Below, one piece after another: positions 1 through 64,000 of a stretch of 64,000 nt of DNA; within the stretch, counting starts at the first letter, position 1, and every line of letters begins with the position of its first letter. The position numbers and the translations under genes were made by a program. Source of the stretch: Arenibacter arenosicollis (GTDB lineage Bacteria; Bacteroidota; Bacteroidia; Flavobacteriales; Flavobacteriaceae); NCBI RefSeq assembly GCF_014397245.1, contig NZ_JACLHY010000004.1, positions 186,001 to 250,000 on the forward strand, in the 5' to 3' direction. The notes beneath the pieces are model-generated. The model worked only from the letters and a program-made list of their open reading frames with translations. It did not search any database and was not told the DNA's origin.

Positions 1-1863
1 TGGAATATTAATATATCCCTCAAAAAGTAACAACTCACCTTTATTCAACTTTATTCCTCCTGGATCAAGGGAAGTAACCTTACCCATTGCAGTAGCCGGC
101 AACAAATTTAATTGCGGTAACCAAGGAGCCGAATTTTGATAGGCCGTCCAACTAAGGCCGTTGATTAGCCCGTCCACGGAACTTGCGGTAATGGCCGCAT
201 TGTCATATGGTCTTTGGGCGGCAGCATCAGGCATACGCACCTGCAGTACCCGTTCTTTAAAAGTTTGTTGCAACTCCTTCATATAATCATTACCCGCCAA
301 ATTATTAGCCTGTTGGGTATCGCTAATAACATTGTATATTTCAAAATCATCATCGGCATTTTTAATATCATATCGGAGTCCGACCAGGTCCCCAATCCGC
401 ATCATCTGCATTTCCTTCCTCAATCTACCGCGATTATTCGGTGCAAATTCGTCATAATTTGGAGTGTGCTGACCTTGGGTATATTCCACATAAATAAGAC
501 TCTGTTGTTGGTCACCTTGTCCGGTCAATGATGGCAACAAGGAAACCCCGTCGGAATTTACGGGAGCTGGAGTACCCGCAGCAGCAGTGAACGTTGGCAA
601 CCAGTCATAGGATATAGAAGGCGATTTAACCACGTGTCCAGCCTTAATTTGTGCCGGCCATTTGGCAATAGTAGGCAACCGCTCTCCCCCTTCCAAGACA
701 TCCCTTTTAATTCCATCAAACGGACCAAAACTGTTGAAGAAATTTGCTTCATAGGGCTCATTGTCCAGGTATGATTCAATGGAGGGCCCATTGTCAGAAC
801 TAAATACGACCAAAGTGTTTTGATCGATATTAAGATCGGATAATAGCTTTAAAATATCACCTACCTGATCATCGATTCTTCGAGTAGTCGTGGCATATCG
901 CTTATAGACATTAGGCCAGGCCACTTCGGGCGTAGTTTCATTGTTATCATGATCATAGGTAGCGTCGCTATAATCTGGATGTACCCAGGAATCTATGGTT
1001 CCCGAAGCAGTGTTTATCATTTGACCAGGCTTCCCTGTCCATTGTAAGCCACCATTTAAACCTCCCCCATCGGGATAGGCCTGGGTGGGCAATTCCAAAA
1101 CGGCATGTGGAGTATCAAAGGCCAAATACATAAAGAAGGGTTGTTTTCCCCCTTTACCTTTTGTTTGTTCTACAATCCATTTTTTGGCCACGGCGGTCCA
1201 TAGGTCACCAGTATAACACTTGTCCAGATCCTTACTTACTTCTGTTTTATTTTCATAGACTTCCTTTGCTCCCCTATAAAGGCCTTCCTTGGGATAATGC
1301 TCGTGGCCGTCCCTGTGCCACATATAGCCGTAATAGTAGTCGAACCCACGATCAATGGGGTGAGCAGGCCAACTATCTCCACCCTCGGACCATTTATTGG
1401 AACCCATTAGTCCCCATTTTCCAATGGCGGCAGTGGTATAGCCCAATTTCTGAAGTACGTTGCCCATAGTGTGGTTATCCGCCAAGGCCTTGTCGAACTG
1501 ATTATTCCTAACATTGGCGTGTCCTTGACTTAAACCGGACAATAAGGAAGCCCTCGAAGGTGCACAAACCGGTGCAGCGGCATAGTGATGGGGCAACAAA
1601 GCGCCCTCAGAGGCCATTTTATCCAGATTGGGTGTCAAGACCCAAGGTTCACTACGGTCGTTGATCTTCTGTCTTTGATTTTGAAAAAATACCCCCACAT
1701 CGCCATATCCCAAATCATCGGTAAGGACAAATATAATGTTTGGTTTTTGATCATTGCCCATAGTCCCTGCCTCTTGGGCATAAGCTATTTTTACGCCTAA
1801 TCCCATTATCATTAAAACAACAATTGGTAACAAGTAGCGATTTCCTATTTTAAAGTATGACAT
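1..1863 (-). CDS. Secreted family S1 sulfatase, 3' end outside window
   Basis: Formylglycine-dependent sulfatase predicted to remove sulfate esters from a glycan in the periplasm or at the surface. About 621 residues are visible from the ATG at 1863; the frame stays open to base 1, so the C-terminus is missing. A hydrophobic leader (residues 10-30, ending AYAQ) looks like a signal peptidase I peptide. The metal-binding start LTDDLGYGD (about 47-55) is followed by the active-site motif CAPSR with the modifiable cysteine at residue 100; the later IGKW and SSDNGP motifs are also present. It is the last gene visible in a leftward run and starts 21 bp after the GH110 gene. Family membership is firm; the sulfate position and sugar attacked cannot be read from sequence alone. 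Confidence 0.93.
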   Translation of the reverse strand, partial: MSYFKIGNRYLLPIVVLMIMGLGVKIAYAQEAGTMGNDQKPNIIFVLTDDLGYGDVGVFFQNQRQKINDRSEPWVLTPNLDKMASEGALLPHHYAAAPVCAPSRASLLSGLSQGHANVRNNQFDKALADNHTMGNVLQKLGYTTAAIGKWGLMGSNKWSEGGDSWPAHPIDRGFDYYYGYMWHRDGHEHYPKEGLYRGAKEVYENKTEVSKDLDKCYTGDLWTAVAKKWIVEQTKGKGGKQPFFMYLAFDTPHAVLELPTQAYPDGGGLNGGLQWTGKPGQMINTASGTIDSWVHPDYSDATYDHDNNETTPEVAWPNVYKRYATTTRRIDDQVGDILKLLSDLNIDQNTLVVFSSDNGPSIESYLDNEPYEANFFNSFGPFDGIKRDVLEGGERLPTIAKWPAQIKAGHVVKSPSISYDWLPTFTAAAGTPAPVNSDGVSLLPSLTGQGDQQQSLIYVEYTQGQHTPNYDEFAPNNRGRLRKEMQMMRIGDLVGLRYDIKNADDDFEIYNVISDTQQANNLAGNDYMKELQQTFKERVLQVRMPDAAAQRPYDNAAITASSVDGLINGLSWTAYQNSAPWLPQLNLLPATAMGKVTSLDPGGIKLNKGELLLFEGYINIP

Positions 1864-1884
1864 TGTCTATAAATTATTTGGTTG

Positions 1885-3801
1885 TTATTTAAATTTAAGG
1901 CTGGGAAGCAATTCGTCTTTCATTAGTATTTGTTTTGCCTTGCCCATATATTTGTTTTTCTTGAACACGATATTTTTTGATGCATTTACCGTAATGGCGG
2001 GATTATCGGGGTACAGTATAGGGAAGCTGCCAGAATTGGTTATCGTATTCCCTTGAAACAACAATCCATCAACATTTGAAATCTCCAAAATAAGATTGTC
2101 GAATTGATGAAACTTATTATTAGTTATTTCAATATTTTTAAAGGCAATATTGTGGTTTTCATCATCCGTAACAAACCGAATTACCCCCCTATTAAATCCG
2201 CTATGCTGATTATCCTGAAAAGTATTGTTTCTAATTATTAAGTTAGCCGCATTACCAGATTCAAACCAATGACTGCTTTCCACAGGAATAAGAATAGCTT
2301 CCATTTCCGTACTAAAATAATTATTTTCAATAATTGTTTTCTTTGGATTGGAAATTAGAAGTCCCCTAGCCCGATTACGGCTAATATTACAATTTTGCAC
2401 CAATAGTTCTGGATAGCCCTCTACATTTTCAATTAAATCGCCAACCTTTAGCCCCGCTGGTAGGTCTTCGTTAAAGCTTATTATCTGGTACCTACCGTTT
2501 ATATATTCTGTACTTTTTAGGGTAAGATAATCATACGGAAAAAAGGAAGTCGCCAATCTCACCAGTCCAATAGTATCGTTGGCACGCCCTATAGTAAATC
2601 CTTGTTGCTGGGCATGTCCCATACGGACACCGATGCTTTTTTTGCCAATAATGTCCATCACTTCCTGATAAGTACCATGAACATTTGTTGCATCGTCCAA
2701 CTGATTGTTAAACGTGCAATTTTTTAGTACCACTTTGCCCCTACAACCAACAAAATGGGTTGCATCGGCTGTGGTAGAGACCATTCTTCCCTGGGAAGGA
2801 GTAACATTAAAGCTGTCCAAAATGAGGTCTGATGAATTCTCTGCAATCAATCCCATTCCTCCTGCATGATGAACATTCACATTTTTTGCATTAAAGCCTT
2901 CTGTTCCTGTAATCCGAAAGGCAGGTGCCAGACGGTTTAGACTCTGATCGCCCTTGCAGACCAAAACCATTCCTACGGGGGGCAATTTCTGTTTGTGGTT
3001 AAAGACACGTACCGTACCCGGCTTAACTTCCTCGACCTTTAAATTATCCTCTTTTCCACGTACTTTCTCCACCTTGGAACGGGGGTCGGTCTTATACTTA
3101 TACTTTATTTTATCAAGATTGTGCTGAAAAGTAGAGTTCCGTGTGGCGGTAATTGGAGTATAAACTTCGGCATTAAAGGCGATGGCATTCCGGGTGGGAT
3201 CAAAAAGAATAGACTGTCCCAAGTTATGCTCGTAATACTCCTTGACAAAAATTAACTGTCCATTCCTAATCTCATAAGGATACTCCTTTGAAAGCTCCAT
3301 GTCAAAAGAATTGTTCTTCTCGTCATTGGCCACTATTAATCCCTCACTATGGAAAGGCTCTGCCCAGTCGACAATAACATTCGTAATGGTAATATTTTTT
3401 GAATCCTCAATTAGAAAAGGAATCATTCTCCCGTGAAAGATAAAAGTAGAACCTTGGCCATTAATGGTCAAGTCCGCCATCCCAAATATTGGCATGGCAG
3501 TCTTCGCCAACACATCGTCATGATTGGAAATACGGGTAAATTTTTCGAATGCCTTGTCCGGATAGAAATGATAGGTTCCCTTTTCAAATTTAATTTCAGA
3601 GATAGGATATTTCTTTGCCTGACGAATTCTGGCCAAAACAGCTGGGGTAGCGTCCTCGGCTATTTCAGTTGTAAACACTACATTTTCCGAAAGTAGCCCC
3701 TCCGATTGTGAAAAACCAGACCCACACAAAAGGGAAATGACAAGTAGCATCACAATTTTATAATTTTTTGGACTTCTATTTAATAGTTGAAATTTTCTCA
3801 T
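1885..3801 (-). CDS. GH110-like alpha-1,3-galactosidase (beta-helix)
   Basis: Predicted exo-acting inverting alpha-galactosidase of family GH110, which removes alpha-1,3-linked galactose; known members act on blood-group B structures and, in marine bacteria, on alpha-1,3-galactobiose motifs. The 638-residue protein has a signal peptide (hydrophobic 16-31, cut near GFSQ) and a right-handed beta-helix shown by many N-rich turns such as NCTFNN, NNYFST and NNTFQDN. The hallmark is the block TADATHFVGC followed by NNQLDDATNVHG; the paired aspartates 369-370 match the catalytic acidic pair of the family. It lies between sulfatases in the ECF/FecR-linked locus, suggesting that desulfation and galactose release are coupled. 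A generic parallel beta-helix protein is the alternative, but the DDATNVHG block argues for GH110. Confidence 0.82.
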   Translation of the reverse strand: MRKFQLLNRSPKNYKIVMLLVISLLCGSGFSQSEGLLSENVVFTTEIAEDATPAVLARIRQAKKYPISEIKFEKGTYHFYPDKAFEKFTRISNHDDVLAKTAMPIFGMADLTINGQGSTFIFHGRMIPFLIEDSKNITITNVIVDWAEPFHSEGLIVANDEKNNSFDMELSKEYPYEIRNGQLIFVKEYYEHNLGQSILFDPTRNAIAFNAEVYTPITATRNSTFQHNLDKIKYKYKTDPRSKVEKVRGKEDNLKVEEVKPGTVRVFNHKQKLPPVGMVLVCKGDQSLNRLAPAFRITGTEGFNAKNVNVHHAGGMGLIAENSSDLILDSFNVTPSQGRMVSTTADATHFVGCRGKVVLKNCTFNNQLDDATNVHGTYQEVMDIIGKKSIGVRMGHAQQQGFTIGRANDTIGLVRLATSFFPYDYLTLKSTEYINGRYQIISFNEDLPAGLKVGDLIENVEGYPELLVQNCNISRNRARGLLISNPKKTIIENNYFSTEMEAILIPVESSHWFESGNAANLIIRNNTFQDNQHSGFNRGVIRFVTDDENHNIAFKNIEITNNKFHQFDNLILEISNVDGLLFQGNTITNSGSFPILYPDNPAITVNASKNIVFKKNKYMGKAKQILMKDELLPSLKFK

Positions 3802-4012
3802 TTCCTTAAAACCTTTGTTTCTCCTTAATTTCTGTTTCTTTTATAATGCACTATTCAGTAATGTTCCCTAAGGCTTAACTAACAATCTAATTATTGCCTT
3901 TGTGCTCAGGTTAAATAGTCATAAGCCTTTGCCAGTGCACTTCTAGGAAAAAGATTAAGACTACATGTGAGAAGCTTATAGTTATTAATTGCGATTTGAA
4001 CTTATTGTTACT

Positions 4013-5479
4013 CTATAAATTTACCCCTGTGCCCTGGAGAGAGTTATCATGATCCCAAGTAATTAGCCAGGGATCACGGGTTTTAATTTGAAAGGCTTTC
4101 ATTTTTTTTATCATTTCATCCATTACTTCCTTATAATTGGGGTCGTTGGCCAGGTTCACTATTTCATCGGGATCTTTTTCCAAATTGAATAATTCAAATT
4201 CAGGGCGAAACAGGTAATCTTGTACCTTTCTTTTACCGAAATACTCTTTTTTGTTTCTATATACCTCCTGCCATGTAGAAGCCGCCCATAAGTCCGATGC
4301 AAAGGGATATTCCGACCGCCATGCTATGTTCCTTATAAGCTTGTAATTTTTGTCTCGCACCACGCGCATGGGGTAATACATGGTGATTTCATGAAAGGTG
4401 TGGGAGGCGTATATTTCATCCCAGCCTTCAGGTTCCTTAGCATTCAATACATCTTGAAAAGAACGCCCATGAAACGAGTATCCTTTTGTTTCCACTTGCG
4501 CCATGTCCAAAATGGTAGGCGTAAGGTCTACCCAAGAAATCATAGCATCCGAAGTGGTATTCTTTAATTTAGAAAAAGGGTCCTTAATAATACAGGGCAG
4601 TTTCATCCCTGGCTCATATAAGGTGGTTTTGGCACCAGGAAATGCCATGCCATTATCAGATATATAAATAACTATAGTGTTGTCTGCCTTGCCCGACTCC
4701 TGAAGCATCTGCATCAACCTACCAAAACCCTGATCTATTCTGGAAACACTTTGGTAGTATTGGGCAATTTCTTCCCTACTTTCATTAGTATCCGGCAAAA
4801 AATCCGGAACCACAACCTCAGTCGGATCGTAAACAATAGTCTCTACCCCTGGATAGCCTTCCAACTTGTTCCCAAAACTGTTTGGGGCATCCCATTGTTC
4901 GGGATCTGTAGAATTTGCCCTATGCGGATCATCCGTACAGAAATACAAAAAAAATGGTTTGTCGGATGTCAAAACATCTTTGCATTCTTCTGCCATGGCC
5001 ACGGTACTTCTAGGGTCGGCCTTCAACTCTTGTTCAAAATGGTACACGGATTCCGGAGCCACGTGATATTTTCCTATCCTAGCCGTGGTATACCCTTCTT
5101 TTTCAAGCAGCACGGGCAGAGATTTTACGATGTCATAGGTGCTAAAATGATGATAGTCGTGTACATGACCATAAGAACCGGTGGCATGGCCATAGAGCCC
5201 GGTAAGAATTACCGATCTACTGGCAGCACAACTAGCAGTGGTACAATAGGCGTTATTGAAACGTACACCTTCAGAGGCCAATTTATCCAGATTCGGGGTT
5301 TTTATCACCTTATTCCCGTATGCCCCGAGGGCATCCGTTCCATGGTCATCAGCAACAAAGAGTATTATATTGGGCCTCTCTACCTGCTTCTGTAAAGCTA
5401 TCTGTGTTTCCTTTTTTTCACTACAGCCTGTCAACATTAAACCCAAATAAGCGGAAATAATAATTAGCCTATAATTCAT
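4013..5479 (-). CDS. Lipoprotein S1 sulfatase (CAASR type, SGSH-like)
   Basis: Sulfatase of 488 residues with a lipoprotein leader (lipobox LTGC, cysteine 19), so probably anchored in the envelope. The N-terminal metal site reads ADDHGTDALGAYG (about 43-55), and the active-site motif is C84-A-A-S-R88, in which alanine replaces the more common proline. YISDNGMAFPGAKTTLYEPG in the second half carries the usual Asp-Asn metal ligands. The layout resembles heparan N-sulfatase-like S1 members, but that does not fix the substrate. It is followed 211 bp later by the GH110 gene and preceded by another sulfatase. The opposite strand has long open frames over this gene that are only shadows. Confidence 0.93.
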   Translation of the reverse strand: MNYRLIIISAYLGLMLTGCSEKKETQIALQKQVERPNIILFVADDHGTDALGAYGNKVIKTPNLDKLASEGVRFNNAYCTTASCAASRSVILTGLYGHATGSYGHVHDYHHFSTYDIVKSLPVLLEKEGYTTARIGKYHVAPESVYHFEQELKADPRSTVAMAEECKDVLTSDKPFFLYFCTDDPHRANSTDPEQWDAPNSFGNKLEGYPGVETIVYDPTEVVVPDFLPDTNESREEIAQYYQSVSRIDQGFGRLMQMLQESGKADNTIVIYISDNGMAFPGAKTTLYEPGMKLPCIIKDPFSKLKNTTSDAMISWVDLTPTILDMAQVETKGYSFHGRSFQDVLNAKEPEGWDEIYASHTFHEITMYYPMRVVRDKNYKLIRNIAWRSEYPFASDLWAASTWQEVYRNKKEYFGKRKVQDYLFRPEFELFNLEKDPDEIVNLANDPNYKEVMDEMIKKMKAFQIKTRDPWLITWDHDNSLQGTGVNL

Positions 5480-5650
5480 AAATTATCGTTTTAAATAGAA
5501 TAAACAAGAGTCATAATTTCTTCCGCTCGCTATCCGGTTGTAAATCAAAACCACATTGGGTTCTTGCAATAGTAGGTTCTGACCTAATTCAGGGAGAACC
5601 AGCAGTATTGGTGCGAATAGGGACAAAACAATATCTTTCAATGTGCTAAA

Positions 5651-7177
5651 TTATTCATCCTGCTTCACATAATTCAAAGGAGATATACGCTCCCCTGTTT
5701 TATAATCCAACCGCTTTCCGTAGTAGATATAATTATCAAAAATATCGCCATTGCCTAAGGTTCGTGGGTCTCCCTGAGCCATAAGCTCTGTTTCCATTTG
5801 AGTGCGAAGTGTTTTTATTTGCACAGCATATTCGGGAAGATCGGCTAAATTATTGATACAATGTGGATCTTCTTGAATGTTATAGAGCTCATGCTCCGGC
5901 CTTTTATCAAAATTCATTTCAAAAAAGAAGTATTCCTTATCCCCTGGTTTTAAATCTGTAAGATAAGTTTTGGTTGGGGATCCATCGCAGTTTAAAAACC
6001 CGTATTCAGGATTTCCAACAGGCCATCTTTTTGGTTTTATATTATGAACGTAGAGTAACGAATCATTCCGAATGGCACGGACCGGGTAGGACAAATCTGT
6101 CCCGTCCTGATCGGAACGACCAACATCATGACGTTCCTTGCCCAATAATACATGGTCACGGGCTTGGTCTATTTGCCCAGATTTTGGAGAGAACAACTGT
6201 TTTATAAGACTTCCTCCTGTCATTTGCCGATGTGGTTTAGCCCCCACTACCGCCATAAATGTTGGTGCCAAATCGGAAAAACTCACAAAATCGTTCACGG
6301 TACGACCAGGGTAGATTTTACCCTTCCAATAAACGATCAATGGAATATGAAAGCCTTCCTCATATATTTGTCCTTTTACCCTAGGGAATGGCATCCCATG
6401 ATCTGAGGTAACCACTATCATTGTATTTTCCAACAAACCTTTTTCCCTCAATATTTGTATGGCCTTACCCACTTGGGTATCGTACCATTCCACCTCATTG
6501 GCATAATCCAATAGGTCTCCACGAACTATGTCGTTATCCGGATAAAAGGGGGGCACAACTGCTTCTTTCAATTCGCGCCCTGCCTTTTTCCAAGAATCCA
6601 GTTCATAGGCCCTATGGGGCTCCTTGGCCCCCAACCAAAAACAGAAAGGTTTTTCCTCTCCCTTTTCGTTCAAAAATGCACCAAAGTTGGCGGCATAATC
6701 TATATTACTTATACTCTCATACGGGGGTGTTATTTTTATACTGTTGTATTCCGGTCCGGCCGGATTATCGGCAGTATCATACACCCCGGGACCCCATCCT
6801 TTACCAGAAAAACCTACATTATACCCCTCATTTGCCAATAATTCCGGATAGGTCTTAAACTCTGAAGGAAAACGGCCATTGTGATCCGCCGCCTCCTTGA
6901 GTTGCCAACTGTATTTTCCTGTAAGAATACAGGCCCGTGCCGGGGAACATTTTGGATTGCCGTTATACGCATTATTAAAAACAACCCCTTCTTTAGCCAG
7001 GCCGTCAATAGTTGGAGTGTTCACAAAAGTATCCCCATATGCTCCAAAACTCTTCATGGATGCATCATCTGCAATGCAAAACAGGATATTGGGCCTTTCC
7101 TTACTTTTTTGAGCGTTCGCTATTAGAGTTAGAAACAAGCATCCGATTAACAAGGTATGTAAGGCAGATTTTTTCAT
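5651..7177 (-). CDS. Secreted S1 sulfatase (CSPAR motif)
   Basis: Sulfatase of 508 residues with a signal peptidase I leader (MKKSALHTLL, cut near ANAQ at 20-23). The metal-binding ADDASMKSFGAYGD (about 37-50) is followed by the active-site C77-S-P-A-R81 and ACILTGKYSWQ; VTSDHGMPFPRVKGQ gives the second metal cluster. The length and the FPRVKGQIYEEG motif resemble N-sulfoglucosamine sulfohydrolase-like S1 proteins. It sits 48 bp after the sulfatase encoded upstream (7226-8788). After its TAA stop the same frame remains open for about 55 more codons (to about 5485), probably by chance. Confidence 0.93.
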   Translation of the reverse strand: MKKSALHTLLIGCLFLTLIANAQKSKERPNILFCIADDASMKSFGAYGDTFVNTPTIDGLAKEGVVFNNAYNGNPKCSPARACILTGKYSWQLKEAADHNGRFPSEFKTYPELLANEGYNVGFSGKGWGPGVYDTADNPAGPEYNSIKITPPYESISNIDYAANFGAFLNEKGEEKPFCFWLGAKEPHRAYELDSWKKAGRELKEAVVPPFYPDNDIVRGDLLDYANEVEWYDTQVGKAIQILREKGLLENTMIVVTSDHGMPFPRVKGQIYEEGFHIPLIVYWKGKIYPGRTVNDFVSFSDLAPTFMAVVGAKPHRQMTGGSLIKQLFSPKSGQIDQARDHVLLGKERHDVGRSDQDGTDLSYPVRAIRNDSLLYVHNIKPKRWPVGNPEYGFLNCDGSPTKTYLTDLKPGDKEYFFFEMNFDKRPEHELYNIQEDPHCINNLADLPEYAVQIKTLRTQMETELMAQGDPRTLGNGDIFDNYIYYGKRLDYKTGERISPLNYVKQDE

Positions 7178-7225
7178 ATATCAAGATTCAATTCTCTCTT
7201 CTTGGTTATGTGTAATTAACACACC

Positions 7226-8788
7226 TTATTTGAGTTCCAAGTCTTGGATTCCGTCATTTGAATTGCCTCTAATTTTCTCAAAGTCAGCAATTAATTCCTG
7301 AAGTTTTTCAGGATTGGATTTAGCCAGATTTTCCTTTTGACTAGGATCGTTTTCCAGATTATATAATTGATACTCTTCTGCATTACCCAACTCAATTTTC
7401 ACCATTTTGTTTATCGCTGGTCCTTTATATGGAGGAATCATAGCCCAATTACCTTTTCTAAAGGCTGTTCTGGAGGTTGCTTCCAATACCAACTCTTCCC
7501 TTCCGTCCTTTGATTTACCCATAAATGCATCCAAAAGATTCTCACTATCCTCACCTGTCTTATCACTTCCCACCAAGGCGGCCATAGAAGTAAGCAAGTC
7601 TAACTGGCATACTAAGGCATCAGATTTACCTGGTGCAATTGTACCTTTCCAATAGGTAATAAATGGAACTCTTGTACCTGCATCGAACAAACTATATTTA
7701 CCTCCTCTTAAAATTCCTGCAGGGGTATGATTGCCCAATTTTTCTTCGGAGTCGTCATAATAACCATCGTTGACTACTGGGCCGTTATCACTTGAAAAGA
7801 CAATTAATGTATTCTCAAGGATTCCCTCATTCTCCAAGGTTTTCATGAACTCCCCTATCATCCAATCGGCCTCCAAAATAACATCCCCTCTTGGACCCAT
7901 TCCAGATTTTCCGGCAAAACGCGGGTGCGGTGTACGTGGTACATGTGGCTGTTGCAAGGCATAGTACAAAAAGAAAGGTTTGTTTTTATGCTCTTTTACA
8001 TACTGTTGGGCTTTGGCCAGAAAATGGTCCGCCATATCAACATCGCTCCATTTAGCAGACTCCCCACCCTTCATAAAGCCAATTCTTGGAACTCCATTCA
8101 CTATACTGTTGTTATGACCGTGATGCCATTTCATAGTAGTCAGTTCGGGATTGTCCAATCCCGTGGGTTCCCCTTCAAAATTTTTCTCGTAGCTCACTTC
8201 AATGGGGTCATTGGGATCCAATCCGTCTACGTGACCGTCGGCAATATACACCGTTGGCACCCTATCCTGGGTTGCAGCAAGAATATAGGAATAATCAAAA
8301 CCAACTTCATTGGGGCCAGGTGACACCCTTTCATTCCAATTCACATTTCCGCTACCAAGTCCCAAATGCCATTTACCCACAATACCGGTGGCATAACCTT
8401 CTCCCTGCAACATTTTGGGCACTGTCATTTGTGCCGTATCAATTATCAAAGGAGCTGTTCCTGGTAATATTTTGGCATCTTTGTTGCGCCATGGATACCT
8501 ACCTGTTAATATGGCATACCTACTTGGCGTACAAGTAGCTGAGGAGGCATAACCATTGGTAAATTGTACACCGCCCGTTGCCAATGCATCCATATTAGGG
8601 GTACTGATCTCCGTTGCCCCATAGGCACTCATATCGCCATACCCAAGATCATCCATATAAATAAATACAATATTGGGCTTTTTCGCACTTTCATCAGTAG
8701 CGACTACTTTCTCTTCCTTGGATTTACATCCTGCCAAAAGCAACACAATAATGGCAGTCTGGAACAAATTCCTTTTAATAATTTTCAT
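7226..8788 (-). CDS. Lipoprotein arylsulfatase, family S1
   Basis: Arylsulfatase-type S1 sulfatase of 520 residues with a lipobox LAGC (cysteine 21). The sequence shows YMDDLGYGDMSAYGA (about 44-58), the active-site C86-T-P-S-R90 followed by YAILTGRYPWR, the GKWHLGLG motif, QQPHVPRTPHP and FSSDNGPVVNDGY, all expected for a complete catalytic domain. The NTLIVFSSDNGP and RGGKYSLFDAGTRVPF blocks are like arylsulfatase A and galactosamine-6-sulfatase relatives. The gene lies between the PhoD-like phosphatase gene (102 bp upstream) and the next sulfatase (48 bp downstream), in the same direction, so co-transcription is likely. Exact sulfate regiochemistry is unknown. Confidence 0.94.
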   Translation of the reverse strand: MKIIKRNLFQTAIIVLLLAGCKSKEEKVVATDESAKKPNIVFIYMDDLGYGDMSAYGATEISTPNMDALATGGVQFTNGYASSATCTPSRYAILTGRYPWRNKDAKILPGTAPLIIDTAQMTVPKMLQGEGYATGIVGKWHLGLGSGNVNWNERVSPGPNEVGFDYSYILAATQDRVPTVYIADGHVDGLDPNDPIEVSYEKNFEGEPTGLDNPELTTMKWHHGHNNSIVNGVPRIGFMKGGESAKWSDVDMADHFLAKAQQYVKEHKNKPFFLYYALQQPHVPRTPHPRFAGKSGMGPRGDVILEADWMIGEFMKTLENEGILENTLIVFSSDNGPVVNDGYYDDSEEKLGNHTPAGILRGGKYSLFDAGTRVPFITYWKGTIAPGKSDALVCQLDLLTSMAALVGSDKTGEDSENLLDAFMGKSKDGREELVLEATSRTAFRKGNWAMIPPYKGPAINKMVKIELGNAEEYQLYNLENDPSQKENLAKSNPEKLQELIADFEKIRGNSNDGIQDLELK

Positions 8789-8890
8789 TTTTCTATTTAG
8801 TTAATTTTAATGATTTTGGCTTTAGAAGCTAGTAAGGTACAACCCATATATTTTTGATATGCACCTTTCCTCATATTTTATTCAATTGCC

Positions 8891-11416
8891 CTAGACCTCC
8901 ATAACCTCCTTTGGGTCGGTACTTATTGCAACCGATTTAATGACTTTTTCATTTTGTCCTTCCCCTATGATCAAGGTATATTTGGCCAAAGAGTATACTT
9001 CTGGCACTAATTCCTTTCCTTTGATCCTCAACGATTTTACCATTTCATTGGTCTCTTCATTAATAATCTTAACAACTTGGTTAGATTCCTTAAAATGCAA
9101 TCTAGGCAGGTAGCCCAAGGCCCTTCTGCCATCGTTGTCATCTTGGGCTATGGTCAATGGCCATCCCGGGTAGGTATTGTCTTCGGAATCCACATCAAGG
9201 TCTGCCAAAAATCGAATTGCTTCCATTTTTATAGTCCTAGCCGAGGTATCAAAAGTAACTATCCCAAAACCGGATGCCTTTTTCTGTGCTTTCAAATATC
9301 TGTTTTTCTCTAGGTCAAAATCATCGGTCGGATTCCCAACGGCATAGATATAATTAGTGTTCCCAAATCCATCTCGATAGCTACCTGTATTAGGCAGCCC
9401 ATGTGCTGGTCTATCCGTAAAAGGTACATTGACAGAATCTGGTTGTCCCCATCTTGGGTAACCCGTTGAAATTGCCGGGGTACAGAAGGTCCAGCCCCCA
9501 TCCCTTACTTCATCAACACTATATTGTACCATAAAAGGCAAATGTTGATCTCCGTTGATATGAAAAACAGAAGCTTTTCTAATGGTCCGTATTACCTCAT
9601 CCCTTTTGGATTTGGGCCAACCTCCCGAGTCCAAATCGCCAAATAAGAATTGCTTTTTGGGACCATGATGGGTACCTACATTGGAAAATAAAGTCTGACT
9701 TAACAGCACCTTCATATCCGCTCCTTGCCAATCACCGACCCAGCCATTCAAAAACTCCATTTGACGATTTCCAAAGAAATCCAGGTCATTTGAATCAAGT
9801 TCTTCCGGTTTGGCCGGGGCGGTAAGATGATCTATCCTACCTTCCCCACTCCTAAGCATCTCTGGACCGGATTTAAATAATCTATCACTCACAATAGCGA
9901 AACTAACCTTCCCGTAAACCATTTGGGTAAACCAATTTGTAATGCCTGATGGTAAAGGTGATGGGTCATATGGATCTGGAAGGTGACCACATTGGGTGCG
10001 AAAAACCACATTGACCATATTGGGTGTCTGCACAAGTCCGCCATGGGCATCCCTTACCTTTTCCCAAGCTTCAAAAGAAATGCCTTCACCTCCTTCTCCC
10101 CAAAGATTACCTTGATAAACATCGTGGTCATCGGGCGTGCAGATTGTAGGCCGGTCGCGCATAATATTTCCAAAAGCCCAACCGAACATATACCATTTTC
10201 CCAAATAGTTTAGAATTGCACTGTCTTCTGGCTGTCTTTTTATAGGATACCCTCCATTGCCCTCGTACAACTGATCCCCCGAAAAATAAAGCATATCCGG
10301 GTTGGATTTTTCAAGATTCTCCACCAAGGGACGATATGGATATCCTGCCCATTCCTGACAGGTTAAACCACCAAATCGCAATGGCCGGTCATTTGGCTCT
10401 TGTCTTATAGCGCCTTTATAATAATGCTTTTCCTTGTCAATGGAATAGACCAAACGATAAGGTGTATCTTGGGCTGAATCCCAATTTTCTATTGAAAAAA
10501 TAGTACTATATGATACAGGATCAATTTCGCCCTTTTCTTCCTTGACCCATTTACCCTTCTTAAAAAATTGAAGCTCCACCTTTTGTGAATCTCTGTTGCC
10601 TACCGGAGGTAGTTGTGCCGTTAATTTAAGTTTCCCTTTTGAAAGTGTGTACATGGCCCAAAGGATAGGCCCAAAACTGTTATCGGGAACATATTCAACC
10701 TTAGTACCATCAAGGGCAATTGACCGAGACCAAAAGGTACTCCCCTCCTTTTCGTTCATGTTCTGTTCCAAAGCCACCAGGCCTTCGATTTCTCCGGTGT
10801 GGCGATATGACAATTCCGCTTTACGATCATCCTTGTCCACAACGATCAAGGTACATTCGTAATCGCCATTTTTTGATGACACCCCCAATTCCAGAGTAAA
10901 ATCGCTAAAATCAAAATTTTCCGGAAGCTTAGCTTCTTTGTCGGCTACAAATAATTTGCCTTCCAAGGAAATGCCTGTAGACAATCCTTCACCAAAATAA
11001 CAGGCCGCTTTTACACTCTTTGGGTCGGTAGCATCCTTTATTCCGATAGAAAAACCAACGCTCCCTTTGTCATTGTTATTTTTTAACAGCCCAATTCTAC
11101 TTTTAATGCACAAATCTCCCTTATCCTTTTTAAGCACATAAGTCAATAGATGAAGACGGGCATTCCGCATAGTCCCTTTAAACTCCAGTCTATTATTTCC
11201 AATTTCCCAATCTTCCATGGGAATACTCCAAAAATCCTTTCCAATCCAAACCCTCTCATTTAAATTTTCAAAATTAAAGGCAATGGATTTTCCAGAACTA
11301 CTATTTAGCTCATTATCCAACACACCACTTTGGGAGAATATATTGGAGAAAGGGTTGGCAATTATTGGAATTGCCAACCCTACTTTTTGAATAAAATTTC
11401 TTCTCTTTAAAACCAT
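8891..11416 (-). CDS. Tat-exported PhoD-like metallophosphatase
   Basis: Large (841 residues) PhoD/alkaline phosphatase D-like protein of the metallophosphoesterase fold, expected to hydrolyse phosphodi- or monoesters outside the cytoplasm. The N-terminus carries a twin-arginine signal (RRNFIQK, residues 5-11, then a short hydrophobic stretch). Residues about 45-340 form an N-terminal beta-rich region; the catalytic half shows YFSGDQLYEGNGG, TPDDHDVYQGNLWGEGGEG and HINGDQHLPFMVQ, matching the metal-ligand blocks of PhoD. It is placed 13 bp after SusD and before three sulfatases, so it probably acts on the same glycan, perhaps one carrying phosphate groups, or scavenges phosphate. A non-phosphatase hydrolase activity cannot be excluded. 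Confidence 0.86.
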   Translation of the reverse strand: MVLKRRNFIQKVGLAIPIIANPFSNIFSQSGVLDNELNSSSGKSIAFNFENLNERVWIGKDFWSIPMEDWEIGNNRLEFKGTMRNARLHLLTYVLKKDKGDLCIKSRIGLLKNNNDKGSVGFSIGIKDATDPKSVKAACYFGEGLSTGISLEGKLFVADKEAKLPENFDFSDFTLELGVSSKNGDYECTLIVVDKDDRKAELSYRHTGEIEGLVALEQNMNEKEGSTFWSRSIALDGTKVEYVPDNSFGPILWAMYTLSKGKLKLTAQLPPVGNRDSQKVELQFFKKGKWVKEEKGEIDPVSYSTIFSIENWDSAQDTPYRLVYSIDKEKHYYKGAIRQEPNDRPLRFGGLTCQEWAGYPYRPLVENLEKSNPDMLYFSGDQLYEGNGGYPIKRQPEDSAILNYLGKWYMFGWAFGNIMRDRPTICTPDDHDVYQGNLWGEGGEGISFEAWEKVRDAHGGLVQTPNMVNVVFRTQCGHLPDPYDPSPLPSGITNWFTQMVYGKVSFAIVSDRLFKSGPEMLRSGEGRIDHLTAPAKPEELDSNDLDFFGNRQMEFLNGWVGDWQGADMKVLLSQTLFSNVGTHHGPKKQFLFGDLDSGGWPKSKRDEVIRTIRKASVFHINGDQHLPFMVQYSVDEVRDGGWTFCTPAISTGYPRWGQPDSVNVPFTDRPAHGLPNTGSYRDGFGNTNYIYAVGNPTDDFDLEKNRYLKAQKKASGFGIVTFDTSARTIKMEAIRFLADLDVDSEDNTYPGWPLTIAQDDNDGRRALGYLPRLHFKESNQVVKIINEETNEMVKSLRIKGKELVPEVYSLAKYTLIIGEGQNEKVIKSVAISTDPKEVMEV

Positions 11417-11429
11417 TTTAGCAATAGGA

Positions 11430-13100
11430 TTAATTTCCCAACTTTGGATTTACATTGATCTCCGATTCTGGAATCGGCCATACATCGTCTACACCTTCCC
11501 GGAAATTCTTGGTGGTAACATACCACCTAGACTCTGGATCAATTTTTTTGGATGTGGTTGGATATAAGGTGGAGTTTGGGAATGGTGCACCCCAGAAATC
11601 TCCCACTAACACCTCATCACCAATTCCCCATCTAAAGATATCCCACAAACGTTGCCCTTCCAAAGCCAACTCAATTCTTCGCTCGTTTCTTAATAATGGT
11701 CTAAGAGCATCCGCATTGGTTTCCGTAATAGCCGGCAACCCTACAGACTCCCTACCCCTAACGGCATTGATGGTTTCATCCAACAATTGCTGTGTAATGG
11801 CATTACCCGCTTCGAGTTCGGCCTCCAAATAACTCAACAATACTTCGGCATATCTGATAATAGGGATATTGCCACCATAATCGGACCTTAGATTACCGCT
11901 AAAGGATTCATCAAAGAATTTTCTTAAACCATATCCTGTTCTGGTAGCCTGCTTGGAATAGGTCAATTGATCTACCGATCCAGTTGAATCCGGATTACAA
12001 TCATAGGTCCGGCCAGCAAACGTAGCACCATCCCATATAAAATTATACCTGAATCTAGGATCTCTGTTTGCCCCCATATCGCTATAGTCAAATCTCGGGT
12101 CATCATAGGACAAAGGAGTACCGTCATCAAAGCCATAAGCATCCGCCAAGCTGCCCAATGGGTTTACAATATGCCAACCTGAGGCAACTGCAGGATAGGC
12201 GTGCTGGGGCAACGCATTACCTGCCTGACCCCCGAAATATTGGGAACTAAAAATGTTTTCACTGCTATTTTCATTGGAAGGAATAAAAAGTGAGCTATAA
12301 TCTGGATCAATAATATTATCGCCCATATCTATAATCTGTTTGTATGCTACAGAAGCTTCAGGAAATCTCTTCTCCCCGAGATACAATCTCCCTAAAAAAG
12401 CCAATGCTGCTTGTTTACTGGCCCTACCAGCCTCCCCTGCTTTCAATTCGCCAAATGCCGGAAGTGCAGCTGCAGCAGCCTTAAGCTCATTCTCTACAAA
12501 GGTCACCAATTCCGTTTTCGAGGCCTTATCCACGTTATTGGCCTCATCAGGTGTTAAGGTAGCCGTAACTAATGGAGCACTGCCCCAAAACTGTGATAGA
12601 TAAAAATACTGTGTAGCCCTTAGAAACTGTACTTCGGCCTTCATTCTATCAATTTTAGCCTGTTCCATATCTACTTTTTCAATATTTTCCAGAAAATCAT
12701 TGCAAATGGCGATACGCTTATAAGACCCTTGCCAATATCCATTAACAACGTTGTTATTTGGTAGCAAAGTACCATTTGTCAATCGGTTCTGGGTGGAATT
12801 ATCACCTCTTCGATCATAGGCGTTATCCGTAGCAAATTCCATAAACACAATGCCACAATAGGTCCACCAATCCGAAGGCACAACCTGTGTACTATATTCC
12901 ACGGCCCCTCTATATGCTCCCGTCAGCGCAATGTTGGCATTGGACTCCGAAGTCCAGAAATTATCGGCTGCAAAGGCGTTACTGGGAAATTGTTCCAATT
13001 CCTTATCGCAGGAAATTACTGTTCCCAAGGAGACAATTCCTAATAGAAGTAATCCCAGAACCCTTGATTTAGATGAATGTTTGTTATATATTTTGATCAT
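11430..13100 (-). CDS. SusD-family glycan-binding lipoprotein
   Basis: SusD/RagB-type outer-membrane lipoprotein (556 residues) that caps its partner SusC and captures oligosaccharides. Lipobox VISC gives cysteine 31. Typical SusD features are the N-terminal LEQFPSNAF and FWTSESNANIALTGAYRG, the TPR-like helices (MKAEVQFLRATQYFYLSQFWG), and the C-terminal LRNERRIELALEGQRLWDIFRWG with YPIPESEINVNPKLGN-like ending (here VWPIPESEINVNPKLGN). It starts 4 bp after the SusC stop and is followed closely by the PhoD-like gene. Control should follow the SusC promoter and the ECF sigma/FecR pair upstream. Confidence 0.95.
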   Translation of the reverse strand: MIKIYNKHSSKSRVLGLLLLGIVSLGTVISCDKELEQFPSNAFAADNFWTSESNANIALTGAYRGAVEYSTQVVPSDWWTYCGIVFMEFATDNAYDRRGDNSTQNRLTNGTLLPNNNVVNGYWQGSYKRIAICNDFLENIEKVDMEQAKIDRMKAEVQFLRATQYFYLSQFWGSAPLVTATLTPDEANNVDKASKTELVTFVENELKAAAAALPAFGELKAGEAGRASKQAALAFLGRLYLGEKRFPEASVAYKQIIDMGDNIIDPDYSSLFIPSNENSSENIFSSQYFGGQAGNALPQHAYPAVASGWHIVNPLGSLADAYGFDDGTPLSYDDPRFDYSDMGANRDPRFRYNFIWDGATFAGRTYDCNPDSTGSVDQLTYSKQATRTGYGLRKFFDESFSGNLRSDYGGNIPIIRYAEVLLSYLEAELEAGNAITQQLLDETINAVRGRESVGLPAITETNADALRPLLRNERRIELALEGQRLWDIFRWGIGDEVLVGDFWGAPFPNSTLYPTTSKKIDPESRWYVTTKNFREGVDDVWPIPESEINVNPKLGN

Positions 13101-13104
13101 GATC

Positions 13105-16100
13105 TTAAAATTTTAGGTTTATACCAAAAGTGTAGGTAGTTAATATGGGATAATATGCTCCGCCCCCGGTTATTTCTGGGTCCCATCCCTTTCTATAGGA
13201 ATTAAAAGAATGCAAATTCTCTGCGCCCAAATAACATCTTAAATTATCTATCCCTAGAATTTCATTGACCGCATCAGGAAAATTATATCCAAGCTGAATA
13301 TTCTTGATACGCAAATACCCAGAATTGATGACCCAAAAGTCCGAGTCTTCCGTGTTGGCCGATCCGCTGTTGGTCAATACTTCGAGCCTAGGATAATCAG
13401 GATAACGAACAGGGTTGTTGGGATCGAACCTACCATCCATTTGCCAAGTTTGAATATTCCCTAGATTAAAGAAAGCATAACCGGCATAACCATCCAATTG
13501 ACCCTTTACCTCTGCGGTTCCTTGTAATAAAACCGATAGGTCGAAGTTCTTATAGTTAAAACCTAGATTGGCGCCAAAAGTATATTTAGGTATCCGGCTT
13601 CCCAAATAGGTCCGGTCATAAGTAGGATCTACCTTACCGTCTGGAACACCGTCTGGTCCACTAATATCCTTATATCTAAAATCACCTGCCTGTGCAGTAG
13701 GATTCACTGCAGTCATATCTGGCCAGCTATCTACCTCACCATCATTTAAAAACACTCCATCGGCTTTATAGCCGTAGTACATTTGCATGGGATAGCCTAT
13801 GAACAAGTCGGAACCATTTCCTACAAAACCATTGGGCTGCTCAACATTACCAAGTCCCAAGGTAACAACCTCATTATTGATGATCGAAAAGTTAGCGTTT
13901 ATGGAATATCCAAAATCTCCAGCTTTTCCACGATGACCCAAGTCAAATTCCCATCCCGTATTTTTTACCTCTCCGGTATTGGTCTCACTTATACCAACTC
14001 CTAAGACAGAGGATACACTTGCGGAAGGCTTAAATAGTACATCTGTTGTGTTTCTATTGAAATAGGTAGCGTTAAAAGTTAGCTGTCCGTCAAAAAAGCC
14101 GGATTCGATTCCTATATCAATAGTTTCAGTAGATTCCCATTTAATATTGGCATCCTTGTAATTGGCATATGCTGCCCCAGTTGCAAGTCCGCCCCCCAAG
14201 GAATAATCCCTTCCTGAGGCCAAAACTGTTTGATAAGGATAATTACCTATATTTTGGTTTCCTAATATACCCCATGAAGCCTTTGCTTTTAAATTGGACA
14301 TCCAAGATACCCCTTGCATAAAGTCTTCTTGGGAAATACGCCATCCCACAGCAGCAGAAGGGAAAAATGCATACTTATTATTCTCCGGAAAACGCGATGA
14401 TCCATCATACCGCATAGTAGCCTCAAAAAGATATTTTTGGTCTATACTGTATTTAAGACGAGAGAAAAAGGATTGTAAGGCCCATTCCGCGTCAAAGCCC
14501 CCAGATTGCTGATTTTCAGCACTTCCAAGATCCATTACGGTATAGTCATTGCTTGCAAAATCCTGACGGTAACCATTGAAAAGGGATAGCTCTTCATTTT
14601 CAAAAGAATATCCAGCCAATAAGCTAAAATCGTGCGACCCAAATTCCTTGGAATACTCCCCGGTAAACTGCATGGTCTTAAAAATAGTTTTGTTGCTCTG
14701 TTGATTCAAATACGATTGACCTAAAAACACATCCTCATTAAGTCTTTGGGAACCCAGATAGGAGCGCTCCTCATAAAGTGTAAAATTATAACCTCCAATA
14801 GCGGAAAAGACTAAATCATCATTAGGCTTCCAGTCCAATTTTACATTAACCCCGACCCTGGTTGTAGGATTGGTCAAATAGGATTTGGAATCTAACCACG
14901 CAACTGGAGTTCCACCACTTTCAGGTCCTATACCGTAATTGCCCTGGGAATCCCGGCCCAAGAAAGTCGCTGGATAACGCACCGCATTCTGAACAAGTTG
15001 ATCTAAAAATCCGCCTCCTTTATTTGCTGTGGCCTGGGGTTCTTTTCGCTCTTCCAATGCTCCAAAAAACCTCGAGTTCAATTCAAATTTTTCGCCCAAC
15101 TTATTACTGAGATTCATACGAAAGTTGTAGCGGTTAAAGCTATTCTTAGGTACTATCCCCTGTTGATCCAAAATACCTGCAGATACATAGTACTTATTGT
15201 TTTCGTCACCACCATTTACGGTAAGGGTGTGGGAGGTCTGTATTCCATTTCTAGAAAACAGATCTTCCAAGAATCTTGTATTCGGATAATTGTCAGGATC
15301 GTTTTGTGCCCTGTATCTTTCAATGTCATCGGCAGTAAAACTAGTGCTCCCTGAAGCTATATTGTACATTTCCGCATACTCCCAAGAGTTGGCAAATTCA
15401 GGAAGTTCAGTGGCCTCATTAACACCAATATAGCTATTATAGCTAACTGAAAATTTCTTGTTACTGCCGCTTTTAGTGGTAATTAAAATTACCCCATTGG
15501 CAGATCTGGCCCCATAGATAGCTGCCGAAGAAGCGTCCTTAAGAACGGAGATGGAAGCAATGTCGTCTGGATTAATATCATTCATGGTACCTGCTATACC
15601 ATCTATCAAAACAAGGGCATTGGCGTCAGCTCCAAATGAACCAACTCCCCTAACGCGGATCTCCCCTCCACTTTGTCCGGGTCTTCCCGATCTTTGAATT
15701 ATAGTAACCCCGGGCATCTGTCCCGTTATTGCTTGGGACGCCTGTGTTACAGGTCTATTTTCAATGTCCTTGGAAGATACTTGTGATATGGAGCCAATTA
15801 CGTTGATTTTCTTCTGGGTTCCATAACCCACCACGACAACCTCATCCAATCCTGCCGCACTTTCTTGAAGGGTAATACTAAGGCTGGTTTGCCCATCCAA
15901 AGGTACTTCAATAGTGGAAAAACCAATATAGGAAACTACCAGAATGGCGTTGACATCTGCTACCTCAATAGAAAAATTACCGTCAAAATCGGCTGTTACC
16001 CCATTCGTGGTTCCTTTTTCCACAATATTTGCCCCTGGCAATGGCGTCCCGGTATCGTCCACAACAGTACCTGAAATGGTAGGTTGCTGCAATCCCATTT

Positions 16101-16494
16101 CCTGCGTGCTACTTTGGTCAACATTATCTTCTTTGACTCCAGGCTTTAACGCTATTTGTTTGTCCAAAACCTTATAAACAATATTGGTTCCTTTAAACAC
16201 TTTCTCCAATATCTTGGAAATCGTTTCCCTTTTCACTTTTATGGAAACCATTCTTTCCAAATCAACTTCTTTGGTGTCCACAAAGAACTTAAATTCCGTC
16301 TGGGATTCAATTTCATTGAGAACATCAAACACCTTAACATTGTTAAGATTCAAGTCTATTTTTGTACTTTGGGAATAAGTACTTGCATTAACTTGAAAAA
16401 GTGCAACTAATAAAAATAGGGTTGTTAATTTCATTTTTAAATCGAATCGCCATGGACAACCATTACGATTCCGTGGTTTGTTAAATTTTTTCAT
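13105..16494 (-). CDS. SusC-family TonB-dependent transporter with STN domain
   Basis: Outer-membrane TonB-dependent oligosaccharide importer, 1129 residues. After the leader (about 1-42) there is an STN signalling domain (about 45-115, with VFDVLNEIESQTEFKFFVD and VFKGTNIVYKVLDKQIAL), then a carboxypeptidase-regulatory-like beta sandwich (about 138-220), the TonB box region DEVVVVGYGTQ, plug (about 235-345, with VRGVGSFGADANALVLIDG) and barrel ending in TFGINLKF. The STN domain is the hallmark of transducing SusC proteins that touch a FecR anti-sigma factor; the fecR- and sigma-like genes lie directly upstream on the same strand. It pairs with the SusD 4 bp downstream. Confidence 0.96.
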   Translation of the reverse strand: MKKFNKPRNRNGCPWRFDLKMKLTTLFLLVALFQVNASTYSQSTKIDLNLNNVKVFDVLNEIESQTEFKFFVDTKEVDLERMVSIKVKRETISKILEKVFKGTNIVYKVLDKQIALKPGVKEDNVDQSSTQEMGLQQPTISGTVVDDTGTPLPGANIVEKGTTNGVTADFDGNFSIEVADVNAILVVSYIGFSTIEVPLDGQTSLSITLQESAAGLDEVVVVGYGTQKKINVIGSISQVSSKDIENRPVTQASQAITGQMPGVTIIQRSGRPGQSGGEIRVRGVGSFGADANALVLIDGIAGTMNDINPDDIASISVLKDASSAAIYGARSANGVILITTKSGSNKKFSVSYNSYIGVNEATELPEFANSWEYAEMYNIASGSTSFTADDIERYRAQNDPDNYPNTRFLEDLFSRNGIQTSHTLTVNGGDENNKYYVSAGILDQQGIVPKNSFNRYNFRMNLSNKLGEKFELNSRFFGALEERKEPQATANKGGGFLDQLVQNAVRYPATFLGRDSQGNYGIGPESGGTPVAWLDSKSYLTNPTTRVGVNVKLDWKPNDDLVFSAIGGYNFTLYEERSYLGSQRLNEDVFLGQSYLNQQSNKTIFKTMQFTGEYSKEFGSHDFSLLAGYSFENEELSLFNGYRQDFASNDYTVMDLGSAENQQSGGFDAEWALQSFFSRLKYSIDQKYLFEATMRYDGSSRFPENNKYAFFPSAAVGWRISQEDFMQGVSWMSNLKAKASWGILGNQNIGNYPYQTVLASGRDYSLGGGLATGAAYANYKDANIKWESTETIDIGIESGFFDGQLTFNATYFNRNTTDVLFKPSASVSSVLGVGISETNTGEVKNTGWEFDLGHRGKAGDFGYSINANFSIINNEVVTLGLGNVEQPNGFVGNGSDLFIGYPMQMYYGYKADGVFLNDGEVDSWPDMTAVNPTAQAGDFRYKDISGPDGVPDGKVDPTYDRTYLGSRIPKYTFGANLGFNYKNFDLSVLLQGTAEVKGQLDGYAGYAFFNLGNIQTWQMDGRFDPNNPVRYPDYPRLEVLTNSGSANTEDSDFWVINSGYLRIKNIQLGYNFPDAVNEILGIDNLRCYLGAENLHSFNSYRKGWDPEITGGGAYYPILTTYTFGINLKF

Positions 16495-16546
16495 AATTTA
16501 GTAATACGTTTGGTGGTTAATAAAAATTTTTAATCACTTTAATCTG

Positions 16547-16580
16547 CCAGAAAATGTCGCAAGCATTTTCTGGTTTTTTT
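16547..16580. terminator. Hairpin between fecR-like gene and susC
   Basis: CCAGAAAATG and CATTTTCTGG form a perfect 10-bp stem with a 7-nt loop. A run of seven or more T follows on the plus strand, so a canonical U-tract exists only for rightward transcription, although both neighbouring genes run leftward. On the minus strand it could still pause or partly terminate transcription between the fecR-like gene and susC. Confidence 0.5.
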
Positions 16581-16639
16581 TATAAAGTAGATTGTGTCCT
16601 AGCCTCTAGAAATTCACTTCATATTTAATTATTTTAAGT

Positions 16640-17773
16640 TTAATTAATTACTATTTCATTTTGATCAATGATGTACTCAATAGAATAAATCTCATTTAAA
16701 GTTCGCAACACCTGCTCTATACTTTCAACATCGAAAACCGCATTATAGGTCTTCTCTTCCAAAATTTCATTATTGTTTTTAATGGAGATATTATAGTGCC
16801 TTTCCAGTTTTTTTCTAATGATTTTAAATGGAGTATTTCGGAAGATCAATCTTCCTTCCACCCAGCTGGTGTACATTTTGGTATCCACCTGTGTTATGAA
16901 TGTTTCTTTTGAGTGTTGATTCCATTCCCCTTTATATCCAGGCTCCAATAAAACGGTATTTGCAGAATTAAAGTCGCTGTCTTCCCCATGCAGGGCCACA
17001 GATCCCTCAACAAGGACGGTGTTGACATTTTCCTCCTCGGGATAGGAAGAAACATTGAATTTTGTTCCCAAAACCCTAACATTTAAATCATTTACATTTA
17101 CTACAAAAGGATGGTTTGCGTCTTTGGTGACATCAAAAAACGCTTCCCCGTTAAGGAATACTTCCCTTTTTGTACCTTCAATAAATTTTACGGGATATTT
17201 TATGGAACTACCGGCATTTAAATGAACTGTTGTGCCATCGGAAAGAATCAACTTAAAAGTTTTTCCATGGGGTATGTTCAATTCGTTATAAATAGGTGCT
17301 TTAGAAACAACCTGATTGGCAACGTCTTGATAGGATAAAACGCCTCCCTGTTGCTTTCCTACCACCTTTCCGTTCTTGTCTAGTATTGCACTTTCCTCTT
17401 TCTCGGTTATAACCTGAATATTTCCGTTGCCCAATTCCAAGGTAATGGCGTTCTTATCAATGACCGGCAGATCAGAATTTGATTTTTGTTGGATAAAGTA
17501 AGACCCTATGCCCACAAGAAGTACTAAGATAGCGGCATACTTTATGAATCCTGAAAATCTAGATTTCGGCTTATTGTTGTCCAGTTTTGATTCCAGTTCC
17601 TGCCAAGCCATTTCGCAATCTTCATCGCTCTTTGCTTTTAAGGCCCAGGTTTTTTTGAATTTTATAAAAGCCTTTTTATTCGCGGGGGAATCATCTATCC
17701 ATTGAAAGATCGATGAGACCTCCTCTTCCGTGGCATTTCCTGAAAGGTACTTCGAAATTAAATCGTAATCCAT
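16640..17773 (-). CDS. FecR-family anti-sigma factor
   Basis: Inner-membrane anti-sigma regulator (377 residues) expected to hold the upstream ECF sigma factor and receive the signal from the STN domain of SusC. A cytoplasmic N-terminal region (1-75) is followed by a single membrane segment (about 80-97, YAAILVLLVGIGSYF). The periplasmic FecR domain contains LILSDGTTVHLNAGSSIKYP, REVFLNGEAFFDV, FVVNVNDLNVRVLGTKFNV and VLVEGSVAL. The C-terminal DUF4974-like part (about 305-377) has LIFRNTPFKIIRKKLERHYN and a TYNAVFDVESIEQVLRTL block. It sits 73 bp after the sigma gene and 145 bp before susC. Confidence 0.95.
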   Translation of the reverse strand: MDYDLISKYLSGNATEEEVSSIFQWIDDSPANKKAFIKFKKTWALKAKSDEDCEMAWQELESKLDNNKPKSRFSGFIKYAAILVLLVGIGSYFIQQKSNSDLPVIDKNAITLELGNGNIQVITEKEESAILDKNGKVVGKQQGGVLSYQDVANQVVSKAPIYNELNIPHGKTFKLILSDGTTVHLNAGSSIKYPVKFIEGTKREVFLNGEAFFDVTKDANHPFVVNVNDLNVRVLGTKFNVSSYPEEENVNTVLVEGSVALHGEDSDFNSANTVLLEPGYKGEWNQHSKETFITQVDTKMYTSWVEGRLIFRNTPFKIIRKKLERHYNISIKNNNEILEEKTYNAVFDVESIEQVLRTLNEIYSIEYIIDQNEIVIN

Positions 17774-17846
17774 TAACTGGAATTTTGTGTTCCAATTAAG
17801 TACACCTTAGAAGTACTTTACCCTACATTGATTTTTGATTTTTTTA

Positions 17847-18452
17847 TCAAAAATGCAAAAAAGCATAGAAAAATGTAATGATTACGTAGTTTGCAATTCT
17901 CAATTTAAGGAATTTCGTAGCCCGTGTTATGTTGGCTTCAACGGCTTTGATAGTAATACCCAATTCTTGAGCAATCTCTTTATTCTTCTTATTTTCAAAT
18001 CGCTTTTTTAAAAATACCTGTTTGCATTTGTCAGGTAATTCCTCAATTGACTTTTCAATAAGATTTTCCAATTCCGAAAAGGTAACAGAATCAAAATTCA
18101 AGGAGTTCAAAATTTCAGTGTGCAAGTTGCTCTCCCTTTCCTGCAATTGCCGAGAGTTGTACTTCCGTACAACCTTATGGTGCCTAATTAGGTTTAAACA
18201 ATCCGTTTTTACAGACCGGTACAAAAAGGATGGGATTCCATTAATTTTTTGCACTTTTTCCCGGTTCTCCCATAGCTTGATAAAAGCGTCCTGCGCAACG
18301 CTTCTTGCTTTGTCCTTATCCCCTATAAACTGAGTTCCAAACCCAACAATACTATTGTAATATTCTTTAAAATAATATTCGAAAGCACGGCGATCTCCTT
18401 CCCTAAATTGTAGGAAGCGAAAATCTGTCAAACTTAAATGCTCTTTCTCCAT
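17847..18452 (-). CDS. ECF sigma-70 factor
   Basis: Extracytoplasmic-function sigma factor, 201 residues. Region 2 (about 18-100) includes FEYYFKEYYNSIVGFGTQFIG and ARSVAQDAFIKLWENRE; region 4 (about 128-185) has ELPDKCKQVFLKKRFE and EIAQELGITIKAVEANITRA, a clear helix-turn-helix. The C-terminal tail is unusually hydrophobic (ANYVIITFFYAFLHF). It is the first gene of the sigma/FecR/SusC/SusD set and presumably directs transcription of the PUL downstream once the FecR protein releases it. Confidence 0.94.
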   Translation of the reverse strand: MEKEHLSLTDFRFLQFREGDRRAFEYYFKEYYNSIVGFGTQFIGDKDKARSVAQDAFIKLWENREKVQKINGIPSFLYRSVKTDCLNLIRHHKVVRKYNSRQLQERESNLHTEILNSLNFDSVTFSELENLIEKSIEELPDKCKQVFLKKRFENKKNKEIAQELGITIKAVEANITRATKFLKLRIANYVIITFFYAFLHF

Positions 18453-18617
18453 TATGAATTAAGAATTACATAAACTTAAACATGTTTAATTACCAATATA
18501 GCAGCTAAATATACAAAATTTTATTAAATGTAAAATTTACATGTAAAATTTATTTTAAACGCAAGGTTTATGGATTAGGAGATGCTGACATATTTAATTG
18601 CCGATTATAGCATTAAT

Positions 18618-20144
18618 TCATTCCTTTTTATTGGGCTGAGCTGTTTCCAAAATAATTTTTTCCATTTCCTTTTTGGAAGGGCGTGGACGTCGCCTAAATG
18701 AATTTGATTTACCTGTTTCCCTATCAAATTCATCCGGAGTCCTAAAAGCTGGCAAACTATCGTGGGTGAGTAATCTAATTTCTTTCATTTCTGAACGCAT
18801 TGCCTCCAAACTTTCCTGATAATCGGCGTTTCCAGCCAAATTATTGAGTTCGTATGGATCCTTGACCATATCATACAACTCTTCGCTTGGACGTGGAATA
18901 ATAAAGCAGGCCAATTGTGCTTCAGTGAGCTCTCCATTTTCCTTCATTTTTAGCATATCGGTAAATGTGCCGCTGACAAAGGCATCAGCCGAAGGTGTAT
19001 TTGGAAGGTCAGTATAAAAATTACGTATGTATTTTAACTTTTTTGTTCTTATGGCCCTTGTGTAATCCTCATAGTCATGCCAATGATCTTCAGCATAGAC
19101 CATATCCCTTATTTTTGCTTCCGGATTGGTCAACAAATCAGAAAAATCATGTCCTTCAAAGGAGGGAAGGCTTTCCAGCCCAGCCAACTGTAGAAATGTA
19201 GGGGCAATATCCACAGCACTTACCAGGTTATCACAGACCGACTTAGGTTTTACTTTTTTGGGCCATTTTACTATCCATGGCGTTTTTATACCACCGTCGT
19301 AAAGGGTTGTCTTGTCTCTTGGAAAAGGCCTCCCATTATCGCTAATAAAAAGAATCAAGGTATTTTCGGAAATTCCTTGTCTATCCAACTCCTCCACTAC
19401 TTTACCGACATAGTCATCCAACCTTAAAATTTCATTGTAATAGTACACAAAGTCTCTTCGCACATTTTCTGTATCCGGCATATATGGAGGTACAATTACA
19501 TCTTCAATGGTCTGTGGGTTCTTTACAATACTATCAGTATAGGGTCGGTGTGGATCAACAGCGGCTAACCAAAGAAAAAATGGCTTATCCTTTGGCCGTG
19601 CCTGCAGCACGGGAACCCAATTTTCACAACCACTGCCGTCACCTTTTTGTTTGGCCTTAGTACCATCAGGTGCCAATTGAAAGCCAGAGGTACCTACATC
19701 ATAAACCTCATCAAATCGATCCTTAATGGCGTCCCCCATATGCCACTTGCCGGCCTGGGCTGTCCAGTAGCCAGAGGCTTTGAGCTTTTCCACGAAAGTT
19801 ATCTTATCCGGGGTCAGGGGCCAATGTAATTGTTCTGCATTGGTATTATGGGGATAAAGCCCGGTAATGATACTTGTCCTACTGGGACTGCATGAATTGG
19901 CCGTAAGATAGGCCTGATCAAAACGCATTCCATCCTCAGCGAGTTTATCGATATTTGGGGTACGTATATTTGGATGCCCATAGGCCCCGCTATCGTCCCA
20001 GGCCATATCGTCAGCAATGATAAATACAATATTTGGGCGCTCACCTTCTTCATTTTTGGTTTCTTTTTTTGAGGAGCAGGATAATGTAAATATTGATAAT
20101 AGAAGGATAAAAAAGTTGGTCGCTTTTGGTTTGTGGTTGGTCAT
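18618..20144 (-). CDS. Lipoprotein S1 sulfatase (CSPSR)
   Basis: S1 sulfatase of 508 residues with lipobox TLSC (cysteine 23). It shows IADDMAWDDSGAYGHPNIRTPNID (metal site, about 43-66; read here in two parts, IADDMAWDDSGAYG and HPNIRTPNID), the active-site C85-S-P-S-R89, GKWHMGD, and FISDNGRPFPRDKTTLYDGG. The C-terminus is basic and lysine-rich. It lies 18 bp after the lactonase-like gene and belongs to the catabolic block that also holds the aldolase and sugar-acid kinase, so it may be co-expressed with the central catabolism rather than with the ECF-linked PUL to its left. Confidence 0.93.
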   Translation of the reverse strand: MTNHKPKATNFFILLLSIFTLSCSSKKETKNEEGERPNIVFIIADDMAWDDSGAYGHPNIRTPNIDKLAEDGMRFDQAYLTANSCSPSRTSIITGLYPHNTNAEQLHWPLTPDKITFVEKLKASGYWTAQAGKWHMGDAIKDRFDEVYDVGTSGFQLAPDGTKAKQKGDGSGCENWVPVLQARPKDKPFFLWLAAVDPHRPYTDSIVKNPQTIEDVIVPPYMPDTENVRRDFVYYYNEILRLDDYVGKVVEELDRQGISENTLILFISDNGRPFPRDKTTLYDGGIKTPWIVKWPKKVKPKSVCDNLVSAVDIAPTFLQLAGLESLPSFEGHDFSDLLTNPEAKIRDMVYAEDHWHDYEDYTRAIRTKKLKYIRNFYTDLPNTPSADAFVSGTFTDMLKMKENGELTEAQLACFIIPRPSEELYDMVKDPYELNNLAGNADYQESLEAMRSEMKEIRLLTHDSLPAFRTPDEFDRETGKSNSFRRRPRPSKKEMEKIILETAQPNKKE

Positions 20145-20162
20145 AATGGGTGGATTATTTCT

Positions 20163-21311
20163 CTAGAACTTTAAACATACAGGTTGTGAAATGGATATTT
20201 CATTTCCCGTAAATTCAAGGAGACCTGTTTGCCCATCTACTTTAAAAACAGTTATGTTATTCGATTTTTGATTGGCCACCAATAAAAATTTCCCATCTGG
20301 AGATAGGGTGAAATTTCGCGGCCAATCCCCTTGCACAGGTTCGATGGTCAGAAGTTTTAAATCTCCGCTGTCAGATATCGAATAAACAGCTATACTATTA
20401 TGCCCCCTGTTGGAAGCATATAGGAATCTCCCATTGTTGCTAATATGTATATCGGCACAGGCATTAGGTTCTTGGTAATCATCCGGGAGTGTACTCTTTT
20501 TATCGATATTTGTAAAAATTCCAGTCTCTTCATCCACGGTGGCCGACACAACAGTACTGGACAGTTCATTGATAATAAACACCTTGTTTTCCGTTGGGTG
20601 GAAAATAAGATGTCTGGGACCATCCCCGGGATCCATGTGTAGCCCGACTTCCGCCTTACCCAATTTCCTTTCCGAATTTATTGGATAGGTCAAAATCTGA
20701 TCTATCCCCAGATCTACGGCATATAAAAATTTTCCGTTTTGGGAAAATTGTACACAGTGTGCATGGGCCGAATTTTGGTTGAGATGCGGACCACTTCCTA
20801 AATGTTGTATCTCTTGTGGAGCATCTACCATATCTCCCTTTTCATCCAAGGGGTACAGAACAATACCTCCCGAACTATAATTGGCTGCAGCAAGAAGATT
20901 TTCATCGGGACTTACCCCAACATAACAGGCTCCATCCCCTTTACTAGGGTGGTTGGCCACTCTAGCCAGGGCAGTTTTATTTTTGTTCCATTTGAATGCC
21001 GATACGCTCCCCGGTTTTGTTCCGTTTGAAGAATAGACTCTCTCCCCATCTTTCGAGAGGTATAAATAGCCTGGCTTGTTCTCTTTGGCTACATGTTGAC
21101 TGTTGGTAAGCTCCCCCGTTTCCGTATTAAAATCGAGTTGATAAATGCCTTGATCATTCCCCTCGGCAAAAGTACCGACCAAGAGTTTTAGACCTTCTTT
21201 CTGAATTTGTTGTGGTCCGCTCGCCAAATTGGCTTTTTTGGGCTGATCTTTACACCCGACCACTAGCACCAATAGAATAATAAACATTAAATAATTTGAA
21301 GGTCGTTTCAT
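20163..21311 (-). CDS. Lactonase-family 7-bladed beta-propeller lipoprotein
   Basis: YbhE/6-phosphogluconolactonase-type beta-propeller of 382 residues. Family members open sugar lactones; this copy has a lipobox VVGC (cysteine 20), so it should be outside the cytoplasm, unlike the cytosolic 6-phosphogluconolactonase. Repeated blade motifs are visible (PGYLYLSKDGERVYSS, GPHLNQNSAHAHCVQF, GDGPRHLIFHPTENKVF, NNGRFLYASNRGHNSIAVY). The gene is 42 bp from the KDPG/KDPGal aldolase gene and so may supply galactonate or another aldonate from its lactone. The substrate is inferred from neighbours only; a purely binding propeller is possible. Confidence 0.82.
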   Translation of the reverse strand: MKRPSNYLMFIILLVLVVGCKDQPKKANLASGPQQIQKEGLKLLVGTFAEGNDQGIYQLDFNTETGELTNSQHVAKENKPGYLYLSKDGERVYSSNGTKPGSVSAFKWNKNKTALARVANHPSKGDGACYVGVSPDENLLAAANYSSGGIVLYPLDEKGDMVDAPQEIQHLGSGPHLNQNSAHAHCVQFSQNGKFLYAVDLGIDQILTYPINSERKLGKAEVGLHMDPGDGPRHLIFHPTENKVFIINELSSTVVSATVDEETGIFTNIDKKSTLPDDYQEPNACADIHISNNGRFLYASNRGHNSIAVYSISDSGDLKLLTIEPVQGDWPRNFTLSPDGKFLLVANQKSNNITVFKVDGQTGLLEFTGNEISISQPVCLKF

Positions 21312-21353
21312 GATAAAAATGGAATTGATTTTGTTAAATATATTTATTTGAAT

Positions 21354-21995
21354 TTAAAAGCCTTTTACTTCCGCTTTTACTTTGGCAAAATGATCCGAAA
21401 GGCCTTCAAAATTTCCCTCCTTTATCAACTTTTTGTTGAAGAGCGAACTGCCCATACCTACACCAACGGCACCAGCCTCAAAAAAGGATCTGATATTCTC
21501 CAAAGAAACTCCGCCCGTCGGCAAAAGTTTGATGTTGTTAAGCGGGGCCGAGATGTCCTTTATAAATTGGACCCCAAGCTGCGTGGCAGGAAAAATCTTT
21601 ACCGCAGATGCCCCTAAGCTCCAAGCTTTATAGATTTCGGTTGGCGAATAGGCCCCAGGAAAAATCGGTATCCCTTGGGCTACAGCAGTCTTGATTACTG
21701 TTTCATCCAAGATCGGAGTCACAATAAACTGGGCACCTGCCGCTACGGCCCTTTCGTAATCTTCCATATTACAGACCGTACCCGCACCCACATTGAGGTC
21801 ATTGAATTCGCTCCTTAGTTTGGAAATTATTTCGGTGGCCCCGGCGGTATTCATGGTTATTTCAATGGTGTGCAGACCCGCCTTGAGATATGCATTGGCA
21901 ATATCACGCATAACACCCATGGATACTCCTCTTACAATACCCACAATGGGTGCCCTATTGTAAAGTTTCCAGGAAAATGATTTTTTATTTGACAT
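21354..21995 (-). CDS. KDPG/KDPGal aldolase (class I)
   Basis: Cytosolic Schiff-base aldolase (213 residues) that splits 2-keto-3-deoxy-6-phospho-sugar acids into pyruvate and glyceraldehyde 3-phosphate. The fold markers are IEITMNTAGA with the conserved Glu 45, NVGAGTVCN, AQFIVTPILDE and the lysine motif AVKIFPA with Lys 133, the residue that forms the Schiff base. GLPTGG-type phosphate loop is present as LLPTGGVSLEN. It overlaps the kinase gene by 11 bp, so the two are translationally coupled and work in succession. Whether it prefers the gluco or galacto substrate cannot be seen; the kinase partner suggests galacto. Confidence 0.93.
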   Translation of the reverse strand: MSNKKSFSWKLYNRAPIVGIVRGVSMGVMRDIANAYLKAGLHTIEITMNTAGATEIISKLRSEFNDLNVGAGTVCNMEDYERAVAAGAQFIVTPILDETVIKTAVAQGIPIFPGAYSPTEIYKAWSLGASAVKIFPATQLGVQFIKDISAPLNNIKLLPTGGVSLENIRSFFEAGAVGVGMGSSLFNKKLIKEGNFEGLSDHFAKVKAEVKGF

Positions 21996-22938
21996 GTTGT
22001 TCTAAAATTTTTAGCTGTCCGACCAACAGGGCCGTTTCTATAAATTGTGGATCAAAACAAACGATGCGGTCCATGGGCAGAAAGGATTTCAAAGCCAATT
22101 GGTACAATTCGTTCTGTATTCCGGTAACTGCAAGGTACACGGTTTCGCTCTTTTCTTTCAAATGGCCCAGCTCCGCCCCTATTAACAATCCCGATAAATA
22201 ATAATAGTTTTCCTTAGCGGAGGTTTTATGTATCAGACTATTTGCCCTAATGGAAAAAAGCGATGCCATCTGTTGGTTCGCAACACCTTTTTTAACACCT
22301 TCCACAAAAATATCCTCATAGGAAGGGTTCCATCCTGCTTCTTCCACTGAAGCCGACAAAATAGTGTGCTTACTTATAACCTCAAATAATTCACCCGTCA
22401 TATAGGTGGTGAAATCTATAAATCTCCCGGTATCAAAATAGATATGTTTACTGTGGGTCCCTGGCAACAATAGAACCCCTTTTTCCTTCTTGGGCAGGTA
22501 ATCCGAAAGTCCAATGGCCTGGATCTCCTCCCCCCGCATTACATCCTTATTTGTTCTAGCCCCGGAAATTAAAAGAAGGTCCAATTTGCCATCAAGGGAA
22601 AGCCAATTACTAATTAGGTCTTCGCCACTAAAGGCAATGGGCAATTGGCAGTACTCCAATTCCTGCATCCCTATGGAAGAGGACAGCATTCCAGAAGCCA
22701 CTAAAAGGTAGTTTTCGACTCCGTTTAAATCCAAGTTTTCCAGCTGCGCCAACAAATAATCTGCAAAATAGGATTCTTGGGACCGTTCACTTTGCTGTTT
22801 ATATAACTGATAGCACTTTTTGATCCCCAGATCGGTCCTGATTTCGGAAAGCACCTTTAAGGAATGGGAATCCACCAAACGGAGTCTAAAATTGGAGGTC
22901 CCCCAATCGCAGCTAATAAATTTATCCGGTAGCCCCAT
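21985..22938 (-). CDS. dgoK: 2-keto-3-deoxygalactonokinase (DgoK-like)
   Basis: Cytosolic kinase (317 residues) expected to phosphorylate 2-keto-3-deoxy-galactonate at O6 in the De Ley-Doudoroff route for D-galactonate. The N-terminus FISCDWGTSNFRLRLVD is the DgoK-type phosphate-binding start; GVLLLPGTHSKHIYFD and FTTYMTGELFEVISKHT are the characteristic central motifs, and YLSGLLIGAEL is near the C-terminus. It overlaps the aldolase gene by 11 bp. Galactose dehydrogenase and galactonate dehydratase were not seen in this window, so the upstream steps must be encoded elsewhere. Confidence 0.9.
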   Translation of the reverse strand: MGLPDKFISCDWGTSNFRLRLVDSHSLKVLSEIRTDLGIKKCYQLYKQQSERSQESYFADYLLAQLENLDLNGVENYLLVASGMLSSSIGMQELEYCQLPIAFSGEDLISNWLSLDGKLDLLLISGARTNKDVMRGEEIQAIGLSDYLPKKEKGVLLLPGTHSKHIYFDTGRFIDFTTYMTGELFEVISKHTILSASVEEAGWNPSYEDIFVEGVKKGVANQQMASLFSIRANSLIHKTSAKENYYYLSGLLIGAELGHLKEKSETVYLAVTGIQNELYQLALKSFLPMDRIVCFDPQFIETALLVGQLKILEQHVK

Positions 22939-22943
22939 ATTTT

Positions 22944-23194
22944 CTAAAACGCTTTAGTTACTCTTTTTATATTGGGATAATTCTCAAGTGCACAGGTTGA
23001 ACGAACCATTCCAATTCCAATACTTTTTATTGGACCATCGGGAAGGCAAATATCAAATTTAAATCCGTACTGGACCATTTTGCCAAATTCCAATTTTTCC
23101 GAAAAATACGCTAATTTTTTTTTTCATCCTTGGAATATAAATAAGAAGCAAATCTAACATTGGTATTGTTGGCCAAACCAGTGAAAAGCAAAAA
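22944..23194 (-). pseudogene. Possible small gene broken at an A10 tract
   Basis: Upstream of dgoK there are two abutting open stretches on the minus strand. The first runs down from about 23194 and reads ANNTNVRFASYLYSKDEKK before a TAG directly after a run of ten A (plus-strand T 23115-23124). If the run is read as eleven, the frame continues LAYFSEKLEFGKMVQYGFK to a stop at 22944-22946, five bases before the dgoK start. No ATG opens the first part and I recognise no family. It may be a decayed gene, a short protein beginning at an internal ATG, or chance. Confidence 0.2.
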
Positions 23195-23256
23195 TTATGA
23201 AGTAGTCTAAAGTTATGTAAAAATAAAATTGAGCCTTAAATCAGCAATTGGAGAGA

Positions 23257-23296
23257 ACAAACAAGGCTTTCAAGAAATTGAAAGCCTTGTTTGTTT
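23257..23296 (-). terminator. Strong hairpin after the permease gene
   Basis: A perfect 18-bp inverted repeat (AACAAACAAGGCTTTCAA and its complement) encloses a 4-nt loop (GAAA). It lies about 95 bp beyond the stop of the NCS1-like permease gene, on its downstream side, and before dgoK, so it probably ends or attenuates transcripts from the rhamnose block. The T-rich outer arm makes either direction possible. Confidence 0.75.
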
Positions 23297-23390
23297 TGTT
23301 ATATGTTTGAAAAATGCCTAAGCTCTACCTTACCATCCGACATATCTAGTCTACGATCGCCTAGTTTATGGGAATGCTAATAGGGTTAAT

Positions 23391-24797
23391 TCAACTCTTT
23401 TGAATCCATTTGCTAAAGACCAGGAATAAGACGCCACAGAGTAACCAAGCCGGTAAGGTGACAAAGGACAGGAATACATCATATTGAATGGATATAAAAT
23501 AGAACAGTCCAAAGCTGATCGCCCAAGCGAAAAATACGGCCCTATTGAATTTTAGGTTGGCCACTTCGGCATAATTCTTAACGATTCCCGCCTGCTTATG
23601 GAAAAAATGTTCGAAAACGATAACGGCACCGAAAGGCGCTAAGATAAACCCGTACAGGGCAACAAATCCCAACAATTTCATAGCGAAGGCTGGAAAAAGA
23701 CCGGCTATGGTGGCCAATGTACCGGCAATTATGGTAACCCAAAAAGTAGACAACTTGGGTACAATAGCCTGAAAGGCCAATCCCGCCCTATAAATAGTAG
23801 GATTCGCGGTAGTCCAACCAGCTAAAACCACAGCAATAATTCCAAAAATACCGATGGCATTATAGGCCAAGGGTCCAGGAGCTACCGTGGGTGCCTCTCC
23901 ATTAGCAAGGAGTCCCTGAGCCTCTGGTGATTTTAAATAAACGGCATACAGTAAAGCTGCCGCTATCCAAGCCATATAATGTCCTACGTACATTCCGGCC
24001 GCCGTGGTCCATCCACTACTTGCCTTTTTTGCAAAACGGAATACCGATAGATCGGACATCCCCACGTGCATGGCCGCATTGGCGAACCAGGACCAAATAA
24101 CAACATGCCAGAAGGTATATTTGATCTGCCCTGGAAAAGGTTCAGAACCTTCGCCCCATATATTCCAAAATTCCGATAGACTGCCTACCCCTAATTGATT
24201 TAAAGCTACAATACCACAAGCCAGAAAGGCCAATACTATCACAGGGGACATCCAGTTTGCGGCTTTGGATACCGTTTCGTAACCTTTGGAGGCAACCAAT
24301 GAGATAACCGCACCAAGAACTAAAACAATAATGACCCACGTCATGCCATTGGGCATAGTATCAGTGAGTTTGGGCATTTCCATATTAAAGGGAATCCCCA
24401 CCGCTGTGGCCGAAACTGTTATCATGGAACCTGCCAGGAAACAGAAAAGCACCCCGTTGGCCAAATTATAGCCAGTAACCAGATTTTTGCCACAAATCTT
24501 TTCTAGTTGGTAGTACAAGGTCAATCTATATTTCACGGCAATTTCGGCAGTCAGGAAACGCCAGCTGAGCACAGCCAATAGATTCCCTAAAAGAAGTCCA
24601 ATAATAAGATCAAAGGCACTTACCCCCGTTGTCAGGAACAAAGGCCCAATTACAAATTCAGTTCCTGCTGCATGTTCCCCTGCATACATTCCAAGAAAAC
24701 TCTTCCAACTTTTCAGTTTGGAGGTGGGTACTGGAACGCGCTCAAATTCTCCGCCCGCGATATCCTCTATTTCTTCTTCTATGTTAAATTGGCTCAT
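23391..24797 (-). CDS. NCS1-like permease in a rhamnose gene cluster
   Basis: Inner-membrane secondary transporter of 468 residues with about twelve hydrophobic segments. It resembles nucleobase:cation symporter-1 (purine-cytosine permease-like) proteins: long N-terminal cytoplasmic start with VPTSKLKSWKSFLGMYAGEH, GPLFLTTGVSAFDLIIGLLLG in the first membrane region, and the segment AGWTTANPTIYRAGLAF. It lies 115 bp after the sugar kinase gene, in the same direction. Position suggests that it carries L-rhamnose or a related sugar rather than a nucleobase, which would be a family use outside the classical one. A nucleobase or vitamin role is the alternative. Confidence 0.78.
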   Translation of the reverse strand: MSQFNIEEEIEDIAGGEFERVPVPTSKLKSWKSFLGMYAGEHAAGTEFVIGPLFLTTGVSAFDLIIGLLLGNLLAVLSWRFLTAEIAVKYRLTLYYQLEKICGKNLVTGYNLANGVLFCFLAGSMITVSATAVGIPFNMEMPKLTDTMPNGMTWVIIVLVLGAVISLVASKGYETVSKAANWMSPVIVLAFLACGIVALNQLGVGSLSEFWNIWGEGSEPFPGQIKYTFWHVVIWSWFANAAMHVGMSDLSVFRFAKKASSGWTTAAGMYVGHYMAWIAAALLYAVYLKSPEAQGLLANGEAPTVAPGPLAYNAIGIFGIIAVVLAGWTTANPTIYRAGLAFQAIVPKLSTFWVTIIAGTLATIAGLFPAFAMKLLGFVALYGFILAPFGAVIVFEHFFHKQAGIVKNYAEVANLKFNRAVFFAWAISFGLFYFISIQYDVFLSFVTLPAWLLCGVLFLVFSKWIQKS

Positions 24798-24912
24798 ATT
24801 GGTTGGTTATTATTTTTGGTTAAAGTGTCCGGTTAATGTTCATTTTCCACTTCTCTTCTTAAGGTCTAAAACTCATTAGGTTCATAATTGTTTGAATTAC
24901 TTAGTTTTCCGA

Positions 24913-26286
24913 CTATTGTATTATAACTGGCACATGTTTCTTTAATGCATAATTCTTTCTAAGGAATTTGGAGTTCAACCTTACGTCGGATATGCACAGT
25001 GCTGCACCCAGAGCCGATCCCAAGGACGAATCTGTAGTGCTTAGCTTCATATTTCTAAGGTAGTGCGATATAAGCTGAATGTACACTTCATTATCCGAAA
25101 ACCCGCCATCTATATATAACTTCTCAATATTATCCTTCCCACTTACTGTTTTAATACTTTCAACCTGTAACAACACGAGCTCCACCATTAATTGGTGATA
25201 GGCATGTTCAAATTGGTCGTAAGGAATTCTTGTTAATTTCGGCATCCTATCATCACTAAAACTTATCCATCGGTACATATATTCGAAATCCTTTACAATC
25301 TCTAAATAGATATCATGGTCAAAACGGATAGTTTTATGGTACTCAGGAGGGACTTGAAAATGATCGGTTAATTTTTTTACCTGTTCCTTATATTCATTGC
25401 CAAGGAACAAACTTGAGGCTTTAACAGCCTTTCCATTGATCCTCATATAATTGATACAGCTTGATTCTATGTCCGAAGCCTTCAAAGCTTCTTCCGAAAA
25501 TGGATTCATGGCTATACTCCAAGTACCTGTGGAAACAAGTATAAACTTTTTTCTCACACTGCGAATGTAAGGCAGTAGTGCGGCAGAGCTGTCATGTATC
25601 CCTACACCTATCTTAATACGTTTGCCATTATAATTCATATTGATACTGGTCTCGGTAGAAACGATCTTGGGCAATATTTTGTTTATTCCCTCTTTATAAA
25701 CCCAATCGTGATAATCTTTATTGGTATAATCCCACAGCGCTGTATGGCAACCAATGCTGGTATGTTCACTTACAGGGATACCAGTGAAAATAAAACTTAT
25801 ATATTGGGGCAAGTGCAACGAATATTTAATTCTTTTAAAGATTTCGGGTTTTGTATGCTTTAGCCAATAAAGTTGAATTCCCGAATTCAGCAGTCCGGAA
25901 ACCGGCGAACCTGTGGTTACCGCAAAATCCAGTTCCGGACCATATTTCTCATTAAATGAATCGATAACATCTTTTGAAATCTCCTTGGTATAATTATAAA
26001 GAGGGGTCAGAACCTCATCATTTTCATCTAAATGCACTAAGCTGGCACCATAGGTTGAAAAGTTGATGGACGTAATATTGTATTTCTTGGCATCCAAAAT
26101 CCTATCAAAAACCTCTTTCAGCCATATTTTTAGTCGCTCCAAATCCTCAGTAGGGTATCCATCCTCATCATTAATATTCTCAAAACGCGTATATTCCCTA
26201 TACACTTCCTGAAAATTCTTATCGAATAGAAAGAATTTTTTATTGGTCTTTCCAATGTCGAATACTGCCGTTACTTTCTCTCTCAT
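24913..26286 (-). CDS. rhaB: FGGY carbohydrate kinase, probable rhamnulokinase
   Basis: Cytosolic FGGY-family sugar kinase (457 residues) expected to phosphorylate L-rhamnulose to L-rhamnulose 1-phosphate. The N-terminal phosphate-1 motif reads TAVFDIGKTNKKFFLFD; SINFSTYGASLVHLDE and SVSTGTWS-type motifs are present (here LVSTGTWSIAMNPF), and the C-terminal adenosine region has LYIDGGFSDNEVYIQLIS. It is 9 bp after the isomerase gene and feeds the aldolase encoded first in the operon. Sequence alone does not separate L-rhamnulokinase from L-fuculokinase; the P. stutzeri-type rhamnose isomerase neighbour favours rhamnose. Confidence 0.87.
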   Translation of the reverse strand: MREKVTAVFDIGKTNKKFFLFDKNFQEVYREYTRFENINDEDGYPTEDLERLKIWLKEVFDRILDAKKYNITSINFSTYGASLVHLDENDEVLTPLYNYTKEISKDVIDSFNEKYGPELDFAVTTGSPVSGLLNSGIQLYWLKHTKPEIFKRIKYSLHLPQYISFIFTGIPVSEHTSIGCHTALWDYTNKDYHDWVYKEGINKILPKIVSTETSINMNYNGKRIKIGVGIHDSSAALLPYIRSVRKKFILVSTGTWSIAMNPFSEEALKASDIESSCINYMRINGKAVKASSLFLGNEYKEQVKKLTDHFQVPPEYHKTIRFDHDIYLEIVKDFEYMYRWISFSDDRMPKLTRIPYDQFEHAYHQLMVELVLLQVESIKTVSGKDNIEKLYIDGGFSDNEVYIQLISHYLRNMKLSTTDSSLGSALGAALCISDVRLNSKFLRKNYALKKHVPVIIQ

Positions 26287-26295
26287 TGGGTTGTA

Positions 26296-27576
26296 TTATA
26301 ATCCTGAAGCTATGCTGTTTTTGCCCCTTGCATTGATCAAATTTTCCCTCACCTTAAGTGAGCGATAGGCATTTAAGGGAGAAAGTGCACCACCACTCTT
26401 CCGCCTAGCTTCTTGCAATAAAGGTCTTACATCTGTACGGTAGGCATTCTGAAGTATCTCCTGACAGCGAACTACATCGTTTTCCATTTGTGCCGTTCTC
26501 AATTGTTCTTGATCTATCAAAAGCGCCTTGGCATATGCTTCCTGAATAGCTTCCAAAGATTGGATCAAATCCTCCAATGGGTCTTTTATATTATGGCTGG
26601 CATCGATCATCCATGCAGGGTATGGATTTTGGGGATTATTGTTCATCCCGTAGACCAATTCATTAAAAATTAAAAAGAGGGCATATGGTTTAATACTCCC
26701 TACGGTAATATCATCATCCCCGTATTTACTATCATTAAAGTGAAAACCACCCAATTTGCCCTTCATCATCAAAGTGGCAACAATCTGCTCAATATTGGTA
26801 TTGGGTAAATGATGTCCCAGATCGACCAAGGTATATGCCTTATCGCCACATTCGTTGGCCAACATAAATGAAGTTCCCCAATCCTGGATTACCGTACTGT
26901 AAAAATTTGGCTCATAGGGCTTGTATTCAATGAACAACTTCCAATCCTCCGGTAAGGCCCTGTAGATATCCTTAAGACTGTCCTGGGTATTTTGCAAAGT
27001 GTTTTGAAAATTGTTCTGTCCGGGAAAATTAGACCCATCGGCCAACCATACCGTTAAACTTTTTGAACCCAATTTGTTGCCTATATCAATAACATCTAAA
27101 TTGTGCTGAACCGCCTGATCCCTTATCGCTTTTTCCCTATTGCTCAATGAGCCGAACTTATAGCTTTCTTTTGCGTTTTTTTGATCTTGAAAGGTATTGG
27201 AGTTTACTGCATCAAAAACAATGTTGTGCGAAGTTGCCAACTGTTTTATGGCTTCATAATCTTGTGGTATGTCCCAAGGAATATGCAGGGAAATGGCCCC
27301 GGCGGTTTGGGTGAGGGCATGTAAAATACCCACGTCATCTATTTTTTGTTCCAATGTGGACGGTTCCCCTTGAAAAGAGAATCTACCAAATCTGGTTCCA
27401 CCTGCACCTAATGCCCAACTGGGAATTGCTACTTGAAATTCGGCTAATTTATTAATAATATCAAGGACATTACAACCATCCTTTACTAGGGTGTTCGACA
27501 AAAAATCGAATTTTTCCTGGTGCGATTTTATATCCTTTTGGTTCTTTTCCTGTATTTTTTCTTTATCTATTCTCAT
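26296..27576 (-). CDS. rhaI: L-rhamnose isomerase, RhaI type
   Basis: Cytosolic metal-dependent TIM-barrel isomerase (426 residues) converting L-rhamnose to L-rhamnulose, similar in size and motifs to the Pseudomonas stutzeri-type enzyme rather than the E. coli RhaA type. Visible motifs are PSWALGAGGTRFGRF, SLHIPWDIPQDY, LTVWLADGSNFPGQ, LFIEYKPYEPNFYSTV (metal-ligand Glu), TLVDLGHHLPNTNIEQI (metal-ligand Asp) and GGFHFNDSKYGDDD (metal-ligand His and Asp cluster). It lies between the kinase (9 bp) and the aldolase-dehydrogenase (about 90 bp, containing a hairpin). Confidence 0.92.
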   Translation of the reverse strand: MRIDKEKIQEKNQKDIKSHQEKFDFLSNTLVKDGCNVLDIINKLAEFQVAIPSWALGAGGTRFGRFSFQGEPSTLEQKIDDVGILHALTQTAGAISLHIPWDIPQDYEAIKQLATSHNIVFDAVNSNTFQDQKNAKESYKFGSLSNREKAIRDQAVQHNLDVIDIGNKLGSKSLTVWLADGSNFPGQNNFQNTLQNTQDSLKDIYRALPEDWKLFIEYKPYEPNFYSTVIQDWGTSFMLANECGDKAYTLVDLGHHLPNTNIEQIVATLMMKGKLGGFHFNDSKYGDDDITVGSIKPYALFLIFNELVYGMNNNPQNPYPAWMIDASHNIKDPLEDLIQSLEAIQEAYAKALLIDQEQLRTAQMENDVVRCQEILQNAYRTDVRPLLQEARRKSGGALSPLNAYRSLKVRENLINARGKNSIASGL

Positions 27577-27596
27577 TATATTCCCAATTAGAATTA

Positions 27597-27632
27597 GACC
27601 TGTCAGGAACTGGTACTCTACCCTGACAGGTC
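27597..27632 (-). other. Intercistronic hairpin between aldolase and isomerase genes
   Basis: GACCTGTCAGG and CCTGACAGGTC form a perfect 11-bp stem with a 14-nt loop, in the gap between the bifunctional aldolase gene and rhaI. There is an A-rich run before it on the minus strand and no U-tract after it, so RNA processing or stability control fits better than a terminator. The loop on the minus strand contains GGTAGAGTAC, ten bases shared with the operator at 50905-50922, but no -7 box lies at the expected distance. Confidence 0.55.
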
Positions 27633-27640
27633 CTAAAAAA

Positions 27641-27660
27641 AACTAACTCAAACTAACTCA
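27641..27660. repeat. Short tandem repeat, 2 x 10 bp
   Basis: AACTAACTCA occurs twice in tandem directly after the stop of the aldolase-dehydrogenase gene and is followed by a CTAT-type repeat (27661-27670) inside the gene end. Probably slippage-prone intergenic sequence with no assigned function. Confidence 0.6.
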
Positions 27661-27664
27661 CTAT

Positions 27665-29770
27665 CTATCTTACAAATGCATTGGCCATACCGCCATCCAC
27701 ATTTATAATATTGCCCGTAGTCTTATCCAGGATGGCAACACAGGCAAAAACACCGTTGGCAATATCCTCTGGATAAATAATCTCGTTCAATAAATTTCTC
27801 TTGGCGTAATGTGCCGGCAATTCGTCCACGGTAATTCCGTAGGCTTTGGCACGACCTTCGGCCCAATCGCCTTCCCAAATCTTACTGCCCACGATGACCC
27901 CATCTGGATTCACTGTGTTGACACGAATTTTATCTCCGCCCAATTCAGCTGCCAATAAGCGGGCCATATGTTGTTGTGCTGCCTTGGCTGTCCCATAGCC
28001 CACATTGTTTGGACCAGAAACAAGGCCATTTTTACTGGCTATACTTATGAAATCGCCACCAAGAGCTTGCTTACGCAATATGGCAACTGCCTGTTTGGCA
28101 AGTTCAAACTGTCCTTTCACCAAAACATTCTGTAAAATGTCCCAATCCTTTTCGGTGGTCTCTTCCAATGGCTTGGAAATGGCCAGTCCTGCGCTATGCA
28201 CCACAATATCCACACCACCAAACTCCAAACATGCTTTTTTATAAGCCTCTGCAATAGATTCACTTTTAGTAACATCACAAACCGCATAACTTGCTGTATC
28301 CGGCTTAAAGGTACCCACAGCCTCCTTCAATCGATCTTCGGCTATATCTGTTAATACTACGTTGGCTCCTTCCTTTGCCAATTTATCAGCAATAGCCTTT
28401 CCTATACCGCCACCTGCTCCGGTTACTAACGCTACTTTTCTGGAAAGGGGCTGCTCTTTCGGCATACGTTGCAATTTGGCCTCTTCAAGTAACCAATATT
28501 CAATATCAAAAGCTTCTTGTCTTGGCAAAGAGGTGTATTCCGTTATGGCCTCCGCACCCCTCATTACATTAATGGCATTGATGTAAAATTCACTGGCCAC
28601 CCTGGTGGTCTGCTTGTTCTTTGCAAAACTGAACATTCCAATACCTGGATAGATAATGATTACCGGGTTCGGGTCGCGCACCGCTGGGCTATTGTCCTTC
28701 TTACAGGTCTCATAGTAGTCTTTGTACCCTTGTCTATAAGCTTCAAAGGCCGGTTCCAATTTTTTCAGTATGGCTTTAGAATCGCTTAGATCCTCATTGG
28801 CACTAAGATCTAGTACCAAGGGCTGTATTTTGGTCCTAAGAAAATGATCCGGACAGGAGGTACCCATCGGAGCAAGACGTGAAAGGTCATTACTATTTAT
28901 AAATTCCATTACCACATCACTATCCGTGAAATGCCCTATCATCCTATTTTCCGAAGAACAAAGTCCCCTTAGCAAGGGTATCAGTTGGGAAGCCTTGTCC
29001 AAACGCTCCTCTTTAAATAGCGATTGCACCTTTTGACCTCCAAAAACACTACCCTTTTCCTCTATTTTTTCAGCAATATACGCGGAAGCCATTTCTATAA
29101 CCTCCAAGCTGTTCATATAACATTCGTAAGAGGTGTCTCCCCAGGTGAAAAGTCCGTGGCTTCCTAAAACGATTCCCCTTATACCAGGGTTGTCGTTCAA
29201 ACATTTTTCCAATTGCAGCCCTAGATCAAAACCTGGCCTTTGCCATGGCACCCAGCCCATGGTATCTCCCCAAATCTCTTTGGTAACTTTTTCGCTATCC
29301 TTGGCCGCAGCTACCGCTATCAAGGCATCTGGATGCAAATGGTCTATATGTTTAAAAGGGAGCAGACCGTGCAAGGGTGTATCTATTGATGGAGCCTTAC
29401 TTTCAAGATCATAGATACAATGGTTAAAAAGACCTACCATCCGATCTTCATCCGCAAGACCACCATAAACGTTTTTTAAGTTTCTTAATCTTTCGGTATA
29501 TAGTCCGGCGATACCGGCCTTGTTTAAAGTACCTATATCCCCTCCGGAACCCTTAATCCACATAACCTCCACGTCTTCATTGGTCAAAGGATCTTTTTCA
29601 ATGGTCTTACAACTGGTATTACCTCCACCATAATTGGTGATTCTAAGATCGGCCCCCAAAATATTGGACCTATAAAGAAATAGCTCTACCTGGTCGTCAC
29701 CCAGCGCCTCCGCCTTACTCTCTTCCCAGAGATAATTAACATACTTAAAATTCTTTACGGAATGATTCAT
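27665..29770 (-). CDS. rhaD: Bifunctional rhamnulose-1-phosphate aldolase / short-chain dehydrogenase
   Basis: Two-domain cytosolic enzyme (about 701 residues). The N-terminal half (to about 430) is a class II aldolase/adducin-like zinc aldolase: TNYGGGNTSCK, DTPLHGLLPFKHIDHLHPDA and GLFTWGDTSYECYMN show the substrate and metal-binding histidines. The C-terminal half (about 440-701) is a short-chain dehydrogenase with the Rossmann motif VALVTGAGGGIGKAIA and catalytic Y-x-x-x-K in NVGYGTAKAAQ. Together they split L-rhamnulose 1-phosphate to DHAP and L-lactaldehyde and oxidise the lactaldehyde. I choose the ATG at 29770 over an in-frame TTG two codons earlier. It is the first gene of the rhamnose operon, 30 nt after the -7 box of the regulated promoter at 29800-29844. 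Confidence 0.93.
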   Translation of the reverse strand: MNHSVKNFKYVNYLWEESKAEALGDDQVELFLYRSNILGADLRITNYGGGNTSCKTIEKDPLTNEDVEVMWIKGSGGDIGTLNKAGIAGLYTERLRNLKNVYGGLADEDRMVGLFNHCIYDLESKAPSIDTPLHGLLPFKHIDHLHPDALIAVAAAKDSEKVTKEIWGDTMGWVPWQRPGFDLGLQLEKCLNDNPGIRGIVLGSHGLFTWGDTSYECYMNSLEVIEMASAYIAEKIEEKGSVFGGQKVQSLFKEERLDKASQLIPLLRGLCSSENRMIGHFTDSDVVMEFINSNDLSRLAPMGTSCPDHFLRTKIQPLVLDLSANEDLSDSKAILKKLEPAFEAYRQGYKDYYETCKKDNSPAVRDPNPVIIIYPGIGMFSFAKNKQTTRVASEFYINAINVMRGAEAITEYTSLPRQEAFDIEYWLLEEAKLQRMPKEQPLSRKVALVTGAGGGIGKAIADKLAKEGANVVLTDIAEDRLKEAVGTFKPDTASYAVCDVTKSESIAEAYKKACLEFGGVDIVVHSAGLAISKPLEETTEKDWDILQNVLVKGQFELAKQAVAILRKQALGGDFISIASKNGLVSGPNNVGYGTAKAAQQHMARLLAAELGGDKIRVNTVNPDGVIVGSKIWEGDWAEGRAKAYGITVDELPAHYAKRNLLNEIIYPEDIANGVFACVAILDKTTGNIINVDGGMANAFVR

Positions 29771-29799
29771 ATTCAATAGCTTGATAATTTTTATATTCG

Positions 29800-29844
29800 C
29801 AAAGTTATGTTAGTGTTCCGCTGATTCCATCCTGCACTGTACTG
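29800..29844 (-). promoter_or_regulatory. Operator plus -7 promoter box for the rhamnose operon
   Basis: Minus-strand operator CAGTACAGTGCAGGATGG (29844-29827), then 19 nt, then TAACTTTG (29807-29800), a perfect Bacteroidota TAnnTTTG -7 box. It lies 30 nt upstream of the aldolase-dehydrogenase start, in the divergent gap with the GntR gene. One of five modules with identical spacing; the operator occupies the place of the -33 element. Confidence 0.85.
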
Positions 29845-29900
29845 CAATAAGTACTTTTTTTTTAATTTTTGTGATAGTGTACTTACTGAAGGACATCAAG

Positions 29901-29928
29901 TTGACCAATAAAATTCACTATATATATG
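29901..29928 (+). promoter_or_regulatory. Candidate promoter of the GntR regulator gene
   Basis: TTG at 29901 and TATATATG at 29921-29928 give a -33/-7 pair with about 20-nt spacing, roughly 70 nt before the regulator's ATG. No copy of the 18-nt operator overlaps it, so the regulator gene may be expressed constitutively. Confidence 0.4.
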
Positions 29929-29996
29929 ATCTAAAATTATTTAAGTTGAATTAAAAACGGTAAACTCATTAATCTAATTTACTCATTATTATAGCC

Positions 29997-31037
29997 ATGT
30001 ACCAATATCTCAAAATCGATGAAAATTCAAGGATCCCTAAATATAGGCAGATAGTAGATTCCGTAATCAATAATATTTCCAATGGGAATCTAAAGATCGA
30101 TGACAAAATCCCTTCTATCAATAGCTTTAGCGAAGAATACAACCTCTCGCGCGATACTGTTGAAAAGGCTTATCAGATTTTAAAGGAACGAAATGTAATT
30201 ACATCCATTAGGGGAAAAGGATATTACATAACCCGAACAAAACTCATATCCAAAGTCAACATTCTTTTCCTTATCAATAAGTTAAGCGCGTATAAAATGC
30301 GCATTTATAATTCGTTTATAAATACCATAGGAGGCAACTCCCATACGGATCTTCATATTTACCACTGTGACAACTCACTTTTTTTAAATATTCTTGAGAA
30401 GAATATCAATGCATATGATTATTACATCATTATGCCGCATTTCAAGACAGATGACCTTAAACATATAAGCTATACCGATGAAGCTATTAAAGCCATCAAT
30501 AGAATCCCTAAGAATAAACTTCTTTTGATGGACAATAATAATCTTGAAATTGAAGGGAATATTATTGAAATCTATCAAGATTTCGAAAATGATATCTATA
30601 ACGCCCTTAAGGAAGGATTGGCAAAGATATCGAGATATGGAAAATTGATTTTGGTCTATCCCGAAAAAGCGGTTTACCCCTATCCTAAAAGAATTTTACA
30701 TGGCTTTCGTAAATTTTGCGTTGAGCACAAAATAGAGTTCGAGTTCATAGACGAGATTTACGATGACATCATCCTTAAAAAGGGCGATCTTTTTATCACC
30801 ATTGAAGAAACCGACTTGGTAAGTTTGGTGAATCAGATCCGGGACAAGGAGTTTATATTGGGTGTCGAAATAGGAGTTATATCCTATAACGACACGCCCT
30901 TAAAAGAACTGCTCGGAATTACTGTTATCTCAACAGATTTCAAGGTTATGGGCGAAACTGCTTCCCGCATGATTCTAAATAAGGAGAAGGGCAAGATTAA
31001 GAATCCCTTTAATTTTATAGATAGAAATTCCATTTAA
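29997..31037 (+). CDS. GntR-family regulator with LacI-like sensor domain
   Basis: Transcription factor of 346 residues. The N-terminal winged helix-turn-helix (about 1-80) shows IPKYRQIVDSVINNISNG, LKIDDKIPSINSFSEEYNLS and RDTVEKAYQILKERNVI with the wing SIRGKGYYI. The remainder (about 90-346) resembles a periplasmic-binding/LacI-type ligand domain (VNILFLINKLSAYKMRIYNS, ISRYGKLILVYPEKAVYPYP, KVMGETASRMIL), the architecture of AraR-like regulators. It is divergent from the rhamnose operon, which carries one of the repeated operators, so it is the best candidate for the protein that binds them, responding to rhamnose or a derivative. Confidence 0.9.
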   Translation: MYQYLKIDENSRIPKYRQIVDSVINNISNGNLKIDDKIPSINSFSEEYNLSRDTVEKAYQILKERNVITSIRGKGYYITRTKLISKVNILFLINKLSAYKMRIYNSFINTIGGNSHTDLHIYHCDNSLFLNILEKNINAYDYYIIMPHFKTDDLKHISYTDEAIKAINRIPKNKLLLMDNNNLEIEGNIIEIYQDFENDIYNALKEGLAKISRYGKLILVYPEKAVYPYPKRILHGFRKFCVEHKIEFEFIDEIYDDIILKKGDLFITIEETDLVSLVNQIRDKEFILGVEIGVISYNDTPLKELLGITVISTDFKVMGETASRMILNKEKGKIKNPFNFIDRNSI

Positions 31038-31155
31038 GACCTTAAAGGAAACTCCCTTATCAAAATCAACAACTAAACTTTCCAATGGACACCAATTGTC
31101 TTGAACCACAATTGGCCCACCTATGCTATGCAGTTATTTCCTATTGCCTTTTTAA

Positions 31156-31200
31156 CAGTATACAACAGGATAGTTCCTTAAAATAACCAACGTAAGTTTA
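31156..31200 (+). promoter_or_regulatory. Operator plus -7 box upstream of sulfatase gene
   Basis: CAGTATACAACAGGATAG (31156-31173), then 19 nt, then TAAGTTTA (31193-31200), one base from TAnnTTTG. The start codon follows about 143 nt later. This is the most divergent of the five operators, but the CAGGATAG end and the spacing are exact. The rest of the 306-bp gap (31038-31343) holds a 7-bp inverted repeat at 31092-31115 with no T-run and nothing else recognisable. Confidence 0.75.
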
Positions 31201-31343
31201 ACCTTTAATTAGAACTGACCAACAAAGAGTACGTTTCTTATGGGTATTCAGTTTTTTTTTGACGGGTCCGGTAAGGCTGGCCATAGTAAGGCAAAAAGTA
31301 AACGTAGTATATATATTTTTAAAACTATTCCAAATCAACCAAT

Positions 31344-33044
31344 ATGACATATTTCAAAAACTTGGTCATTTGCTTTTTAATGATTCTTATAACGGGATGC
31401 AAATCCAAAATGGAAGAAAAGTCTAAGCTAAAAGCGACTTCTACGAGACCCAACATAATTTTAATATTGGCCGATGATTATGGCATTATGGACAATCAGG
31501 CCTACGCCCATAAATTTTCTGGAGAAGACACCTCCAAAATGTATTATGAAACACCCAACATTGACCGATTGGTCCAAGAAGGCACCGCCTTTTCCCAGGC
31601 CTATGCCAACCAGTTATGTTCTCCGACCCGGGCAAGTATCATGACGGGGAAATACGCAGGTAGACTTGGTTTTACAACCGCCATGCCCCCGCGTGAAACC
31701 TATTACAATCAAAATTTACCGGTCCCTGCCGGATATTACGCCCATGATGTATTGGAACATAAAGATAATATTTTAATAGAGCAGGCATTGGACAATGGCA
31801 CCTCCAACTCCGCTGTACCTACCGGAAATTCTTATGATAAAGGTAAGGACGAACTTTCAATAGCAGAGGCATTAAAGGACTATCACTCTGCCTTTATTGG
31901 CAAATGGCACATAGGTGGTTTCGGCGCACAGGGATACCAGCCTTCGGACCAAGGGTTTGAACCCTTGGCCTGGTTTGACGCCGGTGGTTCGGTATATTAT
32001 GATTGGAAAAAAAGCTGGGATAATAAGGAAAAGACCCGTTTTCCAAAAATGCCACAGGAACATTCGGAAATAGGCGATTCCGGTCAGGAGACCAATGAAG
32101 ATTACCTTACGGACGACTTGACGGTTCAGGCCTTGAATTACATAGACAAAAGATCAAAACTTAAAGAACAGCCTTTTTTCCTTTATTTTTCACATTTTGC
32201 TATCCACTCCCCCTATCAGGGGAAAGAAAACGAAATTGCTTATTTTGAGAACAAATCCACCAAAGGATGGAACGGCCATAAAGATCCGGTCTACGCTTCC
32301 ATGATAAAGAGTTTAGATCGATCAGTAGGTGAAATTTTAAAAAAACTTGAAGAAACCGGTCTTGACGAAAATACTTTGGTCATATTCATGTCGGATAACG
32401 GAGGTATAGATTCCAAAATCACCCCAAAAGGTGAAGGCACCGACAACAGTCCGTTTTTAGGGGGAAAGGCCTGCGTAACCGAAGGTGGTATCCGGGTGCC
32501 CCTTGTCTTTAGATGGAAAGGAAAGATCAAAAAAGGGCAATGGGTAGATGTACCAGTAGATTGCACAGATATTTATCCCACAATTTTAGAAGCTACAGGC
32601 TATGATGCCAAAACTATTGCCACAACCAACAAGCTTGACGGAGAAAGTGTCTTGCCCCTACTTTCAGACCCTGAAAACAATAAGAAAAGTTATAGCAAGG
32701 AAACACATTACTGGCACTACCCATTTAATGTAATTTACAATAGCCCTTATGAACCTTTTGCTTTAACACCACATTCTGCTATTCGGGATGGAGATTATAA
32801 ATTAATATTTGATTGGTATGGACGATTTCACCTGTACAATATTGCGAAAGACCCTTTTGAAAAAAATGATTTGGCATCTGAAATGACAGATAGACGGGAT
32901 GCCTTGTTCAAAAAGATGATGGATTGGCTAATAACCAATGTCGACAAAAGATACTGGCCAACAGTTAATCCAGATTATGACCCCAGCAATGAAGTTAGAC
33001 AGGAACCTTTCCATAATTTGTTTTCAGAATATAAAGAACAATAA
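31344..33044 (+). CDS. Lipoprotein S1 sulfatase (CSPTR)
   Basis: Sulfatase of 566 residues with lipobox ITGC (cysteine 19). The metal site LADDYGIMDNQAYAHKF (about 42-58), active-site C92-S-P-T-R96 with ASIMTGKYAGRLGF, GKWHIGGFG, FAIHSPYQGK, and FMSDNGGIDSK complete the S1 catalytic set. The insertion AHKFSGEDTSKMYYETPNID near the N-terminus and the long C-terminus are typical of larger arylsulfatase-like members. It opens the plus-strand PUL, has its own copy of the shared operator-promoter module, and is separated from SusC by an 858-bp gap. Confidence 0.94.
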   Translation: MTYFKNLVICFLMILITGCKSKMEEKSKLKATSTRPNIILILADDYGIMDNQAYAHKFSGEDTSKMYYETPNIDRLVQEGTAFSQAYANQLCSPTRASIMTGKYAGRLGFTTAMPPRETYYNQNLPVPAGYYAHDVLEHKDNILIEQALDNGTSNSAVPTGNSYDKGKDELSIAEALKDYHSAFIGKWHIGGFGAQGYQPSDQGFEPLAWFDAGGSVYYDWKKSWDNKEKTRFPKMPQEHSEIGDSGQETNEDYLTDDLTVQALNYIDKRSKLKEQPFFLYFSHFAIHSPYQGKENEIAYFENKSTKGWNGHKDPVYASMIKSLDRSVGEILKKLEETGLDENTLVIFMSDNGGIDSKITPKGEGTDNSPFLGGKACVTEGGIRVPLVFRWKGKIKKGQWVDVPVDCTDIYPTILEATGYDAKTIATTNKLDGESVLPLLSDPENNKKSYSKETHYWHYPFNVIYNSPYEPFALTPHSAIRDGDYKLIFDWYGRFHLYNIAKDPFEKNDLASEMTDRRDALFKKMMDWLITNVDKRYWPTVNPDYDPSNEVRQEPFHNLFSEYKEQ

Positions 33045-33793
33045 ATTCTTACCAGGAATAAGCCAAGAAATAAGACAAACATCTTTAATAAGGCCAAGAA
33101 AATTTTTAGCAAACTTCAGAGGCCGAGACCTATAATTGTATCATGGGATCTCAGTTTCAACGTACCATTCATGTACAGGTGCCAATCAATATATCCCTTC
33201 TTGCTCAGAGGTTAAGGTGAATTTGCTAACCACTGGCCAGTATACCTATACAATCCGGAATTAAGAAGAAGGCTGAATACATTAAAAAAATCGTAGAAGT
33301 CAGACCTTTGGATGTCCCAAGAAAATTATTCCCTGAAAATACGATGACGCTATATAATGCACTATTACCGGATTTATCATTGCTATTCCTTATTTAAACT
33401 ATTGGAAGGAAAAAAGAGACAAGGACTTCCTAGAATATATTGTTTTTTCATCTACTGACCAGCCTTTGTGGCTAAAATCAAGGATTGCAAAGGGTTTAAC
33501 TATGTATAGTACTCCAGATATATAAAAAAGGAATTGTTAATTCACATTATTGCCCTTCTACAGATAACCAATATATCGGTCTTAAATCAGAGTCATTCTA
33601 TTATTAAAGCTCTAATTTTGGAACACTGCAAATGGTCCAAGAATTATGTCTTCCACATCCTTCACAAACCCCAAGATTTACTAATTTATATTCCTGGGGC
33701 ACACCCGGCATTATGAGAAAAAACACCCTTTCTGTATAAATTATACCTACTTGCGTATGTTATTTGCCGGACATAAAATTTACCTTGACAATG
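33045..33793. other. Gene-poor gap with possible decayed coding sequence
   Basis: No intact gene seen. Short protein-like open stretches occur in different plus-strand frames, for example IKKKAEYIKKIVEVRPLDV (about 33260-33320) and GFIIAIPYLNYWKEKRDKD (about 33369-33425, continuing open to about 33525), interrupted by stops. They could be remnants of one or more degraded genes; no family is recognisable. The regulated promoter of susC begins at 33794. Confidence 0.3.
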
Positions 33794-33838
33794 CAGTACA
33801 GTACAGGACAGTTAAACAGAACAACCCCTATATATTTG
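33794..33838 (+). promoter_or_regulatory. Operator plus -7 box upstream of susC
   Basis: CAGTACAGTACAGGACAG (33794-33811), then 19 nt, then TATATTTG (33831-33838), a perfect TAnnTTTG. The susC ATG follows about 64 nt after the -7 box. This copy best shows the 5-nt periodic CAGNA repeats and includes the perfect odd-centred palindrome GTACAGTAC. Confidence 0.87.
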
Positions 33839-33902
33839 ATAATTCCCTAATTATTCACTTAAATTTTTTAGGGATAACTAATTAACTAAATAATACGAGA
33901 TT

Positions 33903-36900
33903 ATGAAAAAAAGAATTTACAGGATTTCTCGGAAATTCCTTTTTATTTTAACTCTGCTGTATGGAATCACAATACAAGCACAAAATGTAACGGTTACCGG
34001 TAATGTGGTATCGGCAGACGATTCACAAGGCCTTCCAGGGGTCAATGTGGTTGTTAAGGGCACGACCACTGGAACGGTAACGGATTTTGATGGCAACTAC
34101 AGTATTGTAGCCCCTAGCGCTAACAGTACTTTAGTATTCACTTACATTGGTTTTACCGCCCAGGAAATTCCGATCAACGGAAAAAGCCAATTGAATGTAA
34201 CCATGGCCGAAGATGCTGCTGCTCTAGATGAAGTAGTTGTTGTGGGTTATGGTACACAAATTAAAAGACAGGTAACAGGTTCGGTATCTACTATTCAGGC
34301 CGAGGAACTTGCCGACATTCCGGTCTCCCAGATTACCCAAAAAATACAAGGTAGAATTCCAGGCGTTCAAATTAATCAGACTACAGGTAAACCAGGACAG
34401 GGTATGTCGGTACGTATTCGTGGGCAACTATCCGTTTCAGGGGGAAGCGACCCTTTATATGTAGTTGATGGCTTCCCTATTTCCGGTGGAATAAACAATA
34501 TAAATCCGGATGAAATCCAGGACATTTCTATTTTGAAAGATGCTGCTTCCACTTCCCTTTATGGTTCAAGGGCAGCCAATGGTGTTGTTTTGATTACCAC
34601 CAAAAGTGGAAAGCCAGGTGAAACAAGAGTAAGTCTAAATGTTACGACCAGCATGCAGAGTGTTCCTAACAGGGGACGAATTGAAATGATGAATGCTGTT
34701 GAATTTGCCCAATTTAAAAAGGAGTACTACGAAGATCAGGGGGATCCCGTGCCCGATATTTATCAGAACCCATCACAATACGAGGGGAAAAACAACGATT
34801 GGTACGATGCCATGCTTAGAACGGCCCCCATGACCAACTACAATCTCACCATTACTTCCAACAAAGAAAAATTGAAAACCGCATTGGTGCTGGGCTTCTT
34901 TGATCAGGAGGGTGTGGTCTTAAGTTCAGACTACAAGCGCTATTCGCTACGTGCAAATTTGGAATATAGCCTAACGGATAAGGTCCGCGTAGGGGTTAAT
35001 ATTGCTCCTAGTTACATCTTGGATAATGTACCAAGAACCGATGGTAGTAGGGGAACGGGACTATTATTTAACGCATTGCACACTTGGCCCATTATGCCGA
35101 TCTACAATGATGATGGGACCAGAACGGAATTCAATCGCTTTCCTGCCAATACCGGAAACATCTTCTCTTATGCCAACTGGCTTAATTCTGCAGAAAGAAT
35201 TCAGGACGGAACCAAGGAGGTTAACCTTATTTCCAATGCGTTTGTTGAATACCAACCAATTGAAGGCTTATTCATTAAATCCAGTTTAAACGCGGAATTG
35301 TACAATAGCCAATATGAGTTATTCAGTCCAACCAATGCCACCTATGCAATCAATCGTCCTATACCGACGAACAATGAAGCTATTTGGGACGATAGGACTA
35401 CGTTTTCGTGGTTGAACGAAAATACGGCTAACTATACTAAAAGTATTGGGGAACATAATTTCTCTCTACTAGGAGGTTTTAGTTATCAAAAATATCGTTT
35501 GGACAGAAATAGGGTTGCGGCCAGTGATTTTGCAGATGATAGGTTGCCCAATATTCAAGGAGCGGCAAACATTAATAGAAATGGTACGTTCGATCAGGTG
35601 CAGGAATGGAGTTTGGTTTCTTTATTTTCTAGACTTACCTATAATTATCAAGGAAAGTATCTTTTAACAGGCTCAATTCGTAGTGACGGCTCTTCTAGAT
35701 TCGGCTCTGAGAACAGGTGGGGTACCTTTCCCTCTGTATCTGCCGGTTGGATCGCTTCAGACGAAGCTTTTCTAGAAAATGTGGAATCCATTTCGCTTCT
35801 TAAACTTCGTGCCAGTTATGGTGTTACCGGTAACAACAATATTGGTAACTATACCCAATACGCTTTGATCGACAATACGGTGAATGCCGTATTTGGTAAC
35901 GATTTTGCACCAGGCTCGGCTGTAAATTCACTCTCCAATTCCAATTTGGGATGGGAAACCACAAAGCAGTTCGATATTGGATTGGATTTGAGCCTCTTTA
36001 ACGATAGAGTGTCCTTGGTTTATGATTATTATACCAAAAACACGACCAATCTACTGTACAATGTACAAGTTCCAAGGGAGTCCGGATTTACCAATTTCAG
36101 TGACAACATTGGTGAAATAAAGTTCTGGGGTCATGAGTTTGGTATTAATACCGTTAATACTACAGGTAAATTTAGATGGACTACCAATGCCAATATCTCC
36201 TTCAATAGAAATGAGGTAGTTGCATTGGCCGACGGTATTGACAGGGTTTATGGCCCAGGTGGATGGCACATTACGCAAGTAGGAAAACCCTTTGGTCAAT
36301 TTTACGGACACCTGTCAGATGGGGTTTATCTAAACCAACAAGACTTGGACAGCTCTCCCCAAGTTCCGGGACGTTCTACCGTAGGTAGTATTAAATTATT
36401 GGATGTCAATGGTGATGGGATAATTACTCGCGGAGGAGATTTTGATGACCGTGCCATTATGGGTAGTCCTTTTCCCGATTTCACCTATGGTATCACAAAC
36501 ACCATTAACTACAATAACTTTGACTTTTCTGTAGTGGGTACCGGTTCTCAAGGCAATGAATTGCTTGTTAGACACTTGTATAGTACCACAAACCTGGATG
36601 GGGTATTTAATCTTCTAAAAGATGTAAAATATAGGTTCCGATCCGTTGAAAATCCAGGAAGGGGCTTTTACGGAACTACAGTTGGCGGTGGTAATGTTAC
36701 CGGTATTGAAAGGGACTGGATCAATGACCGCTTTGTAGCAGATGCGTCCTATTTCAATATTAGAAATATAACTTTAGGGTATACAATTCCTGGAGTGGAC
36801 AAATATTTCAAGTCTGCCCGCGTATACGGCTCAGTTCAAAATGTTCACATATTCACCAAATACTGGGGTGGACCAAACCCTGAAATTAGTGTGCAGAACA

Positions 36901-36998
36901 ATGGAGAGGGAGATGGCGGCAACCTCGCCTCCGGGGTAGATATTTCAGGATATCCGGTTCCACGTATATTTAGTTTAGGTTTAAATTTAAACTTTTAA
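33903..36998 (+). CDS. SusC-family TonB-dependent transporter (no STN)
   Basis: Outer-membrane oligosaccharide importer of 1031 residues. Signal peptide to about residue 27 (GITIQAQ), carboxypeptidase-regulatory-like domain (about 29-112, with VTGNVVSADDSQGLPGVNVV and GTVTDFDGNYSI), TonB box region DEVVVVGYGTQ, plug (about 125-235, with VRIRGQLSVSGGSDPLYVVDG) and barrel ending FSLGLNLNF. It lacks the STN domain seen in the SusC at 13105-16494, so it is not expected to signal to a FecR protein; control instead comes from the operator at 33794-33811. The paired SusD gene follows directly. Confidence 0.96.
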   Translation: MKKRIYRISRKFLFILTLLYGITIQAQNVTVTGNVVSADDSQGLPGVNVVVKGTTTGTVTDFDGNYSIVAPSANSTLVFTYIGFTAQEIPINGKSQLNVTMAEDAAALDEVVVVGYGTQIKRQVTGSVSTIQAEELADIPVSQITQKIQGRIPGVQINQTTGKPGQGMSVRIRGQLSVSGGSDPLYVVDGFPISGGINNINPDEIQDISILKDAASTSLYGSRAANGVVLITTKSGKPGETRVSLNVTTSMQSVPNRGRIEMMNAVEFAQFKKEYYEDQGDPVPDIYQNPSQYEGKNNDWYDAMLRTAPMTNYNLTITSNKEKLKTALVLGFFDQEGVVLSSDYKRYSLRANLEYSLTDKVRVGVNIAPSYILDNVPRTDGSRGTGLLFNALHTWPIMPIYNDDGTRTEFNRFPANTGNIFSYANWLNSAERIQDGTKEVNLISNAFVEYQPIEGLFIKSSLNAELYNSQYELFSPTNATYAINRPIPTNNEAIWDDRTTFSWLNENTANYTKSIGEHNFSLLGGFSYQKYRLDRNRVAASDFADDRLPNIQGAANINRNGTFDQVQEWSLVSLFSRLTYNYQGKYLLTGSIRSDGSSRFGSENRWGTFPSVSAGWIASDEAFLENVESISLLKLRASYGVTGNNNIGNYTQYALIDNTVNAVFGNDFAPGSAVNSLSNSNLGWETTKQFDIGLDLSLFNDRVSLVYDYYTKNTTNLLYNVQVPRESGFTNFSDNIGEIKFWGHEFGINTVNTTGKFRWTTNANISFNRNEVVALADGIDRVYGPGGWHITQVGKPFGQFYGHLSDGVYLNQQDLDSSPQVPGRSTVGSIKLLDVNGDGIITRGGDFDDRAIMGSPFPDFTYGITNTINYNNFDFSVVGTGSQGNELLVRHLYSTTNLDGVFNLLKDVKYRFRSVENPGRGFYGTTVGGGNVTGIERDWINDRFVADASYFNIRNITLGYTIPGVDKYFKSARVYGSVQNVHIFTKYWGGPNPEISVQNNGEGDGGNLASGVDISGYPVPRIFSLGLNLNF

Positions 36999-37056
36999 AT
37001 TGAAAACTTTTATGTCTAAACATATTTCACTTTCGACAAATTTTAAAACTGAAAAA

Positions 37057-38550
37057 ATGAAAAAAATATTCTATTTTATCGCAGCAATGTTAGGTTTTCT
37101 AGCAAGCGGTTGTGACGAGGAATTAACGATTTTCCCAGAAGACTCGTTAAGTGTACCTACCTTCTTTAAAACAGAAGAGGATTTTACCCAAGCCATCAAT
37201 GGGGCTTATGTACCCCTACGTGGGATTAACAATCAATCCAAGCCCTTTTTGGCGGAGATGCACTCGGACAATACCTATTTTGCACGTAACACTGCTTTCG
37301 GAGCTACGGACAACCAAGAGGATATTGCCGACCACTCCATACCAAGTGATGGAGGTATTACGGCAAACTCACATGTAGAGAATGTATATGTTCAATATTT
37401 TGAGATTATTGCTAGAACCAATCAGATTTTGGCAACAATAGACGACGCTGATTTTGATGCAGCTGCGAAAGCGAACGTAAAAGGACAAGCACTTTTTTTA
37501 AGGGCCTATTCTTACTTTGACCTAGCGCAATTATTTGGTAGCGTACCCATGCATCTTGAGCCTGTAGTAGACCGCGAAGGAGCGGCTTTGCCTTTAGCCA
37601 CCGAAGAAGTTCTTTACGGACAGATTATTGACGATGCCAAAGCGGCCATTACTTTATTGCCCCTTAAATCTCAACAACAGCCTGGAAGGGTAACCTCCGG
37701 TGCGGCACAAACACTTTTGGGTAATGTTTATGTAGTGCGCAAGCAATGGCTAGAAGCCGAAACGGTCTTGCAAGCAGTTGTAGACAGCGAGGAATATATG
37801 TTGATGCCCAACTATGAAGATGCCTTTTCCGGGAATAGCGACAACAAGAATAATATGGAGTCGGTTTTTGAAATCCAATATAGGGAAGGAGCTGAAGGAC
37901 TGAATGGCAGTTTTTTATACAACTTTCTTCCAAGGCCAATTACCGCCGAAGAAGTTGGTTCTATAACCGGCACTTCCAATCCCCAACCAGTTAATGGAGA
38001 AGGGAACAATATCCCTACGCCGGATATTATTGAGGCCTATGAGGATGGTGACCTAAGGGAAGATGCCTCTATTATGTACGTAACCTTAAGTGAAAGTTTT
38101 TGGGAAGATGGGAATTATCCGATCATCAAAAAATATGTTGAGCCTCATGCGTTACATGGAAACCATGGTATGAACTGGCCAATTTACCGGTATTCCGAAG
38201 TGCTTTTGTTTTTGGCAGAAGCTCTTGAAGAACAAGGTAAGGCCGGTGCTGATACACTTCTAAATTTAGTACGTGACCGTGCAGGATTAGGGGTGTATTC
38301 CGGAGATTTGGGAGAAGCTATCTTTAACGAAAGAAGGGTAGAGCTTGCTTTTGAGAACAAAAGATGGTTCGATTTGGTAAGAACTGGTAGAGCCATAGAC
38401 GTGATAACTGCTCATGGCAATAAAATTAAGGCCAATCCAGTAGACTATTACTACCCTGCAGGCGTAGAACCAAGAGGAAATGTCTTTACGAACATTTCTG
38501 AACGGTACGCACTTCCAGCCTCAGAATCGTCGCTAAATCCTAATTTCTAA
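37057..38550 (+). CDS. SusD-family glycan-binding lipoprotein
   Basis: Surface glycan-binding partner of the SusC just upstream, about 497 residues from the ATG at 37057. I choose that start because it begins MKKIFYFIAAMLGFLASGC, a proper lipoprotein leader with cysteine 19; the frame is open further upstream to a TTG at 37000 but that adds 19 polar residues. Conserved parts include FFKTEEDFTQAINGAYVPLRG, GQALFLRAYSYFDLAQLFGS, RYSEVLLFLAEALEEQGK and NERRVELAFENKRWFDLVRTG. The C-terminus ends LPASESSLNPNF. Confidence 0.95.
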   Translation: MKKIFYFIAAMLGFLASGCDEELTIFPEDSLSVPTFFKTEEDFTQAINGAYVPLRGINNQSKPFLAEMHSDNTYFARNTAFGATDNQEDIADHSIPSDGGITANSHVENVYVQYFEIIARTNQILATIDDADFDAAAKANVKGQALFLRAYSYFDLAQLFGSVPMHLEPVVDREGAALPLATEEVLYGQIIDDAKAAITLLPLKSQQQPGRVTSGAAQTLLGNVYVVRKQWLEAETVLQAVVDSEEYMLMPNYEDAFSGNSDNKNNMESVFEIQYREGAEGLNGSFLYNFLPRPITAEEVGSITGTSNPQPVNGEGNNIPTPDIIEAYEDGDLREDASIMYVTLSESFWEDGNYPIIKKYVEPHALHGNHGMNWPIYRYSEVLLFLAEALEEQGKAGADTLLNLVRDRAGLGVYSGDLGEAIFNERRVELAFENKRWFDLVRTGRAIDVITAHGNKIKANPVDYYYPAGVEPRGNVFTNISERYALPASESSLNPNF

Positions 38551-38583
38551 TTATATTAGTGCACCTAATAAAGAAAATAAATA

Positions 38584-41265
38584 ATGAATAGAATACTTGC
38601 TACACTAATTTTTACGATGCTTTTATCCGTTTCTTGTGAAGATACCAAGAAAATGGAAACTGCAAGTGGCCAAGAGCTCGATCCAAAATTGGCGAAGCTA
38701 AAGTTACAGCCGGGCTTTGAGGCCGAACACCTTTATAGTCCGGGTGATAATGATCAGGGCTCATGGGTAGCCATGGCCTTCGATGACAAGGATCGACTGA
38801 TCACTGCTGATCAATACGGTGCCTTATATCGTCTTGAGCTTCCTGCCATTGGATCTGATGTACTAACGCCCAAGATTGAAAAGCTAAAGATACAAACCGG
38901 AGAAGCCGTGGCCGATTCTATAATTCAAATGGGTTATGCCCAAGGATTGCTGTACGCTTTCAATAGTCTGTATGTAATGGTGAATCATCGCGGTAGTGAT
39001 GAATTCGAGAAGAGCAGTGGGCTCTATCGTTTGCAGGATACGGATAACGATGACCAATATGACAAGATCACCCAGTTAAAGGCATTGAACGGCGCAGGTG
39101 AGCATGGCCCACATAGTATTGTTTTGAGTCCGGACGGAGAGTCTCTTTACATTATTGCTGGAAATCATACCGATCTCCCAGAAATGGATGCTTATCGTTT
39201 GCCCAAGGTTTGGAAGGACGACAATCTTTTTCCCCAGGTAAAGGATCCCCGCGGTCACGCCAATGACCGTGGAGCCCCAGGGGGCTGGGTGGCTAAAATA
39301 GACCCTGAAGGAAAGCATTGGGAATTGGTCAGTGCCGGTTTTCGAAATCCATTTGACCTGGATTTTAACGATGAAGGAGACATGTTTGTTTACGATTCGG
39401 ATATGGAATGGGATTTGGGCATGCCATGGTACCGTCCTACCCGTATCTGCCATGTTACCAGCGGTAGTGAATTTGGTTGGAGAACGGGGAACGGAAAATG
39501 GTCCCCCGCATATCCCGACAACCTTCCTCCGATCGTAAATATTGGCCAGGGATCTCCCACCAATGTAGTTTACGGAAGGGGAGCTAAATTTCCGGAAAAA
39601 TACCAAAAGAGCATTTATGCCTTCGACTGGAGTTTCGGTATCATATATGCCATACACCTTAAGGCCAATGGATCTTCCTATGATGGGGAGAGGGAGGAAT
39701 TTTTATCAGGGATTCCACTTCCTTTGACGGATGGGGTTATAGGTCCTGATGGTGCCATGTATTTCATGACCGGAGGGCGTAGATTGGATTCCGATCTTTA
39801 TAGGGTACACTATACCGGAAACGAAGCTGTATCAGCTGCCAACAAGGCATCCGAACTTACCGAAGGGAATAAGATAAGAAGACAGTTGGAAGAATATCAT
39901 ACAGGCCCAAAAAGTGGGGCTGTTGAATTTGCCTGGCCTTATTTAAACAACGAGGACCGGTTTATCCAATATGCGGCACGTATTGCCGTAGAGCACCAAC
40001 CTGTTAATGAATGGCAGAGCAAAGTGCTTTCTGAAAAAGATCCAATTACTTTGGCGCAGGGAATTATTGCCCTATCCAGACATGGTAACAAATCCCAGCA
40101 GAACCAAATGCTAAATGCCCTTTTAGGGGTAGATTTTTCAAAGCTTTCCCCTCAACAACAAGTGGCCCAACTAAGGGCATTTGAACTGACGCTGTCACGT
40201 TTTGGGGTTCCCGGTTCATCCATTAAGAACAAGGTCATCGATTATCTATCGCCACATTATCCGGCAACGACAGATGTATTGAACCAAATGCTTAGTAAAA
40301 CCCTTGCTTATTTGGACGACCCAACGGTGGCAAGTAAAACATTGGCACTGTTGGAATCCAATACAGGTGAGAATGTTGACGTAATGGCTAACACAGCTAC
40401 AGAGGCTTCGGACCTTATTTTGAGAAATCCACAATATGGAATGGATATAGCCCTTACTCTGAAAAATATGCCTCCCGCTCAGCACACCTACTACGGTATG
40501 GTTCTGGAGGATGTTGATAAGGGATGGACTCCTGAACTCCGTGAAAAATATTTTAAATGGTTCAATAAGGCCTTTTCCTTCAAGGCGGGAAGAAGCTATA
40601 TCGGTTTCATAGACAAGGCTAGAAAAAAAGCATTGACTCATGTACCTAAAAATCAATTTGATTTTTACGATAAATTGTCTGGTGCAGATCTGTTATCCAG
40701 TTCCGGCAACGATTTGGCAGTATCCACTGTGCAACCTAAAGGCCCACGCCACAATTGGCAAGTAGAGGAAATAGAAGCCTTGGTGGCCGATGGACTGAAG
40801 GGTAGGGATTTCGAGTACGGCAAAAGCATGTTCGCTGCTACAACCTGTATCACTTGTCATTCCATGCAGGGAGAAGGAGAGAATATTGGCCCGGACCTAA
40901 CACAATTGGGTACTCGTTTTTCACCCCAAGATATACTTAAGGCCATTATAGATCCAAGCGATGTAATTTCGGATCAATATAATACTACAGTGTATACCTT
41001 AAAGGATGGAAAATCGATTGTTGGACGATTGATGAACGAAACCGAGCAAAATTATATCGTTTCGCAAAACCCTTATGCTCCCGATCAAACTCGTGAGATA
41101 CCTAAGGACCAGGTGGTGGACACCAAGCTTTCTTCCGTTTCATTGATGCCTCCGGGAACTATCAATAGACTTAATGAAGAAGAAGTCAAAGACCTTTTGG
41201 CCTATTTGATTGCAGGAGGAAATCCAGAAAATCCGATATATTCAGAAACAGAGGCCAACAACTAA
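38584..41265 (+). CDS. PVC-type propeller/HEAT/cytochrome c lipoprotein
   Basis: Envelope lipoprotein of 893 residues (lipobox SVSC, cysteine 18). The N-terminal part (about 30-420) is a sorbosone dehydrogenase-like beta-propeller (FDDKDRLITADQYGALYRL, GEHGPHSIVLSPDGESLYI, NPFDLDFNDEGDMFVYDSD). A helical HEAT-like region follows (about 440-690), then a C-terminal cytochrome c domain with C755-I-T-C758-H759, DLTQLGTRFSPQDILKAIIDPS and MPPGTINRL. This PVC-type arrangement is common in planctomycetes and verrucomicrobia. It may oxidise a sugar and pass electrons to the heme, but no member of this arrangement known to me gives a firm substrate. It follows SusD by 33 bp and precedes an FG-GAP protein by 2 bp. 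Confidence 0.85.
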   Translation: MNRILATLIFTMLLSVSCEDTKKMETASGQELDPKLAKLKLQPGFEAEHLYSPGDNDQGSWVAMAFDDKDRLITADQYGALYRLELPAIGSDVLTPKIEKLKIQTGEAVADSIIQMGYAQGLLYAFNSLYVMVNHRGSDEFEKSSGLYRLQDTDNDDQYDKITQLKALNGAGEHGPHSIVLSPDGESLYIIAGNHTDLPEMDAYRLPKVWKDDNLFPQVKDPRGHANDRGAPGGWVAKIDPEGKHWELVSAGFRNPFDLDFNDEGDMFVYDSDMEWDLGMPWYRPTRICHVTSGSEFGWRTGNGKWSPAYPDNLPPIVNIGQGSPTNVVYGRGAKFPEKYQKSIYAFDWSFGIIYAIHLKANGSSYDGEREEFLSGIPLPLTDGVIGPDGAMYFMTGGRRLDSDLYRVHYTGNEAVSAANKASELTEGNKIRRQLEEYHTGPKSGAVEFAWPYLNNEDRFIQYAARIAVEHQPVNEWQSKVLSEKDPITLAQGIIALSRHGNKSQQNQMLNALLGVDFSKLSPQQQVAQLRAFELTLSRFGVPGSSIKNKVIDYLSPHYPATTDVLNQMLSKTLAYLDDPTVASKTLALLESNTGENVDVMANTATEASDLILRNPQYGMDIALTLKNMPPAQHTYYGMVLEDVDKGWTPELREKYFKWFNKAFSFKAGRSYIGFIDKARKKALTHVPKNQFDFYDKLSGADLLSSSGNDLAVSTVQPKGPRHNWQVEEIEALVADGLKGRDFEYGKSMFAATTCITCHSMQGEGENIGPDLTQLGTRFSPQDILKAIIDPSDVISDQYNTTVYTLKDGKSIVGRLMNETEQNYIVSQNPYAPDQTREIPKDQVVDTKLSSVSLMPPGTINRLNEEEVKDLLAYLIAGGNPENPIYSETEANN

Positions 41266-41267
41266 CA

Positions 41268-42497
41268 ATGGCTAATTTAATTGCATTAACCGGTCTATTC
41301 AGGTTAAAAAGACCTGCACTGTCTAAGTTTAATTTTATAAACTTAAACGGTGCAGCGTTTTTTATAAACCCTGTCTTTTTATTGATGGGTTCTTTCATAT
41401 TTGCACAATCGAAACCTTTAAAGTTTACCAAACAACAGATTGCTTCAGAAAGCTATGAAACTGTAGGTGTGTTCGATGTGGACAACGACAACGCCCTCGA
41501 CCTGGTCTCCGGGGCCTATTGGTATAAGGGACCTGACTTCCAAACCCGTCACTATATTGGTTCGGCAAAAAGATACGGGGAATACTATGACGATTTTTCC
41601 ACAATTCCTTTAGACATTAATGGGGATGGACATATGGATTTTATTACGGGCGGATGGTTTGGAAAACAATTGCTGTGGAAGCTAAATCCTGGTGATGGTG
41701 GTGAATGGCAGGAGCATTTAATAGCTGAAGCAGGAAACATTGAAAGTACCCGTTCTTGGGATTTGGATGGCGATGGCACCATCGAAATAATTCCTAATAC
41801 TCCCAATGATTCTTTGGTGATTTATAGATTGCAATTGGATAACAACAAAAAAGGTGCAGAAAAGTTCAGTAAGCACGCCATTTCTGGTGCACAAGGACAT
41901 GGGTTGGGCTTTGGTGATATAAATGGTGATGGATTGGACGACATTATTGTACCAAAGGGTTGGCTCCAAGCCCCTAACGACACCTATGCGGGGAAATGGA
42001 AATTTCATCAGGATTTTGAATTGGGCACGGCAAGCGTACCAATAATTGTAACCGACGTAAATAAGGATGGACTTTCAGATCTTATTGTTGGTCAAGGCCA
42101 TGATTACGGCTTATTTTGGTTTGAACAAAAAACTGCTACCAAGAAACAGAAATCCCAATGGATAAAACACGCCATTGACCCCTATAATTCACAGTACCAC
42201 AGTATGGAATGGACCGATATTGATCAGGATGGGGAAAATGAGCTGGTAACAGGTAAGCGTTACCGTGCCCATAATGGAAAAGACCCCGGCGGTAACGATG
42301 ACCTTGGACTTTATTATTTCAAGTGGAACGGAGAGAATTTTAGTAAACAAGTTATTGATTATGGCCCCTATGGTCAGGGAAAAGGAACCGGAGTCTATTT
42401 TAGTGTTTCCGATGTAAACAATAACGGAATGAAAGATATTATCGTGGCCGGAAAAGATGGCCTTAACATTTATTACAACGAACCTATAAAACAATAA
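41268..42497 (+). CDS. Secreted FG-GAP/VCBS repeat protein
   Basis: Exported protein of 409 residues with repeated calcium-binding-like FG-GAP/VCBS motifs, including DVDNDNALDLVSGAYWY, DINGDGHMDFITGGWFG, DLDGDGTIEIIPN, DINGDGLDDIIVPKGW, DVNKDGLSDLIVGQG, DIDQDGENELVTGKR and DVNNNGMKDIIVAGKDG. A hydrophobic segment (about 32-47) looks like the core of a signal peptide, but its N-terminal part is long, so the true start may lie later. The seven motifs fit a beta-propeller. The 2-bp gap from the cytochrome gene and 3-bp gap to the DUF1080 gene imply one transcript and a shared task, perhaps binding or processing the oligosaccharide. No catalytic residues can be assigned. Confidence 0.82.
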   Translation: MANLIALTGLFRLKRPALSKFNFINLNGAAFFINPVFLLMGSFIFAQSKPLKFTKQQIASESYETVGVFDVDNDNALDLVSGAYWYKGPDFQTRHYIGSAKRYGEYYDDFSTIPLDINGDGHMDFITGGWFGKQLLWKLNPGDGGEWQEHLIAEAGNIESTRSWDLDGDGTIEIIPNTPNDSLVIYRLQLDNNKKGAEKFSKHAISGAQGHGLGFGDINGDGLDDIIVPKGWLQAPNDTYAGKWKFHQDFELGTASVPIIVTDVNKDGLSDLIVGQGHDYGLFWFEQKTATKKQKSQWIKHAIDPYNSQYHSMEWTDIDQDGENELVTGKRYRAHNGKDPGGNDDLGLYYFKWNGENFSKQVIDYGPYGQGKGTGVYFSVSDVNNNGMKDIIVAGKDGLNIYYNEPIKQ

Positions 42498-42500
42498 ATC

Positions 42501-43304
42501 ATGAATTTGAAAAGAACTTTTAAGCCACATATATTAGTGCTGCTTGCAATTGTTGGCCTACAGTCCTGCAAGGAAAAAAATGAAAATAAACCACAGCCGG
42601 AAGTGGCAGCGGCCACAACGGAACAGGATGGCTTTGTACAGATATTCGATGGCAAGACACTTGATAACTGGGAAGGAGATCCCAATTATTGGAGGGTAGA
42701 GAGCGGAAATCTTGTGGGTGAAGTAACCCCCACTACTTTGTTGAAGAATAATACCTTTATTATTTATCAAGGAGGACAACCGGCAGATTTTGAACTGAAG
42801 CTCGAATTCCGAATAGCGGAAGCAGGGAACAGTGGTATAAATTACCGCAGTGAAAAAGTGGATACCATTCCTTTTGCGTTACGTGGTTATCAAGCCGATA
42901 TAGATGGAAAAATCAGGTATACCGGGCAGAACTATGAAGAGAAAAAGCGTACTACTTTGGCCTATAGAGGCGAAAAGGCAAGAATAACGTCTCAGGAAAA
43001 TCCAGATACTCCAGGTTCTTTACGAGCCAATGTAGCAAAGAATGCCTGGCAGAGTAGGGAGATTTTGGAATCACTTGGAGATTCGGACGAATTAAAGACT
43101 GAAATTAAAAGTGAAGATTGGAACGAAGCCCACCTTATCATTAAAGGAAACAAATTACAACATTACATTAATGGCATCCTAATGAGCGAGGTAATCGACG
43201 ATGATACGGTTAATAGGACTTCCTCAGGGTTTTTAGGTGTTCAGGTACATGTAGGGCCGCCTATGAAAGTAGAATATAGAAATATAAGATTGAAGAATTT
43301 ATAG
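42501..43304 (+). CDS. DUF1080 (3-keto-disaccharide hydrolase-like) lipoprotein
   Basis: Envelope lipoprotein of 267 residues (lipobox LQSC, cysteine 23) with a single DUF1080 concanavalin-like domain: GFVQIFDGKTLDNWEGDPNYW, NTFIIYQGGQPADFELKLEF, RIAEAGNSGINYRSEK, HLIIKGNKLQHYINGILMSE and GFLGVQVHVGPPMKVEYRNIRL. Some relatives are reported to cleave 3-keto-glucosides, which would fit a pathway in which a sugar is first oxidised by an exported dehydrogenase. Here it is the last gene of the plus-strand operon; a strong terminator follows at 43391-43427. Substrate is inferred. Confidence 0.85.
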   Translation: MNLKRTFKPHILVLLAIVGLQSCKEKNENKPQPEVAAATTEQDGFVQIFDGKTLDNWEGDPNYWRVESGNLVGEVTPTTLLKNNTFIIYQGGQPADFELKLEFRIAEAGNSGINYRSEKVDTIPFALRGYQADIDGKIRYTGQNYEEKKRTTLAYRGEKARITSQENPDTPGSLRANVAKNAWQSREILESLGDSDELKTEIKSEDWNEAHLIIKGNKLQHYINGILMSEVIDDDTVNRTSSGFLGVQVHVGPPMKVEYRNIRLKNL

Positions 43305-43390
43305 TGATAACAATTTCTTCCATTCAAGAAGAATAGAGTTCAACCATTAATTCTTGGCTTCTGTTATAACTTGAAAAATTTAACTATCGG

Positions 43391-43427
43391 AAAAGGGATG
43401 AAAATTAAATTTTCATCCCTTTTTTTT
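43391..43427 (+). terminator. Rho-independent terminator after the SusC/SusD operon
   Basis: AAAAGGGATGAAAA and TTTTCATCCCTTTT form a 14-bp stem with a 5-nt loop, continuing into further T residues. It is about 86 nt after the DUF1080 stop and ends the plus-strand operon. In the same 402-bp gap the only other structure seen is the operator-promoter at 43492-43536. Confidence 0.9.
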
Positions 43428-43491
43428 ACTTTCCAAAGCATGTCAAATCCCCTACTCCAACTATATAATTAATATATATTTCATGACGGCA

Positions 43492-43536
43492 CAGGACAGC
43501 ACAGGATAGGTTATGATGATATAAAGCTTAAGTTTG
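43492..43536 (+). promoter_or_regulatory. Operator plus -7 box upstream of sulfatase-GH78 gene
   Basis: CAGGACAGCACAGGATAG (43492-43509), then 19 nt, then TAAGTTTG (43529-43536), a perfect TAnnTTTG. A further CA-CAGGA-like repeat precedes it (GGCACAGGA from 43488). The start codon is about 170 nt downstream, leaving a long untranslated leader. Confidence 0.85.
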
Positions 43537-43706
43537 ATCAAGTCTATTTCAATCGCAATAATACTTTGTTTTTTTGAACAATAGTAGAAGTTCCAGTCTC
43601 ATGGAAAACAACTTATTTTTGAAATTGATATTGATAACTCTTAATTTATGGATCAATAACGATAGGCAAATTACAACTGCCAATTAAAAACAAAAAACAC
43701 CAATAG

Positions 43707-46700
43707 ATGAAAATAAGAATTATTGTTGTAATACTCCTTTTTGTTTGCGCTATCCCTTTAAAAGCACAAAAAGCAACACAAGAACAGCAAACGAAAAAAC
43801 CCAACATCATCTTTATATTGACTGATGATCAGCGTTTCGATGCCTTGGGTTATGCTGGCAACAAACTCATTTCCACCCCAGAAATGGACAAATTGGCCAA
43901 AGAAGGCACCTATTTTAAAAATGCTATGGTTACCACTCCGATCTGCGCAGCAAGTAGAGCAAGCATATTGACCGGGCTTTACGAACGCACCCATAACTTC
44001 AATTTCCAGACGGGAAATATTCGAGATTCCTATATGGCCGACTCCTATCCGACCATACTTAAGAACAACGGATACCACACTGGTTTTTTTGGAAAATATG
44101 GAGTACGATATGATCAGCTGGACCAGCAGTTCGATGTTTATGAATCCTATGACCGGAATGGGGCCTATCCTGATAGAAGAGGATATTATTATAAGACCTT
44201 GGGCAAAGATACGGTGCACCTTACACGATATACGGGGCAACAGGCAATAGATTTTATTGCCGATGCCAATACTGCCAAACCATTTTGCCTCTCGTTGAGC
44301 TTTAGTGCGCCCCATGCCCATGACAATGCTGTAGATCAATATTTTTGGCAACCTGAATCCGATGCGTTACTTCAGAACATGGATATGCCCGGACCTGATT
44401 TGGGAGAAGACAAATACTTTGAAGCACAGCCAAAATTTGTGCGAGATGGCTTTAACAGATTACGCTGGACTTGGCGTTATGACACTCCCGAAAAATACCA
44501 ACATAGTGTTAAGGGCTATTACCGGATGATTTCGGGAATAGATCGAGAAATAGCCAAAATCAGGGAAGAGCTGAAGAAAAAGGGATTTGATAAAAACACC
44601 GTCATAATTTTGATGGGAGATAATGGTTATTTCTTAGGTGAGCGTCAGCTTGCCGGTAAATGGTTATTATATGATAATTCGGTTCGGGTACCCTTGATTG
44701 TTTTCGACCCACGTTTAAAAAAACAAAAAGACAGCGATGCCTTGGCATTGAACATAGATGTCCCCTCCACTATTCTAGACCTAGCTGGAATTGCACAGCC
44801 CGAAACTTGGCAAGGTAAAAGTCTGATGCAAATTGCTGATAATTCCAAGAAAAACTTTGATCGGGATACTGTTTTGATCGAACATCTCTGGGAGTTTGAA
44901 AACATTCCTCCTAGCGAAGGTGTACGGACTAAAGATTGGAAATACTTCCGCTATGTAAATGATAAGTCTTTTGAAGAGCTATATAACTTAAAAGACGATC
45001 CAAAGGAAATCAATAACCTAGCGAAAGATTCAAAATATGCTGAAAAGCTTAATTCTTTCCGGGAAAAAACGGACAAGCTTATACTTGAACTTTCGGATGA
45101 TTATTCTAAAGGACCCTCCAATTTAATTGTTGAATGGATAAGAAACACAGCCGGGGTTACTATTATTGATCCCAAACCGGAATATGGATGGGTGGTACCA
45201 AATGGCGCAGTTTCGCAATCGGCCTATCAGATATTGGTAGCCTCATCCGAAGAAAAAATAAATAACAATATTGGTGATGTCTGGAACAGTGGACAAATAA
45301 GGACAAATGCCTCTACCGAAATAGAACACGGAGGAACCCAGCTAAAAAGTGGGGAGACCTACTACTGGAAAGTACGTATTTGGGACCAGGACAATCGTCT
45401 TTCAAGATATTCCAAAACACAACCGTTTACAATGGGAAGTCCCAAAGCAACCATCACAACACCGAACGGTTTTCAAATAGATAAAATTAAACCGGTATTA
45501 TTAGAAAAAAGACGTGACACCTATTTTGTAGATTTTGGAAAAGCGGCCTTCGCCACCATTGATTTCACCTATAATGCCAAAACCGATCATACCCTTACTT
45601 TCCGAATCGGGGAACAGTTGGAGGGAACTAACATTAACAGGAAACCTTTTGAAAAGAGTCATATAAGGTATCAAGAAATTAAAGTAGCGGTGACGCCCCA
45701 ACAAACCCAATATCAACTTCAGATCAAATCGGACAAAAGAAACACCCTGCCGGGCAAAGCACTACCATTACCGGAAGGCTTCCCTGTCCTAATGCCATTC
45801 CGATACGCAGAGGTGGAAGGGGCCCAAGAACCCTTGACCGCTGAAAATTTTACACAACTTGCCTATCACAGTTATTGGGAGGATGATTCCAGCAGTTTTA
45901 CCAGTTCCAATGATATTTTGAATCAGGTTTGGGATTTATGCAAGTACTCCATCAAAGCCACAACTTTTAACGGGTTGTACGTAGATGGGGACCGTGAGCG
46001 GATTCCATATGAGGCCGACGCCTATTTAAACCAACTGAGCCATTATACAACCGATCGAGAATATGCCATAGCCAGACAGACTATTGAATATTTTATGGAA
46101 CATCCTACATGGCCTACCGAATGGCAACAGCATGTGGCGCTTATGTTTTATGCCGATTATATGTATACGGGCAATATTGAACTTATACAGAAATATTACG
46201 ATCAATTAAAATACAAAACCCTATATGAGCTCGCCAACGAAGATGGCCTGATAACCTCTACAAAGATGACCCCGGAATTAATGGCCAATCTTGGATTTCC
46301 AAAGACCATGAAGGAAACCTTTAGGGATATAGTGGATTGGCCTTCTGCAGGCTGGGGCGGGGATCCTAACAACAAAGGAGAACGCGACGGTTACGTTTTT
46401 AAGGATTACAATACCGTGGTGAATGCATTTTATTACCAGAACATGAAAATAATGGCCGAATTTGCCAAGGTTCTGGACAAAACACAAGAGTCTTTGGATT
46501 TTAAACTAAGGGCATTGAAGGCAAAGAAGGCATTCAATGAAAAGATGTTCGATGCCAAGAGGGGAATTTACATTGATGGAATCGGTACGGACCACGCCTC
46601 CTTACATGCCAACATGATGCCCTTGGCATTCAATATGGTTCCCGAAGAACATATAGGTTCGGTAGTTGAATTTGTAAAATCGAGAGGAATGGCCTGTAGT

Positions 46701-47228
46701 GTATATGGCTCACAATATTTAATGGATGGCCTTTACAATGCAGGTGCAGAAGATTATGCCCTGGATCTATTGACCGATACCAGTGACAGAAGTTGGTACA
46801 ATATGATCCGTATCGGCTCTACCATCACCTTGGAAGCTTGGGATTTAAAGTATAAGAATAACCTGGATTGGAACCATGCATGGGGGGCGGTCCCTGCCAA
46901 CGCCATTCCCCGTGGACTATGGGGTATTCAACCCAAAACCCCAGGTTTTGGCATAGCAACCATAAAACCACAGATGGGCGATTTAAAGAATAGCAGTATT
47001 GAGGTTCCCACCATAGTAGGAACCATTAAAGCAAACTATACCTACGCCAATCCTAGATTACAATTGTATACCATTGAAATTCCTTCCAATATGGTCGCGG
47101 AATTTGAAATGGCCCCCGCACCTGGAAAAGAACTAACGCACAACGGGAAGAAAGTGGCATCGGCCTTTGGTTCGGTTAGGTTGGAGCCTGGTAGACATGA
47201 GATAAAACTTGTAATAAATTCATTTTAA
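43707..47228 (+). CDS. Fusion of S1 sulfatase and GH78 alpha-L-rhamnosidase
   Basis: Secreted two-enzyme protein of 1173 residues. Signal peptide to about 20 (IPLKAQ). Residues about 32-465 are a complete S1 sulfatase: [15 protein letters not shown], active-site C80-A-A-S-R84, [28 protein letters not shown]. Residues about 480-1173 form a GH78 alpha-L-rhamnosidase, beginning with beta-sandwich modules ([15 protein letters not shown]) and containing the catalytic block [14 protein letters not shown] with Glu 764 and Asp 771, plus the conserved TLEAWD with Glu 1043 near the barrel end. The fusion implies desulfation of a rhamnose residue followed by its removal. A similar sulfatase-GH78 arrangement is known to me from a flavobacterial ulvan locus. 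It has its own regulated promoter. Confidence 0.93.
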
Positions 47229-47343
47229 TGTATTTCATACTAACTATTTTCACATTCTTATGTTTAACATTGACCATAAATAATGCTCAGTAAAATAAAA
47301 TGAGTATCGAAAAAATTATATTTTTAATTATTATATCCATCAT

Positions 47344-48807
47344 TCAATCTAATCGAGTTTTCTTTTTTTCGGTAGCCTCATAAGATTCATGCCCGGTAGA
47401 TCCCTGCCCTAGAATTTTATAACGCTCTTGAGGCACCTGCAATCTGTGCTGGGCAATTATATCAGCATAATCTACATTGCTAATGGAGTTGTACCATTCC
47501 TGTGGGTCCTTTTCATGGTCATAAAATTCTTCAGACCCATCATTATATTGTATATAACGATAACGTTCCGATATGATGGCGTAGTTGCCAGGTCCAAAAC
47601 AAGTTCTGGCATAATGTGACCATTCAGTGTCCCTATTCATTAATAGTGGCACCAAAGAATTTCCTTCGTGTTTAGGGTCTGGTTTAAGATTGGTCAATTC
47701 AAGCAACGTAGGGTAGATATCCAATAATTGAACTGGCTTATTAATAACTTTTCCCTTAGGAATACCGGGTCCAATAATTATCAATGGCACTCGTGCCCCA
47801 TCTTCCCATAGGCTCCGTTTGGCGAAGCGTTCCTTTTCGCCCAGGTGGAAACCATGATCACTAAATAATACCACATAAGTGTTTTTGCCATAGTCCCCAT
47901 TTTCCAGTGCAGTAATCACTCGACCAACTTGATCATCCACAAAACTTACACAGGCCAGATAGGACTGTACCAAAGGTTTCCATTCCTTATTCTCTGTCAC
48001 CCATTCAAAAGTTGGCGACACATGATTTAAGCGGGTGATATCGATACCGTAGGAAGAAATATCATTCAGATCTCTTGTAATGGTATTAGGTCGCTGTAGA
48101 GATTCCAATGGATACAAGTCAAACCATTTTTGTGGTGCAAATTGAGGCACGTGTGGACGATAGAAACCAACGCCCATCCAAAAGGGTTGTTCTTGTTTTT
48201 TCGCCAATCTTTTTTCTGCCCAACTTGCAATTTGATAGTCGGGCATTTGTTCATCACTTTCAGGATAGACCCCCCAGTCCCACAATGGATGGCCCGGATA
48301 TGTACTTATTTTTTTTTCGGGCATGGGCCCAAACCCGCCAAATTGCCCTGCATAATTTGGAATATGGGTTTCGTTGATTCCTTTCCCATTGTGGAAGATT
48401 TTACCCGCAGCAAAAACATTATAACCCTCCTGCTGAAACCGTTTTGGCATTACTATATTTTTACTTGCCACGGGAGATTCTGTAATATCTGGATTTAAAA
48501 AGTAAATACCAGAGGTACTGGGATATAAGGAGGTCATAACACTTGCCCTACTGGGATTACAAACCGGAGCCTGACAATGCGCATTACTAAAAAGAACGCC
48601 ACGTTGGGCCAACCGATCCATATGGGGGGTTTTGGCTTGGGGGTGACCTCCAAGAACCCCAATCCAATCATTAAGGTCATCTACGGCGATAAACAATACG
48701 TTGGGTCTTTCAGGAATTATATTAGTTTCAACCTTCTTTTTGGAATTACAAACCCCTAGTATTAGTAAAAGTGCTAAAAGTGAAAAAAGCGTTTTTATAA
48801 TTTTCAT
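47344..48807 (-). CDS. Lipoprotein S1 sulfatase (CNPSR, iduronate-2-sulfatase-like)
   Basis: Sulfatase of 487 residues with lipobox LGVC (cysteine 20). The motifs VDDLNDWIGVLGGHPQAKTP, active-site C83-N-P-S-R87 followed by ASVMTSLYPSTSGIY, GKIFHNG, FYRPHVPQFAP, FSDHGFHLGEKERFAKRSLW and LLDIYPTLLELT are those of iduronate-2-sulfatase-like members. It is convergent with the sulfatase-GH78 gene (115-bp gap without a clear terminator) and follows the next minus-strand sulfatase, separated by a strong palindromic terminator, so it likely has its own promoter in 48808-48970. Confidence 0.94.
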   Translation of the reverse strand: MKIIKTLFSLLALLLILGVCNSKKKVETNIIPERPNVLFIAVDDLNDWIGVLGGHPQAKTPHMDRLAQRGVLFSNAHCQAPVCNPSRASVMTSLYPSTSGIYFLNPDITESPVASKNIVMPKRFQQEGYNVFAAGKIFHNGKGINETHIPNYAGQFGGFGPMPEKKISTYPGHPLWDWGVYPESDEQMPDYQIASWAEKRLAKKQEQPFWMGVGFYRPHVPQFAPQKWFDLYPLESLQRPNTITRDLNDISSYGIDITRLNHVSPTFEWVTENKEWKPLVQSYLACVSFVDDQVGRVITALENGDYGKNTYVVLFSDHGFHLGEKERFAKRSLWEDGARVPLIIIGPGIPKGKVINKPVQLLDIYPTLLELTNLKPDPKHEGNSLVPLLMNRDTEWSHYARTCFGPGNYAIISERYRYIQYNDGSEEFYDHEKDPQEWYNSISNVDYADIIAQHRLQVPQERYKILGQGSTGHESYEATEKKKTRLD

Positions 48808-48971
48808 ATAGGATATTTAACATTATATAACTATTGCTGAAGCTTTCAACCGTACATATCAAATTGATAGTTAATGCCAAGTAATTTACTTGTAAAATAA
48901 TAAATATTGCATATTAATTTTGGTCAACTCTACTGCACTCCAATCTGATGATACTACTTTATTATTCAATT

Positions 48972-49003
48972 AAAAAATGTGTGTCCCGGGACACACATTT
49001 TTT
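48972..49003 (-). terminator. Perfect 32-bp palindrome, probable terminator
   Basis: AAAAAATGTGTGTCCC is followed at once by its exact complement GGGACACACATTTTTT, a 16-bp arm palindrome centred on CCCGGG. It lies about 38 nt past the stop of the sulfatase gene at 49041-50504, and the six T residues at the end give a U-tract in either direction. Confidence 0.85.
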
Positions 49004-49040
49004 CAATTTAAACCGTTTATGACATACCACAAGAAATTAG

Positions 49041-50504
49041 CTAGTTAGTATAAGGCACTGTACCAGTCTCATCAACCGGGTACCCCAACTTTTTAATGTA
49101 TTCCATTCCCGGAAGAAATTCATCCCCAGTTTCTTTCAAACGCTGGGATAGCTGTTTTTCCAATTCGTCCTGTAGGGTGGTATAGCCCTCATTGCCCACA
49201 AGGTTGAACAATTGGTATGGGTCATTGATGTTGTCGAACAGCAACCAGGGACCGTTCATATCCCTGGCATAGGTGTATTGTTTGGTTTTAATGGCCCTGT
49301 ACTCCCGACCACCATGTTTTACTCTATTCCATTGTCCAAAGGGTTGTACACAGGTTAGCAAGGTAGCATGCCCTATTTCCTCTTTTCCTTCCATATAAGG
49401 CCTATAATCCAATCCTTCCACAGTATTAGGGATGGAAATATCACAGAGACTTAGAAGGGTGGGCATGATATCTTCGGAATTCATTAAAGCGTCCCGTTCT
49501 CCAGAGGCGATTTTTAATTTTTCTGGAATGTAGTACAGCATGGGCACCCTTGCGGATTCCTCGTACGGTTGCTGCTTTTTATAGGCCCCATGAGAGCCCA
49601 ATAGATCCCCATGATCTGCAGTAAACACTATGATGGTATTATCAAATTGACCGGAATCCTTTAGATTTTTTATCACCTTACCTATCATATCATCCAATGC
49701 CGCTATATGGGCATAATAACCTGCCAGATCCTTTTTTGCCCGTTCTTTAAGGCTATCCGGCACATTTCTACGAAGTTGGATCTTTGCCGGATCAAATCGG
49801 TTCCTATATTCCAATGGGGCGGTATGGTATGGTGCGTGGGGTGTACCATAGGAAAGGATCATCATAAACGGATTCTCGGCAGACTTCCTTTCCTTGATAT
49901 AGTCAATGGCAGCATCTGTCTGTTCAAAGGTGTCATAGCCGTCCCAAATTTTTCTTTTGGGGTCATCGTTGTCATAGTACACCGATTCATTGTAATCATG
50001 GGTACATTCGTTGCCTTTCCAGAACTGGAAACCCTGTCTTCTTTGGCCAGGGGCCACATTCTGTAGCCTACCATGTCCGTCCAAATGCCATTTACCGATA
50101 TAGCCGGTATCATATCCTTCCTTGTTGAACACCTTTGCAATGGTTACCGCATTGGTATCCAGCTGCACATCGTTCATAAAGACCCCATGGGTCAATGGGC
50201 GCTGCCCTGTTAAAAGTGACGCCCTAAACGGAGAACATACGGGCATCCCGGATACCGCATTTTTAAAATTGACGCTTATGGCTGCCAAACTATCCAGATG
50301 CGGGGTGTCCACATTGGGATCACCGGCATAACCAGTAGCCTGGGCCCGCCATTGATCCGTTAAAAGCACCAAAACGTTTGGCTTGGCGGGGGTTTGGGGT
50401 TCCTCGGTAATTTCCTTTTTTTTCTCATTACAAGAAACGACCGAAACAAGCGTAAACGCCAAGATTAGATATTGACTAAGGAGCTCTTGAACTTTATTTT
50501 TCAT
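49041..50504 (-). CDS. Lipoprotein S1 sulfatase (CSPFR)
   Basis: Sulfatase of 487 residues from the ATG at 50504 (an in-frame GTG at 50513 would add three residues). Lipobox SVVSC (cysteine 25). The motifs LTDQWRAQATGYAGDPNVDTP, active-site C90-S-P-F-R94 with ASLLTGQRPLTHG, GKWHLDGHGR, YGTPHAPYHTAP and FTADHGDLLGSHGAYKKQQPYE place it with choline-sulfatase/arylsulfatase-like members; phenylalanine in the fourth motif position is uncommon. It lies behind a regulated promoter (50878-50922), with a small unassigned reading frame between the two. Confidence 0.93.
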   Translation of the reverse strand: MKNKVQELLSQYLILAFTLVSVVSCNEKKKEITEEPQTPAKPNVLVLLTDQWRAQATGYAGDPNVDTPHLDSLAAISVNFKNAVSGMPVCSPFRASLLTGQRPLTHGVFMNDVQLDTNAVTIAKVFNKEGYDTGYIGKWHLDGHGRLQNVAPGQRRQGFQFWKGNECTHDYNESVYYDNDDPKRKIWDGYDTFEQTDAAIDYIKERKSAENPFMMILSYGTPHAPYHTAPLEYRNRFDPAKIQLRRNVPDSLKERAKKDLAGYYAHIAALDDMIGKVIKNLKDSGQFDNTIIVFTADHGDLLGSHGAYKKQQPYEESARVPMLYYIPEKLKIASGERDALMNSEDIMPTLLSLCDISIPNTVEGLDYRPYMEGKEEIGHATLLTCVQPFGQWNRVKHGGREYRAIKTKQYTYARDMNGPWLLFDNINDPYQLFNLVGNEGYTTLQDELEKQLSQRLKETGDEFLPGMEYIKKLGYPVDETGTVPYTN

Positions 50505-50553
50505 GGATTTCACTTTTTATAATATTAAAGTATCATCGAATAGGGTACGAGCT

Positions 50554-50814
50554 TTATTTAAAGCAGGGTTTATGTGTTATGTTCGTATTAAGTTCAAACT
50601 CCTTATTTGCAATCGGACACAAGAATTCCTCCTGAGTAATTCCAGAGGATTCTGGACAAATTGAACCAAAGTATATCGGAACACGTAAAGGGTTAGCTTT
50701 TGTCCTTGTACCATAGGGAGTAATTTCGTCAGCTGTCAGGCACATCCCTATTAAGCCACAGTAAGAATTATTAAAGCATTTTGAACCCACTTTTATCTGC
50801 AAGTATAAGTTCAT
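50554..50814 (-). CDS. Small cysteine-rich protein, unassigned
   Basis: Reading frame of 86 codons lying between the regulated promoter at 50878-50922 and the sulfatase gene, 49 bp upstream of the sulfatase ATG. The predicted start is about 60 nt after the -7 box. It contains six cysteines (near 13, 19, 25, 53, 65 and 84) in segments such as KCFNNSYCGLIGMCL, FGSICPESSG and EEFLCPIANKEFELN, and has no signal peptide. I do not recognise the family. It may be a real leader gene co-transcribed with the sulfatase, or an ancient remnant. Confidence 0.4.
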   Translation of the reverse strand: MNLYLQIKVGSKCFNNSYCGLIGMCLTADEITPYGTRTKANPLRVPIYFGSICPESSGITQEEFLCPIANKEFELNTNITHKPCFK

Positions 50815-50877
50815 AATTTATCAAGACCAATGCCTATTTAAAAATTAAGGGTTGAAATATTTTCATCAATATAACAA

Positions 50878-50922
50878 CAAGTTTAGTAAAAATCTTTTTC
50901 AAGACCATCCTGTACTCTACCG
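50878..50922 (-). promoter_or_regulatory. Operator plus -7 box upstream of minus-strand sulfatase unit
   Basis: Minus-strand CGGTAGAGTACAGGATGG (50922-50905), then 19 nt, then TAAACTTG (50885-50878), one base from TAnnTTTG. It drives the small 86-codon frame and the sulfatase gene at 49041-50504. The surrounding gap (50815-51187) shows nothing else recognisable. Confidence 0.82.
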
Positions 50923-51187
50923 TAACCTCGAGTTGAAGCTTATATAGGCTGATAATGTTTTTGTCATATTAAACAATCCAGTATCGCTAATTTTTTCTAG
51001 TATTTAATAAAATACTTTTTTTGGTTTTTATGCAGCCTTGTTTTGAATGTTCGGCACTTAATAAGTGTACTCAAATTGAGTTGGGAGTTGAACAACACAG
51101 GTTTTATGCCCCATAAAACTACTATTTAATTGCACAGCCCATCCCTAAGAAAATTATATTTTTTTAAAGGTATCAATACCAGTGGGG

Positions 51188-51472
51188 TTATTTTTGTGTC
51201 ACTTTATATACTTTTCCATGCTTGTAATATGTGGTCCATTCACCTATCTGTTGGCCTTGATTAAAATGTCCTGAGCGCTTAATTGTACCGTCTATAGGAT
51301 ATCATTCCCAATATTCATCCGGCTGATCATTAAGCAGTTTTCCTTTTGAACATATAGTTTCTCCCTTGGCATGATACTTAATGGTAATGCCGTCGGCAAT
51401 GTCAGTCTTTTTCAGATTTAATTCTTTGTTAGTTCTCAAACGCAGGCTTTTAAAAATATTGCTATCAGCAAA
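51188..51472 (-). pseudogene. Broken YwqK/MORN-like protein gene
   Basis: A minus-strand frame of 95 codons reads GITIKYHAKGETICSKGKLL, then DQPDEYWE, a TGA stop (51304-51302), then YPIDGTIKRSGHFNQGQQIG and EWTTYYKHGKVYKVTQK before TAA. The D-G-x-I-x-x-x-G-x-x-x-x-x-G-x-x-x-G-x-W pattern is that of YwqK-type toxin-antitoxin/MORN-variant repeats. The stop falls where a Trp codon (TGG) is expected in EWY, so a single G-to-A change explains it; a further TAG just upstream (51475-51473) removes the N-terminus. Probably a decayed gene. Confidence 0.7.
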
Positions 51473-51546
51473 CTAGACCCGCAATTCGCAAACACATTAG
51501 TGATAATAAATTAGGTGTCATGAAATTACTCCTTTGGTTATAGGGC

Positions 51547-52914
51547 TTATATAGCACCTCCAAAATCAATTAAAACATTTACATTATCACTGTTTTCCTC
51601 GACCATCTGCTGGGTTACCTTGGTTTTCCACAAATACAACCTTCTCAACGAATCAATATCCAACAACAATTTTAAACCTTGGTCGGAAACCTCCGTGTCA
51701 TAAAGGTTGATCACTTCCAAATGCATATACTTTTGTAATTGCTGCATTGCATTATCGGTGATCGGATTTGAATGTAAGTCAATTTTGGTAAGATGCCTCA
51801 ATTCGGGCAACTTGGCCAGCATAGTATCAGTCAGTCCGCAATTGGATAGGTTCAAAAAGGTAATATTTTCACCAATTTGTTTCAATAATGCAATTTGTTC
51901 CCCACCTATAATAGATCCCTCGTAACCTACATCCAATAAAAAATTGTCTTCTCCCAACCTATTGACCGAAAATCCATTTTCGGTCAATAACGCTACTTTT
52001 TGTTGATCAACCTCCTCAACCACAATAGTTTCAACATAGGGCCTGGGATTATAATCCAAATTATAATCCCTGATCATGAGTTGCAATAATTCCGGTGTCA
52101 TATTTTTATGGTCGAACACTGCCAAGCTATCCGCTCCCGTATTTATCCAATATTCAAGGATTTTCAGTTCACTATAACTTAAAGGCTTGCCCTTTGGAGG
52201 CATAAATTTTTTATTGTTCAATGGTAGACTTATGCGTTTGAATAATTCACTTTCTTCCAAAACGCCCTGTACAATTGGATATCCACTTTCCGCCTCAGTG
52301 AATAAGTCCTTATATCCTTCAAGATTAAGACCTCCCTTTTGCTTATCATTATTATGGCAGGAGGCGCACTTTTGGTCGAACATAGGTTTAACAATATCTC
52401 CGTAAATTAAGATCGAGTCTTGATTTTTAGGTAGGATTCCTTTTTTTGAATCCGCAATTTCAAATCCTGCCATATTCTTTATTGCATCCGGGGCATAGGT
52501 AAGAAGGTATTCTTCTCCATGGGTAAGCACACCGCCTTGATGCCCTGTTAGTCCAACAAGGAATATAAATACTGAAGATACTATCATGGAATGCTTCCGG
52601 TCGTACTTAGGAATTTTCATTTTAAGTACTAATACCAAAACAGAAAATACCGCCACCCCGATCCCCAGCCATTTGTGCCGACCAAGTGTTTCTGCATTGT
52701 ATTCCCCTCCCTGGGACAGTAACAGTCCGGTAGCAATAGTAATAAGGCTGGACACTATGACTGCCATTAGGGCATATTGAACAATGCGTTTATATATCTG
52801 CCTATCTTTCTTGAACAGACCAATACTTTCAATAATTACGGCCAAGACAATAAACCCAATGGGCAAGTGTACTACCAAGGGGTGAAATCTCCCCAAAAAC
52901 AATTCCATATCCAT
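51547..52914 (-). CDS. DUF2231 membrane protein with PSCyt heme domain and LRR
   Basis: Inner-membrane protein of 455 residues. Residues 1-140 hold four hydrophobic segments of the DUF2231 type, starting LGRFHPLVVHLPIGFIVLA. A periplasmic planctomycete-type cytochrome c domain follows (about 168-262) with C183-A-S-C186-H187, KQKGGLNLEGYKDLF, and the downstream MPPKGKPLSYSELKILEYW that supplies the Met ligand. The C-terminal third (about 335-455) is a small leucine-rich repeat region (LNLSNCGLTDTMLAKLPELR, IDLHSNPITDNAMQQLQKYM). It is the last gene of the SusC/SusD-led minus-strand operon, 11 bp after a DUF1501 gene. Confidence 0.87.
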   Translation of the reverse strand: MDMELFLGRFHPLVVHLPIGFIVLAVIIESIGLFKKDRQIYKRIVQYALMAVIVSSLITIATGLLLSQGGEYNAETLGRHKWLGIGVAVFSVLVLVLKMKIPKYDRKHSMIVSSVFIFLVGLTGHQGGVLTHGEEYLLTYAPDAIKNMAGFEIADSKKGILPKNQDSILIYGDIVKPMFDQKCASCHNNDKQKGGLNLEGYKDLFTEAESGYPIVQGVLEESELFKRISLPLNNKKFMPPKGKPLSYSELKILEYWINTGADSLAVFDHKNMTPELLQLMIRDYNLDYNPRPYVETIVVEEVDQQKVALLTENGFSVNRLGEDNFLLDVGYEGSIIGGEQIALLKQIGENITFLNLSNCGLTDTMLAKLPELRHLTKIDLHSNPITDNAMQQLQKYMHLEVINLYDTEVSDQGLKLLLDIDSLRRLYLWKTKVTQQMVEENSDNVNVLIDFGGAI

Positions 52915-52925
52915 TTTTACCTCTG

Positions 52926-54380
52926 CTATGTTAAAATATCCTTGATCACGTTGCCGCTCACATCCGTAAGTCTAAAATCCCTGCCTTGAAAATGAAAGGT
53001 AAGCCTTTCGTGGTCCAACCCCAATTGGTTAAGAATTGTTGCCTGTACGTCATGAACATGGACCTTACCTCTTATGGCCGAATAGCCTATTTCATCCGTT
53101 TCGCCAAAAGTGAACCCCTTTTTAACACCTCCTCCGGCCATCCACATGGTAAAGGCCTCCCCGTGGTGGTCCCGTCCAAAGAAACCTTGGCCCGATCTTG
53201 CCTCCATCATGGGAGTTCTGCCAAACTCACCGCCCCAAACAATCAGGGTTTCTTCTAAAAGTCCCCTTTGTTTTAAATCGGTAAGAAGTCCAGTCATAGC
53301 TTGGTCGATCCTACTACATTTATTGTACAGCCCAACATCTACCCCATTGCCTGCGCCGACCCCATGTGTATCCCATCCGTCATCATATAGCTGAACAAAA
53401 CGCACCCCATTTTCTACCAACCTTCTTGCCAGAAGACAATTATTTGCAAAGGAGCTTTCCCCAGGAGTTACGCCATATAGCTTTTTAATATATTCCGGTT
53501 CACCATCTATACTCATAACCCCCGGCACCGATGTCTGCATTTTAAACGCCAGTTCATATTGTGACATTCGCGTTAGGATTTCAGGGTCCCTTGATTCTTG
53601 ATATTCCAGTTCATTTATTTTATTTATGGCATCAACAGATTGTTTTCGCAGTGCTGCATCCACACCTTTAGGGTTTTGTAGGTTCCTGACCGCGGGACCT
53701 TTGGACTGACATTGTACGCCTTGATATACGGTAGGTAAAAATCCACTTCCCCAAAGGCGTTTTCCACCGGAGACCACCCCTCCCGAAAGCAAAACGATGA
53801 AGCCGGGCAGGTTTTCGTTTGGCGATCCCAATCCATAGGTGGCCCAACTGCCCAATGAGGGGCGTCCCTGTCTTGGCGATCCAGTCTGCATTAAAAACTG
53901 TGCCGGAGCATGGTTGAACTCTTCCGTATGCACGGCTTTTAGAAAACTGATCTCATCCACCACGCTGGAAAATTTTGGCAAATAATCGGAAACCCAGCTA
54001 CGGGATTCCCCATACTGATTAAAACTGGCCTGCGAGCCCAGCATTTTAGGAGTACCCCTAATAAACGCAAAACGTTTGCCTTCCAGTAAGGATGGGGGAC
54101 AATCCTGTCCATTCAATGTATTCAGCACAGGTTTATGATCAAAAAGCTCCAGTTGCGATGGCGCCCCTGCCATGTGCAAATAGATCACATGCTTTGCCTT
54201 GGGCAAAAAATGGGGGATTCCATTACCTGTAATAGGCGAGGGCGAATTGTTCGCGAACAAATTTCCTCCCAACATGGAACCGAGTGTCATGGCCCCCATG
54301 CCCGAAATACAATTTTTTAAAAAATGCCTCCGGGTATTGTATTCGCTCTCGCGATAATGTGCCTCGTTTAAAATATCCAT
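52926..54380 (-). CDS. Tat-exported DUF1501 protein
   Basis: DUF1501 protein of 484 residues, a member of the alkaline phosphatase-like superfamily that includes sulfatases but lacks the CxPSR formylglycine site. A twin-arginine signal is present (TRRHFLKN, residues 17-24, then GMGAMTLGSMLGG). Motifs are VIYLHMAGAPSQLELFDHKP, VRFVQLYDDGWDTHG, IVWGGEFGRTPMMEARSG and GRDHHGEAFTMWMAGGGVK. It lies 9 bp after a DUF1553 gene, the standard pairing of these families. The function is not established; a metal-dependent hydrolase of sugar or sulfate esters is possible from the fold. Confidence 0.9.
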   Translation of the reverse strand: MDILNEAHYRESEYNTRRHFLKNCISGMGAMTLGSMLGGNLFANNSPSPITGNGIPHFLPKAKHVIYLHMAGAPSQLELFDHKPVLNTLNGQDCPPSLLEGKRFAFIRGTPKMLGSQASFNQYGESRSWVSDYLPKFSSVVDEISFLKAVHTEEFNHAPAQFLMQTGSPRQGRPSLGSWATYGLGSPNENLPGFIVLLSGGVVSGGKRLWGSGFLPTVYQGVQCQSKGPAVRNLQNPKGVDAALRKQSVDAINKINELEYQESRDPEILTRMSQYELAFKMQTSVPGVMSIDGEPEYIKKLYGVTPGESSFANNCLLARRLVENGVRFVQLYDDGWDTHGVGAGNGVDVGLYNKCSRIDQAMTGLLTDLKQRGLLEETLIVWGGEFGRTPMMEARSGQGFFGRDHHGEAFTMWMAGGGVKKGFTFGETDEIGYSAIRGKVHVHDVQATILNQLGLDHERLTFHFQGRDFRLTDVSGNVIKDILT

Positions 54381-54389
54381 ATTACTATA

Positions 54390-57212
54390 TTATCCTTTTA
54401 CAATAAATTCATCCAGGTTTAGGAATACATTGGCCACCATGGTCAGTGCCGCCAACCTAGATTTATTTTTGCCTGAATACTCCAGTGCTACCTCAGGAAA
54501 CTCCGAACTATCCATATTATTTACATAATGCAAAAGTGCATCGTTATATAGCTGTGTCAATTGCATTAATTTTTCCTCCTTAATGTTTTTGCCCATCACC
54601 TTGAAGTACCCAAATTTTATTTGATTCTCCAGCTGCTTGTCCGCCTCGAACATCTGTTTTGCCAATTCCTGCGAAGCTTCAAAGAAGGTTTTATCATTAA
54701 GTAAACTAAGGGCCTGTAAGGGTGTATTCGTCAGCACCCGACTTGAAACACAGGCCGACCTATCCGGGCTATCGAATACGATCATGTTCATAGGGGGGTT
54801 GACCCTTTTCCAAAATGTATATATTGAACGCCTATACATGGCATCGTCCCCTTGAATTACATATTCTGGAAGTGTGTTCCAGCCACCCGCAATTTCAACA
54901 TCTGCATTTATAGCACTTGGTCCACCGATAGTTTTATTCAATAAGCCGCTTACCAACAAAATTTCATCTCGGATCTGCTCCGCTGAAAGACGTTTTCGGG
55001 ACCCTCTGGAAAGCCAGTTATTGGCCGGGTCCAATTTTATTATCTCGGGATGCGAATTCGACGATTGTCGATAGGTAGCCGATAGGACCAAGTCGCGCAA
55101 TAAAGGTTTTACCCTCCACTTGTATTCCTTCATCAATTTTACCGCCATCCAATCCAACAATTCCGGATGACTTGGATTTTTGCCCTGTGAACCAAATTCC
55201 TCCATAGATTCCACCAAGCCCCTTCCAAAGATCTGTTCCCAAAAACGATTTACCACAACACGTGCGGAAAGCGGGTTCTTACCACTTACCATCCACTGGG
55301 CAAATTCCAACCTATTGTTGGGCTCTTCTGTTTCCGATATACCATAGATATTTGGAATCCCCATATTGACCTCTTCCGTTAAATTTAGCCAACTACCACG
55401 ATCAAATACAAAGGTTTTACGGGCCTTATCTTCTTGCAATTCTTGGATTATGGGAGTACTTGTTGTTGGGATTTGGGCAAGTTGCTCCAGTTTTTGCTTA
55501 ATTTTCTTATCATACTTCGCCATAAGAGGTTCTTTTTCATAATAGAAAATCTTATCCAAATAGAAAAGATGTGCCACATAGCTCTCGCCTTTATGGAACT
55601 GCAAAAAAACATCGTGTTTACCTGTAATCTCAGGTATATCAACGATAAACTCCTTTACTTTCAACCCATTTTCCTCACGTTTGGAACCTTCCGTACTACC
55701 AATGCGTACCTCACCAATTTTTCTTCCATTAAGGGAATCCAAATGAATGGAAATATCACCTGCATAATCAAGAGATGCAGAGACTAAAAAGCCCATTTTA
55801 TTAACTTTCCTCAAATCCACATTATTGTAGCTGGCCCATGAACTATCCTGAATCTGCCATAAAAAATTTAATCCCCCATCCAACTCTATAAACGGACTGG
55901 TCTTATCAAATGCTTCCGCTTCCGTGAACCGATATCCCAAATGAGTTAATAAGGCCTCTTTTTGGTCGTATAAGAAACGTGACTTTGATACTTGTGCGTC
56001 CTTGGGGAGCAAATGGCCATTAATGTATTCCAAGAGCTCTTCCACATCTTTTTTATTCTCCTTGGAATAGGTAAAAAGTTTAGGTTTTTCAAAATAAGAA
56101 TCATCATCGACCGCATTATTGAAAAAAGCCATGGATTCATAAAACTCCTTATGCCTAAAAGGGTCATATGGGTGACTATGACATTGCACACACGCCATTG
56201 TAGTTCCTTGCCATACTTCGTAGGTCGTTGATACCCTGTCCACAACGGAGGCCACTCTAAATTCTTCATTATCCGTTCCACCTTCATCATTGGCAAGCGT
56301 ATTCCTATGAAATGCCGTGGCGATCAACTGTTCCTCCGTTGGCTCCGGAAGCATATCCCCCGCCAATTGTTCAATTGAAAATTGATCAAAGGGCATATCC
56401 TTATTAAAGGCCGCTATTACCCAATCCCGAAATTTCCAAATTTCCCGATTGGTATCCTTTTCAAACCCTTTGGAGTCTGCATATCGTGCCAGGTCTAACC
56501 ACATACTGGCCCATCTTTCCCCGAAGTGCGGAGACCCCAATAATTCATCTACCAATTTTTCGTATGCATCCGAGGAATTATCCTCCAAAAATGCATTGGC
56601 CTGTTCAATGGTCGGTGGAAGTCCCGTTAGATCTAAATAAAGCCTTCTCAACAAAGTATTCTTATCTGCCCTTACTGAAGGAGATAGTCCCTTTTCCTTT
56701 AATTTGGAAAATACAAATTGATCTATCGGATTCTTGGCCCAACCACTATCGACTACTACCGGGGGTACAATGCTTTCTTTAGGAGGAATATACGCCCAGT
56801 GTTTTTCCCATTTCGCCCCTTGATCGATCCACTTGGCCAAGATATCAATTTCCTCCTGGGAGAGTTGTGGAGACTCAAATGGCATCCTGATCTCCGGGTC
56901 TTTGGACACCAATCTTCTATACAGTTCACTTTTTTCATGGTTCCCCCGCACAATGGCAGGTTTACCGGATTGTGTTTTCCCAAAGGCATCTTCTTCAAAT
57001 AACAAACTAAACTCTCCATTGGCCTTAACCCCTCCGTGACATCTTAAACATTTACTATTTAAGATGGGGCGAACATCGCGATTGAAACTTATTTCCTTAT
57101 TTGATGAGTCATTGCAGGACCCTAAAAATAGGATAGTCAAAATCCAAGAAAGTATATAAATACTGTTTATACAAACAGATTTTGCCATTTTAAATATATG
57201 AATACATTTCAT
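54390..57212 (-). CDS. PSCyt1-DUF1549-DUF1553 heme lipoprotein
   Basis: Planctomycete-type cytochrome-domain lipoprotein of 940 residues (lipobox LGSC, cysteine 33). A cytochrome c domain comes first, with C55-L-R-C58-H59 and the later MPFESPQLSQEEIDILAKW; then DUF1549 (about 155-360, with LLRRLYLDLTGLPPTIEQ, FGERWASMWLDLARYADS and a second heme site C341-V-Q-C344-H345), a beta-sandwich insert resembling CBM6 (about 442-562), and DUF1553 (about 620-930, with VVNRFWEQIFGRGLVESMEE and FDSPDRSACVSSRVLTNTPLQ). It likely moves electrons in the envelope; the CBM-like insert suggests contact with carbohydrate. A DUF1501 gene follows 9 bp later. Confidence 0.88.
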   Translation of the reverse strand: MKCIHIFKMAKSVCINSIYILSWILTILFLGSCNDSSNKEISFNRDVRPILNSKCLRCHGGVKANGEFSLLFEEDAFGKTQSGKPAIVRGNHEKSELYRRLVSKDPEIRMPFESPQLSQEEIDILAKWIDQGAKWEKHWAYIPPKESIVPPVVVDSGWAKNPIDQFVFSKLKEKGLSPSVRADKNTLLRRLYLDLTGLPPTIEQANAFLEDNSSDAYEKLVDELLGSPHFGERWASMWLDLARYADSKGFEKDTNREIWKFRDWVIAAFNKDMPFDQFSIEQLAGDMLPEPTEEQLIATAFHRNTLANDEGGTDNEEFRVASVVDRVSTTYEVWQGTTMACVQCHSHPYDPFRHKEFYESMAFFNNAVDDDSYFEKPKLFTYSKENKKDVEELLEYINGHLLPKDAQVSKSRFLYDQKEALLTHLGYRFTEAEAFDKTSPFIELDGGLNFLWQIQDSSWASYNNVDLRKVNKMGFLVSASLDYAGDISIHLDSLNGRKIGEVRIGSTEGSKREENGLKVKEFIVDIPEITGKHDVFLQFHKGESYVAHLFYLDKIFYYEKEPLMAKYDKKIKQKLEQLAQIPTTSTPIIQELQEDKARKTFVFDRGSWLNLTEEVNMGIPNIYGISETEEPNNRLEFAQWMVSGKNPLSARVVVNRFWEQIFGRGLVESMEEFGSQGKNPSHPELLDWMAVKLMKEYKWRVKPLLRDLVLSATYRQSSNSHPEIIKLDPANNWLSRGSRKRLSAEQIRDEILLVSGLLNKTIGGPSAINADVEIAGGWNTLPEYVIQGDDAMYRRSIYTFWKRVNPPMNMIVFDSPDRSACVSSRVLTNTPLQALSLLNDKTFFEASQELAKQMFEADKQLENQIKFGYFKVMGKNIKEEKLMQLTQLYNDALLHYVNNMDSSEFPEVALEYSGKNKSRLAALTMVANVFLNLDEFIVKG

Positions 57213-57232
57213 TTATAAATGCTTTTACTGTT

Positions 57233-58690
57233 TTATGCCGTCTTGGGCATTGGATTACCAAATAAATCCAGTATAGGTTTTCCATGCCCATCCGGGGTCG
57301 TATAAAATGGCCTTCCTTCTATAGTATAATGAGTTTCTGGATGTATTCCCAGGGCATGATATATGCTCTGATGTACTTGATCAATTACCACAGGATTTTC
57401 AATTGAGGAACAAGGTCTTTCATCGGCCGTTTTACCGTATACGAGACCTTTTTCGATGCCACCTCCCCACATAAGTATGGAACTGCCATTGGTAAAGTGC
57501 CTGTGCATACCATAGTATTTTTCATCCTCGATCAAATCAGGTACAAATCCTTGGTCTTGCACTTGTTCGCCAGGACGCCCCTCCATTATGGCGTCCCGAC
57601 TGAATTCGCTGGCCAGAATAATTAACGTTCTATCTAGATGACCGCTCTCATCCAAATCTTTTATCAATTGGGCTATGGGCCTGTCTATTTGCTCTTTCAT
57701 TTTAGCTGCACGTGTATGGCCATTTTCGTGCGTATCCCACCCGAGGAAAGGTTCGTATTCCGTTGAGACACTTATGAACCTACCCCCGTTCATGGCCAAT
57801 CTTTTCGCCAGAAGACATCCCAGTCCAAATCTTCCTGTATTATAGGTGTCATATACTTCCTTTGGCTCTTGGGACAAATCAAAAACTTTGGCCTCAGGAG
57901 AATTTAACAGACGATAGGAAGATTCCATGGAACGCATTAAGGACTCACGCTGGTAATCGCTGCCTTTTTCCATGACCTTGCTCTTATTGGCCAATTCCTT
58001 ATATAATTTATATCGGGCCTCAAACCTTTTAAGCGACATCCCTTGGGGCGGTCTAACGCTGTCCAAACCGGAAGAAGGGTCCGGTATTAGAAAGGGTCCG
58101 AATTCGCTGCCCAGGAATCCTGCCGTATGAAAGGCCTTTAATTCTTCGGCCTCTCCAACCGTGAATCGCTGGCCCATCGCGATAAATGGTGGTATAACGG
58201 GGTTGGTCGGCCCCAATTCCTTGGCAATCCAAGCGCCTATATGGGGGGCCTGAACAGTCTGTGGCGGCTCATAACAGGTATGCCAATGATATTGATGCCT
58301 CGTGTGCAATATATGACCAAGATCAGCAGATTTGTAAGAACGGATAATGGCGCCCTTGTCCATGACTCCCCCTATAGATTCCAGGCCTTGTGAAAAATCA
58401 AGACCGTCCACTATGGTCGGGACTTTTGGGAAAGTGCTCAGGACCCTCTTGCTCTCAACCCCTTTCTCGTAAGGCACATAGGCCTTGGGGTCGAAGGTCT
58501 CCGTATGGGCCATTCCCCCGGCCATCCAAAGCAGTATAACGGTATCGGCTGTGGATGTGATTTTTGGAGCGGAATTGGTGCAGGAGCTTAAAAAGCTGGT
58601 CATAGGTATAGTCGTCGCCGAAGCGGCCAAACTGGCTGCCGTCATTTTTTTTATAAAATCCCTTCGTGCGTTTTGATTATCCATTGCCAT
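57233..58690 (-). CDS. Tat-exported DUF1501 protein, second copy
   Basis: DUF1501 protein of 485 residues, paralogous to the one encoded at 52926-54380. The twin-arginine signal is ARRDFIKKM (residues 8-16) with an alanine-rich hydrophobic stretch, possibly ending in a lipobox (LSSC, cysteine 37). Characteristic motifs are ILLWMAGGMAHTETFDPKAY, FISVSTEYEPFLGWDTHENG, LIILASEFSRDAIMEGRPG and YYGMHRHFTNGSSILMWGGG. It lies 2 bp after the DUF2231/DUF1549/DUF1553 gene and 20 bp before the second DUF1553 gene, so the five genes alternate in two pairs plus one. Catalytic role unknown. Confidence 0.9.
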   Translation of the reverse strand: MAMDNQNARRDFIKKMTAASLAASATTIPMTSFLSSCTNSAPKITSTADTVILLWMAGGMAHTETFDPKAYVPYEKGVESKRVLSTFPKVPTIVDGLDFSQGLESIGGVMDKGAIIRSYKSADLGHILHTRHQYHWHTCYEPPQTVQAPHIGAWIAKELGPTNPVIPPFIAMGQRFTVGEAEELKAFHTAGFLGSEFGPFLIPDPSSGLDSVRPPQGMSLKRFEARYKLYKELANKSKVMEKGSDYQRESLMRSMESSYRLLNSPEAKVFDLSQEPKEVYDTYNTGRFGLGCLLAKRLAMNGGRFISVSTEYEPFLGWDTHENGHTRAAKMKEQIDRPIAQLIKDLDESGHLDRTLIILASEFSRDAIMEGRPGEQVQDQGFVPDLIEDEKYYGMHRHFTNGSSILMWGGGIEKGLVYGKTADERPCSSIENPVVIDQVHQSIYHALGIHPETHYTIEGRPFYTTPDGHGKPILDLFGNPMPKTA

Positions 58691-58692
58691 AT

Positions 58693-61530
58693 TTAATTGA
58701 TAAATTGAAATTCAGGTGAAATAAGGGTGGACCAAAATAAATCTTGTAACCCCTCTTTTTTTGGTTGATTTCCTAGTGCCGTAATCATTATTTTCTTTTC
58801 TTGATCTGTGGGTTCCCTGCCCAGTGATTTCTGATAGAGTTGCCGTATAATTTTTTCAGTATCGCTACCATACTTTTTAAGCCAAATATCAGCTCCCTCC
58901 TCCAGAACGTTGTTGAAAAATTCCCCATTGGTCAGTTCCAATGCCTGTAAAAGAGTGGCTTGTTCATCTCTGGAAGTGGTTACATTTTCCCTGCTCGGTC
59001 TCCCCAAGGCTTTCATGAACGGATGCTGTTCCACAAGACTTGCCCTGGCAAATTCCCCATCGTGGTCCTTAAAAGTAAAAGCGATCAGCTTACCCCAATT
59101 TGAGGTGCCGAAATTACGGACTTCTTCCCATTTACTATCATCGTACCCAGTACTTGTCCAACCTTCATTTGGTCTGTCGGCCGTACTTTTCCAACTGTTA
59201 TCCGAGTTCAGCATTATCTCACTGCCGTCCGAAAAGTTTATTTTCATTGAGAACAGTATTCCGGCGGGATTGGCAATTTTTCCTTCGTTAACGCCTTCAA
59301 TGGCTATCGTATTTGTTCCATTTGTCAAGACCTCCTGGACATTGAGCTTATCCACTTTGGTCCAATCCGTTCCTTGTGATATTTTTTTTTCATTTATATA
59401 AAGGGTATATGAATGATCAACGGAAATTAGGACAATTGCATTTTTTACAGATTTGTCGGGGAGTGGAAATGTTTTTCTAAAGTATCTTTTACCTGGTTCG
59501 GGCAGCACATCACGGTCGAACTTCATTTCTCTATGCCAAACCCTAGAGGAAGGCAGTTCGCTACCTTTCGGATTATAGGCAACGGCGGCATAAACGGGTT
59601 TGATCAATTGGCTTACGGCATCAGAGAACTGTTCGGCACTCATTCGCTTCAGAAGTGGGCCCTTGAATACATAATCCGATTTTATCTCCTCCATATTTTT
59701 GTAGTTGGCCGTTGGCAGTTGATATACCTTCGATGACATTATTTGTTTTATCAAATGTTTAAGGTCATATCCAGAATCTACAAAATCAGATGCTAGCCAA
59801 TCCAGGAGATCGCTATCCCACGGTTCGTTGTCCATTTCATCTAAAGGCTCAACAATACCCCTGCCCATTAACCGCTCCCAGAATCTATTTGTAATAGTAC
59901 GGTACAACCGCCCATTTTCCGGTTTTACGATTACCTCGGAAAGTTTAAGCAGTCGTTCTTTAAGGCTTTCTGCTTCCACATCGCCTAATTCGGGGTACAG
60001 GAAATTCACCTTTGCCATTTTGCCAATTGGTTTGTCGCAGCGGTTCAATTCCAGTACCGAGTCGGCAAATATGGATGCAAAACCATAAGACTGTTCCAAG
60101 GTAAGGTTACTTACAAAGCTATTATGACATGAGGCACATTTGACATTAACCCCCAATAAAGACTGGCCGATATTTTGGGCTGCCTGCATTTCTGTGCGTT
60201 GACTGGAATTCACCACACCTCTCCATTCGATTCCTTTTATAAAACCCTCTGAAACCTCGGTAGGATTGACCAGCTGCTTGACCATTAGATCATAGCGCTT
60301 ATTTTCTTCCAGTGAGGTGTACAGCCATTCGGTAATTTGTTTTCTTCCTCCGGTTATGAATCCGGTTCCGCTATAGTCGTTACGCAGAAGATCGTTCCAA
60401 AAACTTAACCAATTTTGGGTATAGTTATGTGTATCGCCCAATAGCCTATCTATCAGTGCATTTCTTTTATTAGGATTGGAGTCTTCCATAAATTCCTTTA
60501 CGTCCGCCGGTTCGGGTAGTAATCCAATAATATCCATGTAGGAACGCCTTATAAATGTTCTATCGTTCACCACCTCAGGCCAATCAATATCATTTTTTCT
60601 AAAGTAGGAATCGACCAATTTGTCTACCGGGTGGGTTTGATTTTGAGCATTTGGCAAATCAGGTTTTACAAGTGCCAATTCAGCTTCCGGGAATACCTTA
60701 AGTGCCTGATCGGACCAATGTGCTCCGTTTAGAATCCATAGCTTTATCAATGCTATTTCATTTTCTTTTAGCACCTTGCCTTTCTTTGGCATAACGTTGT
60801 CATCATTTGGGGAAAGGGTAATCCTTTTGAATAACTCACTTTCTACAGGTTTCCCGGCAACTATGACCGGACCGGATTCCCCTCCTTTGAAAACTCCCTC
60901 CTTACTGTCCAACATTAATTCACCTTTTTGCTTATTATCACTATGGCATTGATAGCAATTATGCGCAAAAATTGCACGAACCTCCAGGTTTAGTTTGTCC
61001 TTCTGTACTAATGACAACGAATCCGTTTTTTTTAACTCTGTAAGTAATGCCAGAGATTTACTATTGTCATAAGTATTGTTATTGCCAGGTAGGACACTCG
61101 TAAGATAATCCTCGCCGTGGGTAAGGCTTGCCCCCAAATGTCCTGCAATGGTAAGGAATAAGACAGTTAAAAAAAGTCCAAATCGATATATGCGATAATC
61201 ATGCAATTTTTTATTTACCACATTTCGTAGTAATAATAATGTTACAACGGCAAAAAAGGCAGTCGCCATTCCTGTATATTGATGGTAGGATACTAAATCG
61301 CCGGTGTAATCATCGTAAGTACTAAGCAACCAACCCATTAAAGCGGCAATTATAGCAGTGGCCGCTCCGACAATAAGCATCCAATAAATTCCATCCCGCA
61401 ATCCTTGGCGTTTTCCTCCAATCGTAAAAAGCTCAAAAACAAAAGCTACTACCAACAATCCGACAGGGAAATGCACCAACAAGGGGTGGAAACGGCCTAA
61501 CAGCTGAAATATCCAATTAATATCTTCCAT
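58693..61530 (-). CDS. DUF2231-PSCyt1-DUF1549-DUF1553 fused heme protein
   Basis: Membrane-anchored cytochrome protein of 945 residues. The first 145 residues are four DUF2231-type membrane segments, starting LGRFHPLLVHFPVGLLVVA, closely like the N-terminus of the protein at 51547-52914. Then come the PSCyt1 domain with C192-Y-Q-C195-H196 and MPKKGKVLKENEIALIKLW, DUF1549 (about 315-540, with a second heme site C465-A-S-C468-H469), a beta-sandwich insert (about 650-815, with FRKTFPLPDKSVKNAIVLIS and YTLYINEKKISQGTDW) resembling sugar-binding N-domains of rhamnosidases, and DUF1553 (about 820-945, ending LFWSTLISPEFQFIN). First gene after SusD in the operon. Confidence 0.87.
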   Translation of the reverse strand: MEDINWIFQLLGRFHPLLVHFPVGLLVVAFVFELFTIGGKRQGLRDGIYWMLIVGAATAIIAALMGWLLSTYDDYTGDLVSYHQYTGMATAFFAVVTLLLLRNVVNKKLHDYRIYRFGLFLTVLFLTIAGHLGASLTHGEDYLTSVLPGNNNTYDNSKSLALLTELKKTDSLSLVQKDKLNLEVRAIFAHNCYQCHSDNKQKGELMLDSKEGVFKGGESGPVIVAGKPVESELFKRITLSPNDDNVMPKKGKVLKENEIALIKLWILNGAHWSDQALKVFPEAELALVKPDLPNAQNQTHPVDKLVDSYFRKNDIDWPEVVNDRTFIRRSYMDIIGLLPEPADVKEFMEDSNPNKRNALIDRLLGDTHNYTQNWLSFWNDLLRNDYSGTGFITGGRKQITEWLYTSLEENKRYDLMVKQLVNPTEVSEGFIKGIEWRGVVNSSQRTEMQAAQNIGQSLLGVNVKCASCHNSFVSNLTLEQSYGFASIFADSVLELNRCDKPIGKMAKVNFLYPELGDVEAESLKERLLKLSEVIVKPENGRLYRTITNRFWERLMGRGIVEPLDEMDNEPWDSDLLDWLASDFVDSGYDLKHLIKQIMSSKVYQLPTANYKNMEEIKSDYVFKGPLLKRMSAEQFSDAVSQLIKPVYAAVAYNPKGSELPSSRVWHREMKFDRDVLPEPGKRYFRKTFPLPDKSVKNAIVLISVDHSYTLYINEKKISQGTDWTKVDKLNVQEVLTNGTNTIAIEGVNEGKIANPAGILFSMKINFSDGSEIMLNSDNSWKSTADRPNEGWTSTGYDDSKWEEVRNFGTSNWGKLIAFTFKDHDGEFARASLVEQHPFMKALGRPSRENVTTSRDEQATLLQALELTNGEFFNNVLEEGADIWLKKYGSDTEKIIRQLYQKSLGREPTDQEKKIMITALGNQPKKEGLQDLFWSTLISPEFQFIN

Positions 61531-61645
61531 TTATCGCAATAATTTTTTTTTAAATGCCAATAGGCGTGGTATTCAGGTCCAACAATGTATTATTGTGATC
61601 CTGAATACCAATCGCTACTATTGTTCCCTGGCTAGAGGTAATATT

Positions 61646-63157
61646 TTAATATCCTTCGTTTTGCGTTAAACCGGGATTTACGACCACCTCCCTATTCGGT
61701 ATGGGAAATAATAATTCATGTGATTCAAAAATATAATCTCCGGCCGAAAACCCTACCGACCCCCTTGGCGTTGTTGGGTTGGCTTTTTCCAATTCTCCGT
61801 GAGCGGTCAAAAGTGCTATAAGTTCTGCAGCACTCAAGGTTCTTCTCAAATCGAACCAACGATGATTTTCAAAGGCCAATTCAATCCTTCTTTCATGAAG
61901 TAGGATAGTCCGGAACTCATCTTGGGAAAGTCCCGAGACCGGATCAAGGTCTGCCCTATCCCTAACTTCGTTAAGATAACCATAAGCCTCATCATTTGGT
62001 CCAGACTGTTCATTGATCGCTTCTGCAAGCATCAATAAAACATCTGCATATCTGTAAATTGGCCAATTATTATCGGGGCGGCCTTGAATGGAATGTTCGT
62101 AACGGAACTTTTCTATAAAAGGAATTGCAACAAATTCGCCAGTATTCATATTGGTGTACCCTTCACTCACTGAAATGGCCTTACGTAGATCACCATCCTC
62201 ATAATCCCCAATGATATCCAAAGTAGGGATATTCCATCCACCCCCACTTACACCGGGGAAACCTGTAACCTCACCATTTGTAAACTGAGGATAAAAATTA
62301 TAGATGAACCCGCTGTGTTCCCCAAGGTCATTTCCTCCTTGAAATTGCACTTCAAAAATAGATTCTTTATGATTTTTGTTATTAGGGTCAAAAACATCTT
62401 TATAATTGGGTAATAAGTCATATACGTCGGAACTTACTACTAGATCGAGAGCTGCCTTAGCCTTTGTATAATCTTTTCTTGTTAACCAAAATTTTCCAGA
62501 AAGTGTAAGAGCAGCGCCTTTGGTCAATCTACCTGCCTCGGATGGAGGAACAGTATTGGGTAACGAATTTACTGCTATATCGAGATCATCTTCGATTTGC
62601 GCATACACTTCTGAAGTTGGGGAACGCTCCAATTCAAAGGCCGCTGAAGGATCGGTTAATGGTTCGGTTATCAGAATCACATCTCCAAAGTATTGTGTTA
62701 AAAGAAAGTAGTAATATGCCCTAAAAAATCGTAATTCTCCTTCAAACTTGGCCGCTGCATTAGCGTCGATGTCAGCACCCTCCAATTTGGATAAGGTTAG
62801 GTTAATATTACCAATGGTATTATAGGTGTCCCTATAAAGGTCATACATTCTGCCCGTACCGGAATTGTATTGCCAGTATTCAAAAGACTCAATATTGGGG
62901 GCATTCCCCCTATTCCCTTCATCAAAATGAACGGTGGTGTTGTCGGTAATCATTTCGCTATAAAGCCACTGGCTGGCCGTAATTTCCTGCAGCTGTCCAT
63001 AAACACCAACAATAGCTTGGGTCACCTGTTTTTCATTTTGATAAAAACTACTTTCACCTAGCTGATTGGGATTTGGTTTGTCCAAAAAATCATCACTACA
63101 CGAAAACATGAACAGCACCACCGATAAACTTATAAATATCTTGATTAAATTTTTCAT
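61646..63157 (-). CDS. SusD-family glycan-binding lipoprotein
   Basis: SusD/RagB-type lipoprotein of 503 residues (lipobox FMFSC, cysteine 20). Visible blocks are FLDKPNPNQLGESSFYQNEK, EGELRFFRAYYYFLLTQYFG, EAGRLTKGAALTLSGKFWL, YRYADVLLMLAEAINEQSG and HERRIELAFENHRWFDLRRT, with the usual ending LLFPIPNREVVVNPGLTQNEGY. It follows the SusC gene by 18 bp and precedes the DUF2231/DUF1553 fusion gene by 115 bp, linking the cytochrome/DUF1501 genes to glycan uptake. Confidence 0.95.
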   Translation of the reverse strand: MKNLIKIFISLSVVLFMFSCSDDFLDKPNPNQLGESSFYQNEKQVTQAIVGVYGQLQEITASQWLYSEMITDNTTVHFDEGNRGNAPNIESFEYWQYNSGTGRMYDLYRDTYNTIGNINLTLSKLEGADIDANAAAKFEGELRFFRAYYYFLLTQYFGDVILITEPLTDPSAAFELERSPTSEVYAQIEDDLDIAVNSLPNTVPPSEAGRLTKGAALTLSGKFWLTRKDYTKAKAALDLVVSSDVYDLLPNYKDVFDPNNKNHKESIFEVQFQGGNDLGEHSGFIYNFYPQFTNGEVTGFPGVSGGGWNIPTLDIIGDYEDGDLRKAISVSEGYTNMNTGEFVAIPFIEKFRYEHSIQGRPDNNWPIYRYADVLLMLAEAINEQSGPNDEAYGYLNEVRDRADLDPVSGLSQDEFRTILLHERRIELAFENHRWFDLRRTLSAAELIALLTAHGELEKANPTTPRGSVGFSAGDYIFESHELLFPIPNREVVVNPGLTQNEGY

Positions 63158-63175
63158 TCTTTAGTTTTTTAAATA

Positions 63176-64000
63176 TTAAAATTTGAATGTTGCTCCCAGA
63201 GAAACTGTACGTGCTAGAGGATATGGTGTTTCATCAACTCCAGGCCTTAGCTCACCACGGTCATTCGGTTGAGGATTACCATATTCATAATCCGTAAAGA
63301 GGAAAAGGTTGTCTCCATTGACATAAACTCTGAAAGCATCAAGAAATGAGGTTTCATTTAAAGGGATAGTATAACCTAAGGATAAACTTCTCAACCATAC
63401 ATGGCTTGCATCAGAAATATACCAACTGTTCCCCTCGCGTTCCCATTTCCAAAAATTGGAAGTAGGTCCCGCATCACCGGACATGGTCGTATACCTAAAT
63501 CTATCCTTTGCCCTGGTCTCAACATTGAAGACCCCGTCCATGTTCATAGTGGTATGTTCTATTTGCGTGAAAACTTGATAGTTTTGCGCTCCAGTGAAAA
63601 CTACATTAAAATCAAACGCCTTATAATCCAGACCCATATTGAACGCATAAACAAATTCTGGATGTGGATTGCCTATTTCAACAAAATCTTGAAAATCATA
63701 GGTAATTTCGCCATCTCCATTAGCGTCCCAGTACTTGAACGAACCTGGTACGGCCCCATCCTGAACAGGTGATGCGTCAATTTCAGCTTGTGATTGGAAC
63801 ACTCCAAGGTATCTAAATCCGTGCAACATAGCAATGGGCCTACCTACTTGGGAGACATGATGTGCACCATAAATTCCACCAGTTCTTATTTCGTCGTTAT
63901 CCCCATCTATTTCGAGTACTTTGTTTTTATTGAACGAAATATTGAAATTACTACGGAACTTTAAGTCTTCGGTAATATTAGTTTTATAATTCAATCCTAA
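63176..64000 (-). CDS. SusC-family TonB-dependent transporter, C-terminal part
   Basis: Only the last part (about 275 residues) of the beta-barrel of a SusC protein is inside the window; the gene continues past base 64000. Motifs are SQVGRPIAMLHGFRYLGVFQ, YWDANGDGEITYDFQDF, NMGLDYKAFDFNVVFTGAQN and the C-terminal YPLARTVSLGATFKF ending in an aromatic residue, as in outer-membrane barrels. It pairs with the SusD gene 18 bp downstream. The promoter and any operator lie outside the window. Confidence 0.93.
   Translation of the reverse strand, partial: LGLNYKTNITEDLKFRSNFNISFNKNKVLEIDGDNDEIRTGGIYGAHHVSQVGRPIAMLHGFRYLGVFQSQAEIDASPVQDGAVPGSFKYWDANGDGEITYDFQDFVEIGNPHPEFVYAFNMGLDYKAFDFNVVFTGAQNYQVFTQIEHTTMNMDGVFNVETRAKDRFRYTTMSGDAGPTSNFWKWEREGNSWYISDASHVWLRSLSLGYTIPLNETSFLDAFRVYVNGDNLFLFTDYEYGNPQPNDRGELRPGVDETPYPLARTVSLGATFKF

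Follow-up and report, generated by a model that had tools for sequence, protein, structure and literature searches.

A fixed-spacing promoter module and its candidate GntR-type regulator in a putative L-rhamnose regulon of Arenibacter arenosicollis

Judging from their spacing, conservation, and neighboring genes, five 45-bp modules of Arenibacter arenosicollis are probably sigma-A promoters that depend on an activator and belong to an L-rhamnose regulon, run by a GntR-type protein encoded at 29997-31037. It appears that this one protein, which probably senses a sugar, controls rhamnose breakdown and polysaccharide digestion jointly. The modules lie in a window of 64,000 nt (assembly GCF_014397245.1, NZ_JACLHY010000004.1:186,001-250,000, forward strand), and plain coordinates are positions in this window. 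To our knowledge, few operator sequences have been described for the polysaccharide regulons of marine Bacteroidota.

The modules and the genes they precede

Each module consists of an 18-nt operator, a 19-nt gap, and a promoter box, and all five were found at the positions and on the strands given in an earlier note on this DNA (Table 1). Three of the boxes match TAnnTTTG exactly, and two are one-base variants. CAGGA is the same in all five operators, as had been claimed. The 5-nt periodicity that was also claimed is visible (identity of 0.56 at lag 5 and 0.70 at lag 10, with 0.28 expected), although the search pattern itself favors periodicity. The operator carries about 24 bits of information. 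Many GntR-family motifs are palindromes (PMC4494728). In comparison with the GntR-type palindrome NyGTNxACNy, direct repeats dominate over the dyad in these sites, which were selected with a repeat-like pattern. The best dyad, GTACAGTAC, is weaker (0.51 complementary versus 0.22 expected) and might mark an inverted binding site. Module 2 has very similar counterparts at the same place in three Arenibacter loci (L021, L023, and L025), and module 4 has an additional 10-bp unit upstream, at 43482. Module 5 is the weakest site, with three mismatches to the full pattern; it drops out at a limit of one mismatch, and the listed start of its gene is some 365 nt away.

Table 1. Modules and genes of the cluster
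Feature	Position	Strand	Sequence or family match	Context
Module 1	29800-29844	-	operator CAGTACAGTGCAGGATGG, N19, box TAACTTTG	promoter of rhaEW-rhaI-rhaK-permease
Module 2	31156-31200	+	operator CAGTATACAACAGGATAG, N19, box TAAGTTTA	upstream of sulfatase 31344-33044
Module 3	33794-33838	+	operator CAGTACAGTACAGGACAG, N19, box TATATTTG	upstream of SusC/SusD unit
Module 4	43492-43536	+	operator CAGGACAGCACAGGATAG, N19, box TAAGTTTG	upstream of sulfatase-GH78 fusion
Module 5	50878-50922	-	operator CGGTAGAGTACAGGATGG, N19, box TAAACTTG	upstream of sulfatase 49041-50513
Sixth module	C34:258196-258240	-	1 mismatch	before rhamnosidase gene
Seventh module	C34:258288-258332	+	1 mismatch	before rhamnosidase gene
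Candidate rhamnose permease, 468 aa	23391-24797	-	no Pfam or NCBIfam match	hydrophobic, probably polytopic
rhaK, rhamnulokinase-like FGGY kinase	24913-26286	-	PF00370; TIGR02627 best, under cut-off	
rhaI, L-rhamnose isomerase	26296-27576	-	TIGR02629, E 1.1e-149, under equivalog cut-off	
rhaEW, rhamnulose-1-phosphate aldolase / short-chain dehydrogenase	27665-29776	-	TIGR02632, NF006191, over cut-offs	
Proposed regulator, 346 aa	29997-31037	+	GntR winged helix + LacI-type sensor	divergent from rhaEW
Sulfatase	31344-33044	+	PF00884	
SusC	33903-36998	+	PF07715, PF13715	
SusD	37000-38550	+	PF07980, PF14322	
Heme-binding, FG-GAP, and 3-keto-disaccharide hydrolase-like genes	38584-43304	+		same run as SusC/SusD
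Sulfatase-GH78 alpha-L-rhamnosidase fusion, 1173 aa	43707-47228	+	PF00884, PF17389	
Two sulfatases (49041-50513 and 47344-48807)	47344-50513	-	PF00884	

The targets named in the earlier note are the rhamnose operon, two sulfatase units, SusC/SusD, and the sulfatase-rhamnosidase fusion. The ORF cluster of the candidate permease occurs in 47 of 80 loci. A scan of the 5.4-Mb genome for operator-N19-TAnnTTTG with up to three mismatches gave seven matches, and the control gave none. All seven are on contig C34 within 43 kb and comprise the five in the window and two located 8 kb past it. A looser scan found an eighth, weaker site on a different contig, upstream of a GMC oxidoreductase. Because the pattern was written from the five window sites, the independent evidence consists of the two new sites and the conservation in other genera.

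The module is conserved in relatives, and rhaEW is its most common target. The start of rhaEW could be read in 66 relatives, and the module precedes the gene in 64 of these and a reversed control in none. Among 177 modules in the loci compared, the following gene has the SusC of the window as its best match in 20 cases and the sulfatase-GH78 fusion in eight. Other targets in relatives include ulvan-lyase, rhamnosidase, GH88-type, KduI, and FBPase genes. A PL28 ulvan lyase is the target in one genome (G265), and GH106, GH88-type, and GDSL genes are targets in Flavobacterium sufflavum. A search for PL28 ulvan lyase found no match in the A. arenosicollis genome, and likewise none in 14 control genomes. 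The modules had been described as defining one sulfated-rhamnan regulon. A regulon of fixed geometry stands, with seven of the eight sites of this genome in the rhamnose/sulfatase/rhamnosidase cluster. The label is too narrow, since the remaining site does not share their contig, rhaEW is the commonest target in relatives, and the polysaccharide targets vary by organism. The ulvan-lyase, GH106, GH88-type, and GDSL targets of relatives rule out a restriction to sulfated rhamnan, and the set is better called a putative L-rhamnose regulon. A narrow search of titles and abstract openings in the open-licence literature found no description of the motif.

The candidate regulator

The regulator acting on the module is most likely the GntR-type protein encoded at 29997-31037. 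Neither a regulator nor a mechanism was part of the earlier note, and both are newly proposed here. The N-terminus (about residues 15-80) is a GntR winged helix-turn-helix (PF00392, E 3.4e-12, 46.3 bits against a cut-off of 27). The protein has 18 PDB sequence matches, mostly GntR-type, and they are confined to residues 3-92. The predicted structure has a pLDDT of 88.7, and in a fold search residues 84-346 have the LacI/periplasmic-binding fold (Z about 20-23 to LacI-type chains). The sensor assignment needed this fold search, as solved structures could be matched by sequence over the helix domain alone. At E values up to 0.001 the only Pfam matches were GntR, HTH_41, and Rrf2 and the only NCBIfam matches were GntR-type, with no DeoR, LacI, or AraC DNA-binding domain among them. 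The sensor is LacI-type and not the aminotransferase type of MocR proteins; its matches to the PdxR and MocR models are limited to the helix domain.

The module and the protein occur together. Module matches were found in 63 of 299 family genomes, with two control matches across all 299. The module is present in 59 of 60 genomes with a GntR ortholog and in 4 of 239 without one, where the ortholog threshold of E <= 1e-100 was chosen after viewing the E values and falls in a gap from 8.6e-123 to 2.7e-82. The lone exception (G173) has a module with three mismatches before rhaEW. Of the rhaI-bearing genomes, 57 have the ortholog and 12 lack it, and the module is found in 56 and 2 of them, respectively. 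In these last two (G064 and G108) the GntR is diverged, and modules lie at the rhamnose loci. Without the ortholog, rhaI is still somewhat predictive of the module (2 of 12 genomes with rhaI, 2 of 227 without). In a sample of the phylum, all 18 genomes with GntR at E <= 1e-100 have the module, and the pattern is missing in 16 of 27 with a more distant relative (E 1e-100 to 1e-60). Three genomes with GntR and no rhaI (G001, G236, and G271) were considered as cases in which the module is uncoupled from rhamnose genes. This was rejected, as G001 and G236 have rhaEW beside GntR; rhaEW was not seen in the examined stretch of G271.

Residue 56 of the recognition helix covaries with base 4 of the operator. 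With base 4 left free, Glu56 is paired with G in 77 of 77 cases and Val56 with A in 4 of 4, which amounts to 73 and 4 distinct modules, respectively. Use of the nearest GntR gives the same result. The Val56 proteins have 40-42% identity to the window protein and many further residue differences, and the change between Glu56 and Val56 may represent one or two events. In our alignment residue 56 corresponds to FadR Arg49 and AraR Arg67, which are described as contacting the backbone from the recognition helix (PMC4494728).

Promoter geometry and mode of regulation

The distance between operator and promoter box is largely constant. Operators were picked without regard to the box, using a weight matrix built from all seven sites. 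TAnnTT follows at a gap of 19 in 123 of 156 cases and 73 of 80 loci (104 of 136 cases outside Arenibacter), and within the range 0 to 39 every other gap has at most 12. In two Neolewinella loci (L086 and L094) the gap to the best box is 20, and one site of L159 has gap 18. In flavobacteria TAnnTTTG is the -7 element of sigma-A promoters and occupies -12 to -5 (PMC9723704). The modules match this Bacteroidota box, and relative to the start that it implies the operator extends from about -49 to -32, with its center near -40.5. Class II activators bind near -40.5, so activation is favored by the operator position. Sigma-A promoters of Bacteroidota have a TTG element at -33. This TTG is found in none of 133 modules, which proves nothing because ordinary promoters here also show no clear -33 box (92 examined in the loci compared). 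In 400 kb of the A. arenosicollis genome, TTG occurs at gap 18-21 in 4 of 54 ordinary promoters, compared with 3 of 16 controls.

In the proposed mechanism the GntR winged helix would bind the tandem CAGNA repeats, with a period of 5/10 bp, and the LacI-type domain would sense rhamnose or an early catabolite. On its operator the protein would sit where a class II activator contacts RNA polymerase. In the presence of the sugar, it would turn on rhamnose catabolism together with the sulfatase, rhamnosidase, and SusCD genes. A more detailed form of this proposal is quite possible and is held tentatively: the activator would read 5-bp repeats, replace the -33 contact at one distance, and couple rhamnose catabolism to the rhamnose-bearing polysaccharide of each organism (ulvan, sulfated rhamnan, or rhamnogalacturonan), with residue 56 reading base 4 as a two-letter specificity code.

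It is rather unlikely that the same protein on the same operator is a repressor, whose sugar-free form would cover the -33 region and block polymerase until released by rhamnose. The operator does overlap the -33 region, and AraR, a known protein of the same architecture, is called a repressor in its PDB name. In addition, G226 encodes a distant GntR paralog (33% identity, Phe56) whose own start codon directly follows a CAGAA triple repeat, resembling autorepression. However, a repressor needs no single exact spacing, and it is kept at 64 rhaEW promoters and in 123 of the 156 operators. Additional repeat units in 155 modules are also more frequent upstream (32 unit matches at offsets -5 to -20) than downstream (4 at offset +15), and the -40.5 center is near the position of class II activators.

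Binding by another regulator of AraC, hybrid two-component, or DeoR type, with GntR as a mere neighbor, is improbable. For RhaR proteins of the AraC and DeoR types, direct-repeat sites with periods of 21 bp and 10-11 bp have been predicted (PMC3870299), and one locus has an AraC-type gene (L017:14450-15322), but the module tracks GntR and its bases covary with the GntR helix. When the ORFs of the 80 loci were clustered, no other DNA-binding protein was recognized in the 22 largest clusters. These loci were chosen by GntR similarity and the ORFs have at least 200 aa, so a regulator encoded elsewhere or shorter than 200 aa could be missed. An ECF sigma factor that uses the operator as its -35 element has a very low probability. 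Two ECF sigma/FecR pairs flank the cluster (ECF genes are at 17847-18452 and L017:7411-7986) and the spacing is fixed, but this reading was rejected on the sigma-A type of the box; moreover the operator is an 18-nt tandem repeat, at times extended upstream, and module presence follows GntR. Chance likeness among AT-rich promoters, which the earlier note thought improbable, is negligible and is ruled out by conservation of the module: the operator alone is not specific (21 genome matches at up to two mismatches versus 10 for the reversed pattern), but the full module far exceeds its controls in this genome and in the family.

The 45-bp module allows genes of the putative rhamnose regulon to be listed from sequence, including targets without a Pfam family. 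It also yields a candidate regulator, a guess at its ligand, and a specificity residue that can be mutated.

Comparison with known systems

The candidate regulator shares features with several known systems. AraR of Bacillus subtilis likewise combines a GntR winged helix with a LacI-type sensor. Its effector domain (3tb6; Z 20.5, rmsd 3.5, 247 aligned) and DNA-binding domain (4egy) are among the structural matches. AraR is an arabinose repressor, whereas the protein described here comes from Bacteroidota and is associated with rhamnose genes and with tandem direct repeats placed at a fixed distance from the promoter. The GntR protein of the Zobellia galactanivorans alginate genes, presumably AusR, is also from a marine flavobacterium and an algal polysaccharide locus, but is described as a repressor; the likeness is taken from a title. 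FucR (BT1272) of Bacteroides thetaiotaomicron, likened by description alone, is a GntR-family regulator of a deoxyhexose operon, but it acts on fucose and a single target operon (PMC3878776). The RhaR regulators, which are of the AraC type in Bacteroides and of the DeoR and LacI types in other organisms, control the rha operon, and the DeoR type has direct-repeat sites with a period of 10-11 bp, but they belong to different protein families; GntR is not mentioned in the main text of that study (PMC3870299). MocR-type proteins such as GabR, TauR, and PdxR have a GntR winged helix on direct repeats and are described as activators (PMC5320631), but their sensor is aminotransferase-like whereas the sensor here is LacI-type. 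If the modules are indeed activated, activator function would be extended to GntR proteins with LacI-type sensors.

The module in the genome and in relatives

The five 45-bp modules of the earlier note, each an 18-nt operator, a 19-nt gap and the box TAnnTTTG or a one-base variant, are all present exactly where it had placed them. Scanning the 5.4-Mb genome (77 contigs; the window is C34:186001-250000) with CAGNACRGNNCAGGATRG-N19-TANNTTTG and up to three mismatches gave seven places, all within C34:215800-258332, and none with the reversed pattern. Five are these modules and two are new; the new ones are divergent, 47 nt apart and upstream of GH78-type genes. With the box reduced to TAnnTT and at most one mismatch, the module at 50922-50878 is lost and C77:194912, on another contig, is gained. 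Its box (TAAATTGT) is two bases off TAnnTTTG and ends 168 nt upstream of a GMC oxidoreductase gene; Pseudozobellia (L047) also has a module at a similar gene.

Features of the rhamnose region (L017, own-genome stretch beyond the window)
Feature	Location	Strand
Module	window 29844-29800	-
Module	window 31156-31200	+
Module	window 33794-33838	+
Module	window 43492-43536	+
Module	window 50922-50878	-
Candidate GntR regulator gene	window 29997-31037	+
GH78-type gene after new module	L017:8378-11146	-
GH78-type gene after new module	L017:11357-13132	+
ECF sigma factor/FecR pair	window 16640-18452	
ECF sigma factor/FecR pair	L017:5764-7986	
Sugar-acid genes	window 20163-22938	
468-aa hydrophobic protein	window 23391-24797	
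Planctomycete-type gene run	window 51547-61530	

Eighty loci from named genomes were gathered by GntR protein (the best 80 of 91 relatives), the closest being Arenibacter species with up to 93% identity. A weight matrix of the seven own-genome sites, disregarding the box, selected 156 operators in 73 of the 80 loci. TAnnTT follows at a gap of 19 nt in 123 of them, and at any other gap in 12 or fewer; outside Arenibacter the 19-nt gap is found in 104 of 136 operators (101 of 133 distinct sequences). The best box in L086 and L094 is at gap 20. The module consensus is CRGKAYAS-YA-CAGGAYRS-N19-TAnnTTTG. With up to four mismatches, a module lies within 420 nt of the start of rhaEW (rhamnulose-1-phosphate aldolase/dehydrogenase) in 64 of the 66 loci with a readable start (reversed-sequence control, 0/66); 58 of the 64 have at most two mismatches, and in 61 the box ends 14-37 nt upstream of the start. 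The two Flavobacterium loci L045 and L063 have no module within this distance at this threshold, and in L045 one is upstream of a GDSL esterase instead.

The 5-nt CAGNA periodicity described earlier is visible, though the search pattern partly favours it; identity at lags 10 and 5 is higher than the value for the best dyad. Across 155 modules, CAGNAYRS units (at most one mismatch) occur at offsets 0 (146), 5 (122) and 10 (151), which are partly built into that pattern, whereas upstream offsets are not: extra units are found at -5 in 10, -10 in 9, -15 in 7 and -20 in 6, and at +15 in 4. The GTACAGTAC dyad is partially present in the operators.

The candidate regulator and its mode of action

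The module and the GntR protein occur together. Among 299 family genomes, the module (at most one mismatch) is in 63, GntR in 60 at E <= 1e-100, a threshold set post hoc inside an empty gap from 8.6e-123 to 2.7e-82, and both are in 59; the control pattern has two matches in all 299. G019, G064, G108 and G242 have one module match each and no GntR at this threshold. L-rhamnose isomerase (rhaI) is found in 69 of these genomes, with the module in 56 of 57 that have the GntR ortholog and 2 of 12 that lack it, shared ancestry being disregarded in these tables. In a phylum sample the module is in 30 of 385 genomes, including 18 of 18 with GntR at E <= 1e-100 (six overlap the family sample) and 11 of 27 between 1e-100 and 1e-60, showing that more distant relatives often lack the exact pattern; G323 has the module with a weak GntR match only. 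Clusters of ORFs of at least 200 aa in the 80 loci include GntR (80), rhaEW (66), the rhamnulokinase-like rhaK (63), rhaI (63) and a permease-like protein (47); the 22 largest clusters, named from the starts of their sequences, contain no other recognisable DNA-binding protein.

The protein has a PF00392 helix domain. In its AlphaFold model (pLDDT 88.7, pTM 0.70), residues 84-346 have a LacI/periplasmic-binding fold (best Z 22.8), with Lac repressor as the top Foldseek match, so the architecture is of the AraR type.

Class II activators such as CRP sit near -40.5. In Flavobacterium psychrophilum TAnnTTTG occupies positions -12 to -5 (PMC9723704), and counting back places the operator at about -49 to -32, centre -40.5. 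The candidate protein would contact the operator there as an activator. Judged from sequence, putative binding as an activator fits better than as a repressor, since the distance is fixed over many genera and the repeats grow upstream.

Residue 56, in the recognition helix, covaries with base 4 of the second unit. At rhamnose loci whose GntR has diverged (38-43% identity), CAGAA replaces CAGGA at the same 19-nt distance in L110, L111 and L114 and is weak in L113; L112 and L116 retain CAGGA. With this base left free, 81 of 88 loci with a rhaEW start (112 in all) have a module with up to four mismatches, 71 with at most two; weak ones include L094, L095, L112 and L154-L156. Glu56 goes with G in 77/77 (73 distinct modules) and Val56 with A in 4/4 (4 distinct), unchanged when the GntR nearest rhaEW is taken. 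Two of the seven loci without a rhaEW module are Val56 (L113, L114), and their sites adjoin GntR instead. Among the matches listed for CAGAA in the 299 genomes, zero-mismatch places are only in G108 and G222, both Val56, and one-mismatch places are mostly CAGGA sites. By our alignment residue 56 matches FadR Arg49 and AraR Arg67, recognition-helix residues with backbone contacts (PMC4494728, section 5). We infer that Glu56 would suit C, and Val56 the methyl of T.

Three genomes of a different family in the same order have CGGGA for CAGGA upstream of rhaEW and keep Glu56 (L150:3275, L151:2557, L152:8997). A Phe56 GntR paralog has CAGAACAGAACAGAACGG immediately 5' of its start codon (L168:8647-8664), and this operator recurs in G134 and G159, suggesting that a relative with the same repeat grammar autoregulates. 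At L096:10099-10143 a module-like site lies after a GntR paralog (53% identity) and before a hybrid two-component regulator gene.

Target genes and neighbours

The survey covered 177 modules, of which 169 are distinct; they lie in 83 of the 88 loci used, namely the 80 named, seven stretches of genome G265 (overlapping L058) and L017. The best matches following them are rhaEW (65), SusC (22), sulfatase-GH78 fusion (8), sulfatase (7), GH78 (6), permease (5), 3-keto-disaccharide hydrolase-like (2), GntR itself (2), no ORF (5) and other (55). Pfam was applied to 27 of the 55, and four of these matched no family. The others include KduI, Ppx/GppA, FBPase, a PL22-type lyase, GH35, GH2 and GMC oxidoreductases; Flavobacterium targets are GH106, GH88-type and GDSL genes, and those of G265 are a PL28 ulvan lyase, a second ulvan-lyase-trefoil protein, an FGGY kinase and a short-chain dehydrogenase. 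The name sulfated-rhamnan regulon proposed earlier is therefore too restrictive, as ulvan-lyase and other targets extend beyond it. L-rhamnose, rather than sulfation, appears to be the common factor; GH35, GH2 and HTCS targets by themselves show no link to it.

Several neighbouring genes were also observed. Two ECF sigma factor/FecR pairs are close to STN-type SusC genes, which suggests a second, module-free regulatory input on the flanking SusCD units. The hydrophobic 468-aa protein, probably spanning the membrane several times, belongs to a cluster in 47 of 80 loci; it has no Pfam or NCBIfam match and is a candidate rhamnose permease. Downstream of the rha genes lie those for a lactonase, a KDPG-type aldolase and a 2-keto-3-deoxy-galactonokinase, a possible second sugar-acid pathway. 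The flavobacterial polysaccharide locus contains a run of Planctomycete-type genes (PSCyt1, PSCyt2/DUF1549, PSD1/DUF1553, DUF1501).

Comparison with published systems

Titles and abstract openings in the open literature (subscription papers and RegPrecise being outside the search) gave no published description of the motif, nor was such a motif found in the available portions of PMC5507952, PMC12323373 and PMC12125979. One Bacteroidetes protein is among the GntR proteins counted in PMC4494728, and Ravcheev et al. describe GntR-type FucR and ManR in Bacteroides (PMC3878776). In contrast to the AraC-, DeoR- and LacI-type rhamnose regulators of Rodionova et al., whose available text does not mention GntR (PMC3870299), the candidate here is of the GntR type.
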